A stretch of DNA of 47,800 nucleotides from Candidatus Poribacteria bacterium (GTDB lineage: Bacteria > Poribacteria > WGA-4E > UBA9662). Below the pieces are notes generated by a model. The model was not told the origin of the DNA, searched no databases, and saw only the letters and a list, made by a program, of their open reading frames with translations. Positions 1 through 47,800 of the stretch are shown here, piece after piece. The translations under genes were made by a program, and so were the position numbers. The DNA lies in assembly GCA_002729015.1 (NCBI GenBank), contig PBVO01000163.1, forward strand, positions 1 through 47,800, written 5' to 3'. Positions within the stretch are counted from its first letter, which is position 1, and every line of letters begins with the position of its first letter.

Positions 1-849
1 ATGAAATTAGAAGATTATCAATTTTTTCAACAAAATGGTTATCTGTCTCTAGGAAAGATATTGACTGACGAAGAGCTAGCATTTTACCTGCATCTTTACG
101 ATCAAGATCGAAAAGGTAAGAAACAATTTTGGTTTGATTATGGACATCACCATCAAACAGCAAACTATGACGTACTTGTCAGTACACCTGAATTCGACGG
201 ATTGATTCGACATCCCAAGGTTATTAAACCTTTATCTGATTTAATGGGTGGTGACGTTTGTTTTTCAGAGATTGGTATAAGGCATATGGAAGCTTATACT
301 GGTGAACCAAGACACTGTGTTTGGCATCGAGACGGGGATGTCCGTGGAGGTCGACATCTCCTGGAACATCCTCTGAGATTACGGAATATACAACTGATGG
401 TTTATTTGTCTGATGTCAGCGAGTCAACTCACTGTTTTTCAATTTCTCCAGAGTCGGTGGGACAACCAATCTTAGACAAGGCAGATCAGTTGGAACGAGG
501 AGGCGTCCACAATCTCTACGGTGAAGCTGGGACCGCCATTGTATTTAATTTTTCCGTCTTACATACAGCAACTGTACGTACGACTAACAGTGAACGAAAA
601 ACTGTTCAAGTGTACTATGGACATAGAAATCAACCTCATATGGCAAATGATTCTCTAATACCGGTTGGTTTTTGGAAAAATCACCCAGATGAAGAGGTTC
701 GTAATTTCTATGGAGTTTTAAACGATAAAACCCGAAAGTACCTAGAGACTGGAGGGGATGACGAAAAATCGTTAGACCAAGCTGCACAAATTTTATATAA
801 TATCGATTATAAAAATCGACAAAAACAATCACTTGCACCAGACGCCTAA
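1..849 (+). CDS. Phytanoyl-CoA dioxygenase (PhyH) family protein, copy 1
   Basis: A 282-residue protein of the Fe(II)/2-oxoglutarate-dependent PhyH family. The N-terminus (FFQQNGYLSL) is the usual helix-and-strand opening of the family. The facial triad is visible as H109-x-D111 (WHRDGD) and a distal H188 (VLHTATVR), with R193 or R199 as the likely 2-oxoglutarate carboxylate ligand. Known members hydroxylate small molecules or lipids in the cytoplasm; the substrate here cannot be told. The ATG is the first base of the window, so an upstream in-frame extension cannot be excluded, but the family-typical beginning argues that it is the true start. A strong hairpin terminator follows at 931-981. 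Four further PhyH genes lie in the window but are very different in sequence, so this is not a recent tandem duplication. Confidence 0.9.
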   Translation: MKLEDYQFFQQNGYLSLGKILTDEELAFYLHLYDQDRKGKKQFWFDYGHHHQTANYDVLVSTPEFDGLIRHPKVIKPLSDLMGGDVCFSEIGIRHMEAYTGEPRHCVWHRDGDVRGGRHLLEHPLRLRNIQLMVYLSDVSESTHCFSISPESVGQPILDKADQLERGGVHNLYGEAGTAIVFNFSVLHTATVRTTNSERKTVQVYYGHRNQPHMANDSLIPVGFWKNHPDEEVRNFYGVLNDKTRKYLETGGDDEKSLDQAAQILYNIDYKNRQKQSLAPDA

Positions 850-930
850 TTTTGGCATTAGTTTCTTTTCGTGCCATTTCAAGCCTGTTAATACAAATGA
901 CGGATAGGCTCTGTAAACGATAGGATAACC

Positions 931-981
931 AAAATTCTGGCCTTGCTGTAGAAATAGATCTCCAATAAGGCCAGGATTTTT
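931..981 (+). terminator. Rho-independent terminator, probably bidirectional
   Basis: Arms at 931-944 and 967-980 pair over 14 bp with one G-T wobble (AAAATTCTGGCCTT against AAGGCCAGGATTTT). The right arm runs into five T on the plus strand and the left arm begins with four A, so the hairpin can end both the PhyH gene on the left and the LamG gene (minus strand, ends at 1060). Confidence 0.75.
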
Positions 982-1059
982 GATCGAAATTGAGTTAAAA
1001 ATAACTTATTTTGGTTTGTTGAGTGATAAAAGTAAAAGAGTGTAGATTTTAAACTTCGG

Positions 1060-1878
1060 TTACAATCTTGATTTAACTTCTCCCCAGGCAATAGGCAACT
1101 TGTTGTATCGACGAACCGCTAGCGTATTCGCATTCATAGCCAACGCCATTTCTGAAACCGTTATAATTCTTTCCCACATTCTTACTTGTGCGATATCAGC
1201 GTTCAGCCACTGACCATCTTCTCGATGAGCAATAAAAATCGGACGATTTCCTTTTCCGCATGGGTCTCCTGCATTAGCCCCCTGAGCTACGACTTTTTTT
1301 GTTCCATCCAGATATATCTTCACCCCATCTTTTATGCTATAGGTTCCACACTGATAATGCCATTCATTGCCTAAAGTTCCACCACTTGGCTCAGATACCC
1401 CATTCCCGGGACAATTCCAAACTGACATCCCTGGTTCTAATCCGTCATAGACATAGAGAGCAAATTCCCATGCTCCGCCTGCGCCTTTCATAACAATAGG
1501 TTGGCGATTTTGTCCATGTCCGTCTGTACCCGTTTTTCCTACCTTGACCCAAGAGCATATGGTCATCCCTTTCCCTTTATCGGTATGAGAATCGAAATCC
1601 TTACCTTGACCTGCAGCATCTATTTTAATGAAAGTCGACTTTCCATCAAACTGTAATGCTTTGTCAAACATCGCTTTGTTACCATCACCCCACTTAGGTG
1701 CTTTTTTGCTCATTTCCGTTTTGAAATTGTTGGGACCATAGTCTTTGACAGTATTTCCGGTACCCTCATCCATCGGTAAATATAGAAAAAGATCTTTCTC
1801 AATATCTGCAGCTCTAGACAAAATCGACGTTGTGAAAAAAGCGAAGATTACCAGGCAGATTATATTATTACGATACAT
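1060..1878 (-). CDS. Secreted LamG-domain protein with conserved C-terminal tail
   Basis: A 272-residue exported protein. Residues 1-24 form a signal peptide ending at SRA-AD. Residues 30-250 form one LamG/concanavalin-A-like jelly-roll: a start of the type LFLYLPMDEGTG, then ALQFDGKSTFIKI, the GMTICSWVKVG strand, the NEWHYQCGTYS strand and a closing ADIAQVRMWERIIT. Such domains bind or decorate carbohydrate outside the cell; no catalytic domain is present. The last residues, LAVRRYNKLPIAWGEVK followed by SRL, match the ends of three other secreted proteins in this window. The start is supported by a strong AAGGAGA site 7 nt upstream. The PSD1 protein gene lies upstream on the same strand, with a 509-bp gap, so co-transcription is doubtful. 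Confidence 0.88.
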   Translation of the reverse strand: MYRNNIICLVIFAFFTTSILSRAADIEKDLFLYLPMDEGTGNTVKDYGPNNFKTEMSKKAPKWGDGNKAMFDKALQFDGKSTFIKIDAAGQGKDFDSHTDKGKGMTICSWVKVGKTGTDGHGQNRQPIVMKGAGGAWEFALYVYDGLEPGMSVWNCPGNGVSEPSGGTLGNEWHYQCGTYSIKDGVKIYLDGTKKVVAQGANAGDPCGKGNRPIFIAHREDGQWLNADIAQVRMWERIITVSEMALAMNANTLAVRRYNKLPIAWGEVKSRL

Positions 1879-2387
1879 AATATCTCCTTAAATTTGATTA
1901 ATCAGCCAGACGGATCCGTCAAAATCTAAAAGAGATTTACAACGTACCGGGCGTAAAAAATCTAGTAAAATATACGATTTAATGTTTTATGGTTATTGAA
2001 TTTTCTGTAATGCCAACCAGAAGATACCAGCTGCAAACAATCATTTTAGTCAGAAATTATGCCTAATAAAATTTGGCAGTAGACCAGTCGATTTATTTGT
2101 AATAATACCCGAGAACTAAGGATATTACACCTAATTTACTAATTTTTCATCAGACACTGGGCAGAATAATTAGCCTCGTTGGTAGCGCAGAACGAAAAGC
2201 CTATTTTCCCCAAAATCATGTAATGTATACCATATTTTGAGGACCAATCGTAAAACACGAATATAAAAGATACCAATAAATTTAATTAAAATATACGGTG
2301 TAGAAAACTTAATTCAACTGGATAATATAAGTGGTGTACTCGTTGGGAACGATCGATACTCTCAAAATTTTTCTTTATTTAAATGCT
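1879..2387. other. Gene-free gap, 509 bp
   Basis: AT-rich DNA between the stop of the PSD1 protein gene and the start of the LamG gene, both on the minus strand. It must hold the LamG promoter and ribosome binding site (AAGGAGA near 1885). I see no convincing RNA gene, hairpin terminator or coding remnant. Confidence 0.6.
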
Positions 2388-5300
2388 TTACCGCTTCATG
2401 TAGAAGTCAGCAGAATTCATAACTAGATTAGCCACCAGGGTTAGAGCCGCTGTTTTTGTTGGTGATAATGCCATATCAAAAGAAGATTCACCCACTCGTA
2501 ACAGTTCGTTCGCAGCATTCTCATTTTGTTGAAAACGTTTGTAGCTCTGGTTGTAATATTGTTTCAGCACATTCATTTCCTCTTTAGTCGACTGATGAGA
2601 AGTAATCAGACAAAAGATTCGTTCCAGAAGTTCTTCTAATCCATTATCAACTTGATGCTGAACTGTTTCTGATAAAACCCGAGCTGCTTCGACAAATTGA
2701 GGATCATTCATTAGAACTAGGGCCTGCAAAGGTGTGTTTGTCACTTCTCTTTGTATTGTGCAAACACTTCGATCAGGTGCATCTAAGATCTGCATAGCAG
2801 GTGGTGGTGATGTCCTTCGTATAAAAGTATAGAGGCTGCGCCGATATAGAGAATTACCTTTGTCCATTTGATAGGTTTTCAGTTTTTTTGAAAAGTTATT
2901 TTTTTCAATCCAGAGACCAACCGGTTGGTACGGTTTAACACTTGGACCTCCGACTTTTCCATCTAACAAACCACTTGCAGCTAGGGCACTATCTCGTAAA
3001 AACTCAGCTGGCCACCGATAAGTAGTCGAGCGCCAAAGAAATTTATTATCAGGGTCTAGACGAATCGAATCTGGATTCACTCTAGAGGACTGTTGATATG
3101 TAGCTGAGGTTACCATAAGCTTAAGTAATTCTCGAACATTCCAACCTGAATCTCGAAATTTTATCGCTAGCCAGTCTAGTAGTCGCGGATGAGTTGGACG
3201 TTGCCCTTGGACGCCAAAATCATGAGGTGTGCGTACTAACCCCTGACCAAATATCATTTGCCAGTAGCGGTTGACAGCAACGCGCGCCGTTAGTGGGTTA
3301 GCAGGGGCAAATAACCATTTTGAAAACCCAAGTCGGTTAGTTGGTAGATTAGCAGAAAAAGGCATTACTATTGAGGGGGGATTAGGACTAACCTTTTGAC
3401 GACGTCGGTTGTAGATGCCTCGCTCTAGGAGATAAGTATCCCGCGGAGGATATGCCTCCTTCATTACCATTACCAATGGAACTTGGCTAAAGTATTTAAT
3501 CCGATTTTTGTATAATTTCCTGTACTCGAGTAAGTCCGTGCTCCAATCACTAGATTCTCTTTTGATCCAGTGCTCAAACCAATCGATATTAGTGAGCTTT
3601 ATCTTAATTGGATGAAGGGTTGAATTACTCGAAGTATTAGCGGGATACGATTGATATAGTCTTGCTACTTCGACAGAAGTAAGAGCCCTCGAGTAGAAAT
3701 TAAGATCGTCGAAACCACCATTGTATATCCCGAATTCACCTGTGGCACTTCGGTAACTTCGACCCATTCGGATATCTCGAGATTCATCAGCCACAATCGT
3801 TCGTGTCAAACTACTGTGCAGTGTATCTATTGAGCAAGCTCGTCCATTAATAAATAATCTTAAAGAATTACCGTTGTTCTCAAAATCAGTCCCATCGTAG
3901 CTAGCTACGATATGTGTCCACTCTTGATCTTTAACTCGATGTTTTGATCGAACATGTAGCAAATTATCCGGTAGGTTATGCACCAAGCGTGAAGATAATC
4001 TGTTTTGACCATCCAGAAATAAATCCCACCCCCGCCAATACTGATTTTTATTACCCGTGTTCCCCAACAAAGTTCGGGTGTTTTTTTTATCTTTTCTTGA
4101 TTTTGGGCGAATCCAAACTGAGACACTAAATGCATCTCCTACATCGTAGATATCAATTTTTTTGAGCGTTAAAAACCCATGTTCACCATTAATCTCTACC
4201 GCTTTTTTGTTGACTCCTGAGATGAATATTGGCGTATTTTTGAATATAATCTCAGTGATCCTATCTATGGTTAATTGAGATTTACCAGATTCATTATAAA
4301 CTGTCTCTAGATTATCGAAGGGAAAAGATCGACTATAAGGTGGTAAACTAACGAGTTCTTGCTGTTTTATATACTGATTGGCAATTGAACTGAATTGATT
4401 ATGTGCTATTCGTCGCCTTCGCTTCATTTTAGTTGCAATCGTATCTAGCTGAGTATCCAACATACCTAGTTCATGAGACGTTTCTTTACTTGGGTATGGT
4501 AGTGATGGTCCAAAGTTTCCATCATTACCTATCATACCGAGCTCTGGAACATTATTAAAGAAAGCACTGAAACGATAATAATCCAGCTGCGAAATAGGAT
4601 CATATTTGTGATCATGACATCGAGCACAATTCATGGTTAATCCCAAAAATGCAGTAGCTGTTGTTTCGACTCGGTCAAAAACATTCTGAATTCGAAATTC
4701 TTCCTCGATTGATCCAGCTTCGCTCATCATGGGATGGTTGCGTTGAAACGCTGTTGCTAAGCGTTGTTCATGTGTTGGGAGTTCTAACAGATCACCTGCC
4801 AATTGCCAAGTCACAAATTGGTCGTAAGGTATATTACGTTGAAAAGCATCAATCACCCAATCACGCCATGGCCACATTTGTCGCCAACCGTCAGCGTGCA
4901 TGCCGTGGGAATCGGCATAGCGCGATAAATCCATCCAATCCAATGCTAACCTTTCAGCATGGGCTGTCGTAGATAACAACCGGTCTACGACTTTTTCATA
5001 AGCATTATCTGAAGTATCTGCCAAAAAATCATCTATTTCTTCAATCGTTGGAGGTAGACCGGTCAAATCTATAGTAACCCTACGAAGTAAAGTAACCTTG
5101 TTAGCTTTAGGAGAAGGCTGAAGCTTTTTTTGAACTAGGACTGAGTGAATAAAATTGTCAATTTCATTACGGGCGTCAAACACAGAAAGTGGAGGATCAG
5201 CGATAACTGGGGGGGTGAATGCCCAGTGCTTATTCCATCCAGCGCCTTGGTCGACCCACTGATGTAGTATTTTAATTTCAGCTGTGGTTAGTTTCCTATG

Positions 5301-5594
5301 GCTATCGGGAGGAGGCATCCGAAATCTAGGATTTTGAGTCGTAATTCTGGATATTAGTTGACTACTTCCTGAATTTCCTGGAACGATAATGGGATTTTCT
5401 TTTCGAAATATTGTTTCTTTTCGATCTAGGCGCAGATTAGCCTGACGTGTTTTAGAGTCTGGACCGTGACAATGAAAACAATTATCGGCTAAAATGGGTA
5501 AAATCGATTCATTAAAAGAAATCAGTTCTGCCAAGATTTGAGGCGACCAAAATATAAAAATAGATAGAATTAAAAAAAGACGTATCACTTGCAT
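2388..5594 (-). CDS. PSD1 / Planctomycete-type cytochrome C domain protein with inserted LamG domain
   Basis: A secreted protein of about 1068 residues. After a signal peptide (MQVIRLFLILSIFIFW...LA) comes the Planctomycete cytochrome-C-like domain with NCFHCHGPDS (CxxCH haem motif), then the PSCyt2/DUF1549 domain with a second motif NCARCHDHKYDP. A LamG jelly-roll is inserted near the middle, and the C-terminal half is the PSD1/DUF1553 domain (LTARVAVNRYWQMIFGQGLV, then the RREVTNTPLQALVLMNDPQF-type block). The family's biochemistry is unknown; the haem motifs suggest electron transfer. I take the ATG at 5594 because it directly precedes the signal peptide and has AAGG about 7 nt upstream; a TTG at 5627 would add 11 residues. 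These proteins usually sit next to a DUF1501 gene; none is here, the next gene downstream being a LamG protein. Confidence 0.92.
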   Translation of the reverse strand: MQVIRLFLILSIFIFWSPQILAELISFNESILPILADNCFHCHGPDSKTRQANLRLDRKETIFRKENPIIVPGNSGSSQLISRITTQNPRFRMPPPDSHRKLTTAEIKILHQWVDQGAGWNKHWAFTPPVIADPPLSVFDARNEIDNFIHSVLVQKKLQPSPKANKVTLLRRVTIDLTGLPPTIEEIDDFLADTSDNAYEKVVDRLLSTTAHAERLALDWMDLSRYADSHGMHADGWRQMWPWRDWVIDAFQRNIPYDQFVTWQLAGDLLELPTHEQRLATAFQRNHPMMSEAGSIEEEFRIQNVFDRVETTATAFLGLTMNCARCHDHKYDPISQLDYYRFSAFFNNVPELGMIGNDGNFGPSLPYPSKETSHELGMLDTQLDTIATKMKRRRRIAHNQFSSIANQYIKQQELVSLPPYSRSFPFDNLETVYNESGKSQLTIDRITEIIFKNTPIFISGVNKKAVEINGEHGFLTLKKIDIYDVGDAFSVSVWIRPKSRKDKKNTRTLLGNTGNKNQYWRGWDLFLDGQNRLSSRLVHNLPDNLLHVRSKHRVKDQEWTHIVASYDGTDFENNGNSLRLFINGRACSIDTLHSSLTRTIVADESRDIRMGRSYRSATGEFGIYNGGFDDLNFYSRALTSVEVARLYQSYPANTSSNSTLHPIKIKLTNIDWFEHWIKRESSDWSTDLLEYRKLYKNRIKYFSQVPLVMVMKEAYPPRDTYLLERGIYNRRRQKVSPNPPSIVMPFSANLPTNRLGFSKWLFAPANPLTARVAVNRYWQMIFGQGLVRTPHDFGVQGQRPTHPRLLDWLAIKFRDSGWNVRELLKLMVTSATYQQSSRVNPDSIRLDPDNKFLWRSTTYRWPAEFLRDSALAASGLLDGKVGGPSVKPYQPVGLWIEKNNFSKKLKTYQMDKGNSLYRRSLYTFIRRTSPPPAMQILDAPDRSVCTIQREVTNTPLQALVLMNDPQFVEAARVLSETVQHQVDNGLEELLERIFCLITSHQSTKEEMNVLKQYYNQSYKRFQQNENAANELLRVGESSFDMALSPTKTAALTLVANLVMNSADFYMKR

Positions 5595-5830
5595 CTTTGA
5601 CCTTAATTTTTTTACAACAAAAAACAATATTCCGCTATCATAGGTACACAGATAATCTATCGCTGTTAGTCCTAAGGCAAATATTAGTATACATGTCTAT
5701 CCAATAGAAAGATAGAACAGGTGTTAGGTCGGTTGATTAGTAGATTTCAGATTAAAGATTTTTCGGCCGATAATTGTCAATAAATCGCGTCAATGAAGTA
5801 TAAAATCAGTTTTATGTACATCAGCTTAGC

Positions 5831-6640
5831 ATGAAAATTAAAACACGATCGGCCAGTTCATCAGTGATTTCGGGTTTTCGTGAAAGACTTCTGGCTGGAA
5901 TTACCTGCATTGGTTCATCCATCACCTTATCTGATCCACATGTTACCGATGCTTTGGGAGATTCAGTTGATTTCTTTTGGATAGACCAGGAACATAGTCA
6001 AATCAGCCCGGAATCATTATCAGGGCATTTTTTGGCATCTAAAGCAAGGCAGGTACCAGCAATCGTACGTGTCTCATGTAGTAGTACTCCATTCATTAAG
6101 CCCGTTCTGGATGCTGGAGCTGATGGTATCATCGTTCCTCAGGTTCGTTCAGCAGAGGAAGTTCAGCAGGTAGTTGACGACTGTCGTTATCCACCTGTCG
6201 GTCTGAGGGGGTTTGGCCCTCGAGTCCCTTCTAACTACGGCCGAGAAAATGTCAATGACTATATTGAGAGAGCCAATCGAGATCTGTTTGTCTCTGTCCA
6301 AATTGAAAATGTGTCTGCTTTGGCTGATCTGGACGATATTTTGTCTGTCGAAGGGCTTGACTCTATAGTACTTGGCCCTTGGGATCTTTCTGCTTCTATG
6401 GGCTTTCTGGGTGAGATAGAACACCCTGAGGTAATGGAAGCGATGGATATAATCATTCATAAGGCAAGATCAGCTGGTTTGTTCGTGGGAGCTGGTATGG
6501 GACCAGATCCAATCTTCGCTGTAAAAATGATTAGGCGTGGAGTCCAATGGATACAGATTGGTGACGATTGTGGATATATGATTCTAGCGATGAATAAAAT
6601 TGTGTCATCAATACAAAGTCAGTTAAGTAATGAGATATGA
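5831..6640 (+). CDS. HpcH/HpaI-type class II aldolase
   Basis: A 269-residue cytoplasmic aldolase of the HpaI / 2-dehydro-3-deoxyglucarate aldolase / macrophomate synthase superfamily, which cleaves 2-keto-4-hydroxy acids to pyruvate and an aldehyde using a divalent metal. Visible features are FFWIDQEH with the general-base H55, R80 in VRVS for pyruvate binding, DAGADGIIVPQV, the GLRGFGPR loop, and metal ligands E159 (VQIEN) and D185 (GPWDLS). The length fits the family. The exact substrate cannot be read from the sequence. The gene is divergent from the PSD1 gene; a weak promoter candidate (TTGTCA at 5774, TATAAA at 5799, spacing 19) lies upstream. A dehydrogenase gene follows after 149 bp on the same strand, suggesting a small hydroxy/keto-acid pathway. 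Confidence 0.9.
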   Translation: MKIKTRSASSSVISGFRERLLAGITCIGSSITLSDPHVTDALGDSVDFFWIDQEHSQISPESLSGHFLASKARQVPAIVRVSCSSTPFIKPVLDAGADGIIVPQVRSAEEVQQVVDDCRYPPVGLRGFGPRVPSNYGRENVNDYIERANRDLFVSVQIENVSALADLDDILSVEGLDSIVLGPWDLSASMGFLGEIEHPEVMEAMDIIIHKARSAGLFVGAGMGPDPIFAVKMIRRGVQWIQIGDDCGYMILAMNKIVSSIQSQLSNEI

Positions 6641-6789
6641 TTTTCATTGACTGACAAATCAAAATATTTCTTGTTAGTCAAATATCTGCTTATTTATCTG
6701 ATATTGGTCAATTTGTGATTTGGGTATTTGAATGGGTTAGGGGAAAAATTAGATAAATCCAGTAGACGATATAGCTCATTGGGTAGCAA

Positions 6790-7842
6790 ATGCCAAACAT
6801 TCATTATAAACCACTTACTAGACTACTAACAGACATTTTAACTGCTGTCAGTACCCCCCAAGACATTGCTAATATTGTGGCGAGCTCTTTGGTTGAAAGT
6901 AGTCTTAGAAAGGTCGAATCACACGGAATATTGCGAATTTCTCAATACTTAAATCAGGTGAATGAAGGGTGGATTATACCTTCATCTAGGCCATCGGTTG
7001 TAAACCAAACACCAATTATGTCAATTGTGGATGGGAAACATGGTTTTGGGATCTACAGCTTGGATTGTGCGATTGATATTTCCATTGAGAATGCTAAGAA
7101 AAATAAATTTTCAATAGTTGGTCTAACTGGAAGTTCGCATACTGGTCGAATAGGTTGGTTCGCCGAAAAGGCTGCTACGCAGGATGTTATCACAATCATT
7201 TTTGGTGGTGGGGCACATGGTAGTCCAGACCATATGTCAGTTGCACCTCATGCGGGAATTGAACGTGTCATGGCAACTAACCCTATTACGATGGGATTTC
7301 CAGTTGCAAATTATGCTCCTATCATTGTAGATATATCTACCAGTATGACTTCTGAAGGAAAAATTCGTTCTTACAAAGAATTAGGCCAAAAATTACCGTT
7401 TGAATGGATACTCGACAAATTCGGACAACCAAGCCGTAAGGCTGATGATTTCTATGATGGAGGTGCAATTTTACCTTTTGCTGGTCATAAAGGATATGGT
7501 TTAGGAATTGCGGCCGAGTTCTTAACTGGTATTCTACTTGGCGGTGCACATGAACTAAACTGGTTAGTACTTGCTCTGGATTCAGCAGCATTTGTTGGTA
7601 AGGATCAATATGACCAAGAGTCCGCCAAATTCGTAAAAAACTTGAAGGAATCGTCTGTAGCCCAGGGGTTTACTGAGATAATGGTTCCTGGAGAACCGGA
7701 GGAGTATGCTTCGACTCAATATAAGTCTCAAGGGATTCCTTTGACCGATTCGAGTTGGCAAACAATTACAAAAATCTCTCATGAAGCAGGCATATTTGAT
7801 CTTGATAAGTACCTGATTTTTAATGAAGACTTCGACCCCTAA
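6790..7842 (+). CDS. Ldh family oxidoreductase (malate/L-lactate/ureidoglycolate dehydrogenase type)
   Basis: A 350-residue NAD(P)-dependent dehydrogenase of the Ldh_2 family, a fold unlike classic lactate dehydrogenase. Seen are the family landmarks ESHGILRISQYL with H45, DGKHGFG, SSHTGRIGWF with H117, TNPITMGFP and DISTS-x3-EGKI, then the glycine-rich LPFAGHKGYGLG and GEPE blocks near the end. Members oxidise 2-hydroxy acids such as malate, L-lactate, ureidoglycolate or sulfolactate; the substrate is undetermined. The ATG at 6790 fits the family length. It lies downstream of the HpaI-type aldolase on the same strand and upstream of a PhyH gene, so a shared 2-hydroxy/2-keto-acid role is plausible but inferred. 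Confidence 0.9.
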   Translation: MPNIHYKPLTRLLTDILTAVSTPQDIANIVASSLVESSLRKVESHGILRISQYLNQVNEGWIIPSSRPSVVNQTPIMSIVDGKHGFGIYSLDCAIDISIENAKKNKFSIVGLTGSSHTGRIGWFAEKAATQDVITIIFGGGAHGSPDHMSVAPHAGIERVMATNPITMGFPVANYAPIIVDISTSMTSEGKIRSYKELGQKLPFEWILDKFGQPSRKADDFYDGGAILPFAGHKGYGLGIAAEFLTGILLGGAHELNWLVLALDSAAFVGKDQYDQESAKFVKNLKESSVAQGFTEIMVPGEPEEYASTQYKSQGIPLTDSSWQTITKISHEAGIFDLDKYLIFNEDFDP

Positions 7843-8189
7843 ACATAGATTGATAAATAGTAAAAAGACAATCAGTTTAACGATTCTTGTTCTAGCTTGG
7901 TACGAGAACAGTAACTACCCTTTAAAGAAGATTCGCCACTCCATAATACTGAACAAATCGATGCCTGGGTGGGTTGATATAAACCAATTTAGCCGAATGA
8001 TAAATTTCAGCATATACTACTACAACCTAGGTTCTATCAGTATGGAATAAAACATAGATCATAAAAAGAGAAGTTAATCTATTTTTAGATCTTGGGATAA
8101 CTTGTGAAATATTGAGATAATTGGAGGCGATAACCATTTAGCGAGCCTAGATTATCTCGATTCGACGGTCGGTTTAGATTATATATCAT
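7843..8189. other. Gene-free gap, 347 bp
   Basis: AT-rich spacer between the Ldh-type gene and the second PhyH gene. A short open frame overlapping the end of the Ldh gene (to about 8050) has no family signal and no ribosome binding site, so I do not call it. No clear terminator or promoter stands out. Confidence 0.5.
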
Positions 8190-8948
8190 ATGATGTTACA
8201 TGAAGTAGTTAGGCACTTGGATGTTTATGGTTATTGTCTGATAGAAAATCTGATCTCCCCCTCAAAATGCGATCAGATGGCTGAAAAATATTTCCAGCTT
8301 CATCGTCACCCTGACTTTCGTCCTCACTTTCAGAGTGCTGCCGAAATTGGCGGAGTTAATCAGACATTATTCGGCACAATCAATAAAGATGAAATGTGTT
8401 GGGACTGCATTACCCATCCAGATGTTCTAGGCGTTGTTCGACATTTTCTTGGACCAAATGCACGATTGGGAGAAGCTTGCACTAAATGGATTAAGCCTGG
8501 TGCACCGATGGCGGAAATTCATGTCGACTCCACCCAAGACCTTTTCGAACCCTTTCCTAATAAGCCATGGATAATTAATTCGATGTGGATGATAACAGAT
8601 TTCACTACCGAAAATGGGGCAACCGTTTTTGTTCCAATGAGTCACAAATCTAGAAGGTACCCATTCAGCATAAGTTCCGAAGATATCCGTATCTGCTCGG
8701 TTCCTGCTTCCCGAGGATCGGTGGTACTATGGCAAGGAGGTACTTGGCACAGTAGCGGTGCCAATATAAGTCGGGATCAACAGAGAATGGGTTTAAATGT
8801 TGCTTACTATCCTGCTTGGTGGAATTGCGCTCGGGAAGGCGGACACCAACCGGTCTTTCCGGAGGTCTTTGAACGGATGCCATTGGACCTTCAAGATCTA
8901 TGCAGGTACAAAGTTGGACATCTCCGATCCGATGTTTATGAAGAATAA
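8190..8948 (+). CDS. Phytanoyl-CoA dioxygenase (PhyH) family protein, copy 2
   Basis: A 252-residue Fe(II)/2-oxoglutarate oxygenase. The iron triad is H111-x-D113 (EIHVDSTQ) with distal H187 in GGTWHSSG, and R199 in DQQRMGLN as the probable co-substrate ligand. TENGATVFVPMSHKSR is the typical family strand-loop between the two halves of the double-stranded beta-helix. The protein has no signal peptide and is cytoplasmic. Two ATG codons lie side by side (8190 and 8193), so the start is good to one residue. It is the last plus-strand gene before a convergent GH5 gene that ends 59 bp further on. The substrate is unknown. Confidence 0.9.
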   Translation: MMLHEVVRHLDVYGYCLIENLISPSKCDQMAEKYFQLHRHPDFRPHFQSAAEIGGVNQTLFGTINKDEMCWDCITHPDVLGVVRHFLGPNARLGEACTKWIKPGAPMAEIHVDSTQDLFEPFPNKPWIINSMWMITDFTTENGATVFVPMSHKSRRYPFSISSEDIRICSVPASRGSVVLWQGGTWHSSGANISRDQQRMGLNVAYYPAWWNCAREGGHQPVFPEVFERMPLDLQDLCRYKVGHLRSDVYEE

Positions 8949-9007
8949 CTATTCTGTTTTTTCAGACCACAAGTTGGAGGCCAAGAAAAAATAATACTCA
9001 TCCTGAA

Positions 9008-10042
9008 TTAATTACTCTGATGATCTGTTAATAGAGACTGTAGAAGAGGTACTCTCCAGTCATTTCTTTCTCGGTCATAAACTCCAAACCCAGCCCCAAA
9101 CTCCCAGTAAGACCAAGAAAAATTATATTTTTCAGCATGATGCCTGACTGCAGTTGTCCATTTGATTCTTGATTGTTCATCGGCTTTGCTATAGGCTCCA
9201 AACTCACCTAAGAAGACTGGTACTCCGTTTATGTTGGCCCATTCTGCAGCTTTCGTAAAATCTGACTCAATTTTTGATGTTTGCTTGCTTGTTCCTTTCC
9301 ATTCACGACCTAACCACTTGTCACTGTTATTTACCCATTCGGCTCCTTGATGAGTAAAGTGAAAAGGTTCGTAGTAATGAACGGTCAAAATCACATTATC
9401 ATCAGGTAATTTTAATTTATCCAAATCAGCGGAAATATGATTCCAATTGCTCGGTCCAATAATTAGGGTTCTATCAGGATTAGTCTTTCGAATGACGGAG
9501 GTACACTCATTCAGAATTTGATTCCATAAAATCGAGTCTAGCCTTCCATTTGGTTCATTCAGTAATTCGAAAAAGACAGACTCAGGTGCATCTTTGAAGA
9601 ATGAAGCAATCTGCTGCCAAATCTTGATGAATCGATCCCTATGCGCCAATGGTGACGCAAATAGTTCCATGTAGTGATGCATGTTAATCACGATCGCTAA
9701 ATCATTTTGGATTGATTGATCCACGACCCATTTCACGCGATCCAGAAATAGTGGGTCGACTAAGAAGGGATTGTCTTTTTTGGCATGAGCTGACCATCGA
9801 ACTGGTAATCTTACTGCAGTAAAACCAGCGGACTTGATAGTAGGAAAATATTCTGATTCAATAACCATTCCCCAATCTCCCTCCACAGGCGCTTCCAATG
9901 CGTTACCCAAATTAATTGTTCGGCGAAGTTGCTGATTTCTTCGGAATGGATCAGTACCTTGAACAATTTTATTGTCAGCATTGATACAAAAAGGAAGTAA
10001 TGCAAAAACAAATGCAACAAACCAGATAATTAGTCTATTCAT
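9008..10042 (-). CDS. Secreted glycoside hydrolase family 5 (endoglucanase-like)
   Basis: A 344-residue exported (beta/alpha)8-barrel glycosidase. Residues 1-22 are a signal peptide. The fold starts with RRTINLGNALE (family-typical start of GH5), followed by FTAVRLPVRW, INMHHY, the acid/base E163 in FFELLNEPNG, VHYYEPFHFTH and the nucleophile E280 in VFLGEFGAY, ending with the tryptophan-rich SYWEFGAGFGVYD. Family members cleave beta-1,4-glucans, mannans and related polymers with retention; the precise polymer is not deducible. There is no attached carbohydrate-binding module. The start has AAGGA about 8 nt upstream. It stands alone, ending 59 bp from the convergent PhyH gene. Confidence 0.93.
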   Translation of the reverse strand: MNRLIIWFVAFVFALLPFCINADNKIVQGTDPFRRNQQLRRTINLGNALEAPVEGDWGMVIESEYFPTIKSAGFTAVRLPVRWSAHAKKDNPFLVDPLFLDRVKWVVDQSIQNDLAIVINMHHYMELFASPLAHRDRFIKIWQQIASFFKDAPESVFFELLNEPNGRLDSILWNQILNECTSVIRKTNPDRTLIIGPSNWNHISADLDKLKLPDDNVILTVHYYEPFHFTHQGAEWVNNSDKWLGREWKGTSKQTSKIESDFTKAAEWANINGVPVFLGEFGAYSKADEQSRIKWTTAVRHHAEKYNFSWSYWEFGAGFGVYDRERNDWRVPLLQSLLTDHQSN

Positions 10043-10318
10043 GGATATTCCTTGGTTTTATAAGCATCCTATCCAACAATGAGATTCATCGTAAAAAGAC
10101 ATTAATCTAAAAAATATGGAAAACTGAAGGGAAATAGTTAGGTAAATGATGAATGCGCTTTAGTTGTGAATGTAAACCTTATCACCCTATATTTTATCCT
10201 ATCCAACGAAAATAGTATCAGAGGTTACACGATACTCACTCAGGATTTAATCGGTATTCTTACTTTACTGGTGTAAAAACAAAAAGATAGATTTTGCAAG
10301 ATGGGAATGGCTAAATGG

Positions 10319-11005
10319 TCATTCTTTATCAGACATTATTCCCCTAGCTGCTGCTCCTATTTCCCTTCTAGCTTCTTCCGGCAAAGAACGAAATTTGTCA
10401 CTTCTAACTGCTTCCATGATAGCTTGGCGTGAAGCGCCACGAAAATAGCCACTCCACCCTTCGACTGCTTGCTTTATCTTCTGTCTATTCCACTTTCCTC
10501 CGGACTTGGAGTTTTTTCCACCTTTATCTTCCCTGCTCTTTCGCTTTTCTCTTTCTTCTCTCTCTTCCCGTCCACCTTTCTCTCCACGACCTCTTCTCCC
10601 TTCTTTCTCCCCTTTATCACTGCTGAGTCTTAAAAATTGAACCGATGATCCAGTAAGATCAATAACTTTACCTGCTTGATTTAGACTAACTTGACTGGAT
10701 TCTATTTTGACAACCTTAGATGATGTGATTTCATCACCTAGTCCCACATAATAAATTCTGTTAGAAACGCTTTCCCGAATTAGAGCTTTGGGCAGTCCAT
10801 TTTCTGGGATTTTAGTCGCTAATAACTCATATTTAGGACCTTTGTTAGGAGGTTGCCAGCCAAGTGGCCGAAATAAATTAAACTGCTGAATCGCCTGATA
10901 ATATGCCTCATCGTCAGATCTATTTTGAGCACTGAGTTGAAATATCATAAAGAAACTGAGTAAAAGGATCGTTATCAATACGTTTTTTTTCATCTTCTTA
11001 TCCAT
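10319..11005 (-). CDS. PulC/GspC-like protein with charged linker and W-x2-YFR-x-AS C-terminal domain
   Basis: A 228-residue protein anchored or exported by an N-terminal hydrophobic segment (residues 6-26). Residues 40-125 (FNLFRPLGW, NRIYYVGLGDEI, VVKIESSQVSLN) resemble the periplasmic homology region of type II secretion GspC/PulC proteins; this is a pattern judgement, not proven. Residues 130-172 are a low-complexity Glu/Arg/Lys/Gly linker. Residues 181-224 form a small helical domain, VEGWSGYFRGAS...DKFRSLPEE...REIGAAA, which occurs again inside the CotH-esterase protein encoded just upstream. No other secretion genes are nearby, so a secretion role is not implied. M5 is an alternative start. 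Function unknown; the shared domain suggests the two neighbours act together or on the same partner. Confidence 0.75.
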   Translation of the reverse strand: MDKKMKKNVLITILLLSFFMIFQLSAQNRSDDEAYYQAIQQFNLFRPLGWQPPNKGPKYELLATKIPENGLPKALIRESVSNRIYYVGLGDEITSSKVVKIESSQVSLNQAGKVIDLTGSSVQFLRLSSDKGEKEGRRGRGEKGGREEREEREKRKSREDKGGKNSKSGGKWNRQKIKQAVEGWSGYFRGASRQAIMEAVRSDKFRSLPEEARREIGAAARGIMSDKE

Positions 11006-11272
11006 ATCTATAGTGATTATTCTTGTAGTCTAATTTGATTAATCTGCTACTGACTATAATTTCAATGTACCTAGACTTTGATCTTAGTGTATATTTATTT
11101 GGATTAATTTGACAGGCTGGTTGATTCTCGATTTTTCGCCTAATCATTAGCAGTAAAAGCTCCTTAATTATTAAACAGCTCACTCGAACTATATAGAAAA
11201 GGTCGGAACTTAAATTCCTCATCAGACCAGTTACTTTTATTCCAAAGGTATTTAATTAAGGATCATAGATAT

Positions 11273-13906
11273 CTACTCATGTTGTCTTAATCCATTAATG
11301 TCGTATTGTGAAACAAAATCCCAAATTAGACGACTAATATTGGACCCCTGGTAACTTATCTGAGGCCAGTGGTTTCCCTCTATGATTTTATAATGTTCTA
11401 CTGACACTTGATTCCTACCATTTTTATAGGAATAATGCTCTACTTTGGTTTCACCATATTCCAAGCTGTTTTTCTTAGCGTACGCTGAAGATTCTATTTT
11501 TTTGCTATCATTTGTAAAAACGTTGGTATCTGGGACTTTGTCAGTTGAATTAAATTCAATCCAATAATCAATCATCTGGTCAATAGACAGAGCATATCCT
11601 TCAATCCCTTCATAAGGAATGATTTGGTCTTCTGTACCGTGAAACATTATCACCGCTGTTGGATGTATTGGTCGGTGTTGCTTAATTATTTCCGTCGATA
11701 TCAATCCTGCAATAGAAGCTACAGCTGCAATCTTATTACTTAAATAGCAAGATAGCGAATTAGCCAGAAAGGCACCATTGGAGTAACCACAAGCATAAAC
11801 TCTCTTGGAATCGATACTATAGCTGGAACATATTTCGTCGATTAATGCAGAGGTAAAACCCAAGTCATCAATATCACTCTTATTTTGTTTGGCCGATTTT
11901 GGCTCATGGTTCCAGTGTGAACTCTTTTCTTCTTCTAAAGAGGCCCCTTGAGGGCCGACTAGTATAAACCCTTCGGTTTCTGCTAGTGTTTGCATATCGG
12001 AGAAAATCAATCCTTCACCAGCACTACCACCAAATCCATGAAAATGCAGTAAAAGTGGAACTTCTGACACTTCCTCGTAAGAAGAAGGGATATAAACAGT
12101 ATACGCCCGATCGAGATTATCATAGGTCAGTTTTCTAGTAAATAATCCTCGATTAGCTTGATCAATTTTAACCAGATTGTCTTTATTGGTTACCTTTTTT
12201 ATTAAGTAACTCTGAGCTGCGATTTTGATTTCTTTTTTGACACTTTCTGGTAGATTTTGAAATTTTTCACTTGTGATCGATTGGTGAATTTGTTGCTCGG
12301 ATGCAGTACGAAAATAATTAATCCAATCTTTGGCTAATCCTTTTGTCTGTTGTTGCTTTATGTTTTTTTTCTCTTTCTTATTACCAATCTTACGCCCAAT
12401 TTTTGGATCTTTACTACTTTCAAATGGCTGATTCTGTTTTATCCAATATTCTCTGGGAGGTGTTGCCCACAAAGGCATCCCATTAATAATTTCATTGCTA
12501 ATGCTTTCTCTTCGATAGCGAATAAAATCAACAATACTTTGCTCAGTTTTCGTACTTGTATCTTTTTTGGGGTTGTTTTCTTTACCGTTGCTTATTCTTG
12601 TTTTCTTACTGAAATCTTTATATTTGTCTTTTCGTTTTTTGTTGTCGAACGTTTTTGTCTTAGTAATTCTTTTTTGATCTAGAATTAAATAAGGCTGAAT
12701 CATAGTTTCCAAACGTTGTATTTCAGATATGAGATTGTCTTCCTTCCAGTATTCAAGCATGGTTTTTCTTAAGGTTCGCTCATATTGTCGACGACAAGCC
12801 TCTATTTGGTAAAGTCGGTGGCAAATTAGGCCCTGGGTCTTTACAGAAATGGGAGGAGGGTGATTGTATTTACGTTTTCCCGAAAATCGGCTAAATCCGT
12901 GGTCAGCCCCCCAAGGAATAAAGTGGAACCTATCTGTCTTTGGGTTAAGATAAAAAAAGAAGTTATTTCCATTACCTGAGTAACCATCCCAAAGACCGAG
13001 TAAACTTTCCATGACCCAAAAATTATAAAAAGACTCTAGGTCAACCAACTGACCGATGGCCTCTTCTATATTTTTATCTTTACTATTTAAAGCTTCGATC
13101 AGTTGCTGAATTCTCTGACGACCAATTTGATCAGATCCTAGTTTATGTTCGAAACTGTTTAACCAACCGGGTCGAAAATCAGTCAGCGTACCTTCGTACA
13201 AGCTACCATTGTCGTTTCCGAAGACTCGTTTTAAGAATGGTTTATGTATTCTTTCCACATGAGAATAAACCCCTAAATTTTGACCATTAACAGTCAATCT
13301 TGCATAATTACATCGTGGTGCTGGCGAGCCAACAGCATTGAACAATGTATAACTCATAATCTGGCTCATTAAACTAGTATCTTGTTGGTTATTATTGAAC
13401 GTTAGATTGGTTATACCATCAATTTGACCATTTTTATCCAAATGGTTGAGTTTAACTTTCAACGAAGGTCGAGTATTACTCAAAGAACCAAGAAAACCTT
13501 TCTTTCGGATGCCAACGCGGGGGAAGGTAACATCATTAATTGTGACTTGTGCCTCTACATAAGTAAAAGGATTTCTAGGTGGACTATCTTTTCGATTTAG
13601 ATCCGAAAGTTCTTCAAAAATTCGCTCCTGGGAGCAAATCTTGATCCAATCATTTGGGTCAACTTTAATCTGTACATCTAAGACATGATCAGTAGAGAAA
13701 ATTTGATCTGACGTTAGTACTTGGGCTAGAACTTCATTTAGAGTGATCGAAAGAATTAATACTATTAGGCCGATAATTAATTTAAGACATCTAAACTTCG
13801 TGTTATGTCCTGTTCCAGATCTGACTATTTTGCCAGACAATTCGCACTTCATGTTAGTATCGCTAAATTTGATTTGGTTGCTGACACTATGATGATCATT
13901 AGTCAT
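11273..13906 (-). CDS. CotH-domain protein fused to an alpha/beta-hydrolase esterase
   Basis: An 877-residue, probably exported, two-enzyme fusion. A hydrophobic segment at 41-61 acts as signal or anchor after a 40-residue leader, so a later start at M19 is possible. Residues 66-470 are a CotH protein-kinase-like domain (FPRVGIRKKGFLGS, PSLKVKLN, NLTFNNNQQDTSLM, PWGADHGF). A Lys-rich region leads to residues 524-567, a small domain shared with the neighbouring PulC-like protein. Residues 590-870 are a PHB-depolymerase/LpqC-type esterase with nucleophile S709 in GYSNGA, D760 in HGTEDQIIPY and H846 in GNHWPQ. The esterase class includes feruloyl and acetyl-xylan esterases, so de-acylation of polysaccharide is a reasonable inference. 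The PulC-like gene lies 267 bp downstream on the same strand. Confidence 0.9.
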   Translation of the reverse strand: MTNDHHSVSNQIKFSDTNMKCELSGKIVRSGTGHNTKFRCLKLIIGLIVLILSITLNEVLAQVLTSDQIFSTDHVLDVQIKVDPNDWIKICSQERIFEELSDLNRKDSPPRNPFTYVEAQVTINDVTFPRVGIRKKGFLGSLSNTRPSLKVKLNHLDKNGQIDGITNLTFNNNQQDTSLMSQIMSYTLFNAVGSPAPRCNYARLTVNGQNLGVYSHVERIHKPFLKRVFGNDNGSLYEGTLTDFRPGWLNSFEHKLGSDQIGRQRIQQLIEALNSKDKNIEEAIGQLVDLESFYNFWVMESLLGLWDGYSGNGNNFFFYLNPKTDRFHFIPWGADHGFSRFSGKRKYNHPPPISVKTQGLICHRLYQIEACRRQYERTLRKTMLEYWKEDNLISEIQRLETMIQPYLILDQKRITKTKTFDNKKRKDKYKDFSKKTRISNGKENNPKKDTSTKTEQSIVDFIRYRRESISNEIINGMPLWATPPREYWIKQNQPFESSKDPKIGRKIGNKKEKKNIKQQQTKGLAKDWINYFRTASEQQIHQSITSEKFQNLPESVKKEIKIAAQSYLIKKVTNKDNLVKIDQANRGLFTRKLTYDNLDRAYTVYIPSSYEEVSEVPLLLHFHGFGGSAGEGLIFSDMQTLAETEGFILVGPQGASLEEEKSSHWNHEPKSAKQNKSDIDDLGFTSALIDEICSSYSIDSKRVYACGYSNGAFLANSLSCYLSNKIAAVASIAGLISTEIIKQHRPIHPTAVIMFHGTEDQIIPYEGIEGYALSIDQMIDYWIEFNSTDKVPDTNVFTNDSKKIESSAYAKKNSLEYGETKVEHYSYKNGRNQVSVEHYKIIEGNHWPQISYQGSNISRLIWDFVSQYDINGLRQHE

Positions 13907-14115
13907 AATTTTTTAAATTTATCAATGTAGGGTAATTTCTCTGAGCGCAACATTAAATTGACTAAAGAAAACTTAACGCTTATTTATTCAATAAATGTAA
14001 GTGAATTTTTTAGCTATGTATTCTAGAAGTAGTTTTTTAATACTTTCACTTAGATAGAGATAATCGACTGATACTTATTTGAAGGTAAGACATAATTTGA
14101 ATCGATAGCGAAGAA

Positions 14116-15150
14116 TTAAACGGCTAATTCTTTGAGAACGGCCGCGGCCTGTTGAGCCTGTTCAGTTGAAGGATCCCTTTTGATGATTCGGGAAAGATGA
14201 ATTTTAGCTCTTTCATCCCCGGTCTGGGCTAAATTCAATGCTTCGTCAAATCCTGTATTAGAATAGCTGAAGTCTCTGGGTACTATTGTTAAATCTAGAT
14301 TTTCCCAATAGTATTTCAATTCATCTGATTCCCAGTCCCGGTAAACATCTTCCCATTTTAGGTGATTAAAAATATTTAGATGTGGTTCTAACATATGATC
14401 CGAAACTATACTACCTATCGCAGTATAACGATTATCCAAGGAAACTCGCAGCCGATCTTCAGTTAGATTAGGTAGAGCTTTGTGTACTGTTAATGCTGGA
14501 AAAATCAGAGTGTCTCCGACTTCGTAATTGGTAGTATGCCAGTTATCATCCAGTTCATCTGTATTAATACATAAACTACCGGCGCCTAATGAAAAGTGAT
14601 GATCCATTACTTTGTCAATTTTATGCGACCCTGGAAGAACTGCTAGGCCACCTAATTCAATAGGACAATCACCAATGGGAGACCAACAGGTATAGGTTTC
14701 GAAATTCCCTTGAAAATGAACAAAGTCTTGATGGATGGGGGTTGTATGAGCCGTATATTTTGGAAACCAGAGCCTCGCTACTTTATGTGGATGCGGTAGT
14801 ACCGATTCACCTAAAATTTTTTCCATCATTTCCATTACTTCTGGCCAATGGGCTGAACGATGGAACTCTTCCAATCTGTAAACCTGGTGGTAAACATTAG
14901 AATATTCCACATCACCTTCTGTGCACTGCATTGATATATCTGCAATGCCATCACTTGGATCGGTTCCCGCAATCAACCATCCATGTTCCTGCATAACAGT
15001 AAGCATTTGTCGTCGCAATTCCATCATTTTTTCTGGTTTTTGTAATCGCTTAAAAAAAAGATACCCCTCGTTATCAATACGCTCTCTAAGTGCCTCTTCA
15101 TCGTTCATGATTCCATTAGAAATTCTTAATTCTTGGTATTGGTTCGTCAT
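14116..15150 (-). CDS. Phytanoyl-CoA dioxygenase (PhyH) family protein, copy 3
   Basis: A 344-residue cytoplasmic Fe(II)/2-oxoglutarate oxygenase, larger than the other copies. Counting from the chosen start, the triad is H140-x-D142 (IHQDFVHFQG) and H223 in ALTVHKALPN, with R235 (DRLRVSLDNR) as co-substrate ligand; ELGGLAVLPGSHK is the typical middle strand. I choose the ATG at 15150 because GAGG lies about 7 nt upstream; a TTG at 15177 would add nine residues without such support. The C-terminal 80 residues are helical and extend beyond the catalytic core. The gene sits downstream of GH127 and the sulfatase on the same strand but is separated by almost 600 bp. Substrate unknown. Confidence 0.88.
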   Translation of the reverse strand: MTNQYQELRISNGIMNDEEALRERIDNEGYLFFKRLQKPEKMMELRRQMLTVMQEHGWLIAGTDPSDGIADISMQCTEGDVEYSNVYHQVYRLEEFHRSAHWPEVMEMMEKILGESVLPHPHKVARLWFPKYTAHTTPIHQDFVHFQGNFETYTCWSPIGDCPIELGGLAVLPGSHKIDKVMDHHFSLGAGSLCINTDELDDNWHTTNYEVGDTLIFPALTVHKALPNLTEDRLRVSLDNRYTAIGSIVSDHMLEPHLNIFNHLKWEDVYRDWESDELKYYWENLDLTIVPRDFSYSNTGFDEALNLAQTGDERAKIHLSRIIKRDPSTEQAQQAAAVLKELAV

Positions 15151-15738
15151 GCTAAGCCTCGATGATTTGTGGTTCAACTAATCCTATCAAATGATAGAAG
15201 ACAGGTAAATGAAAAATTACAAATTAAATCATAGTTAAGAAAGACAGCTAAGAATCGATTGTTATTGTAGATGATGACATATTTTTATTGTAAGGAATAT
15301 ATTGAATTCGTAGGAATTCTAGGGATAAGATGAGAATCTAAGGGTTGCTTAGTTTTACACCAATAAAGTCTTCGATCGACAAATTCAATCCTTCAATAAT
15401 TTGCTTGGTAATCAATTGAATTTCTCCCGCGAACTCTTACTCAGAATTTCTTGACATATAACATTCACACCTTAATATTACCTATTCTTCACAGCCATTC
15501 TCAGTGAGTAAAGTAAGAATCCTCTTGAAAATCACCCTATGTCCCTGAGAAGTCGATTAAGATCTGGTCAGGATTAATACATAATGCAGGCCTACGCCCA
15601 TTCCATCCCTAACATAAAATCCCTTGATACTTTCACCATACAACTGGAAAAAATCTAAACAATCGATTTGTTGCAACAAGAATTAGCTTTGATCCCTGCG
15701 TTAAAGTACTAGTTTGTGTTAAAAATTACAATATTATC
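15151..15738. other. Gene-free gap, 588 bp
   Basis: AT-rich spacer between GH127 (3' end) and the third PhyH gene (5' end), both on the minus strand. It holds the PhyH ribosome binding site near 15160. A plus-strand sigma70-like pair (TTGACA at 15451, TAATAT at 15473, spacing 16) is the best promoter match, but it faces the 3' end of GH127 and no transcript target is evident. No coding remnant recognised. Confidence 0.45.
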
Positions 15739-17706
15739 TCAGTTCTCTCGAATCCACACAATCATTGAATGATTACCTCGGTTATTCCATGCGTGATAAG
15801 GAATTAGGGATAATTCTCTTGTCTGTCCACTATCCTTTTGTACTGAATCCATTCTAATTTTGGGTATTCCTCTAAGCGGCCCATCCGTAAAGTTTTCAAC
15901 CTGAATCTCGGATTTCTCAGTTGTAGGGAATAGAGAAAATCGTTGCACGGGGCCACCGTTATCAATCCCTTCTGCACAATAGACCAGAGGCCCTCGAGTT
16001 ACTGCTAATCTCCCATTATTAGCTTGTACTTTTTCACTGCAGGTATTGAAGCGTACTTGCATGTCTAATTCAAGCTCCAATAAGTCCCCGGATTCCCATT
16101 TTCGTTGAATAGATATAAATCCTTTCTCTAAATCTGAGTAGACAAGTTTTCCATTGACTTTGACCTGCCAATTGGATCTTTGTCTGCCATTAAATGTGTA
16201 TAGCTTTCCTGGCAGAAACTGATTTCCTTGAGCCCAGGTCGGTATTCTCATATTTAAAGTAAAAGACTGACTTTCTGAAACACTTATTTCTACACTCACC
16301 TTTCCATGATAGGGATAATCCGTTATTTGCCTGAATTCTACTTGGTTGCCGTTAATTGGTATCTGTACTTGGCTAGAAGCGTAGAGCAGCATAAAAACTT
16401 CTCCCTCCGAAACCGCATACATATACTCCCCAACATGGTTTACGACCCTAGCAATATTAGACGGACAACATGCACAGTCGAACCATGGTGAACGTCCCAT
16501 TTTCCCGTGGTTAAATGTTTTAATCCCATCAGATTCCAACGGATTAACATAAAAAAAACGATTACCGTCTAAATTAACTCCCGCTAGCGAATTATTAAAC
16601 AATGCGACCTCGGCCACGTCGAAGTACTTGGCATCGCGATGCAACAATGTCATGCGGTGGTTAAAAAACACGTTTGCAATTGCCGCACACGTTTCGTTGT
16701 AAGCTTCTTCATTTGGTAACTGGTACTCTGGACCGAATCCCTCGATTCCATGTATAGCACCTAGCCCACCCGTGATATGCATTCGAGTATTAACTATATT
16801 TTGCCATATATGGTCTAGTGCTGTGACATAAGTTTGATCACCAGATAATGCAGTTACATCAGCCATTCCAGCATACATGTAGGCTGCACGAACAGCATGA
16901 CCAACTGCTTGGCCTTGGTCCTTAACCGGCTTATGTTGTTGAGCATAGGTGGGAGACATAACACCTTCTCCCTCTGGTCGATAGGTCCTTCCACGTATTT
17001 CGAGAAATTTCCGTGCCATTTCCAAGTAAAGTCGGTTGCCAGTCACCCGATATAATCGACATAGTGCCAATTCTATTTCCTGATGACCGGGTGCTTGGTT
17101 CACTGGAGTTCCGTCGTTGTAGCTGACATCTCCTTCGAAGAAAACTTTGTTGATATGTTGAGCACTTTTTTCAGCAATATTCAGCCATTCTTCTTTTCCA
17201 GTAGCTTCGAAGTAAGCAACAGCACCCTCATACATATGCCCCATATTGTAAAGTTCATGGCTGTGAACGACCCAAGAGTATGGGGTTTCACCCATTTCAG
17301 AGGGATGAGGAATGCCACAAATATGAGCTACGTACAGGTATCCATCATCCTTCTGGGCTTGGCCAATGATCTGTATTAACTGATCCATTTCAGCTTCTAG
17401 CTCAGCGTCCCGATCTAAAGCTAAAGAATAGGCCGCACCCTCCATTACCTTATAGAGATCAGAAGATACGAAACGGTGAGAAAACGGTTTAGGTCCATCT
17501 TCTCCTCTAAGGAAAGCACCCGTCAAACGTAGATTGTCTGCCGCGGGTCTAGTTTTTGTTAAAGCAAATGGTATTGTTTCTTTTCTTTGCACTTTCAAAC
17601 GCGGTAACCAGAACTGATCAGAGAACTTAATATGATTAAAGGTAATTGGTGCTATCGGATAGTCTGATTCAACTTTGTCCGTCGATTGTAAATTGGTTTC
17701 AGTCAT
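15739..17706 (-). CDS. Glycoside hydrolase family 127 (beta-L-arabinofuranosidase, DUF1680)
   Basis: A 655-residue (alpha/alpha)6-barrel enzyme without signal peptide. Family landmarks are ITFNHIKFSDQFWLPRL at the start, GAFLRGEDGPKPFSHRF, MYEGAVAYFEATG, GHQEIELALCRLY and the zinc-cysteine site: E338 and C340 in NETCAAIANVFF, with C413 and C414 in CACCPSNIAR. In characterised GH127 enzymes these residues form the metal site and the cysteine nucleophile, so all key residues are retained. Such enzymes release arabinofuranose or related sugars from glycans. The sulfatase gene lies directly upstream on the same strand, 122 bp away, which suggests a joint role on sulfated arabinose-containing glycans (inference). 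No signal peptide means intracellular action on imported oligosaccharides. Confidence 0.93.
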   Translation of the reverse strand: MTETNLQSTDKVESDYPIAPITFNHIKFSDQFWLPRLKVQRKETIPFALTKTRPAADNLRLTGAFLRGEDGPKPFSHRFVSSDLYKVMEGAAYSLALDRDAELEAEMDQLIQIIGQAQKDDGYLYVAHICGIPHPSEMGETPYSWVVHSHELYNMGHMYEGAVAYFEATGKEEWLNIAEKSAQHINKVFFEGDVSYNDGTPVNQAPGHQEIELALCRLYRVTGNRLYLEMARKFLEIRGRTYRPEGEGVMSPTYAQQHKPVKDQGQAVGHAVRAAYMYAGMADVTALSGDQTYVTALDHIWQNIVNTRMHITGGLGAIHGIEGFGPEYQLPNEEAYNETCAAIANVFFNHRMTLLHRDAKYFDVAEVALFNNSLAGVNLDGNRFFYVNPLESDGIKTFNHGKMGRSPWFDCACCPSNIARVVNHVGEYMYAVSEGEVFMLLYASSQVQIPINGNQVEFRQITDYPYHGKVSVEISVSESQSFTLNMRIPTWAQGNQFLPGKLYTFNGRQRSNWQVKVNGKLVYSDLEKGFISIQRKWESGDLLELELDMQVRFNTCSEKVQANNGRLAVTRGPLVYCAEGIDNGGPVQRFSLFPTTEKSEIQVENFTDGPLRGIPKIRMDSVQKDSGQTRELSLIPYHAWNNRGNHSMIVWIREN

Positions 17707-17828
17707 TGAAATTAGGACCTCGTAAAGCTTAATCGAATTTTTTTACTTTAGTGTTGTTATAGAGTTCGTTCTAAGAAGTTTTAAGTGAACGATGCCAGCA
17801 GTGTTGTTATCGATTTATCAATTCCCTT

Positions 17829-19457
17829 CTACTTCGGTGGCCAAGGTATACGTTCTAATCCTCCACGATCTTCGGGCCAAGGTAGAACATCACTGTCTTG
17901 CGCCCATTTTTCCCAATCAGATATCATATCTTTTACCAATTGTGGCTGGTTTGAACTGAGATTATTTGATTCACTCCGATCTTGTCGTATATCATATAAT
18001 TCCCATTTATCCGACTCTCGATCGTTGGATGTAACGAGTTTCCAATTTTCTCTACGTATAGCAGAGTTGGTTTCATGTTGCCAGTATATAGTTCGTGGTT
18101 GAATTTCCATATTAGCATCAGCTAACCAAGGAAGCATACTCATTCCTTGAGCCGGGGTGATTCGATATTCATTTCGCTCTTTTGGGTATTTCGCCTCAGC
18201 TATTTGGCAGATTGTCGGCATTATATCGATTAAGTGAAAGGTCTGATCGGTACAGACTTGCCCCGAGTGTGCCATCCCCTGAGGCCAGTGAGCAATGAAA
18301 GGTGATGAGATCCCTCCTTCGTGTACGAAAATTTTGTACTTTCTCAGTGGTGCATTGGACAGGCTAGCCCAGCATTGTCCTTGTGAAATACTCCATCCAC
18401 CTTTCGTTCTCCATTCTTGATAATTTGACGATTGATATTCCCCCCAGTTCATACCGTAAAGTCCAGACTCACCTGAACAACCATTATCTGACATAATTAA
18501 GATCAAGGTATTTTCGAGTAATCCGTTTGTCTTAAGACATTCAGTCACCCGACCGATATTTTGGTCTAGGCTCTCAATTTGTGCAGCATACATAGACCGT
18601 CGGAAATCCAATTCGTTTTTTTCGTCTTGGCTATGTGTGTTCCACTTAGGTAGCCGTTCCGTATCAAATGAAGGTTTAAAATCAAAGCCGTCAATTTGTC
18701 TTTGACTAAACCCGCTTCCGACTGCCATTTCTTGTTCGGGACTAACAATGCCCATTCCCTTCATCCGCTCTAATTTTTCTGCCTTTAGTTGATCCCAGCC
18801 CTTTAAATAGCGACCACGGTATTTGTCTATTAGATCATCTGGTGCTTCTAACGGAAAGTGAGGTGCGTTATAACAGATGTGTAGATAAAATGGACTATTT
18901 GAATCAGCCGTATTAATATAGTCGATGGCTGTATCAGTAAAGAAATCAGTAGTATAAAATTCCTGGTTTGAATTATAGGGATTAATCGGTTTACCCGCTT
19001 CCATTAGCAACTCACCATCACGATAAATTTCACATCCGGGTAATACTTTCCAGTAACTGTCCACGTGGGTATAAATCCCAGTAAATCGATCAAAACCTCG
19101 GGACTCTGGTCGCATATCAGGTTGATGACCAGCATGCCATTTACCAGCCAACATTGTTTGGTAGCCAGCATCCTTTAGAACTTCAGCTAACGTTACACAG
19201 CGATTATTAAGACCGCCCTGATAACCATCTCCGTAATTACGGTATACCATCATACCGATTCCAGCTTGATGTGGATATAAACCTGTTAGTAACGAGGCTC
19301 TGGCAGGACAGCATCGAGCTGTATTGTAAAATTGTGTGGCACGAAAACCAGAAGTGGCTAATCGATCAATATTTGGTGTATCGATTTCACCACCAAAACA
19401 TCCGAGATCTGAAAATCCCATGTCATCAAAAAGGAAAGTTACAATATTTGGCTTCAT
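17829..19457 (-). CDS. Type I sulfatase (arylsulfatase family)
   Basis: A 542-residue formylglycine-dependent sulfatase. The calcium site starts with FLFDDMGFSDLGCFG (D11, D12). The modification motif is C49-C50-P51-A52-R53 followed by ASLLTG, so C49 would be converted to formylglycine. LAGKWHAGH and SDNGCSG are further family motifs. No signal peptide is visible: the protein begins directly at the first beta strand, so it may be cytoplasmic, or the true start was lost. A formylglycine-generating enzyme or anaerobic maturase is not in the window. The next gene downstream on the strand is GH127. Divergently, 438 bp away, lies a DUF6785-like membrane protein gene. Confidence 0.93.
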   Translation of the reverse strand: MKPNIVTFLFDDMGFSDLGCFGGEIDTPNIDRLATSGFRATQFYNTARCCPARASLLTGLYPHQAGIGMMVYRNYGDGYQGGLNNRCVTLAEVLKDAGYQTMLAGKWHAGHQPDMRPESRGFDRFTGIYTHVDSYWKVLPGCEIYRDGELLMEAGKPINPYNSNQEFYTTDFFTDTAIDYINTADSNSPFYLHICYNAPHFPLEAPDDLIDKYRGRYLKGWDQLKAEKLERMKGMGIVSPEQEMAVGSGFSQRQIDGFDFKPSFDTERLPKWNTHSQDEKNELDFRRSMYAAQIESLDQNIGRVTECLKTNGLLENTLILIMSDNGCSGESGLYGMNWGEYQSSNYQEWRTKGGWSISQGQCWASLSNAPLRKYKIFVHEGGISSPFIAHWPQGMAHSGQVCTDQTFHLIDIMPTICQIAEAKYPKERNEYRITPAQGMSMLPWLADANMEIQPRTIYWQHETNSAIRRENWKLVTSNDRESDKWELYDIRQDRSESNNLSSNQPQLVKDMISDWEKWAQDSDVLPWPEDRGGLERIPWPPK

Positions 19458-19895
19458 TACATCTTTACCTGCCTTTGTTAGGTCCAGATATTTTAGTGTT
19501 ATCGGGATAATACATGGATTGCGGATACGAGTGAATCATAAATATCATCCAACAAACGATTAGTAAAAGTGGTTATCTGACAGAAAATTATTTTTCATTT
19601 GCAATTCAGTGAGACGAGATTTTCTAGCAAATTATCGTTATAATGATGGTAATCTCAATTGCATAACTAAAGTAAAATGCCAGTCAGTCATTCTCTTATT
19701 TATTAAATTTTGTTGTTCATATTTAATAACTCATCATCCTCAGTTATCTCATAAAGTGTCAGACATTACTCCTATCATTGAAGAGCGAATGTTATTTTTA
19801 ATATCGGCTGGTGCGTTAGTATAATGCGAACAAAAAAAAACATCAATTACTGTATGATTAGCTGAATAAAGAAAAGTAGTTTCCCACAAGTAAAA
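19458..19895. other. Divergent intergenic region, 438 bp
   Basis: AT-rich DNA between the sulfatase (minus) and the first DUF6785-like membrane gene (plus). It must contain both promoters. A 71-codon open frame (about 19609-19824) has no recognisable family signal and is not called. No hairpin or repeat stands out. Confidence 0.45.
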
Positions 19896-21836
19896 ATGAA
19901 AGATATACCTTTAGAGCGAATAACCATCCGAAGTCTTCTAATCGGACTATTTCTGATTCCCGTTAACTGTTTTTGGATTCTCCAGTTCGAATTTAATCGA
20001 TGGTCTTTTCCTACTTATCTAGTTCCCTACTATAACGTTATTTTTTGTTTATTACTTCTGGTGGGAATATCAATGTTGATGAAAACTATCTCCCCCAGTT
20101 GGGCTCTATCCCCTACCGAGCTTTTAATACCTTACTTGATGATGTGTATGGCATCTTCTATCTGTTCCCACAACATGATGGAAATTTTAGTTACCTCGAT
20201 AGGACATCCTTTTTGGTTTTCAACCCCGGAAAACGATTGGCAGAACCTCATATTCCCTCATTTACCGACTTGGCTAACCGTTTCAGATAAAATTGCTCTG
20301 CGGGGTTACTACGAAGGGGAAACTTCGTTCTACCACTGGTCGCACATAATGCCATGGATTGAACCTTTCATCTGGTGGTTACTCTTCACAATAGTGTTAC
20401 TGGGTATTATGTTCTGTATTAATTTATTACTGAGGAGACAGTGGATTGAAAAAGAAAAACTAACTTACCCAATAATCCAACTACCTCTTTCAATCATGAA
20501 TTCTAAATCCGATTTCTGGCGTAACCGTTCTTTTTGGTTGGGTTTTTTGCTTACAGGCGGAGTTACAATTATCAACGGCTTCTCTGTTCTACAACCGGTT
20601 CTTCCGTCTATCCCACTCAAGAGAATTTTGAACCTACATTCTTTTTTCAACGATCGACCTTGGAATGCCATAGGATGGACACCTATTACCGTCCACCCCC
20701 ATCTTATAGGTCTAGGTTTTCTTATGCCAATCGAATTACTTTTTTCATCTTGGTTTTTCTATTGGGTACTAAAATCTCAACGAATTTTCAGCAGTGCTAT
20801 TGGTTTGAAGGGGTTACCCAAATTTCCTTATGCAAGCGAGCAATCGTTTGGAGCCTATATAGCAATCATCATTGCTGTACTATGGTGGGGCAAGCATCAT
20901 TTTCAGCAAATTGTTATCAACCTCATTCGTCCATCCAAAAATCAGACTGATAAAGCCAATGGTATTAGTAATAGGGTCGCGGTTTTTGGAATTTTTATCG
21001 GATTTTCTTTCTTATGTTTTTTTTCTGTGAAAGCTGGTATGGGAATTTGGCTATCTGTTGCTTTCTTTTTCCTTTATTATTTACTGTCGATGGCTATTAC
21101 ACGGATGAGAGCGGAATTGGGGTTTCCCATACACGATGCTCATTACCCTCTCGGTCCAGATCACATTGCCATCATTAGTCAAGGAACCAAAAAGCTTGGC
21201 CCTAAAAATTTGACGGTTTTAGCTTTGTACCACTGGTTTAATCGTACATACGCGAGCCATCCAATGCCTCATCAACTTGAAGGATTCAAAATGTCTAACC
21301 AACTTGGAATATCAAAACCTAGTTTTAACCGAAATCTAGTTTGGATTTTAATTCTAGCCACTTTTGTTAGCGTTTTATCAACTTTTTGGCTAATTTTGGA
21401 TAGTTTCTACCGGCATGGATCATCATCAGGGTTTTACAACTGGTGGGGAGCTGGCGGTTTCGGTCGCGAGACATTTGGGTGGCTTGAATCTTGGCTGTTA
21501 TACCAAACAGAATGGGATCCATTTGCAGTTGGGGCAGTCGGTGTTGGGTTTCTGTTCTCAATCGGAATGATGCTTCTTAGGTTTCGCCTTATATGGTGGC
21601 CTTTTCACCCGCTAGGGTATGCTATTTCGAGTAGTTGGGGGATTCATGTTTGGAGTTCATTTTTGATCAGTTGGGTCGTTAAGCTGACTATTCTACGTTA
21701 TGGAGGACTTAGAGCATACAGGCATGCTGTCCCATTCTTCATTGGTATTATTTTAGGTGAATATATACTAGGAAGTATGTGGAATATAGTGAGCATGGTA
21801 CTAAATATACCAACTTACCAATTCACTGTAGGTTAG
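19896..21836 (+). CDS. DUF6785/DUF6784-like polytopic membrane protein, paralogue 1
   Basis: A 646-residue integral membrane protein with about 12-14 hydrophobic segments. Landmarks shared with two other proteins in the window are a first helix ITIRSLLIGLFLIPVN, LSPTELLIPYL, the loop motif TPENDWQNL, LRGYYEG, the cytoplasmic RRQWIEKEKLTYPIIQLPL, ITRMRAELG, HQLEGFKM, and the end GGLRAYRHAVPFFIGIILGEY. I place it in the family annotated as DUF6785 (with DUF6784) from memory; the function is unknown. The topology and the paired conserved loops recall oligopeptide-transporter-like carriers, so a transport role is an inference. It is divergent from the sulfatase gene. The stop codon is TAG. Confidence 0.8.
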   Translation: MKDIPLERITIRSLLIGLFLIPVNCFWILQFEFNRWSFPTYLVPYYNVIFCLLLLVGISMLMKTISPSWALSPTELLIPYLMMCMASSICSHNMMEILVTSIGHPFWFSTPENDWQNLIFPHLPTWLTVSDKIALRGYYEGETSFYHWSHIMPWIEPFIWWLLFTIVLLGIMFCINLLLRRQWIEKEKLTYPIIQLPLSIMNSKSDFWRNRSFWLGFLLTGGVTIINGFSVLQPVLPSIPLKRILNLHSFFNDRPWNAIGWTPITVHPHLIGLGFLMPIELLFSSWFFYWVLKSQRIFSSAIGLKGLPKFPYASEQSFGAYIAIIIAVLWWGKHHFQQIVINLIRPSKNQTDKANGISNRVAVFGIFIGFSFLCFFSVKAGMGIWLSVAFFFLYYLLSMAITRMRAELGFPIHDAHYPLGPDHIAIISQGTKKLGPKNLTVLALYHWFNRTYASHPMPHQLEGFKMSNQLGISKPSFNRNLVWILILATFVSVLSTFWLILDSFYRHGSSSGFYNWWGAGGFGRETFGWLESWLLYQTEWDPFAVGAVGVGFLFSIGMMLLRFRLIWWPFHPLGYAISSSWGIHVWSSFLISWVVKLTILRYGGLRAYRHAVPFFIGIILGEYILGSMWNIVSMVLNIPTYQFTVG

Positions 21837-21916
21837 TATTCAGTTACTACAACCAGTTACTAGTAAGCAATGGGAAGTTGCTAATAATCAACCATATAAA
21901 ATTGAACCCAAGACCG

Positions 21917-21986
21917 TGATATAGAAATTATAGACTTTCTTTGGGGCTACTTTTTCTATATCACCGGGGGTTACCACTGTTCCCGG
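21917..21986. terminator. Two adjacent hairpins between convergent genes
   Basis: An 11-bp perfect inverted repeat (TGATATAGAAA at 21917-21927 and TTTCTATATCA at 21953-21963, 25-nt loop) is followed at once by a second small stem (CCGGG at 21964 against CCCGG ending at 21986). It lies 80 bp after the membrane protein gene and before the convergent gene ending at 22067, the place expected for a shared terminator; a clean T tract is absent. Confidence 0.45.
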
Positions 21987-22066
21987 TTATGAATGAATAT
22001 CCAATCTATTTCTCGATTGCTGTAGCTGAGTAAACGTGGAATTTCTTCTATAAGATTCAGTGGTCA

Positions 22067-22789
22067 TCATTTGAATGCCGATCTCCTCAGTTTAGCCCAA
22101 ATAACGGTCAACTTTGTTTTGCTTTCAATAGCGAGTTGATGATCTTTGGCCTTTTTGTAATCTTCATCTGTCGCTTCATATTTCAAATCTGATGACCAGC
22201 AGAACACATCATACTGAACTTCTAAACTACCTTGTCGGGTCCAAAGCATCATCACATTTTCACCACTTTTTAGAGTGTTGACCGTTGCAGCATCTTTACC
22301 TTTTTCATCTGCGGCAGTTCCGTCTCCTATTCTAATCCATTTAAATGGGTGTGGAACGGTTACCTCACCTATAATGTGATCAGGCCGAACGAATATGGGG
22401 GGCTCAATTGGTATTTGATCTCCATCATCGCCAAGAACCCACAGCCAATCGGAGTGGTTGTTTGGATTTACTTGTCGATAACTCAATCGCCATTTGCCAG
22501 CCTCACCTCCAATTTGACTAATATCAAACCTGTACATTATCCAACCCTTGATTCCTTGGTTCGTAATAATATCCCCAAATGATCCGTCCAGTGGCTTTAT
22601 AGCTTTTTCTTTTTTGCCTAGTCTGTAATTTTTGCTTTCACTCCTATTATCAAAATCTTCAGCTTCAAACCAGATCTGTGTTCCTGACCCATAATTAGAA
22701 ACTTTAAACCTCGGGACAGACCAGACTAGATTTATTAGAATAAAGGTAAAAAAAAATATATATCCAGTTAAGTTTGCGAATTTTAACAT
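22067..22789 (-). CDS. Secreted carbohydrate-binding-like protein with conserved C-terminal tail
   Basis: A 240-residue protein with an N-terminal signal peptide (about residues 1-24). The core begins IWFEAEDFDNR and continues GWIMYRFDIS, KWRLSYRQVNPNN, SDWLWVLGDDGD and MLWTRQGSLEVQYDVFCWSSD, the pattern of a CBM6/CBM35-like beta-sandwich in which an early 'EAED' strand is common; I assign this fold with moderate confidence. No catalytic residues are recognisable. After a spacer the protein ends with LAIESKTKLTVIWAKLRR and SAFK, the same tail as three LamG proteins here, although the core fold differs. The DNA over the tail is also close to that of the LamG gene at 36063. The ribosome binding site is weak. 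Convergent with the first DUF6785-like gene. Confidence 0.75.
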   Translation of the reverse strand: MLKFANLTGYIFFFTFILINLVWSVPRFKVSNYGSGTQIWFEAEDFDNRSESKNYRLGKKEKAIKPLDGSFGDIITNQGIKGWIMYRFDISQIGGEAGKWRLSYRQVNPNNHSDWLWVLGDDGDQIPIEPPIFVRPDHIIGEVTVPHPFKWIRIGDGTAADEKGKDAATVNTLKSGENVMMLWTRQGSLEVQYDVFCWSSDLKYEATDEDYKKAKDHQLAIESKTKLTVIWAKLRRSAFK

Positions 22790-23029
22790 CTTGATTGTCC
22801 AAATTCACTTTTGGCTAAGTAAAAAAGATTCATCCTCGAAACAACAATTTCAACCTACAGTGTAAGATATTTCCACGCCCAAGGGATGCCCCGCACAAAC
22901 AAACAACATTGATTTATATCTAGTTGAAATTGGCGAGAATGCTGGTCAGGAAAAAAACATCTCCTAAACTATTGTCTACATCCAACTAACCAACCATAAT
23001 CTGTATGTTCTAAACATAAAATAGTAATT

Positions 23030-23575
23030 TTATTTTACGCTTAGTGCAGTTTCAATAGCTGAAACGACTTCTTGTTGGTTCGGTTCGGTGCCGGGTTCGA
23101 ATCGATTGAGAACTTCTCCAGACGAAGAAATCAGAAATTTTTCAAAATTCCACGAAATATCACCTGGAAAGGTCGAACCTGCTCCAGCTAAATAATCATA
23201 TAGCTCGTGCCTAGAATCACCATTGACCTCAATTTTACTAAACAAAGGAAAAGTTACACCATAATTGACCGAACAAAAACTTTTTATGTCCTCATCTGAA
23301 CCGGGTTCCTGTCCACCAAATTGGTTACATGGAAAACCAACAACCGAAAAACCCTGGGAAGAAAAACTTTCGTGTAGCTGTTGTAATTCGGCATACTGAG
23401 GTGTTAAACCACATTCACTGGCCAAATTAACGACAAGTAAAACCTGCCCTTTATAATCTGATAAGGACTTTTCTTCGCCATCGATAGTCGTAGCAGAAAA
23501 CTCATATATGTTCTTTGATGTAGAACAACCGATAAGTAGACTCAAACCAAAAACTGAAATGGCATTACGCATCAT
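23030..23575 (-). CDS. Glutathione peroxidase family lipoprotein
   Basis: A 181-residue thiol peroxidase that reduces hydrogen peroxide or lipid peroxides with thioredoxin or glutathione. The active site triad is complete: C55 in LASECGLTPQY, Q85 in GFPCNQFGGQEPG and W142 in ISWNFEKFL. The peroxidatic residue is cysteine, not selenocysteine. Residues 1-17 form a lipoprotein signal with lipobox LLIGC, so the protein is probably anchored at C17 in the periplasm, which is unusual compared with cytosolic family members. AGGAGA lies just upstream of the ATG. It stands alone with gaps on both sides. Confidence 0.93.
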   Translation of the reverse strand: MMRNAISVFGLSLLIGCSTSKNIYEFSATTIDGEEKSLSDYKGQVLLVVNLASECGLTPQYAELQQLHESFSSQGFSVVGFPCNQFGGQEPGSDEDIKSFCSVNYGVTFPLFSKIEVNGDSRHELYDYLAGAGSTFPGDISWNFEKFLISSSGEVLNRFEPGTEPNQQEVVSAIETALSVK

Positions 23576-23988
23576 ATTCTCCTAGAAGACAATCAAGTTT
23601 ATTTAATTAAAACAAAACAATCTGAATTATATATTAACTGTATATTTAGCTGCAATAACAGCAACTAAACAATACTTGAAGTAACGTTCTAAAACCAACA
23701 TTCTTAATTAATCAAATTTTTTTAGCGTTTTAGGGTGAAAGTTGTCGAAACTCTTATGACAAACGATACAACCTTAATTTTATTCGATCTATTGATATTC
23801 ATGAAAATGTGGACATCAAGTTAGATGATAGAAGTAGCAAACGGTAGCAATCTCAAAAAATACTTTGCAAAATTTAGTAACGAATACCACAAGCAAAATA
23901 CGAGGGCTTTTGGCATGGTTTTCCCAAATGGCGGTGGAAAATAATTTACGATAACACAACAACCCCTATAAGTCTTAATTGAGGATAT
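23576..23988. other. Gene-free gap, 413 bp
   Basis: AT-rich DNA between the TPR gene (3' end) and the peroxidase gene (5' end), both minus strand. On the minus strand near 23700-23780 a short frame reads CIVCHKSFDNFHPKTLKKFD, including a CxxCH haem motif, but it is not continued upstream. It may be a scrap of a cytochrome gene or chance. No RNA gene seen. Confidence 0.4.
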
Positions 23989-25248
23989 TTATTTTTCTGA
24001 ATTTATTTGTTCATTGGTTAGTTTTTGATACCGTATGTAAGTTGATTCAGCTAATTCATTCTGATCGGTTTGTTGGTAAGCTATTGCTAAATTATGGAAA
24101 ACTTTTGCATTCTGAGGTGATAATTCAGCGGCAATTTCCAGCTGTTGAATGGCTAGTTCGTGAAAATCCATCTTCAGATACACACTGCCCAAACTATTTC
24201 GGTAAGCGGCATTTTCTGGGCGTAATTCCACCGCTAATTGATAGTGTTGACTAGCTTTTTGGTAATGTTCATCCATTAAATAGCACAGACCGATAACCTC
24301 ATGCCCAACTGGGTTCGTAGGTGCTAAATCAAGCAATCTATTTAGAATCGAAACTGCAATAGACCACTGCTGACGTTGGGAATAGATACGCCCTAATTCG
24401 ATCCAAGCCGCTGCCTGAGACGGATTTGCTCTGATAGACTGTTCCAGATAGATAATCTTTTCGTCCTCCAAATCAATCTCTTGAAAATGTTGCAAATGCT
24501 GTCGAGATTGGTAGGGTTGATTCATTGTCCTGTAGAGATTACCCAGACTGAAATGAGCCTTTTTGTGGAACGGTTCCTTCTCAACCAAAGCTCTGAGTTG
24601 TCTTTCTGCTTTTTGAAAATCTTCTAACTGAATTAGGGATAACCCTAGAAGGTAAACAGTGTGTGGATCAAATCTACCATAAGTAAGGATCGTGTCAAAT
24701 TCAGTTTTAGCTCGCTGAAACTGTCCATTACGAAAATAGGCAATCCCCAACCATTTTCTTAACTCGATCGTGTGATCAACCGATATTTTAACCGATGCAT
24801 TGACTACTTTTTTCAGCAAACAAATAGTCTCTGGAATCTGGGAAAAAATATTTATTTTCAATTTAGCCAATTCGATATAGGGAGCAGCATATTTAGGGTC
24901 AGCAATAATAGCTAACTCTAATGCCGACCGAGCGTCTATCCATTTTTCTTTTTCTTTCATTAACATGCCAATTGAGTAGTGGGCGTTGGCCAAATTTGGA
25001 TCCTGAGAAACTGCTTTTTGAAAGTATTGAAGCGCTTCTGTTTTTTGGTTTTGGTTTAATAACTCGAGACCTTGTTTATAATTCGTATCGGCTGTCTCCT
25101 GAGCTGAAATAGGTAGACACCAACTAACCCAAGCAGCAAAAATCAAGAATTGAAACCCTACACAGTTGATCTTTGAGAGCCCAAAACAAATTGGTAAATT
25201 ATGATGGATTGTTTGTTGCAAGATTATTACTCGGCCGGCAAAAACCAA
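23989..25248 (-). CDS. Secreted or anchored TPR-repeat protein
   Basis: A 419-residue protein made of about nine tetratricopeptide repeats (for example EALQYFQKAVSQDPNLANAH, QRAKTEFDTILTYGRFDPHT, ASQHYQLAVELRPENAAYRN), preceded by a hydrophobic segment ending in PISAQ that should direct it across the membrane. TPR arrays bind proteins; the partner is likely the FG-GAP/ankyrin protein encoded 11 nt upstream on the same strand, with which it forms a two-gene operon. The start is uncertain: the furthest is a TTG at 25248 that lies only 11 nt after the upstream stop and fits translational coupling, but there is no clear ribosome binding site and no ATG before the hydrophobic segment. Confidence 0.85.
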   Translation of the reverse strand: MVFAGRVIILQQTIHHNLPICFGLSKINCVGFQFLIFAAWVSWCLPISAQETADTNYKQGLELLNQNQKTEALQYFQKAVSQDPNLANAHYSIGMLMKEKEKWIDARSALELAIIADPKYAAPYIELAKLKINIFSQIPETICLLKKVVNASVKISVDHTIELRKWLGIAYFRNGQFQRAKTEFDTILTYGRFDPHTVYLLGLSLIQLEDFQKAERQLRALVEKEPFHKKAHFSLGNLYRTMNQPYQSRQHLQHFQEIDLEDEKIIYLEQSIRANPSQAAAWIELGRIYSQRQQWSIAVSILNRLLDLAPTNPVGHEVIGLCYLMDEHYQKASQHYQLAVELRPENAAYRNSLGSVYLKMDFHELAIQQLEIAAELSPQNAKVFHNLAIAYQQTDQNELAESTYIRYQKLTNEQINSEK

Positions 25249-25259
25249 TTTTCTAACAC

Positions 25260-27392
25260 TTATTTCTTACGATTTTTGATTCGGTCTAATATTTTGACAA
25301 TCTTATGATGGCCAGCTGATTTGGCTAAGCTTATTGCTGTCTCGCCTTCCAAATTTTTTGGTCCGACCTCTGCACCTACGTCCAGTAATTTGCATACTAG
25401 CTTAGAGTTCCCTCGCCAAGCAGAATACATCAGGGCTGTCTCTCTTTCTTGGTTAAAGTAATTAACTTCAACCTGACAACCTAATAAAAATAAAGCAACC
25501 TCAACATTTGACTGAGAGCAAGCCAAAATCAGGGCTGTATTTCCATCTCTATTCTGCTGATTAATATCAGCTCCTCTATTGATTAATAGCTTGATCACTT
25601 CCAGATGGTTGCCTTCAACTGCCATCAGTAGCGGAGTGTTACCTGATCGGCCGACTATATCAATATTAACTTGACTATTTCCTGAGGCTAATTTGGCCAT
25701 ATATAAATCTCCATGTCTAGATGACCATAATAACTGGGCGGGCAATTTTGGTTCTATGATCTGTAGTTCCTGATTGGCAGGTATATTTTCAAAAACTTGT
25801 ATCACACCACTCAGCCATTCGACTTCTAGTCGGTCGACATTATCAATTTGATTTAATCCGAAATGTAACCGTGGATCATGAGAACTGAGGTACCCCGCAT
25901 TACGATGCACTTCCTGAACTGTTATCTCCTTACCAGCTTGCAATGAAACTCGACATCCAATACCGTCTCGATTACTGACGGTTCCTACTGTTTTGACTCG
26001 TATCCAGTTGGCTGAAGTCTCGTTACGCAGGAGTTCCAGTCTCTGACCAGAATTAGAAACAGCAACATCGATATCTCCATCATTATCGTAATCCGCGAAA
26101 GCTGCGCCTCGGCTGACCCTTTTCAAATTGAAATGTTTTCCCGCCTGCTTGGATACTTCACGAAATGTTCCATCACCAATATTAACAAATAGTTGGTTGG
26201 GTTGAGATGCGGTCAGGGTTTCAGATGTCTGGTCAATATTATGGATAACATGTCCATTCGCGATAAAAATATCAACATCGTTATCATTGTCAAAATCGTA
26301 AAGCCCAGTTGCAAAACCAACATATAGAAAACTCTGATTGGCTAAATGTGCTTGGTGGATCACGTCGTTAAAAGTTCCATCGCCGTTATTATAATAGAGT
26401 GCGTTGGTTTCATAAGACAAGTTAGTAACAAAAATATCCAGCCATCCATCTTTATTTAGATCTGCCACATCCACTCCCATACCTGCCTGAGCTACCCCAT
26501 CAAAACTATATGCACAACCAGTCATCAGGGCAACTTCATTGAAAACGCCTCCTCCACGGTTATAGAATAAGAAATTGGCTGTATCATCGTTAGCTACATA
26601 AATGTCAGGCCAGCCATCTCGATTGAAATCTCCAGCTACTACACCTAACCCTTTCCCATTGAATAAATCAGCAGCATCATCAATTCTGGCCATTTTAGTG
26701 ATATTACTAAAACTCCCATCACCGTTATTATAGTAAAGTTGATCGGCAGCTCCGGCAAAAAGAGAAGGGTGACAATACGAAGGGTATCCTTCCATTCCAC
26801 AATTGAGAACTGAATCCTCAATTGAGTATTGCAAATAATTAACCACAAAGAGGTCAAGAAACCCGTCTAAATCAATATCTAAAAAGGCCGCACTTGTACT
26901 CCAAAGTGGATCACCAACTCCACTTTGTAAAGTAATATCGATAAAAGTACCATCACCTCTATTCTGGTATAGTTGGTTAGAGCCAAAGTTAGTTAAATAT
27001 AGATCTGGATCTCCATCGTTATCATAATCAGCTACGGTTGCTCCCTGTCCGTATTCTGTACTTTTGAGACCTGACTGGTTGGTAACATCCACAAAATTTC
27101 CATTGCCCAGATTACGATATAGTTTGCTTCCTGAAGACGATGCTTGAGATTTTGTCCAGTATCCACTATTAACACAGTAAAGGTCTATAAAACCGTCCAT
27201 ATCATAGTCAATCCATGCTAAGCCGGCACCAATAGCTTCTGGCAAATGAAAATCGCCCTTCGCTCCAGTCTGATGTTGAAAGCTAATTGAGTTTTCTATA
27301 ATGAACTGAACTTCGATATCATCTGCTATCAGATTTATCATTGAACTCAACAATAGATACTGAAGAGATAATTTTCGAAACAAAAACATCAT
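25260..27392 (-). CDS. CRTAC1-type FG-GAP/ASPIC-UnbV protein fused to ankyrin repeats
   Basis: A 710-residue exported protein. After a signal peptide (residues 1-24) come seven or so FG-GAP/VCBS blades with calcium-binding D-x-D-x-DG loops (YDMDGFIDLY, DYDNDGDPDLY, DFDNDNDVDIF), forming an integrin-like beta-propeller. Residues about 460-540 are the ASPIC/UnbV domain (NWIRVKTVGTVSNRDGIGCR, HFGLNQIDNVDRLEVEW). The last 150 residues are four ankyrin repeats (GNTPLLMAVEGNHLEVIKLL, GNTALILACSQSNVEVALFL, ETALMYSAWRGNSKLVCKLL, GETAISLAKSAGHHKIVKIL). CRTAC1-like propellers with TPR partners are common in this group of bacteria; the ankyrin extension is unusual. It is probably a surface or periplasmic binding protein, with no enzymatic motif. 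Confidence 0.92.
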   Translation of the reverse strand: MMFLFRKLSLQYLLLSSMINLIADDIEVQFIIENSISFQHQTGAKGDFHLPEAIGAGLAWIDYDMDGFIDLYCVNSGYWTKSQASSSGSKLYRNLGNGNFVDVTNQSGLKSTEYGQGATVADYDNDGDPDLYLTNFGSNQLYQNRGDGTFIDITLQSGVGDPLWSTSAAFLDIDLDGFLDLFVVNYLQYSIEDSVLNCGMEGYPSYCHPSLFAGAADQLYYNNGDGSFSNITKMARIDDAADLFNGKGLGVVAGDFNRDGWPDIYVANDDTANFLFYNRGGGVFNEVALMTGCAYSFDGVAQAGMGVDVADLNKDGWLDIFVTNLSYETNALYYNNGDGTFNDVIHQAHLANQSFLYVGFATGLYDFDNDNDVDIFIANGHVIHNIDQTSETLTASQPNQLFVNIGDGTFREVSKQAGKHFNLKRVSRGAAFADYDNDGDIDVAVSNSGQRLELLRNETSANWIRVKTVGTVSNRDGIGCRVSLQAGKEITVQEVHRNAGYLSSHDPRLHFGLNQIDNVDRLEVEWLSGVIQVFENIPANQELQIIEPKLPAQLLWSSRHGDLYMAKLASGNSQVNIDIVGRSGNTPLLMAVEGNHLEVIKLLINRGADINQQNRDGNTALILACSQSNVEVALFLLGCQVEVNYFNQERETALMYSAWRGNSKLVCKLLDVGAEVGPKNLEGETAISLAKSAGHHKIVKILDRIKNRKK

Positions 27393-27734
27393 TTTTTATT
27401 AAAATCAAATCACTGCATTAATCTCTAAATCCACCTAGTAAGATGGACGAGAGCTAGAGGTTGAAGTAATAAATGTATTTTAGGACACCACAGAAAAGCT
27501 GAAGAGGACTAATTGCTTAATGCCCAGACAAAGAACATCTCAGCGCTATCACAGTTTAAGAATTATTTGTCGGTGAAAAAGCGGAAGAAGAACAAATATG
27601 AACTTAGGATGTCAAATACCTTGTTCGACATCCTAAGTTCATATAATTAGAAAAACTGGTTTAAATGCTTTCGAAGGCTGTAGCTATAACCGTGTTGAGT
27701 GGTAAAAAATATAAAGCAGTATTGGTCTCAGTAT
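27393..27734. other. Gene-free gap, 342 bp
   Basis: Spacer between the LamG gene (3' end at 27735) and the FG-GAP gene (5' end at 27392), both minus strand. It contains a perfect 18-bp hairpin, listed separately, and presumably the promoter of the FG-GAP/TPR operon. No coding remnant. Confidence 0.55.
27596..27644 (-). terminator. Perfect 18-bp hairpin, probable terminator of the LamG gene
   Basis: ATATGAACTTAGGATGTC at 27596-27613 is the exact reverse complement of 27627-27644, with a 13-nt loop. Read on the minus strand it lies 91 nt after the LamG stop and is followed by the pyrimidine-rich TTTGTTCTTCTTCC, so it can act as a terminator, though the stem is much longer than usual. Confidence 0.6.
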
Positions 27735-28490
27735 CTATTTTTTTAGATCTCCCCAAATAGTTGGTAACTTATTATGATCGTCCACATTCAAGGCTCCATC
27801 GACGCCTTTGGTGAAAAGTTCGTTTACTTCCTCAGCTGTGACGGCACGACTAAAAAAAACAAATTCGTCAATCACACAAGCAGAGACCCAACCCCCTTTG
27901 TCGGTGGCTAACCACGCTGTTTGAGGTGTGTCATCCAATTCAAATTTAGGTACATCTTGCTTCACTTTTTCCTTACCGTTAATGTAAATGCTAGCTGTTT
28001 TTCCATCATATACGTTGGCAACGTGATACCACTGGTCTTTTTTTACACTAACACCGCTAGTTACATTCCATTTGTTGCTCCAGCAACGAAGAGTATTGCC
28101 TGCCTCCTTGTATGGAACTAATCGATTTGTCCCTGAATCCCAAACAGAAAAGTAGTTTTGCTGTGCAGCGACGTCCGTAAACTGAAGCCACATAATTACG
28201 CTGGCTTTATCCCTCATCGACCCTTTACCCAAAGGAATAATAACGGTCTCATTCTTTTTGAATTCTATAGCTTGGCCAAATTTTCCCTTAACCCATTTGC
28301 CTCCTTTAAGTTCACCATCGTACTTGTTAGGTGAGGAATCTTTGGCAACATCACCTTTTCCTTCATCTAGCAACCAAATTCCAATGTTATCATCCAAACT
28401 AAGTTTGGCTTCCAAATTCGTCAACAGGCAGATTACTAGAAATAGTGAAATACTCTTCACACAAAAAATTGAACTTGCATTTATAACCAT
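27735..28490 (-). CDS. Secreted LamG-domain protein with conserved C-terminal tail
   Basis: A 251-residue exported protein. A signal peptide ends near LEA-KLS. The single LamG jelly-roll runs from IGIWLLDEGKGDVAKDSSPN over GKFGQAIEFKKNETVIIPLG, ASVIMWLQFTD, QWYHVANVYDGKTASIYING and VIDEFVFFSRAVTAEEVNELF. It then ends with LNVDDHNKLPTIWGDLKK, the tail also found on the proteins at 1060, 22067 and 36063. I place the start at the ATG at 28490, which has GAGGTG about 8 nt upstream; an adjacent TTG at 28493 is less likely. The stop codon is TAG. Carbohydrate or surface binding is likely; no catalytic residues seen. Confidence 0.88.
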   Translation of the reverse strand: MVINASSIFCVKSISLFLVICLLTNLEAKLSLDDNIGIWLLDEGKGDVAKDSSPNKYDGELKGGKWVKGKFGQAIEFKKNETVIIPLGKGSMRDKASVIMWLQFTDVAAQQNYFSVWDSGTNRLVPYKEAGNTLRCWSNKWNVTSGVSVKKDQWYHVANVYDGKTASIYINGKEKVKQDVPKFELDDTPQTAWLATDKGGWVSACVIDEFVFFSRAVTAEEVNELFTKGVDGALNVDDHNKLPTIWGDLKK

Positions 28491-29001
28491 CAATTACACC
28501 TCTATTTTCTAACTCAACTTTCGTTTCCTGACCATCATACGGTAAAACCACCCAATTCTACAACAATTAGTATTTTTCCACAAATATTGGAGTAGGAATT
28601 TTGAATTCCTTTCGGTTTCTTATCTTATTTCATTAAGTTACAAACCAAGCATAAATTTCAAACCCCAACTTTAGTCATATTACCCGTTTAGGTCTGATTT
28701 TTTATTACAAGATTCCCGATAACAAAAAGAATTTCTAATGCGGATACTTTGGGGGTAATTGTTAATTTTTCTCTGGTAATTTCAAATGTCAATTTGAGCA
28801 AAATATCATCATAACCAAAGGTAAAAATCCAAAAAAACAAGAAGGTTATTGTAACAACCAGTATATAAATCAGACATTTCAAAGAATGTTGTCAAACCTC
28901 TACATAAGAGAGGATATCCTTCACTGTAAAAACTAGTGTCCATCAATCGACACACCGAATATGAACCAACTAAAATACATAAATAATCAGCAAAACTAGT
29001 T
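28491..29001. other. Gene-free gap, 511 bp
   Basis: AT-rich spacer between the LamG gene and the broken SMR gene. A 64-codon minus-strand frame at 28688-28882 encodes a hydrophobic start and TFEITREKLTITPKVSALEI, but lacks a supported start or family, so it is left uncalled. No RNA or terminator recognised. Confidence 0.4.
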
Positions 29002-29330
29002 CTAATCGATTTTAAAGATATTTACTAAATCTACACCAAAAACTATTAAAAATAGACCCCAAATTTCTTGCCAAGCTAATGGCTGTCTATAGAATATATA
29101 TTTTAAAATATCGCAACGGAAAAAACCCCTAGTCTAAACCAGCTAGCATAGACTATTGGCAAAGGAATCTTTTGTATCGAGAAAGTTAAGAAATAAGAGG
29201 ATACTATATATGAAATTGAAAGGATCGTTGTTGGAATAAGTTTGGTGAAATTTTGAGAGGCCGGAAGAAGTAGTAATGTGCCCAGAACCTCAAAAGCAAT
29301 TGCCATAAACAAAGAAAAGTAATTTTTCAC
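29002..29330 (-). pseudogene. Frameshifted SMR-family multidrug efflux gene (EmrE-like)
   Basis: From a GTG at 29330 the frame reads 75 residues of a small multidrug resistance protein, with the essential Glu at position 14 exactly as in EmrE (AIAFEVLGTLLLLPASQNFTK), the loop to YFLTFSIQKIPLPIVYASW, and GVFSVAIF, then stops at a TAA. In the next frame, starting within the TTTTAAAATATATA tract near 29100, the missing fourth helix continues as KYIFYRQPLAWQEIWGLFLI and VFGVDLVNIFKID to a TAG at 29002. Together they make one normal-length SMR protein of about 108 residues. A single one-base error in a run of T/A is enough to explain the break; it may be a real mutation or a sequencing error. The intact family exports cationic drugs or guanidinium. 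Confidence 0.82.
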
Positions 29331-29650
29331 TATTATATTTTTTACGTGGTTTACCCACTTGACGCGAAAGAAAACTAATGACTAACCCGAGTAGAAATAA
29401 GACCAGTAATAATATTCTCACCCAGATTGAATCTTTGAAAAATTACCAATAGGCCTTAGATGTACTATTTTTCAGTATGAAAGAGATCAAAATCCAAATA
29501 TGATTTCCAAAAGACATAAGAAATAAACCGCTCTCTCTGTTCTTTTCTCTGTTTCTTTTTTGTTCTTTGGTCAGTGATTCTTCGTTCATCAAACTTCTGA
29601 TGGAACCGTAAAAAAATCGAAAACGTTTTTGGAATCAAAGGTTTTTCAGC
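29331..29650. other. Gene-free gap, 320 bp, with small membrane-like frames
   Basis: Minus-strand frames here look weakly coding. One, about 29443-29589, would give 48 residues starting MNEESLTKEQKRNREKNRES and then a hydrophobic helix; another frame reads WVRILLLVLFLLGLVISFLS followed by RQVGKPRKKY. They could be halves of one broken small membrane protein upstream of the SMR gene. I do not recognise a family. Confidence 0.3.
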
Positions 29651-30025
29651 TTATAAAAGTCCAGTTTTTTTGATTGATTCCACCACACCCTCCTTCTCAA
29701 TTCTATCGACCTCAATTTTCCGTAACCGTTCCACAAAATCAGACCTGATACGAAAGTCATTTTCCTTTATTACTCTTACAATATCTTCCTTGAATCGAGA
29801 CTTAACAGTATCCTGAATGTCATCATCGAAACTAAAATCACGTAAAGTTTCCATAATTAGTGATTGTGCAGCTAGCCTAATCTCAAGCATGGTACCAACA
29901 GATTTACCCAAACTATCCATTCTGCCATCAATTTCGACTTGTATATTACACCCAGCTGCAGTTTCCAACATTTTTGTCATAAAATCTTCGACATTGTCAC
30001 TAAGATTTTCGGCAATATTACTCAT
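29651..30025 (-). CDS. Hypothetical protein, 124 residues, helical
   Basis: I do not recognise this protein. It is highly charged and predicted helical throughout (DIQDTVKSRFKEDIVRVIKE, FVERLRKIEVDRIEKEG), with one cysteine and no signal peptide or membrane segment, so it should be cytoplasmic. The reading frame is supported by a very strong ribosome binding site (GGGGGAAATC directly before the ATG at 30025) and by codon-like composition. It stands between the broken SMR gene region and a gene-poor stretch, both of which show decay, so it may be a survivor of a former accessory cluster. There is no operon partner. Confidence 0.6.
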   Translation of the reverse strand: MSNIAENLSDNVEDFMTKMLETAAGCNIQVEIDGRMDSLGKSVGTMLEIRLAAQSLIMETLRDFSFDDDIQDTVKSRFKEDIVRVIKENDFRIRSDFVERLRKIEVDRIEKEGVVESIKKTGLL

Positions 30026-30494
30026 GATTTCCCCCTATTGTTTGTTCATTCGACCTTTGATGATAAAAAAGCAATATCAAGTATGCTAGCATCAAGAATA
30101 CTCATTTAGTTTCCCCACTGTTTTTTCAAATTTGTCGCTAATTTTTCTGTAAAATACCGTAAATTCGGTCAGGATTACTATACAAAAAGATTAATGAACA
30201 CACTCTCACCGCTTTGGAGGAAATCAACCGATTTTCGGGTATAGATATTAAGGAATGCGTTGGTGAGGTCAAAATGGATGTCCTGTTGGATTGGCCCTCT
30301 AATGAATGTCTCGATAAGTCTCTACGGCATGAGAAGGTCGTAGGTCTATAAGGGAGATCTGGGATATAAATTTAACTTTACACCAAACTTCTTTTCTACT
30401 ATATTGCTATATTATGTATGTAAAATATAAATATACGCAGACAGAGTCTTATGTTTTACACAGGATACTAATAGTTTAGTAAATAGGTTGATTT
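30026..30494. other. Gene-free gap, 469 bp, with a coding remnant
   Basis: Divergent region between two small genes. On the plus strand, 30187-30351 is an open frame without a start that reads KINEHTLTALEEINRFSG and then DIKECVGEVKMDVLLDW; it looks like the C-terminal scrap of a small helical protein, perhaps an antitoxin, but that cannot be shown. The rest is AT-rich and presumably holds the promoter of the lipoprotein gene at 30495. Confidence 0.35.
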
Positions 30495-30944
30495 ATGGAT
30501 ATAAAACGACTAGGTCTTATTCCTTTAATATTACTGATTTCTCTTGTTCTATTGTCTTGTGGTGGTAAGTCAATAGAACAGAAACTAATTGGTAAATGGT
30601 ATGGAACAGATCCAGGGTCCATAGTTCCGTCGTTGGGAACCTTCATTCTCAAAAAGGACAATACATTCCAAGTGTTTATAACTGATAGGTTTGGGAATGT
30701 CACAACATTTCCTCCATCAAGAGAAGAACTAGAACAAGAGAATACCGTTTTAGAGAGTATGTCTTGGAAAGTCGGTGAAAATGTTTTCACCGAAAAACCT
30801 GAGTTGACACTGTTAATTTCTTTAACAAACACAGAATCAGGGGAAATCAGAAATGTAGAACGTGAATATGGATTTAATTTTATAGATGAAAATAATATTG
30901 AATTCAAATTAGATTATGAGAAAATAATATTAACCAGACAGTAA
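30495..30944 (+). CDS. Lipocalin-like lipoprotein
   Basis: A 149-residue lipoprotein. Residues 1-21 are a lipoprotein signal with lipobox LVLLSC and C22 as the lipidated residue, followed by GGKSIEQKL. The mature part begins LIGKWYGTDPG and continues with alternating strands (GTFILKKDNTFQVFITDRFG, MSWKVGENVFTEKPELTLLI, YGFNFIDENNIEFKLDYEKI), the pattern of the small lipocalin-like or DUF-type domains that start with a G-x-W motif. The ligand is unknown. It is anchored to the inner or outer membrane, facing the periplasm. It is isolated, with about 470 bp and 1 kb of gene-free DNA on its two sides. ATG at 30495 follows AGGTTGATTT, a weak ribosome binding site. Confidence 0.8.
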   Translation: MDIKRLGLIPLILLISLVLLSCGGKSIEQKLIGKWYGTDPGSIVPSLGTFILKKDNTFQVFITDRFGNVTTFPPSREELEQENTVLESMSWKVGENVFTEKPELTLLISLTNTESGEIRNVEREYGFNFIDENNIEFKLDYEKIILTRQ

Positions 30945-31953
30945 AACCCTCTTACATACCCCGATGGTTGGATAGGCAGAGGAGAAATCAAATTCTCATA
31001 ATCTTGTGGAACTCGGATTTTATCCCCATCGTATCTTATTTTGAGAAAAGAACTAGGGAGCCTTCAACCTCTCCAAAATTGTGGACAGGTCAACAACATC
31101 TATTTCGAATTTTGTAATTGAAAATCTGTAAATTTCTTGACCACTTCATCAGCTTATACTACACGCATCACCTTGGCAGACTCCAGACTTTGTTTTTAGC
31201 TAACAATAGAACTTTTTTATATTCCTTAGTAGCTAGATAAAATATGAGTCATAAACAAGATATTTTAAGTCAGAAAAGATAGGAAATATGAACAGAATTT
31301 TTGAGCCAATTAGGTGTCTAGCTTGGGAGACCTATCCAAACCAAACTCGGCATTTGCACTCTATACTCTTCCTATCATTGGAGGATTATAAGGGTAAAAT
31401 CAATGTGCGGTCTGATGCTAGGTTGGGCAAAGGTTTATTTTTTTGCCATTTTTGAAACAAAAAACCTATAAATACCCCTGCATTGCTAAGAGCATTCCTT
31501 TTATAAATGAAAACAAAATGATCAAATTTGATAGATATAATTTTTATGAGCAGAGTGAAAACCTACTAATCCCGGTAGACGGATAAACCTTAAGCTGTCC
31601 ATAAATAAATATGGAGAGGTTATTGGACACAATTTAAGAAAGAGTATACGGGGTAACCAACCATTGATTGGATTCCACTGGTCCGAGATTAAATGATCCG
31701 TTGTTCAAGATTGATTACCAAGTAGTATTCAAAACGCAATTTGATATACGCTTAACACTAATTCGAGAAGTTATTTGAAACTTTATAGCTAATAATGGCC
31801 CAATATTTGAAAATAATGATTTAATTGCATAATTTGTCTTTATAGGTTTGTTCCTTTATTATTTGCGATAGTTTCGAAAAATGAAAGCAGCCTATAACTC
31901 TTTATTTCACTTCTGAACCGGCTATTATTTTTTATAAAGTATTATGCTTTTGT
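30945..31953. other. Gene-free stretch, 1009 bp
   Basis: The longest coding-free stretch in the window, AT-rich, between the lipoprotein gene and the 3' end of the MGH1-like glycosidase gene. Around 31600-31720 a plus-strand frame broken by stops reads pieces such as VYGVTNH and LDSTGPRLNDPLFKIDYQ, suggesting an eroded gene that I cannot identify. No repeat, RNA gene or strong hairpin seen. Confidence 0.45.
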
Positions 31954-33486
31954 TCATTTTTTCAAATCAAAAATGATTTTTTCAATATTGTCAGTATTAG
32001 CTCTTAGCTTACCATCAATAAAAATCATTAATCCTTTTCCCTTCTTGTATTTTTCTCCAGTTTCATCCCAAACAATAGTCAATTTATAACCATGATAAAG
32101 CACCTTATCAAGGCAAAAATAGTTCCACTTCCCCTCAGGTAATAAAGGATTTATCTCAATCACATTGTCGTTTCGCGGTCTTAATCCCACCAAACCTGTA
32201 ATTATTAAGTCGTTGTAAGTTGAGTGGTTATAATCTTTTCCCCTCTCTTTTCCTCCCTTCTCTATACTCCAGGTTCCATTTTCCCAAGATTTAAGACGTG
32301 TACGTGATATCCAATCACCGGTGTATGGATTCAGATTTTCATCGATCCATGGTAGTATCTTACCGTCTTCTCTTTCAATCTTATGGGAATCAGTGTAAAC
32401 TTTAAGTGTTTTAAAATAATCCTCTTTGCCGATTACATCCTGATCATAATTGTTCAATAGATTGGCAAGTGCCGTTAACACATTACACGTAGCCAAAGGC
32501 CAGCTTGGTCCATTCCATTGACATTCATGTCCTTCATAAGAAATTATAAATTCTGAATGTCGCTGTTCTAGAAAAGTAGGTCCATAAGGAGCGTAAAAAC
32601 CTTTTTTATCCATTAATTCTTTCCATGCTTCTTCATAGCCAGAATCCGGCATGTTGAAATACCAAGGAGCATATCCATGAAGTTCGCGTGCATCCTTAAG
32701 TTCTCCTCCTTCTTTTGGTAAGACTTTAAAAAACTTAGATTCACTATCCCATAGTTTGTCTTGAACCAAATTTTTGATTCTGGAAGCTTTTGATTTGTAC
32801 TCGTTTTCTACATCCTGTTTTCTGGCTAGATTTGCTATCCTTGAAATGGCCATGGCATCACCATACATAAAACTGTTGAGAGTTGGTCGAAAACCATGTC
32901 CACCGATGGAAAGCTCTCCACCATCCCTGTCATCAATGGTATAGAACAGTCCATTTTCCCTTTGCCCAATATGATAACCCTTCCAATTCCACCCAGTTTC
33001 CCATAAATTATAATTTTCTATTAAATCAGGAAGTAAATCCAGTAGAGGTTTATTATCTAAAGTCACCAAATATCTATTGTAGAATGCGTCCGCAATCCAG
33101 AAACTGTATAAACGTGGTTCACCCCCTTTTCTTAACCAGAAATACGAATAATCATCGAGATACTCTGCATTGTGTATCCATCGTCCTTCATAGTAATGGT
33201 GGGCAGCAGGACAACTTATAGTATTATGTTTTCCCGCCCATGGTACATCTGGTAGAAACTCCGTGATGACATAACCATCCTCGGTCTTCTTAATATGTTT
33301 ACGATAAGTCCACCAACGAAAATAATAAGTCCTTTCTATATCAATATCTGGACACTCAAAAAGAGGAATATTTGTTTGTAAAAATTTAAATGTGTCTTCG
33401 TTACCAATGTTTGAGTATAATTCGTCATCGTCAATATTAAACTGTTCAACATAATTTCTCAATTTACTTTCATCTAAAACTTTCAT
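31954..33486 (-). CDS. MGH1-like / trehalase-fold glycoside hydrolase
   Basis: A 510-residue protein without signal peptide, with an (alpha/alpha)6-barrel of the mannosylglycerate-hydrolase-1-like and GH63-type group. Visible blocks are YYFRWWTYRKHI, a catalytic-region motif DDRDGGELSIGGHGFRPTLN, YGDAMAISRIA, LHGYAPWYFNMPD and the signature EGHECQWNGPSWPLATCN with N-x-P, followed by a C-terminal beta-sandwich (VIEINPLLPEGKWNYFCLDK). The catalytic pair is probably the Asp of DDRDGGE and a Glu near ECQW or beyond, by analogy. Substrate could be a mannosyl or glucosyl disaccharide or oligosaccharide; it cannot be fixed here. It is isolated, with about 1 kb of gene-free DNA on both sides. Confidence 0.85.
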   Translation of the reverse strand: MKVLDESKLRNYVEQFNIDDDELYSNIGNEDTFKFLQTNIPLFECPDIDIERTYYFRWWTYRKHIKKTEDGYVITEFLPDVPWAGKHNTISCPAAHHYYEGRWIHNAEYLDDYSYFWLRKGGEPRLYSFWIADAFYNRYLVTLDNKPLLDLLPDLIENYNLWETGWNWKGYHIGQRENGLFYTIDDRDGGELSIGGHGFRPTLNSFMYGDAMAISRIANLARKQDVENEYKSKASRIKNLVQDKLWDSESKFFKVLPKEGGELKDARELHGYAPWYFNMPDSGYEEAWKELMDKKGFYAPYGPTFLEQRHSEFIISYEGHECQWNGPSWPLATCNVLTALANLLNNYDQDVIGKEDYFKTLKVYTDSHKIEREDGKILPWIDENLNPYTGDWISRTRLKSWENGTWSIEKGGKERGKDYNHSTYNDLIITGLVGLRPRNDNVIEINPLLPEGKWNYFCLDKVLYHGYKLTIVWDETGEKYKKGKGLMIFIDGKLRANTDNIEKIIFDLKK

Positions 33487-33806
33487 CTAAAACTCCTTAA
33501 AATCAGTAGCAATATTTACCCAACCGATAAAGGCCTGAATTCACACTATAAAAGAAATCTTAGTTAGTTAGACCATCTTCTGATTTGTTTAGTAAGCCAT
33601 CTCGTTTCCATATAAGATCTGGAATCTACATAACTATTACGATTTCCTAAACAACAACTAATACAATTGTGCCTTCAGTAGTACCACTACCAACAACGTA
33701 AAGTCCATACCAACACAAAAACTACAGTTTTTTAAGACTATAAGTATCTTTTCTCTTTCACCCGAACTCGCTGTTGTAGAACGTGTAAGTAGGTGAAAAC
33801 ATTGAA

Positions 33807-34056
33807 GATCAAGGTACTGGCAAAATTCATGCAAACACAGAAAAACCACACGAAGTATTACGTGAATTTATTTCAAATCTCCGACAGGAATTAACTGCAA
33901 AAAACAAACAAATAGAATAATTCTTAAAGCAACAATACGAAGGTCAACAGTTAGCCGCTATTCAGCAAGAAAACCATTGATAAGCTAACCAAACAAAACC
34001 AACTACTATTGGAAGATGAAAAAGAAAAAAGAATGTCGGCTTCTAGAAACGATTAA
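33807..34056 (+). pseudogene. Remnant of a coiled-coil protein, possibly a DNA-binding mobile-element gene
   Basis: Plus-strand translation gives EVLREFISNLRQELTAKNKQ then, after one in-frame TAA, FLKQQYEGQQLAAIQQENH, a frame change, and IDKLTKQNQLLLEDEKEKR. Joined, this is a regular heptad coiled coil. Similar tails (LREQLAAKD-x-QIE type) are common at the C-terminus of plasmid or phage helix-turn-helix proteins. At least one stop and one frameshift break it, and no N-terminal domain is found. Confidence 0.4.
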
Positions 34057-34084
34057 TAGGTCAATGAGCTTAATCTGCTCCTAA

Positions 34085-34228
34085 ATGGCGCAGTCTTTGC
34101 AGAGCGATCTAGAGATACAAAAAACCGCTTTGAGTTCACTGATTCAGAGAATCGATGTAACTCAAATCGGTACGGTCGGAGTAGAGTTTTATCTAATGAT
34201 CTCGGTAATACCCCGTGCGCAGGTTTGA
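34085..34228 (+). pseudogene. Short coding remnant, unidentified
   Basis: A 47-codon frame from ATG to TGA reads MAQSLQSDLEIQKTALSSLI and RIDVTQIGTVGVEFYLMISV. The ending has the look of the last strand of a recombinase or similar protein, but I cannot prove it, and there is no ribosome binding site. It follows the coiled-coil remnant directly and probably comes from the same lost element. Confidence 0.25.
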
Positions 34229-34493
34229 ATGATAGAATCTAAAAGACATATTCGAGACCAATTAAACGGAGATAAAAACTGTGCCTAGAGATTAGTTCTC
34301 AGACTCATAGATTATCTGAAATTTTTGTCCTAGGTTTAAGTTTCCATGTTAATTCTTATTCCAACAGAAAAATTAAATTATTGGTTACCGGGTCTTTGGT
34401 ATCCCTTTATGTCGATTTTATAAAAGAACATGTTGGAAACTAGTAAATCCTTGGTCCCTTCTGCCTACACTAACATACAAAAATTTAAACGTC

Positions 34494-35531
34494 CTATGGT
34501 CTGTCTGCTGCACCCCCCATCGGATGAGGGCCGTTAGTAACGGGGTTGGTTCGGGCATGATCGTAGACGGCATCCTGAATCTCGAGGATCCGGACAGCAT
34601 CTAGAATATTGGTATCAGGCGCTCGCTTCTCCTGCAGGGCAGATAATCCTTCGTCGATCACCTTACGCATACGTTCACCGTGTCCCAAGTCCTCTTTAAA
34701 TTTTGTACCTGAAGAAGTGTTAACCTCAATTAGGGGCTCACCTTGCTGACCATAGAAGGCGAATACTGATGCTTTACTACCAATGAAACGAAAGAAATGG
34801 TCGCCACTGCGTCTGGCTCCGTGAGGGAAAGTGTAGCCAGATTCGATGATACCAGTTACACTATCATTACTACGGAGCATACCGACCGCACTATCTTCTA
34901 TCTGACGGCCATACATGGAGTTGGACATCACTGCCCCCACTACCGTTATTGGTCCGGAGCCAGCAAACTGCAGAAAGGTGTCAATGCCGTGAGCCGATTC
35001 GGTCGCCCAACAACCACCTCCAGATATTGATGGGATATTATGCCAAGAGGAGGGGGTTTGGTCATAGCGCATAGGCGAGCCATTGTTAAGCCGACTACTG
35101 TAGAGAACTAATTGACCCAGACTGCCATCGGCCACCATCTGCTTAACTAAGGACACAATCTTGCTAGCGCGGTTAGGTAGGGTTAGGGTACTGAAGACAT
35201 CATGCTTTTCGCTGGCTTCAGCCACTGGCCTCAGACGACTAGCACAATCGGCGAACGGTTTGTCCACCAAATATGGAATACGCCGATCCACACAAGCCTG
35301 AATATGAGATGGGATCTCTATATGTTTCCCGCTAATTAGGGCAGCTTCTGGCTGGACCACGTCCAAACATGAACCCGCCGTATCGAACCCAGAGCAGTAA
35401 AACTCGTTCTCCAGCTGAGTGCGGGGAATCTCCTCTCCATCCATGACACCGACGATCTCATGGCCAAGATCGCGTGCTGTTTGACCTATACTTCGGCCGT
35501 GATGACTATAAGAAAGAACTACTAGCCTCAT
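34494..35531 (-). CDS. Gfo/Idh/MocA family oxidoreductase
   Basis: A 345-residue NAD(P)-dependent oxidoreductase. The N-terminal Rossmann part is MRLVVLSYSHHGRSIGQTAR, where the glycine-rich loop is replaced by a His-Gly type loop as in some atypical members, followed by LDVVQPEAALISGKHIE and the signature VDKPFADC (the usual EKP is DKP). The C-terminal half is the alpha/beta dehydrogenase domain (GSLGQLVLYSSRLNNG, GGGCWATESAHGIDTFLQFA). Members act on sugars, inositols and other polyols in the cytoplasm. The gene is clearly richer in G+C (about half in the lines I counted) than the AT-rich DNA around it, which suggests a different origin or stronger conservation. It ends with a Pro-rich tail. 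Confidence 0.88.
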   Translation of the reverse strand: MRLVVLSYSHHGRSIGQTARDLGHEIVGVMDGEEIPRTQLENEFYCSGFDTAGSCLDVVQPEAALISGKHIEIPSHIQACVDRRIPYLVDKPFADCASRLRPVAEASEKHDVFSTLTLPNRASKIVSLVKQMVADGSLGQLVLYSSRLNNGSPMRYDQTPSSWHNIPSISGGGCWATESAHGIDTFLQFAGSGPITVVGAVMSNSMYGRQIEDSAVGMLRSNDSVTGIIESGYTFPHGARRSGDHFFRFIGSKASVFAFYGQQGEPLIEVNTSSGTKFKEDLGHGERMRKVIDEGLSALQEKRAPDTNILDAVRILEIQDAVYDHARTNPVTNGPHPMGGAADRP

Positions 35532-36062
35532 AGATATACCTCCCTAAACTTAGTCATGTTTGGATAGTTATTGGTGTACCATGTGTTTATTAAACTATCC
35601 CACTCACTGGCCAGTATTACCTCCCGACTAGTAAACTGTGGTGGACAGGTTTACTAATGGAGACGGATTCTATCAAGTCTGAAATGGAAGAAATGTCTGT
35701 ATCTGGTGATGAATTGGTTCGTGCGAATAGCAGAGAAAAAGCAACTAGGATTAAATTATTAAATTTCATCGTTTCAATGAGATTCCACTTCAGTACGATA
35801 GGTATGAGTTTTCTGGATTTTTTTCGATGTTTAGTTAGAACAAAGTAGCCAATGTTTTCGCCTATTATGACTTAAGTGGTACTTTCTTGGGTACAGCTGT
35901 CACATCAACCAAGTTACAACTTAATTTAATACGCTGATTAAATCTATTTCTCTGTATTTCCGATTAGTAGAATTATCTAATAAACTAACACTGGGAATTA
36001 ATAATTTTTAGCATAAAGTACGTTAAATGAGAGATTCTGTGGAGGTTTTATTTTCTTAAATT
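35532..36062. other. Gene-free gap, 531 bp
   Basis: Spacer between the LamG gene (3' end) and the oxidoreductase (5' end), both minus strand. An 8-bp inverted repeat (GGATAGTT/AACTATCC) lies near 35553-35600. A 63-codon plus-strand frame at 35657-35848 starts with EEMSVSGDELVRAN, faintly like a DUF4342 start, but does not continue as one and is not called. Confidence 0.4.
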
Positions 36063-36860
36063 TCAATAATTAATTCTCCTTAGTTTAGCCCATACCGTTG
36101 TCATTTTATCAGCAACTGCAACCGATAAGCTGTTGGTCTTAATTTCAAAGTTCTGTCTTGCTTCTGCTGATGTTAGACCTCGGTTATACACCCGAACTTC
36201 ATCAATCAAACCATTAAAATGTCGCATGCCGAGTGCATCACCAATATGTAATGGCTCTTTGTTTTGTGACAGATCACCTTTAACAGGTTGGTCTGCGATG
36301 GATTTGCCATCCAAGTAAAGTGATCCTTTTTTGCCATTGAAACTCAATAACACATGATGCCACGACTTATTATCGTAACTGGGTAGTCCTTGGCCACGGG
36401 TATCTTTTGGGGTCAACGTTACCGATCGAAATCCAATATCCGTCGGATTTCGAGAATCTCTAACCCACACACCATAACCAGAGTTATCTCCTAAAGACTG
36501 ACCTTTACTCACCGGTCTAGGGTATTCATTATCACCACTCTGGCCTTGTAGTAGAAACCAAAATTCGATGGTAACCTCTTTTTTCAGATCTAAGCTAGCA
36601 TGATGTGGGATTTTCACTAGATCCTTTTTGCCATCAAAGGACAAAGACTGACCAAATTTGCCTTTGACACTTTTCGGAGCGCCCTTGATGGTTCCATCAT
36701 TCTTCGACCAAATATCTTTTACAATTTTTCCCTTAATAGTTTCCTGATCAAAAGACCAAAATCCGACGAGGCCTTCTGTGACCATTTCTGGTTCGAAAGC
36801 GGTCCCCATAGATCCAACACTAACTAGTAATAAACTGTAGAGTACTAGATTTTTCATCAT
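36063..36860 (-). CDS. Secreted LamG-domain protein with conserved C-terminal tail
   Basis: A 265-residue exported protein with a signal peptide ending near TAF. One LamG domain: LVGFWSFDQETIKGKIVKDI, GKFGQSLSFDGKKDLVKIPH, VTIEFWFLLQG, SWHHVLLSFNGKKGSLYLDG and LIDEVRVYNRGLTSAEARQN. It ends SLSVAVADKMTTVWAKLRR and INY, the tail shared with the proteins at 1060, 22067 and 27735. Two ATG codons stand side by side at the start with GGAAC upstream; either is possible. A related role to the other LamG proteins, binding surface or extracellular glycan, is likely. It is isolated between gene-free DNA and a YHYH pseudogene. Confidence 0.9.
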   Translation of the reverse strand: MMKNLVLYSLLLVSVGSMGTAFEPEMVTEGLVGFWSFDQETIKGKIVKDIWSKNDGTIKGAPKSVKGKFGQSLSFDGKKDLVKIPHHASLDLKKEVTIEFWFLLQGQSGDNEYPRPVSKGQSLGDNSGYGVWVRDSRNPTDIGFRSVTLTPKDTRGQGLPSYDNKSWHHVLLSFNGKKGSLYLDGKSIADQPVKGDLSQNKEPLHIGDALGMRHFNGLIDEVRVYNRGLTSAEARQNFEIKTNSLSVAVADKMTTVWAKLRRINY

Positions 36861-37065
36861 ATTTGTTCCTGTCCAAAAATGTGGAAATACATCCTATTAT
36901 ATAATCTAAAGGGTGTCAATTAGATGATCAACACTACAGCAGGTGGAAACTAGAATATAAGGAGATGACTCTCAACCCATAAAACTGCCAATAGTTGATG
37001 AAAAAGGGATCGATTACTCTAAGTAAAATTATTTTTTCAAGTGTCGGTATGGAGAAGAACTAATA

Positions 37066-37512
37066 AACTAGTGGAGGAAAAAAAAGGGTACCAAATGGCA
37101 ACGATACCCGACGATTATCCCATACACGTTTTGCCGGAGACGGTTTGGACCATATGAATACGCTTCGCCTGCTGAATCTAGTTCGGCAATCGTAGAACTA
37201 AAAAGTTCATATGTCCTTCGATCAGGAGAAAGACCAGATGGTCCAAAAGGAACTTATGATGGTACATATGTAGAAGACTATCAATACGCGGATGACTCTG
37301 GGGACTTGGATCAATGTAATGGGCGTATAGGTGTCACGCCAGAATATCCGAATGGCACTTATTATTACGTTGCAACTCTGGATTGGCCCTATTTAGGTCG
37401 ATATTTCAGGGGAAGGATTGCCAAATCTTTTGTCTCAAAATCTGGTATTGGAGGATCGAGGCCTAGACCCCCGAGAGATAGGCCTCGACCTCCGATGGGA
37501 GCTGAAAATTGA
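37066..37512 (+). pseudogene. Truncated and frameshifted YHYH-domain protein
   Basis: The open frame from 37066 has no start codon until deep in the domain. From about 37138 it reads FGPYEYASPAESSSAIVELK, then SSYVLRSGERPDGPKGTYDG, TYVEDYQY and CNGRIGVTPEYPNGTYYYV, which are the conserved C-terminal blocks of YHYH proteins, ending in a Pro/Arg-rich tail (GSRPRPPRDRPRPPMGAEN). Just upstream, in another frame, SHTRFAGDG (37118-37144) is the preceding conserved block, so a small deletion with a frame change separates the two. The N-terminal half, including the YHYH motif itself, is missing. It is a decayed copy of a secreted protein of unknown function. Confidence 0.8.
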
Positions 37513-37751
37513 GTGAAGAAAAGGTTTCTACCTTGACAGATTGGAAGAACTCGTCTTTTTTTGTGCCTGTAAATACCTTATTCTTTCAGAATCTCAGACA
37601 AGAAGAATCACGTAAAGAAGCTTTACACACAATAGTAGAAAGGATTCAGGCCTACCCTGACAGGAAGATGTGATTTTTTGTGCTTACTCTTAGCTATCAA
37701 TTTATTATTAAGAATCGAATTTTAAAAGTTATCAGGTAGAAACAAGTGAAA

Positions 37752-37946
37752 CTAGTGGCTGTAATTCCTACTGCCTTTGATATGTTTCGGGAGATATGGG
37801 CAATTCTGGCACCTATTTCCACAACATTTACCTTGAGAAATTAGAACTTCTCTTTTTAAGGGTGGGTATGCGAGGGTTGCTTTGGAGTCTTGCTGTGCTA
37901 AATCTCGGTTGTCTTTTCGGGTGCTTTTAACTTTTGCTGTTTTCAT
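37752..37946 (-). CDS. Small Cys-rich protein with a CCGNxCxxCPY motif
   Basis: A 64-residue protein, basic at its N-terminus and ending with KCCGNRCQNCPYLPKHIKG. The four-cysteine cluster C-C-G-N-x-C-x2-C-P-Y recurs in a family of short conserved bacterial proteins (DUF5522-like), where it may bind a metal or iron-sulfur cluster; this is by memory of the motif. No signal peptide. The ATG at 37946 has only a weak upstream site. It is isolated on the minus strand between the YHYH pseudogene and a gene-free gap, so there is no neighbour to suggest a function. Confidence 0.6.
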   Translation of the reverse strand: MKTAKVKSTRKDNRDLAQQDSKATLAYPPLKREVLISQGKCCGNRCQNCPYLPKHIKGSRNYSH

Positions 37947-38349
37947 TTTTTCAGGTTCAGAATTAAACCAGATTGCATGGCGTATTCCACTGGTTAACAG
38001 AGGTTATGAATTTAGTTTAAGATGGTAGGTCAGTTATCCTACAGCTGCACAGAACTGGTGGGCAAAAAAGAAGGTGAGTCAGAGGCGTTGACCCACCTTA
38101 CAAAATGAAGTTTTGAAGATGCTATTGTTATCGTCTAATTTGGCCATAACTTGAGTCCAGAAACAAAAAAGCGAGCCTCTTATTATCTCATCTTCCATTC
38201 TCTTCACTAACTTCTCGTGTAAGGTCAGTGCCTGAAGACACTTCCTCCAACTCTTATTTTAGATTATTAGTACCTTTATTTATGCAATGATTTGATTCAT
38301 CACTTCAGAATCACCATCTTTCTAGTGTTTGTAATTGCTAGCCTCATCG
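37947..38349. other. Gene-free gap, 403 bp
   Basis: Spacer between the small Cys-rich gene (5' end) and the fourth PhyH gene (3' end), both minus strand. It contains a terminator hairpin at 38063-38099, listed separately. Nothing else recognised. Confidence 0.5.
38063..38099 (-). terminator. Rho-independent terminator, minus strand
   Basis: AAGGTGAGTCA at 38071-38081 pairs with TGACCCACCTT at 38089-38099 over 11 bp with one mismatch and a 7-nt loop. On the minus strand the stem is followed by CTTTTTTG, a good T tract. It lies 250 nt after the fourth PhyH gene and before the Cys-rich gene. Confidence 0.55.
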
Positions 38350-39126
38350 CTACCTGCTTCCCCGCCGTTGATAGGCGATAGCGTAGAAGGCCATTGTTTC
38401 ACCAGTACGGTTGGGTTCGCTTCGGTGCCAAGTATAGTTGGAAAAAAAGAGTCCGTCTCCGGCCGACATCTCCACCAACACTTCCTTAGTTGAATCAATT
38501 TGGTCCAGCGGGATGCGGTGCCGCCTGAAAGGTCTATACTCAACCTTTGGAGAACCACTAAACATCGGTGGATCATCATAATAAGATTCATGTTTCGTTA
38601 GGACCCAATTGGTATGACTACCCGGCATCACAGACAAAGCGATAGCATCCACTCCCACCTTATGCATCGGTATCCAACAGTTACATCCCAATTCTGGTTC
38701 GATTTTCCAATACCAGGAATCCTGATGGAAAAAGCTTCGTCCTCCCTGCTCAGTCTGAATCCATCCGTGCTTGACACCAACCTGATCTGTAAATAATTCT
38801 ACTTCACCATCTAGCAGAATAGCCATGAACTGACCAAGATTGGAGTGTTCCGCTACTGCAGCAAACACGGATTCTTCTAGGCTTGGTCGTTGAATGCCTT
38901 GGGCCAATGGATGACCTGAAACTGAACAATATTCCGTTGGGTTAAGAACCTGAAAGCGCTCGCTCGGCCAATCCGGTGGATGGTCAATAATTTCTTGGAC
39001 CCTTTTCCAAGCCGCTTCCATTAGTGCTGGAGGGATTAATCCTTCTATCAAGCAAAATCCTTGTTTCCGATACTGATTAATATAATCAGTCGGCATATTT
39101 TCTCCATACAGTTTGGCTTGATTCAT
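38350..39126 (-). CDS. Phytanoyl-CoA dioxygenase (PhyH) family protein, copy 4
   Basis: A 258-residue cytoplasmic Fe(II)/2-oxoglutarate oxygenase. It opens with INQYRKQGFCLIEGLIPPAL, typical of the family. The triad is H134-x-D136 (SFFHQDSWYW) with distal H234 in NYTWHRSEPNRTG and R240 as the likely co-substrate ligand; AIALSVMPGSH is the middle strand. The start at 39126 has GAGATAAATT upstream; M11 is an alternative. The gene is relatively GC-rich (about half in one counted line). It is divergent from the endonuclease-family gene. Substrate unknown. Confidence 0.9.
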   Translation of the reverse strand: MNQAKLYGENMPTDYINQYRKQGFCLIEGLIPPALMEAAWKRVQEIIDHPPDWPSERFQVLNPTEYCSVSGHPLAQGIQRPSLEESVFAAVAEHSNLGQFMAILLDGEVELFTDQVGVKHGWIQTEQGGRSFFHQDSWYWKIEPELGCNCWIPMHKVGVDAIALSVMPGSHTNWVLTKHESYYDDPPMFSGSPKVEYRPFRRHRIPLDQIDSTKEVLVEMSAGDGLFFSNYTWHRSEPNRTGETMAFYAIAYQRRGSR

Positions 39127-39388
39127 AATTTATCTCACTTTTTAATGGCTAACTATTTGAGTCAGGACAACCTGTGGCCTCGCACCTAAACTAGTTATGG
39201 GATCTTTGACTACAGGTTCAAATCGATCCAACGATTCTAGACTAACGAAAAATCGAGTAGATTCTTTACCCAATATCATGATCATGTTAACCTATCCTAA
39301 CTGAGGATAATGGTTTCTTTTCAGTAATAGAGTCTCAGTTCAATAGGCAATCTGAGTCTAGGTTAATAATTCTTTGGAAATAAACGTA

Positions 39389-40318
39389 ATGAAATTTCTC
39401 TTCCTTCTACTTTCTCTTGCCTTAGTTTTCATATCAACTGTATTTTCAGAAATAACATCCAATTTGTCACACGAAACGATTATGCTGAATCTAAAAAAAA
39501 CGACTGAAAATTATCCATTGAAAGTAATGAGTTTTAATATCCGTTATAGTAACCCCCGAGATGGATTTAATGCATGGAACCATAGGAAGAAAATGGTACA
39601 AAGCATGATTCTTTTTCACCAAGCTGATCTAATTGGGGTTCAAGAGGCACTCAATGAACAAATGAACGATTTATTCATTTTACTCCAAAATTATCGTTCG
39701 GTTGGTGTTGGGCGAAACGACGGTGCAACCAAAGGTGAATATTGTGGAATTTTCTACAATTTAAATCGTTTAAGAGTATTACAACATAACACAATATGGT
39801 TATCCGAAACACCTGAGGAGCCCAGTTCGGGTTGGGATGCCAGTTTGAATCGGATAGTAACTTGGGCTAAATTTCAAGATATATATACTAGTCAAATTTT
39901 TTTCCACTTCAACACTCACTTTGATCATAGAGGTAAAATAGCTCGACAAAAGAGTGCAGAATTAATTCTTTCGACTATTACAAAGTTAAACACAGAAAAA
40001 CGACCTGTTCTGGTAACAGGAGACTTTAACGCACGACCAGATTCTGTACCTTATCAGATTTTGACGAGAAGCGAAAACCTTGAGCCCGTCAAAGATGCTA
40101 GACTGTTTTCAATGCAACCCCCTCATGGACCTGAGGGGACATGGAGTGGATTTAGTTTCCCAGGAGAACCTGAAAAAAGGATCGATTATATTTTTATTAA
40201 GCATAACATTCGTGTCTTACGATTTGGAACATTAAGCGAATCTTGGGCAGGCCGATTCCCTTCGGACCATTTACCGGTCTTTGCCGAAGTAGTGCTTGAT
40301 ATGATTTCTAGTAAGTAA
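39389..40318 (+). CDS. Secreted endonuclease/exonuclease/phosphatase family protein
   Basis: A protein of about 309 residues with a signal peptide (MKFLFLLLSLALVFISTVFS). The EEP fold is complete: KVMSFNIRYSNPRDGFNAW with the first Asn, LIGVQEAL with the metal Glu, NTHFDHRGKIARQKSAELI, VLVTGDFNARPDS with D-x-N, IDYIFIK and SDHLPVFAEV with the final Asp-His. Secreted members of this kind act on nucleic acid, sphingomyelin or sugar/inositol phosphates; which one cannot be told. I prefer the ATG at 39389 over an upstream TTG at 39374 because the signal peptide then begins correctly. A hairpin overlaps its stop codon. Confidence 0.9.
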   Translation: MKFLFLLLSLALVFISTVFSEITSNLSHETIMLNLKKTTENYPLKVMSFNIRYSNPRDGFNAWNHRKKMVQSMILFHQADLIGVQEALNEQMNDLFILLQNYRSVGVGRNDGATKGEYCGIFYNLNRLRVLQHNTIWLSETPEEPSSGWDASLNRIVTWAKFQDIYTSQIFFHFNTHFDHRGKIARQKSAELILSTITKLNTEKRPVLVTGDFNARPDSVPYQILTRSENLEPVKDARLFSMQPPHGPEGTWSGFSFPGEPEKRIDYIFIKHNIRVLRFGTLSESWAGRFPSDHLPVFAEVVLDMISSK

Positions 40319-40331
40319 AATTACTAGAAAT
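40304..40331 (+). terminator. Hairpin spanning the stop codon of the EEP gene
   Basis: ATTTCTAGTAA at 40304-40314 is the exact reverse complement of TTACTAGAAAT at 40321-40331, with a 6-nt loop containing the TAA stop at 40316. There is no T tract after it, so it may be a terminator or an mRNA-stabilising structure. Confidence 0.4.
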
Positions 40332-40719
40332 TAGTATATAGAGATAGACTTACTTGACGTCAAATCCTAATTCCAAACTAGCTCGATTAAAAGGCAGGCC
40401 ATTGTTCATCCACATAAAGTGAGACTTGGTAAACCTTGTCGATAACATTTGATAAGATGGATTTTTTAATCCGAAAAAGTATAAATCACAGCATGTCGCA
40501 AGTACGCTTTTGGTTTGTGTGTTTTTCTCACTATTAGGGGGTTGAGATTTAAATGATAAAAAAGTACGGTAAAAAAATGATGACTGATCTGTGTGGTTAT
40601 TGAACTTTTCTTGCATCAAACTGATGCATAAATGAATCGCCCGATTCAGGTCTATGGTTAATTTTACTATTCGATTACTCCGACGTTACCCCCCGTTAAT
40701 TGTCATGCGATTATTAGTC
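40319..40719. other. Gene-free gap, 401 bp
   Basis: Convergent region between the EEP gene (plus) and the GH8 gene (minus). Apart from the hairpin at its left end I see no terminator, repeat or coding remnant with family signal. Confidence 0.45.
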
Positions 40720-41796
40720 TTAATTTCGCAAACCAAATGTGTTTCTTGTAACCAAGAGTAGTGATAACAGACGAATACTATCCTGGTAATATTTCTCTTT
40801 TTGACTGAACTGCCATTCCTTGGCAGCCGTTGCGTCTTTGCGCTGCACAGCAAATAGGCTGCACATGTGTGGAGCAGTAAATGCTCCATCTGTCCATTCA
40901 TTTATTTCTTTTCCATCCAGACTATATCCGGCTTTAAATCTCTCATTGCAAACCTTACCAATGCCCGCGTTAAAAAATTGCAGCAGATTTTGTGCGTCTT
41001 GGTCGTTATTCTCTATCGATGCAGCGGCCAAACGCCATGGAACTCTACATGAATTATAGTACATCATTCCATCATAGTCACTTTCGAGTAAATTGGGTGG
41101 CGCTGGTTTCCATCCGTTCTCATCTTTAACCACAAAATCAGGAAAAGCCCCTTTTTCTCTCGAAATCTGTTCAAGAAGTAGGTAGTGTGTCTTTTTAACT
41201 GTATGCCAAAGTTGTCGGTCTGAAATTTGTGAAAACACATCAAAATGAGTCGGCATTATATCCGATAACCTGGTGGCATGCTGGTTAATATCCCAGTCTC
41301 CTCTTCTGAGTGAGTGATCAATTCTAATCAGAGAATCTTCGATTCCACTCAAAATTTTCTTGGCTTCCTCAATATAACTTGGACATTTCCACTCACTCCA
41401 AGCCAAGATTAATGCATAAGCAATATCAAGATCACCATCTGTCGCACAGGTAGTTGCGTTAGTTATATCGATCTTGTCGTCTATGTACCATGACGTCAAG
41501 CGTGGGTCAATTGAACTGCTAAATTGACGTCTAAAGCGATTGAGTGCATCAAAGTCATTCCTAGTATTATTGTCATGCAAGCGAGACATATAGATGGAAA
41601 TAAGCATCCCATATCCAAGTGCTTCTGAGCAGGTTGTTTGGTTGTTTTGGTAATCGATGTATGCGCCACCTTTTACTCGTCGACTGACTCGAAAATACTT
41701 GTCTTTCCAATATTTGTAATAATTCTGAATTTTGATTTTGTCAGATCTTTTTGTATTGGCCCAAGTATCCGAATAAATAAATAAACAAATAAACAT
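40720..41796 (-). CDS. Secreted glycoside hydrolase family 8
   Basis: An inverting (alpha/alpha)6-barrel glycanase of about 358 residues. The catalytic acid is E58 in TTCSEALGYGM, and the conserved acidic block TCATDGDLDIAYALILAW (D120, D122) holds the base region; RRGDWDIN, PTHFDVFS, LESDYDGMMYYNSCRVPWRL and GYSLDGKEINEW follow as in the family. GH8 enzymes cut beta-1,4-glucan, chitosan, xylan or lichenan. The start is uncertain: I take the ATG at 41796, which gives a short signal-like segment (MFICLFIYSDTWA), but a TTG at 41925 would add 43 mostly hydrophobic residues and neither has a good ribosome binding site. Same strand as the downstream-facing DUF6785-like gene at 42064, with 267 bp between this start and that gene's stop. 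Confidence 0.87.
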   Translation of the reverse strand: MFICLFIYSDTWANTKRSDKIKIQNYYKYWKDKYFRVSRRVKGGAYIDYQNNQTTCSEALGYGMLISIYMSRLHDNNTRNDFDALNRFRRQFSSSIDPRLTSWYIDDKIDITNATTCATDGDLDIAYALILAWSEWKCPSYIEEAKKILSGIEDSLIRIDHSLRRGDWDINQHATRLSDIMPTHFDVFSQISDRQLWHTVKKTHYLLLEQISREKGAFPDFVVKDENGWKPAPPNLLESDYDGMMYYNSCRVPWRLAAASIENNDQDAQNLLQFFNAGIGKVCNERFKAGYSLDGKEINEWTDGAFTAPHMCSLFAVQRKDATAAKEWQFSQKEKYYQDSIRLLSLLLVTRNTFGLRN

Positions 41797-42063
41797 TGAA
41801 GTGAAATGAATGCCGATATTCAGACAGAACCTTTCAGGTCTCAGCCAAAATCTTTGAATAATCGAAGGAAAAAACTGAAAAAAAAAATGGAAATAGCATA
41901 GGAAAAACGGTCTATTAGCTAGCAAACAGGATTCTTTGTCATTAAGTGTTTTTCAGCAAAGCGAAGAGAGCTATCAATGCATATTTAGATCGTATTTTTT
42001 AAATAAGCACTCTGAAACATTTTGATTTTATCAATACTGCACAGCACCTCTAATTTTGAAGAT

Positions 42064-43998
42064 TTAAGAAAATTTTAATCCATACGCTGTATAGACGGAT
42101 AGTGCTACTGCACGACCAAGATAATGACCAATTAGTAATCCAATAAAAAACGGAACACCTTTAGCATAGAGTCGTGGCCCTCCCCACTTCAATATTACAT
42201 GTTTCAAAATCCAAGTAATAAAAAAACCGAGATAGACAGTATACAATGTGAATGAAGAAATTATAACTAGTCCGATTGGGTGAACAGGCCACCACAAAAA
42301 CTGGTAATACATAATTGTCAGCCCCATCATAAGAAAGCCTCCAATTCCAAAATAAAACAGGCGTTGCCAGATTTGTTCTTTTCCCATTGAAGATTCAATC
42401 TGAGTTAGTATTTGTCCGTAAGTGTTAGGCCCAAATCCACGGAATAACCAAGTGTTCCAGTTTAGAGCACCTTGCCAATAGCCCGACAGAATCACTCCCC
42501 ATGGAGCAACCAGTAACCCCACACCCAAAGCTAATAAAATTACTACTGTCAGCTGGCGTCCCGAGCAACCAATCGCAGACCTTAACCTCACTGCTTCTGC
42601 ACTAAAACCAGAGACAATAGATTGAACATCACCATGCCAAGCATAAGTTAAACTCATTGAAATCATTCCCTGGTGACCAATTTGCTTAGGAGAAAACAGA
42701 TGAATACATGGATTTTGAGAAATCATTGGGGGTACGACATAAAAAATACCTGATTGACAAACCACACGAGAAATTCCGAGATAAATTAGCATCAGTAATG
42801 GCACGAAGATTAAGTTTATTTCAAGTTGAATCCCAGATTGAGTCAGCCATATGACCATAAAAACAATGCTGGTTCCAAATGTAATTATCGCACTTCTAGG
42901 CGTCATCAGCATATTTGGGTCAGCCTGAGTCTTTTTCAATGACATACAAACGAATTGCCAGAGATTTCGTCGAGCACGGTAAACAAGAAATACTACGAAA
43001 ATAATAAATGCTCCGAAAGATTGCCAAGCAATAGCTGCGTTCCCCCAGACAAACATCCCTCCAGAACCAAGGTACCATTTGCCAGTGTAAGACAACACTG
43101 AGACTTCCCCAACTTTTATCAAAAGGTATAAGAGCCATATACTAAGGAGTACGTTTTGTGGTACAAAGTAACCAACCCCAATAGCAATGAAGTTGATACA
43201 GACCGTCAGTGATGATAGACCAGGAGTCGAAAAAGGTGCACCCCAGTTGAGCGAACCAAGGTGATCTACTGGGAAAGATGGAATTTGTGGTTTTATATGA
43301 TGACCAACATCAAAAATGAAAATAGAAAAAGGAATTGAAACTCCCAACCAAAGCAATGGATTCGACCAGATGGATAATTCAAGATGTCGACTCCCTTCTG
43401 TTAGGTGTAGAACCGGTTGCATTAATGGATAGGCTAATTTTTCTTGTTCTATCCACTGTTGGCGAAAGAAGATAATCAACGTATATGAGGCTAAGATGAG
43501 AGAAATAAAGAAGGTTGACCAAACTACAAGGGGGATAATCCAATCTTGCCAAGGTAGATCGCTTCCGGATGGTAGGCCTTCATAAAACCATTGGACTGCA
43601 TGATTGGTGTCACTAATAATTAACCAATCTGGCAGGTAGGGTAGAAGCAGGTTATGCCATTCATTTTCTGGTGAATCGAAGTAACGAGGAGACACAATTG
43701 CCGCTAAAAAAAAGTAAATCAACCAGATAGAAGTTGCATTAGACACTAAACCCATAACAAAAATAACTAGTAACTCACTCTGGGTTAAACCAAGTTTGTT
43801 TTTGACATTTAGGATTAGTGCATTAATCGACATCAGTAACAGTACGGGGATAGCTGCTCCTTCCGGTAGATAGCTCCACGAAAAATTGCTGAAACCAACG
43901 CTTTCAGCATACGGAGACGCCAAATTAACAAAGATTACTACGATAACTCCAATTAGTATTGATCTGGGAGTTATCTGACTTTGGTCATTTTTTTTCAT
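42064..43998 (-). CDS. DUF6785/DUF6784-like polytopic membrane protein, paralogue 2
   Basis: A 644-residue protein with about 12-14 membrane segments and no signal peptide apart from the first helix. It shares with the other two paralogues LTQSELLVIFVMG, SPENEWHNLLLPYLPDWL, the loop RQQWIEQEKLAYPLMQPV and the end GGPRLYAKGVPFFIGLLIGHY. It is the most divergent of the three: the ITRMRAELG and HQLEGFKM motifs are replaced by ISRVVCQSG and by a His-Gln segment around IGHQGMISMSLTYAWHGDVQ. Transport of a metabolite is a guess; no function is known. Together with the GH8 gene downstream it could form a two-gene transcription unit. Confidence 0.8.
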   Translation of the reverse strand: MKKNDQSQITPRSILIGVIVVIFVNLASPYAESVGFSNFSWSYLPEGAAIPVLLLMSINALILNVKNKLGLTQSELLVIFVMGLVSNATSIWLIYFFLAAIVSPRYFDSPENEWHNLLLPYLPDWLIISDTNHAVQWFYEGLPSGSDLPWQDWIIPLVVWSTFFISLILASYTLIIFFRQQWIEQEKLAYPLMQPVLHLTEGSRHLELSIWSNPLLWLGVSIPFSIFIFDVGHHIKPQIPSFPVDHLGSLNWGAPFSTPGLSSLTVCINFIAIGVGYFVPQNVLLSIWLLYLLIKVGEVSVLSYTGKWYLGSGGMFVWGNAAIAWQSFGAFIIFVVFLVYRARRNLWQFVCMSLKKTQADPNMLMTPRSAIITFGTSIVFMVIWLTQSGIQLEINLIFVPLLMLIYLGISRVVCQSGIFYVVPPMISQNPCIHLFSPKQIGHQGMISMSLTYAWHGDVQSIVSGFSAEAVRLRSAIGCSGRQLTVVILLALGVGLLVAPWGVILSGYWQGALNWNTWLFRGFGPNTYGQILTQIESSMGKEQIWQRLFYFGIGGFLMMGLTIMYYQFLWWPVHPIGLVIISSFTLYTVYLGFFITWILKHVILKWGGPRLYAKGVPFFIGLLIGHYLGRAVALSVYTAYGLKFS

Positions 43999-44715
43999 TT
44001 AGTAAATGGGCTTTGTAAGTCTTTGCTCCTTATAAAGAATATTCTCTTTTGGCTTCTTCTTCATTCTCGACTTCTGACTTATAAATTCTAAATCCAACAA
44101 CCATTTATCGTTTATTGTAACCTCTACTCAAGTTATAGCTTAATAGAACAGTACTGAAGTACAGAGACCTTCTATCGTCCAATGTTTTGGTATAAAACCC
44201 TCTAGAGTAATCTTAATGACCCACACGATCCACATATAACTACTTGTTCATGATTTCATCTTTGGGGCAACCTGATGGATGTCAAATCTATCGCTTGTGG
44301 TAGATCCTGTCTGCATGTGGGGAGATTTCAGATTAAACCTGATCATCTCTCTGCATTCAGTACTGTTCTATTAAGCTAAAAAATTTCGGACGATGGATTG
44401 ATTCAACACGAGATATGTTCAAATTTAAACTACCATTTTATACCGATGCAGAATCAAAACAGAATAAGGCGACGAAAAAGAAGAAAACAGATTGGGAAGT
44501 GAAAAACTCAATAATACTGGGCTCTTACATCTTTATCAATTATCAGCAAGGTATTCAAAAGAAAGATGATCACAAAAATCATAAAAGTTATCTATTGTAA
44601 CTTTTTCAATCATTTGGAGGGCAAATTTGAAATAAGAAACAGCCATTATCCTTTTGCAGCCAGAAAGGATTTTCGGTGTTTTAAGACAGAATAAAAATTG
44701 ATACTAGTTTTAATA
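43999..44715. other. Gene-free stretch, 717 bp, holding a MITE-like element
   Basis: Between two DUF6785-like genes on the minus strand. It contains the 243-bp inverted-repeat element at 44136-44378. A 61-codon plus-strand frame at 44415-44600 is Lys-rich, has no family signal and is not called. The promoter of the gene starting at 43998 should lie between it and the element. Confidence 0.55.
44136..44378. mobile_element. MITE-like non-coding element with 23-bp perfect terminal inverted repeats
   Basis: Bases 44136-44158 are the exact reverse complement of 44356-44378 (23 of 23), enclosing 197 bp without coding potential. The pairing resumes inward over CAGAGA after a small offset. Both ends carry TA, so if the element proper is 44138-44376 it is flanked by TA on both sides, as expected for Tc1/mariner/IS630-mobilised MITEs. 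No transposase is encoded in the window and I see no second copy. A large regulatory stem-loop is an alternative. Confidence 0.6.
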
Positions 44716-46650
44716 TCAAATCCAAAAAACATACGTTTCTGAGTTGCTGACCACACCAACAATCGTCCATATGCTCCCCATCACGAATTCACCTAATATC
44801 AGGCCGAGAAAAAACGGAATGGACCGCCGATAGGACTGTAATCCGCCATGCTTTAATACCACCCACTTGATGAACCAACTCAAGAAAAGTGGAAACCAGA
44901 TTAGATTCATTGTCCAACTGCCAGACAATGCATATCCAAGTGGATGAAAAGGCCAGTCCAAAAAACGTGTTCTCATCCACATCAAAATGTATGTCAATGT
45001 TATACCCGTGCCCATGAATCCCATACCAAGATAATCTGTACCCACGGGACTATTGAGCCACCCTTCTAATCGAGTGAACGCTTCTCGACCGACGTGTACT
45101 CCATTTGCTTCTGGCATACGATAAGTCATGATAAGATACAGAAAAAAAGAGGCAAACGAGCCCACAAAAATGGCTGGGATTGTGGCCATGAATATGCTTT
45201 TACTTTTGAGCTTCATCAAATCAGCCATTTTGAATCCCTCTAACTGATGTGGTTGTGGGTGGTTCCGGTAATCGCGGTTGAAACCATAAAACAAACTGAT
45301 AGTAGTTAGGTTAGCTGGTCCGAGCCTTTTGGTTCCAATCATATTAACCATGATTGTATCAGGCCCAGAAGCGCCCGCATACCACAAGTCGTGTACAGGT
45401 GTTCCTAATTCGGCCCGCATACGGGTAATAGCAATTGAAATTGAGAAATAGGAGACCAGAAAAATTGCTGATGCCCAAAGTGTCAATCCCGCCTTGACAC
45501 AAAATACCAATAACAAAATGGCAACCACAATAGTTGTTAGAGACACTCGCCGATATTGACTTGATTCTTGGGTATCATCCGGAGTTCCTGAAGGTGAAAG
45601 TATCTTTCGAAATACGGACCAAAGGTGCCTGCGGCTGCTCCACAAGGCTAAGGCACACAAGCCGATATAAGCTCCTACTGCTTGCTCATTACCATATGGG
45701 AATCGTGGCAAACTACGTAGGCCAACCGCGCTGCCAAGAACTAACTGCAGTTTATATATCAAATAAAAAGACCAACAAGAAAAAGAGAGATCCAATGGAA
45801 TCAAAAATCCTAATCCAATGATGAAAGGGTAAAACCGGACAGGTAACCAGCTAACTGCTGACCACGGTTTTTCAGTTAACAATTGCCTAAAGTCATATCC
45901 ACGGATAGGAATTGCCGGAATCACCGGGTAGAACACACTTAGTCCGTTTAACACGTTAATACCTATAGCCACCAAAAATCCAATTATCAGCGCGTGATTG
46001 CCAAACAATCCACCTAAGTCTTGGTGTCGCACCATTTCTAGTGGTAGCTGAATGACGGGGTAGCTTAGTTTTTCGTGTTCTATCCACTGTTTGCGCAGAA
46101 TGACATTGAGGCAAGTCATCATTACAACTAGAAGGCTAATAAATCCCGTCCACATCAGGCAAGGAATCAACCAGGCCTGAATGTGTCGTGGAATCAGTAA
46201 AGTCGAAGATTCTTGATAATAACCTCTAAGAGCCTTTAAGTCATCAACAACAAGGTGCTTGGGTAAATAGCGCCAAAAAAGCTGTTTCCAATCATTTTCT
46301 GGCGTCGCATACCAGAAGGAGTGTCCCAAATTTGCTACTACATCCTGCATCATATCTAAGCCGCTGATACCAGAGGCAATCGATAGCATAGTATAGATAA
46401 TGAGTAATTCGTGAGATGAAAAAGCCAACTGAGGTAATAATCGGACAAGTACCAAATTCATTACTTGTAGTACAAAAATGGTAAAAATGACATTGAAAAA
46501 AAGAGAAATACAAGTTGGATAAGCTAAGTATCGTCCCAGTTCAATGGTCACGATCCAGTAACTATTCAGTGGAATTAGAACACAGCCAGCAAGGATTGCT
46601 TTAGTAATTGATTTATTTGACTCTAACTCGGCTGTGGTTTTTCTACTCAT
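44716..46650 (-). CDS. DUF6785/DUF6784-like polytopic membrane protein, paralogue 3
   Basis: A 644-residue membrane protein, close to paralogue 1: ITKAILAGCVLIPLNSYW, FSSHELLIIYTML, ATPENDWKQLFW, LRGYYQES, the loop RKQWIEHEKLSYPVIQLPLE, ITRMRAELGTPVHDLWY, HQLEGFKMADLM and the end GGLQSYRRSIPFFLGLILGEF. It has a charged N-terminal tail before the first helix. The function is unknown; a carrier role is inferred from topology. The broken PhyH gene lies 74 bp upstream on the same strand, close enough for co-transcription. Confidence 0.82.
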   Translation of the reverse strand: MSRKTTAELESNKSITKAILAGCVLIPLNSYWIVTIELGRYLAYPTCISLFFNVIFTIFVLQVMNLVLVRLLPQLAFSSHELLIIYTMLSIASGISGLDMMQDVVANLGHSFWYATPENDWKQLFWRYLPKHLVVDDLKALRGYYQESSTLLIPRHIQAWLIPCLMWTGFISLLVVMMTCLNVILRKQWIEHEKLSYPVIQLPLEMVRHQDLGGLFGNHALIIGFLVAIGINVLNGLSVFYPVIPAIPIRGYDFRQLLTEKPWSAVSWLPVRFYPFIIGLGFLIPLDLSFSCWSFYLIYKLQLVLGSAVGLRSLPRFPYGNEQAVGAYIGLCALALWSSRRHLWSVFRKILSPSGTPDDTQESSQYRRVSLTTIVVAILLLVFCVKAGLTLWASAIFLVSYFSISIAITRMRAELGTPVHDLWYAGASGPDTIMVNMIGTKRLGPANLTTISLFYGFNRDYRNHPQPHQLEGFKMADLMKLKSKSIFMATIPAIFVGSFASFFLYLIMTYRMPEANGVHVGREAFTRLEGWLNSPVGTDYLGMGFMGTGITLTYILMWMRTRFLDWPFHPLGYALSGSWTMNLIWFPLFLSWFIKWVVLKHGGLQSYRRSIPFFLGLILGEFVMGSIWTIVGVVSNSETYVFWI

Positions 46651-46724
46651 TCGATAGACTATTCCGTCTTGATTGACCTAGGAATGGAGGCCGGTTGCGC
46701 TTAGCCTAAATACTAAAGCGTTGA

Positions 46725-47507
46725 CTATGCTAGTTTTTGTTGCTCCGGTGACAGTGGGTTATGACCAGACAACAAGAGGTTGTCTTTTAAAGGAACACCT
46801 TTATTGTTTTTGGTGCCGACTGGCATATAATGGATTACCATGGCTCGACGGTCTTGATCTGACCTGTTTGGATTTGTCTGATGCAAGGTCAGACAGTGGT
46901 GGACCTTGGCATATCCAGCTTTGAGTGGTATGGAAACAGATTGACTCTCATCAGCGTCGACTGATAATAGGCTAGGTAATTCTTGTTGTTCTTGTTTAGC
47001 CCGGATGTGATTATGTGGTTCCTCTAAATGGCTACCCGGCAAAACATTCATGCAACCGTTGTTTGTATCGGCATCATCAAAGTCGATACAAATACTAATC
47101 AGTTCAGCTGGCTGACAACGCCAATAGCCATTGTCTTGGTGCCAAGGGACATCCCCTCCCACCTTAGACAGTTTATAAAGAGCTTGATCGTGAAATAGTT
47201 GCACATTTGGACCAATGAGACTGGTGGCCACATCAAGTAATGGCTGATGGAAAAGTAAGTCACGGAAAATATCATTCTTTTGCCACATCTCACTGACTTG
47301 TAACATTTTGTTCTATTGGTCGTTAGTTTTTTCGGCTGTCAACGAAAGATTTCGCCACCCCTGTTCAGCTATTTGATCAAGTTTGTTAAATACTTGATCA
47401 TAGGATTGACGCAACTGTTGAAGATGGTCATACTCAATCACTCGATGTGGAATTTCTAGATACCCAATCTGTTGAAAGGTTTGGAATTGTGATGGGGTTA
47501 ATTTCAA
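46725..47507 (-). pseudogene. Phytanoyl-CoA dioxygenase (PhyH) gene, copy 5, interrupted by an in-frame amber codon
   Basis: The frame begins at an ATG at 47507 (MKLTPSQFQTFQQIGYLEIP, a typical PhyH start), runs 64 residues to KTNDQ, meets TAG at 47313-47315, and continues in the same frame with NKMLQVSEMWQKND to a stop at 46725. Without the amber codon it would be one 260-residue PhyH protein. All iron ligands are in the second part: H-Q-D in PWHQDNGYW and a distal His in LTLHQTNPNRSDQDRR. The ATG at 47306 could restart translation, but the product would lack the first strands of the fold. TAG serves as a normal stop elsewhere in this window, so read-through is not expected. The DUF6785-like gene follows 74 bp downstream. 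Confidence 0.85.
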
Positions 47508-47705
47508 TTTTTCACCTCAATAATCCAATTAAATTTTGTGGGGATCAGTATGCAGAAAGCCTTTGCTATCAAAATAATGATAATTGAGCAAACCAAATGA
47601 CTCGAACTACATTTCAATTGATAAGGCCATATTCGAGAATTTGTATTTGGTAAATAGTGGTTTTGGATCAATTGATTCATTAAGTTCATTTTAGTGGGAT
47701 AGAGC

Positions 47706-47737
47706 TGAAAAAGCCCCGTTTAACCAATAACGGGGCT
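47706..47737 (-). terminator. Rho-independent terminator for the gene cut by the right edge
   Basis: AGCCCCGTT at 47712-47720 pairs perfectly with AACGGGGCT at 47729-47737 over an 8-nt loop. On the minus strand the stem is followed by TTTTTC. It lies 28 nt after the stop codon of the partial gene at 47765-47800 and is the clearest terminator in the window. Confidence 0.88.
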
Positions 47738-47764
47738 CAAATACACTCTAGCTGATTGAAGGTT

Positions 47765-47800
47765 TTAGTTAGAACCGTGAACTTCTTTGATTTGCCCCCA
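47765..47800 (-). CDS. 3' end of a gene cut by the window edge, probably a secreted protein with the conserved tail
   Basis: Only 11 codons and a TAA are visible: WGQIKEVHGSN. W-G-Q-I-K matches the W-[GA]-x-[LV]-[KR] core at the ends of the four secreted proteins at 1060, 22067, 27735 and 36063, with Ile in place of Leu/Val, and a good terminator follows 28 nt later. I infer another LamG or carbohydrate-binding secreted protein, but the body of the gene lies outside the window. Confidence 0.6.
   Translation of the reverse strand, partial: WGQIKEVHGSN

Follow-up and report, generated by a model that had tools for sequence, protein, structure and literature searches.

A short C-terminal tail on otherwise unrelated secreted proteins of Poribacteria looks like an undescribed export address label

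Tail carriers of the analysed window

The window, i.e., the whole stretch of 47,800 nucleotides that was analysed, encodes four complete secreted proteins that end with one and the same block, V-x-[PA]-x-[GD]-K-L-x-T-x-W-[GA]-x-[LI]-K, usually with two to four residues left to the stop. All four tail genes lie on the minus strand:

1060..1878, minus strand: secreted LamG protein of 272 aa, tail carrier (translation; Pfam Laminin_G_3 at residues 93-243, E 1.6e-13)
1072..1122, minus strand: tail LAVRRYNKLPIAWGEVK, 3 residues ahead of the stop (translation; motif match)
22067..22789, minus strand: secreted 240-aa tail carrier with a CBM6/CBM35-like core (no Pfam hit; Foldseek)
22082..22135, minus strand: tail LAIESKTKLTVIWAKLRR, separated from the stop by the 4 residues SAFK (translation; AlphaFold pLDDT <50 at residues 221-235)
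27735..28493, minus strand: secreted LamG protein of 252 aa with a TTG start, tail carrier (Pfam Laminin_G_3 at residues 94-224; 55 Poribacteria loci)
27738..27791, minus strand: tail LNVDDHNKLPTIWGDLKK at the extreme C-terminus (translation; AlphaFold <50 at residues 234-252)
36063..36860, minus strand: secreted LamG protein of 265 aa, tail carrier (Pfam Laminin_G_3 at residues 76-233, E 3.7e-23)
36075..36128, minus strand: tail LSVAVADKMTTVWAKLRR, 3 residues ahead of the stop (translation; motif match)

The initial annotation had reported this terminal block on four complete exported proteins, three with a LamG core and one with a CBM-like core, and the translations confirmed all four copies. 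Signal-peptide-like N-termini, also claimed there, are recognisable by eye in each of the four carriers. Laminin_G_3 was found by Pfam in three of them; the 22067 protein has no Pfam match, and the first six Foldseek matches of its model were CBM6/CBM35 modules and a GH115 enzyme (E 2.6e-5 to 1.1e-4, with modest TM-scores). Its homologues form a family whose named members are Poribacteria, and relatives of the 27735 protein occur throughout Poribacteria (55 loci). Another protein of the window, of the PSCyt1/PSCyt2/PSD1 type (2388-5627), contains LamG and has no tail.

Distribution and terminal position of the tail

A degenerate DNA-level pattern was present in 18-160 copies per genome in all 84 phylum genomes, compared with 0-5 copies of the reversed pattern, and a tighter DNA pattern was found in 84/84 phylum genomes vs. 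0/302 others. In 80 outgroup genomes the tail pattern was at chance (47 matches, 38 for the reversed control). Within the genomes searched, the tail is restricted to the phylum Poribacteria. A perfect tail, KLTSTWGEIK, does occur in the outgroup genome G154, on the terminal gene of a 7.4 kb contig; this gene resembles the large LPVEL proteins of Poribacteria, and the tail likely comes from a contaminated assembly. A protein search with the tail alone returned two weak matches (E ~7) from 162 candidates.

Within 1.2 Mb taken without selection from one Poribacteria chromosome (1081 genes), 23 of 24 motif matches were C-terminal. All 169 profile matches of at least 15 bits were within 15 residues of the stop, for a profile that had been trained on C-terminal examples. 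Among 2643 genes, Trp at the sixth motif position gave 129 C-terminal vs. 4 internal matches, while F, Y, L, I, V, or M in its place gave a sum of 9 C-terminal vs. 68 internal matches; at least four of these nine belong to one family of large proteins, which looks like a true Phe variant.

The carriers are typically exported proteins. By a crude rule, 22/23 C-terminal carriers of the 1.2 Mb looked exported vs. 390/1058 other genes (Fisher P 6e-9), and a similarly crude rule found a signal-peptide-like start in 92/96 non-redundant carriers and a lipobox-like N-terminus in 6/96, which speaks against lipoproteins as the general carrier class. Clustering of 179 carriers by their cores gave 31 clusters, the largest of 124. 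Laminin_G_3 was present in 51/96 non-redundant carriers and the rest had other domains or none; the cores include LamG, CBM6/35-like, WD40, TolB-type, LRR, F5/8, and thioredoxin-like folds. That the tail is not limited to LamG proteins, as had been argued from the window, therefore holds well beyond it (31 core clusters; 45/96 carriers without Laminin_G_3). The profile test proposed in the initial annotation gave what had been expected of a sorting tag, namely abundant matches lying nearly all strictly C-terminally on exported proteins with diverse cores.

Conservation and predicted structure

The motif varies between families. In the 27735 family, V, K, L, W, and the final K are the salient residues downstream of a variable linker, and in the 22067 family W[GAS]x[LIMVT]K is kept within the last 25 residues in 117/120 listed homologues; since the homologues of both families had been pre-filtered for a terminal W[GAS]x[LIMVT]K (117/120 each), the scores of W and the last K are partly set by this filter. 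The strict motif was found in 30/120 listed homologues of the 22067 protein, where the first Lys position is frequently L, R, C, N, or S by eye. Of the earlier consensus, the block itself thus stands, and the first Lys as a fixed residue does not. The tail is conserved at the protein level: identity among 83 tails was 0.38 at third codon positions vs. 0.76 at second positions. It is also amphipathic by sequence: 79/83 tails exceed the shuffled mean in hydrophobic moment.

Both carriers that were modelled (27735 and 22067) have the tail as a low-confidence helix with pLDDT <50 over most of its length. In the AlphaFold model of 27735, block means were 82-96 over residues 61-220 and below 50 in the tail (234-252), and the Pfam LamG match stops at residue 224 of 252. 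Judging from the helical models, the end of this match, and the variable linker ahead of the tail, we reject the tail as a closing strand of LamG, an outcome that would have spoken against the original proposal. The tail would accordingly be no strand of the core, while the low model confidence is still compatible with its packing on the core.

Comparison with known C-terminal signals

The tail had been set apart from LPxTG, PEP-CTERM, and the type IX C-terminal domain from the window alone, and this distinction was upheld, as none of the known sorting models matched the tail in the tests made. No match to TIGR04183 was found among the 25 of 41 families listed for the 96 carriers, in 10 non-LamG carriers (E<=1), or in 15 tails (E<=10), and we thus rejected the tail as a type-A domain of the type IX secretion system (T9SS; TIGR04183, Por_Secre_tail). 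The two devices are alike in being C-terminal, numerous in the same genomes, and borne by Sec-exported proteins with mixed cores, but the type-A domain has ~70-90 residues (72 profile positions), whereas the tail has ~17 and no evident similarity to it.

The tripartite tags PEP-CTERM, IPTL-CTERM, and MYXO-CTERM are short C-terminal sorting tags with a transmembrane helix and a basic end, and IPTL-CTERM carries a W-G pair. The tail resembles them in its length, its position, and the diversity of exported proteins that bear it, but lacks their transmembrane helix: a hydrophobic segment within the last 45 residues was found in 0/96 carriers. With exosortase in 3/81 phylum genomes, an exosortase-type tag was rejected. 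LPXTG, the C-terminal anchoring signal for sortase, shares only the position, since 0/96 carriers have an LPxTG-like motif within the last 60 residues or a terminal transmembrane helix, and it was rejected as well. Dockerin, a Ca-binding repeat of ~60 residues, is likewise a small C-terminal module able to dock secreted binders on a scaffold through cohesin; the tail is a much shorter element. Prevotella intermedia, too, has C-terminal signals in more than one length class: its short and long T9SS domains were both modelled on the PorV shuttle according to the excerpted report (PMC11969387). Unlike the tail, both classes are predicted there to be T9SS C-terminal domains, with the motifs conserved in such domains (PMC11969387).

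T9SS machinery and shared cores in Poribacteria

Poribacteria are uncultivated. In marine sponges they rank among the most dominant bacteria (PMC3909097), and Kamke et al. (2014; PMC3909097), in the excerpts available, found T9SS-type domains but no structural genes in them and left the secretion pathway open. In the open-licence PMC literature on Poribacteria, as far as its text was accessible, we found nothing on the tail or on T9SS machinery of this phylum. In our searches, SprA (TIGR04189) matched in 80/81 phylum genomes (E<=1e-3), typically as one ORF of ~2000-2300 aa with the pieces in order, and only one of the 81 scored above the curated 200-bit cut-off. The PorV family was found in 81/81 genomes with 8-24 matches each, C25 peptidase in 80/81, and T9SS type-A domains in 81/81; a GldM/PorM search gave 0/81, but also 0/14 in control genomes. 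These SprA, PorV, and C25 homologues reopen the question of secretion in Poribacteria and make it testable. SprA was also found in 30/80 outgroup genomes, where the tail pattern is at chance, so that T9SS does not imply the tail.

A partner gene co-occurring with the tail had been anticipated as well. SprA, PorV, and C25 do accompany the tail in Poribacteria, but one conserved partner gene was not found, and SprA extends to the outgroups mentioned above. Around the 27735 orthologue (57 loci) there was no conserved machinery or recognised sorting gene; by eye, its frequent neighbours resemble sulfatases, aminotransferases, and transporters. The loci analysed contain five PorV-profile genes: none of the three in genome G001 lies within four genes of a tail carrier, and those of L021 and L030, in orthologous places, have one two genes away, in loci that had themselves been retrieved via a tail carrier.

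A T9SS-domain profile seeded from six TIGR04183 hits had 19 matches in 2643 genes, with no overlap with the 179 tail carriers. Homologous cores bear either the tail or the T9SS domain (up to 48% identity over 174 aa), as in adjacent WD40-type genes of locus L051, which have one core type and different ends. Tail genes were not significantly near T9SS-domain genes (P 0.06 to 1). The shared cores point to cargo of one kind rather than to a common route, and matches among WD40 repeats arise easily.

Possible role of the tail

This short tail on dozens of otherwise unrelated secreted proteins looks like an undescribed export address label. The sorting or targeting interpretation made in the initial annotation is supported, and we infer that the tail is very probably a dedicated targeting tag. 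Because homologous cores carry either device, and never both in the genes examined, a T9SS-like shuttle is the most likely reader, and that such a system reads the tail is plausible, if somewhat short of an even chance. A carrier would cross the inner membrane by Sec and its tag would then be read at the outer membrane, where a SprA-like translocon would pass the carrier and a PorV-type barrel shuttle, of which there are many, would take the tag; the tag would serve, at the size of a peptide, in place of the Ig-like T9SS C-terminal domain of larger Poribacteria proteins. Precedent for such reading comes from the excerpted reports that GFP fusions need the final 22 residues of the HBP35 domain from P. 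gingivalis for T9SS surface transport (PMC3120885) and that different shuttles serve different T9SS domain types (PMC12618676). To the whole statement, a phylum-wide C-terminal targeting tag read after Sec at the outer membrane via a T9SS-like SprA/PorV route, we give a chance not far below even; its stricter form, a further type IX signal in which an amphipathic helix, V-x-P-x-G-K-L-x-T-T-W-G-x-L-K, takes the place of the Ig-like domain and is recognised by members of a large family of PorV-type shuttles, is a real possibility but less likely than not. Against a T9SS-like reader stand the tail's lack of evident sequence similarity to T9SS domains, the SprA-bearing outgroups without the tail, and SprA scores below the cut-off in all but one genome.

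The same distribution, a tail confined to the phylum (84/84 vs. 0/302) and a SprA that is not, suits a docking or anchoring peptide for a Poribacteria-specific, non-T9SS receptor, whose carriers would cross by another route or stay periplasmic; by analogy with dockerin and cohesin, the amphipathic helix might plug into a surface or periplasmic scaffold. The many carriers with small carbohydrate-binding-type folds would suit scaffold display, and the hydrophobic moments (79/83) agree with such a helix, but cores homologous to those of tail carriers bear the T9SS domain instead, no receptor was identified, and the single neighbourhood tested (27735 orthologue) had no conserved partner. We regard docking as a serious possibility, well short of even. 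Either way a phylum-wide tag would let a large set of targeted exported proteins be listed from sequence alone. Were the T9SS-like reading true, a 17-residue zip code, far smaller than that system's Ig-like domains, would send dozens to >100 small binding proteins per genome to the surface; otherwise an unknown receptor would serve dozens of proteins in each genome of the phylum.

Hydrophobic residues near the C-terminus are typical of degrons. The terminal hydrophobic residues of the tail fit this type, and C25 peptidases are present in all but one phylum genome, so a degradation, quality-control, or maturation mark, its helix recognised by a periplasmic or surface protease or chaperone, was considered; a degron would be unexpected on so many apparently functional secreted binders, and the residue spacing and the Trp are strictly kept, making this unlikely. 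LamG in 51/96 non-redundant carriers means that common descent accounts for part of the similarity, and the low model confidence is compatible with packing. The tail as the last element of LamG or another core fold, or as a chance similarity, is nevertheless very improbable in view of the 31 core clusters, the helical low-confidence tails, and the variable linker, and chance is rejected by the reversed-pattern control, the Trp swap, and the genome counts. Least credible, and hardly to be entertained, is the spread of the tail as DNA by a mobile 3' cassette without protein function. Carriers do sometimes adjoin (P 0.03 for immediate neighbours; not significant at a distance of two or three genes), but the codon-position data contradict a DNA-level cassette: synonymous positions are scrambled, and the 60 bases past the stop are unrelated among the 83 tails, with a mean identity of 0.25, equal to chance.

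The C-terminal tail and its carriers in the window

The tail is a peptide-level tag that stands nearly always at the C-terminus of exported proteins, and in the genomes searched it is confined to the Poribacteria phylum. All four window tails quoted in the initial annotation were recovered as exact matches in the translated sequence, and its division of the cores also held: three carriers have a LamG core (Laminin_G_3), while the core of the fourth, 22067, is different and matches no Pfam family. The predicted structure of the 22067 core shows a likeness to CBM6/CBM35 modules, with modest scores. The gene at 2388-5627, which has its LamG domain inside the protein and lacks the tail, is a useful negative control.

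Tail carriers and negative control in the window
1060-1878, minus strand: tail carrier, Laminin_G_3 core (translation, Pfam)
2388-5627, minus strand: PSCyt1/PSCyt2/PSD1 cytochrome-type protein, internal LamG domain, without tail (Pfam)
22067-22789, minus strand: tail carrier, without Pfam family (translation, Pfam)
27735-28493, minus strand: tail carrier, Laminin_G_3 core (translation, Pfam)
36063-36860, minus strand: tail carrier, Laminin_G_3 core (translation, Pfam)

Distribution across genomes

The relatives of 27735 belong to Poribacteria, as seen in 55/55 genome loci with that family and in all three organism-labelled entries (Candidatus Poribacteria) among 120 listed homologues. A degenerate DNA version of the motif was present in 84/84 phylum genomes (18 to 160 each; reversed pattern, 0 to 5), membership of the phylum being defined by grouping with G001, a genome itself taken from a Poribacteria record. 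The tight pattern K-L-x-T-T-W-[GA]-x-[LIM]-K occurred in 83/84 phylum genomes vs 0/109 other relatives, and a second tight pattern in 84/84 vs 0/302 others, while its reversed control matched none of the 386 genomes. A loose pattern was at chance level in 80 outgroup genomes (47 matches vs 38 with the control pattern; no more than 4 in any genome). One genome grouped outside the phylum, G154, has a perfect tail near the contig end of a 7.4 kb contig (L170, G154:C7), which we suspect to be contamination, or possibly a rare outside occurrence instead.

Position, export, and cores of the carriers

The motif K[LIMVA]x3W[GASR]x[LIVM][KR] gave 72 matches in 2162 ORFs from ~1 Mb of loci plus the window, a set biased in that most matches are relatives of the query, and 71 of them end within 7 residues of the stop. 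An unselected sample, the first 1.2 Mb of the 5.0 Mb G001 chromosome (1081 genes predicted by a longest-ORF rule), contained 24 matches, 23 of them no more than 11 residues from the stop. An export-like N-terminus, as called by a crude hydrophobicity rule, was present in 22/23 of these carriers vs 390/1058 other genes (P 6e-9), and the 23rd has, by eye, an apparent signal peptide behind a mis-set start. Swapping the Trp in a similar pattern abolishes the C-terminal bias (C-terminal/internal: W, 129/4; F, 5/8; Y, 0/6; L, 1/28; I, 1/13; V, 1/11; M, 1/2).

A profile search of the kind proposed in the initial annotation, made with 112 non-redundant tails against 2643 genes (99 sources, 2.87 Mb), returned the abundant, extremely C-terminal matches that had been anticipated: all 169 at ≥15 bits lie within 15 residues of the stop, 4/5 at 12-15 bits and 6/6 at 8-10 bits are likewise C-terminal, and those below 6 bits are mostly internal; these positional figures lean C-terminal because C-terminal tails served as the training set of the profile. 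The 179 carriers at ≥8 bits, a set in which some places occur twice through overlapping loci and most members were fetched because of the tail, fall into 31 core clusters, the largest with 124 members. An export-like N-terminus was called in 92 of 96 non-redundant carriers (median length, 264 aa); of the four others, three start no more than 80 bases from a locus end and are possibly truncated. The expected pairing of the tail with export-like N-termini and diverse core folds was observed. Laminin_G_3 was found in 51/96 and 3keto-disac_hyd in 8/96, with PD40, WD40, CBM_4_9, F5/8 type C, NPCBM, LRR, and AhpC-TSA in 1 to 4 members each, a tally covering 25 of the 78 families matched.

Examples of carriers with other cores (fetched genome loci)
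L051:4503-5573: WD40 propeller
L054:4559-5599: TolB-like propeller
L139:10245-11033: F5/8 type C protein

Carriers also occur in runs, with six in L138 (8039-15681) and others in L139, L145, L153, and L157; these stretches were fetched for their matches, and the frequency of runs is not readable from them.

Of the five C-terminal Phe cases, at least four are large proteins with what appear to be true tail variants. Five G001 proteins of 1162-1452 aa have a C-terminal LPVELSSF domain and, after it, terminal stretches such as VSAANRMLTTFGALKKQAK; by eye, these stretches can be aligned to the tail, with F in place of W. The G154 contig also encodes an LPVELSSF domain, but with a normal W tail.

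Large LPVELSSF proteins with the Phe variant (G001:C2)
264372-268730
853909-857802
884149-887637
1012214-1016320
1154609-1158586

Anatomy of the tail

Numbering from the first Lys, 112 tails had V at -4 in 92%, L2 in 86%, T4 in 60%, G/A at 7 in 91%, L/I at 9 in 83%, and K10 in 93%, K1 and W6 being fixed by the selecting pattern; K10 lies 2 to 4 residues before the stop in 141/179 carriers. Conservation in the 27735 family was 1.0 for V, 0.94 for K, 0.89 for L, and 1.0 for both W and the last K, against 0.14-0.69 for tail neighbours; in the 22067 family, where the first K is relaxed, it was 0.95 for L, 1.0 for W, and 0.97 for the last K/R. Each set was restricted to the 117/120 homologues in which W[GAS]x[LIMVT]K stands close to the C-terminus, and the W and last-K scores, unlike those of V, K, and L, are in part a product of this selection. 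Between pairs of 83 tails, codons agree at 0.76 in second positions and 0.38 in third positions, and the 60 bases 3' of the stop agree at 0.25. Because third positions and the DNA past the stop diverge while second positions agree, selection acts on the peptide.

The helical hydrophobic moment exceeded that of their own shuffles in 79/83 tails. Whether the block is an ordinary closing strand of each core had been raised at the outset; AlphaFold predicts instead a low-confidence helix in both carriers modelled. In 27735 the tail (234-252) has pLDDT <50 with a short predicted helix at 244-251, the core blocks scoring 82-96 over residues 61-220; in 22067 the tail (221-235) is likewise <50 with a predicted helix at 225-238, and the core blocks score 61 to 93.

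Export machinery and the proposed reading of the tail

We place the tail among the C-terminal sorting tags, and no description of it was found in open-licence PMC literature. By the tests made, and in agreement with the initial annotation, it is not LPxTG, PEP-CTERM (exosortase), or the type IX type-A C-terminal domain; nor is it a lipoprotein signal. Searches with 15 tails alone gave one weak match in NCBIfam (choice_anch_X, E 0.049, 1/15) and one in Pfam (PSD4, E 0.051, 1/15), both at chance level.

Family searches in 81 phylum genomes found exosortase in three. The type IX secretion (T9SS) C-terminal domain TIGR04183 was present in 81/81 (9 to at least 62 matches each), the PorV family in 81/81, all above cut-off (8 to 24 each), and C25 (gingipain/PorU-type) peptidase in 80/81 (1 to 5 each). 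The SprA family TIGR04189 matched in 80/81, above its curated cut-off in one only, typically as ordered pieces within one ORF of ~2000-2300 aa, e.g., the ~2266-aa SprA-like protein of G001 (L059, G001:C2:26198-32998, minus strand). GldM gave 0/81, the control genomes likewise having no match. The SprA matches contrast with earlier work, in which T9SS-type domains on Poribacteria WD40 proteins, and no structural genes, were described (Kamke et al., 2014; PMC3909097). No report of Poribacteria T9SS machinery was found in open-licence PMC literature. By eye, a PorV-type protein adjoins a protein with a T9SS-type-like C-terminal end in L169, L175, and L176.

A profile of the Poribacteria T9SS domain gave 19 matches in the 2643 genes; 15 of these end no more than 10 residues before the stop, and the 179 tail carriers contain none. 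Tail and T9SS domain are exclusive in the proteins compared, and the proteins with the T9SS domain are longer (median 848 aa vs 264 aa for tail carriers), yet cores are common to both. Over 174 aa, the tail carrier L138:9137-9790 shares 48% identity with a segment of a T9SS-domain protein of 1391 aa, and L050:13921-15552 (weak tail, 8.5 bits) matches a T9SS-domain protein at 40% over 261 aa. The WD40 carrier L051:4503-5573 matches five T9SS-domain proteins, including its neighbour L051:5744-9148, at 31-38% over 261-305 aa; WD40 repeats readily match each other.

We infer that the tail directs its carriers to a place. Most likely, as a single mechanism, the exported protein would pass an SprA-like translocon and a PorV-type shuttle would then read the tail. 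Shuttle reading is favoured by the presence of the system, by its many shuttles, and by homologous cores that carry one device or the other, and two precedents support it: the last 22 residues of one C-terminal domain were needed for surface transport of GFP fusions in P. gingivalis (PMC3120885), and different signal types are served by different shuttles in Flavobacterium (PMC12618676). Nearly as likely is a docking receptor that reads the tail independently of T9SS. A direct link between tail and T9SS is weakened because the two classes of gene are not close (no significant proximity, P 0.06 to 1) and because SprA occurs in 30/80 outgroup genomes, where the tail pattern is at chance level.

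Other features of the window

Neighbouring genes at 10319-11005 (minus; residues 174-224) and 11273-13906 (minus; residues 518-568) have in common a 51-residue module (39% identity, E 2e-10), which lies at the C-terminus of the first protein and inside the second, a candidate second shared module unrelated to the tail. By eye, PhyH-like (phytanoyl-CoA dioxygenase-type) genes lie at 1-849, 8190-8948, 14116-15177, 38350-39126, and 46725-47306. Three similar-looking multi-spanning membrane proteins of ~645 aa were also noticed by eye at 19896-21836 (plus), 42064-43998 (minus), and 44716-46650 (minus), and a look-alike in G001 (G001:C2:33194-35179) directly adjoins the SprA-like gene.
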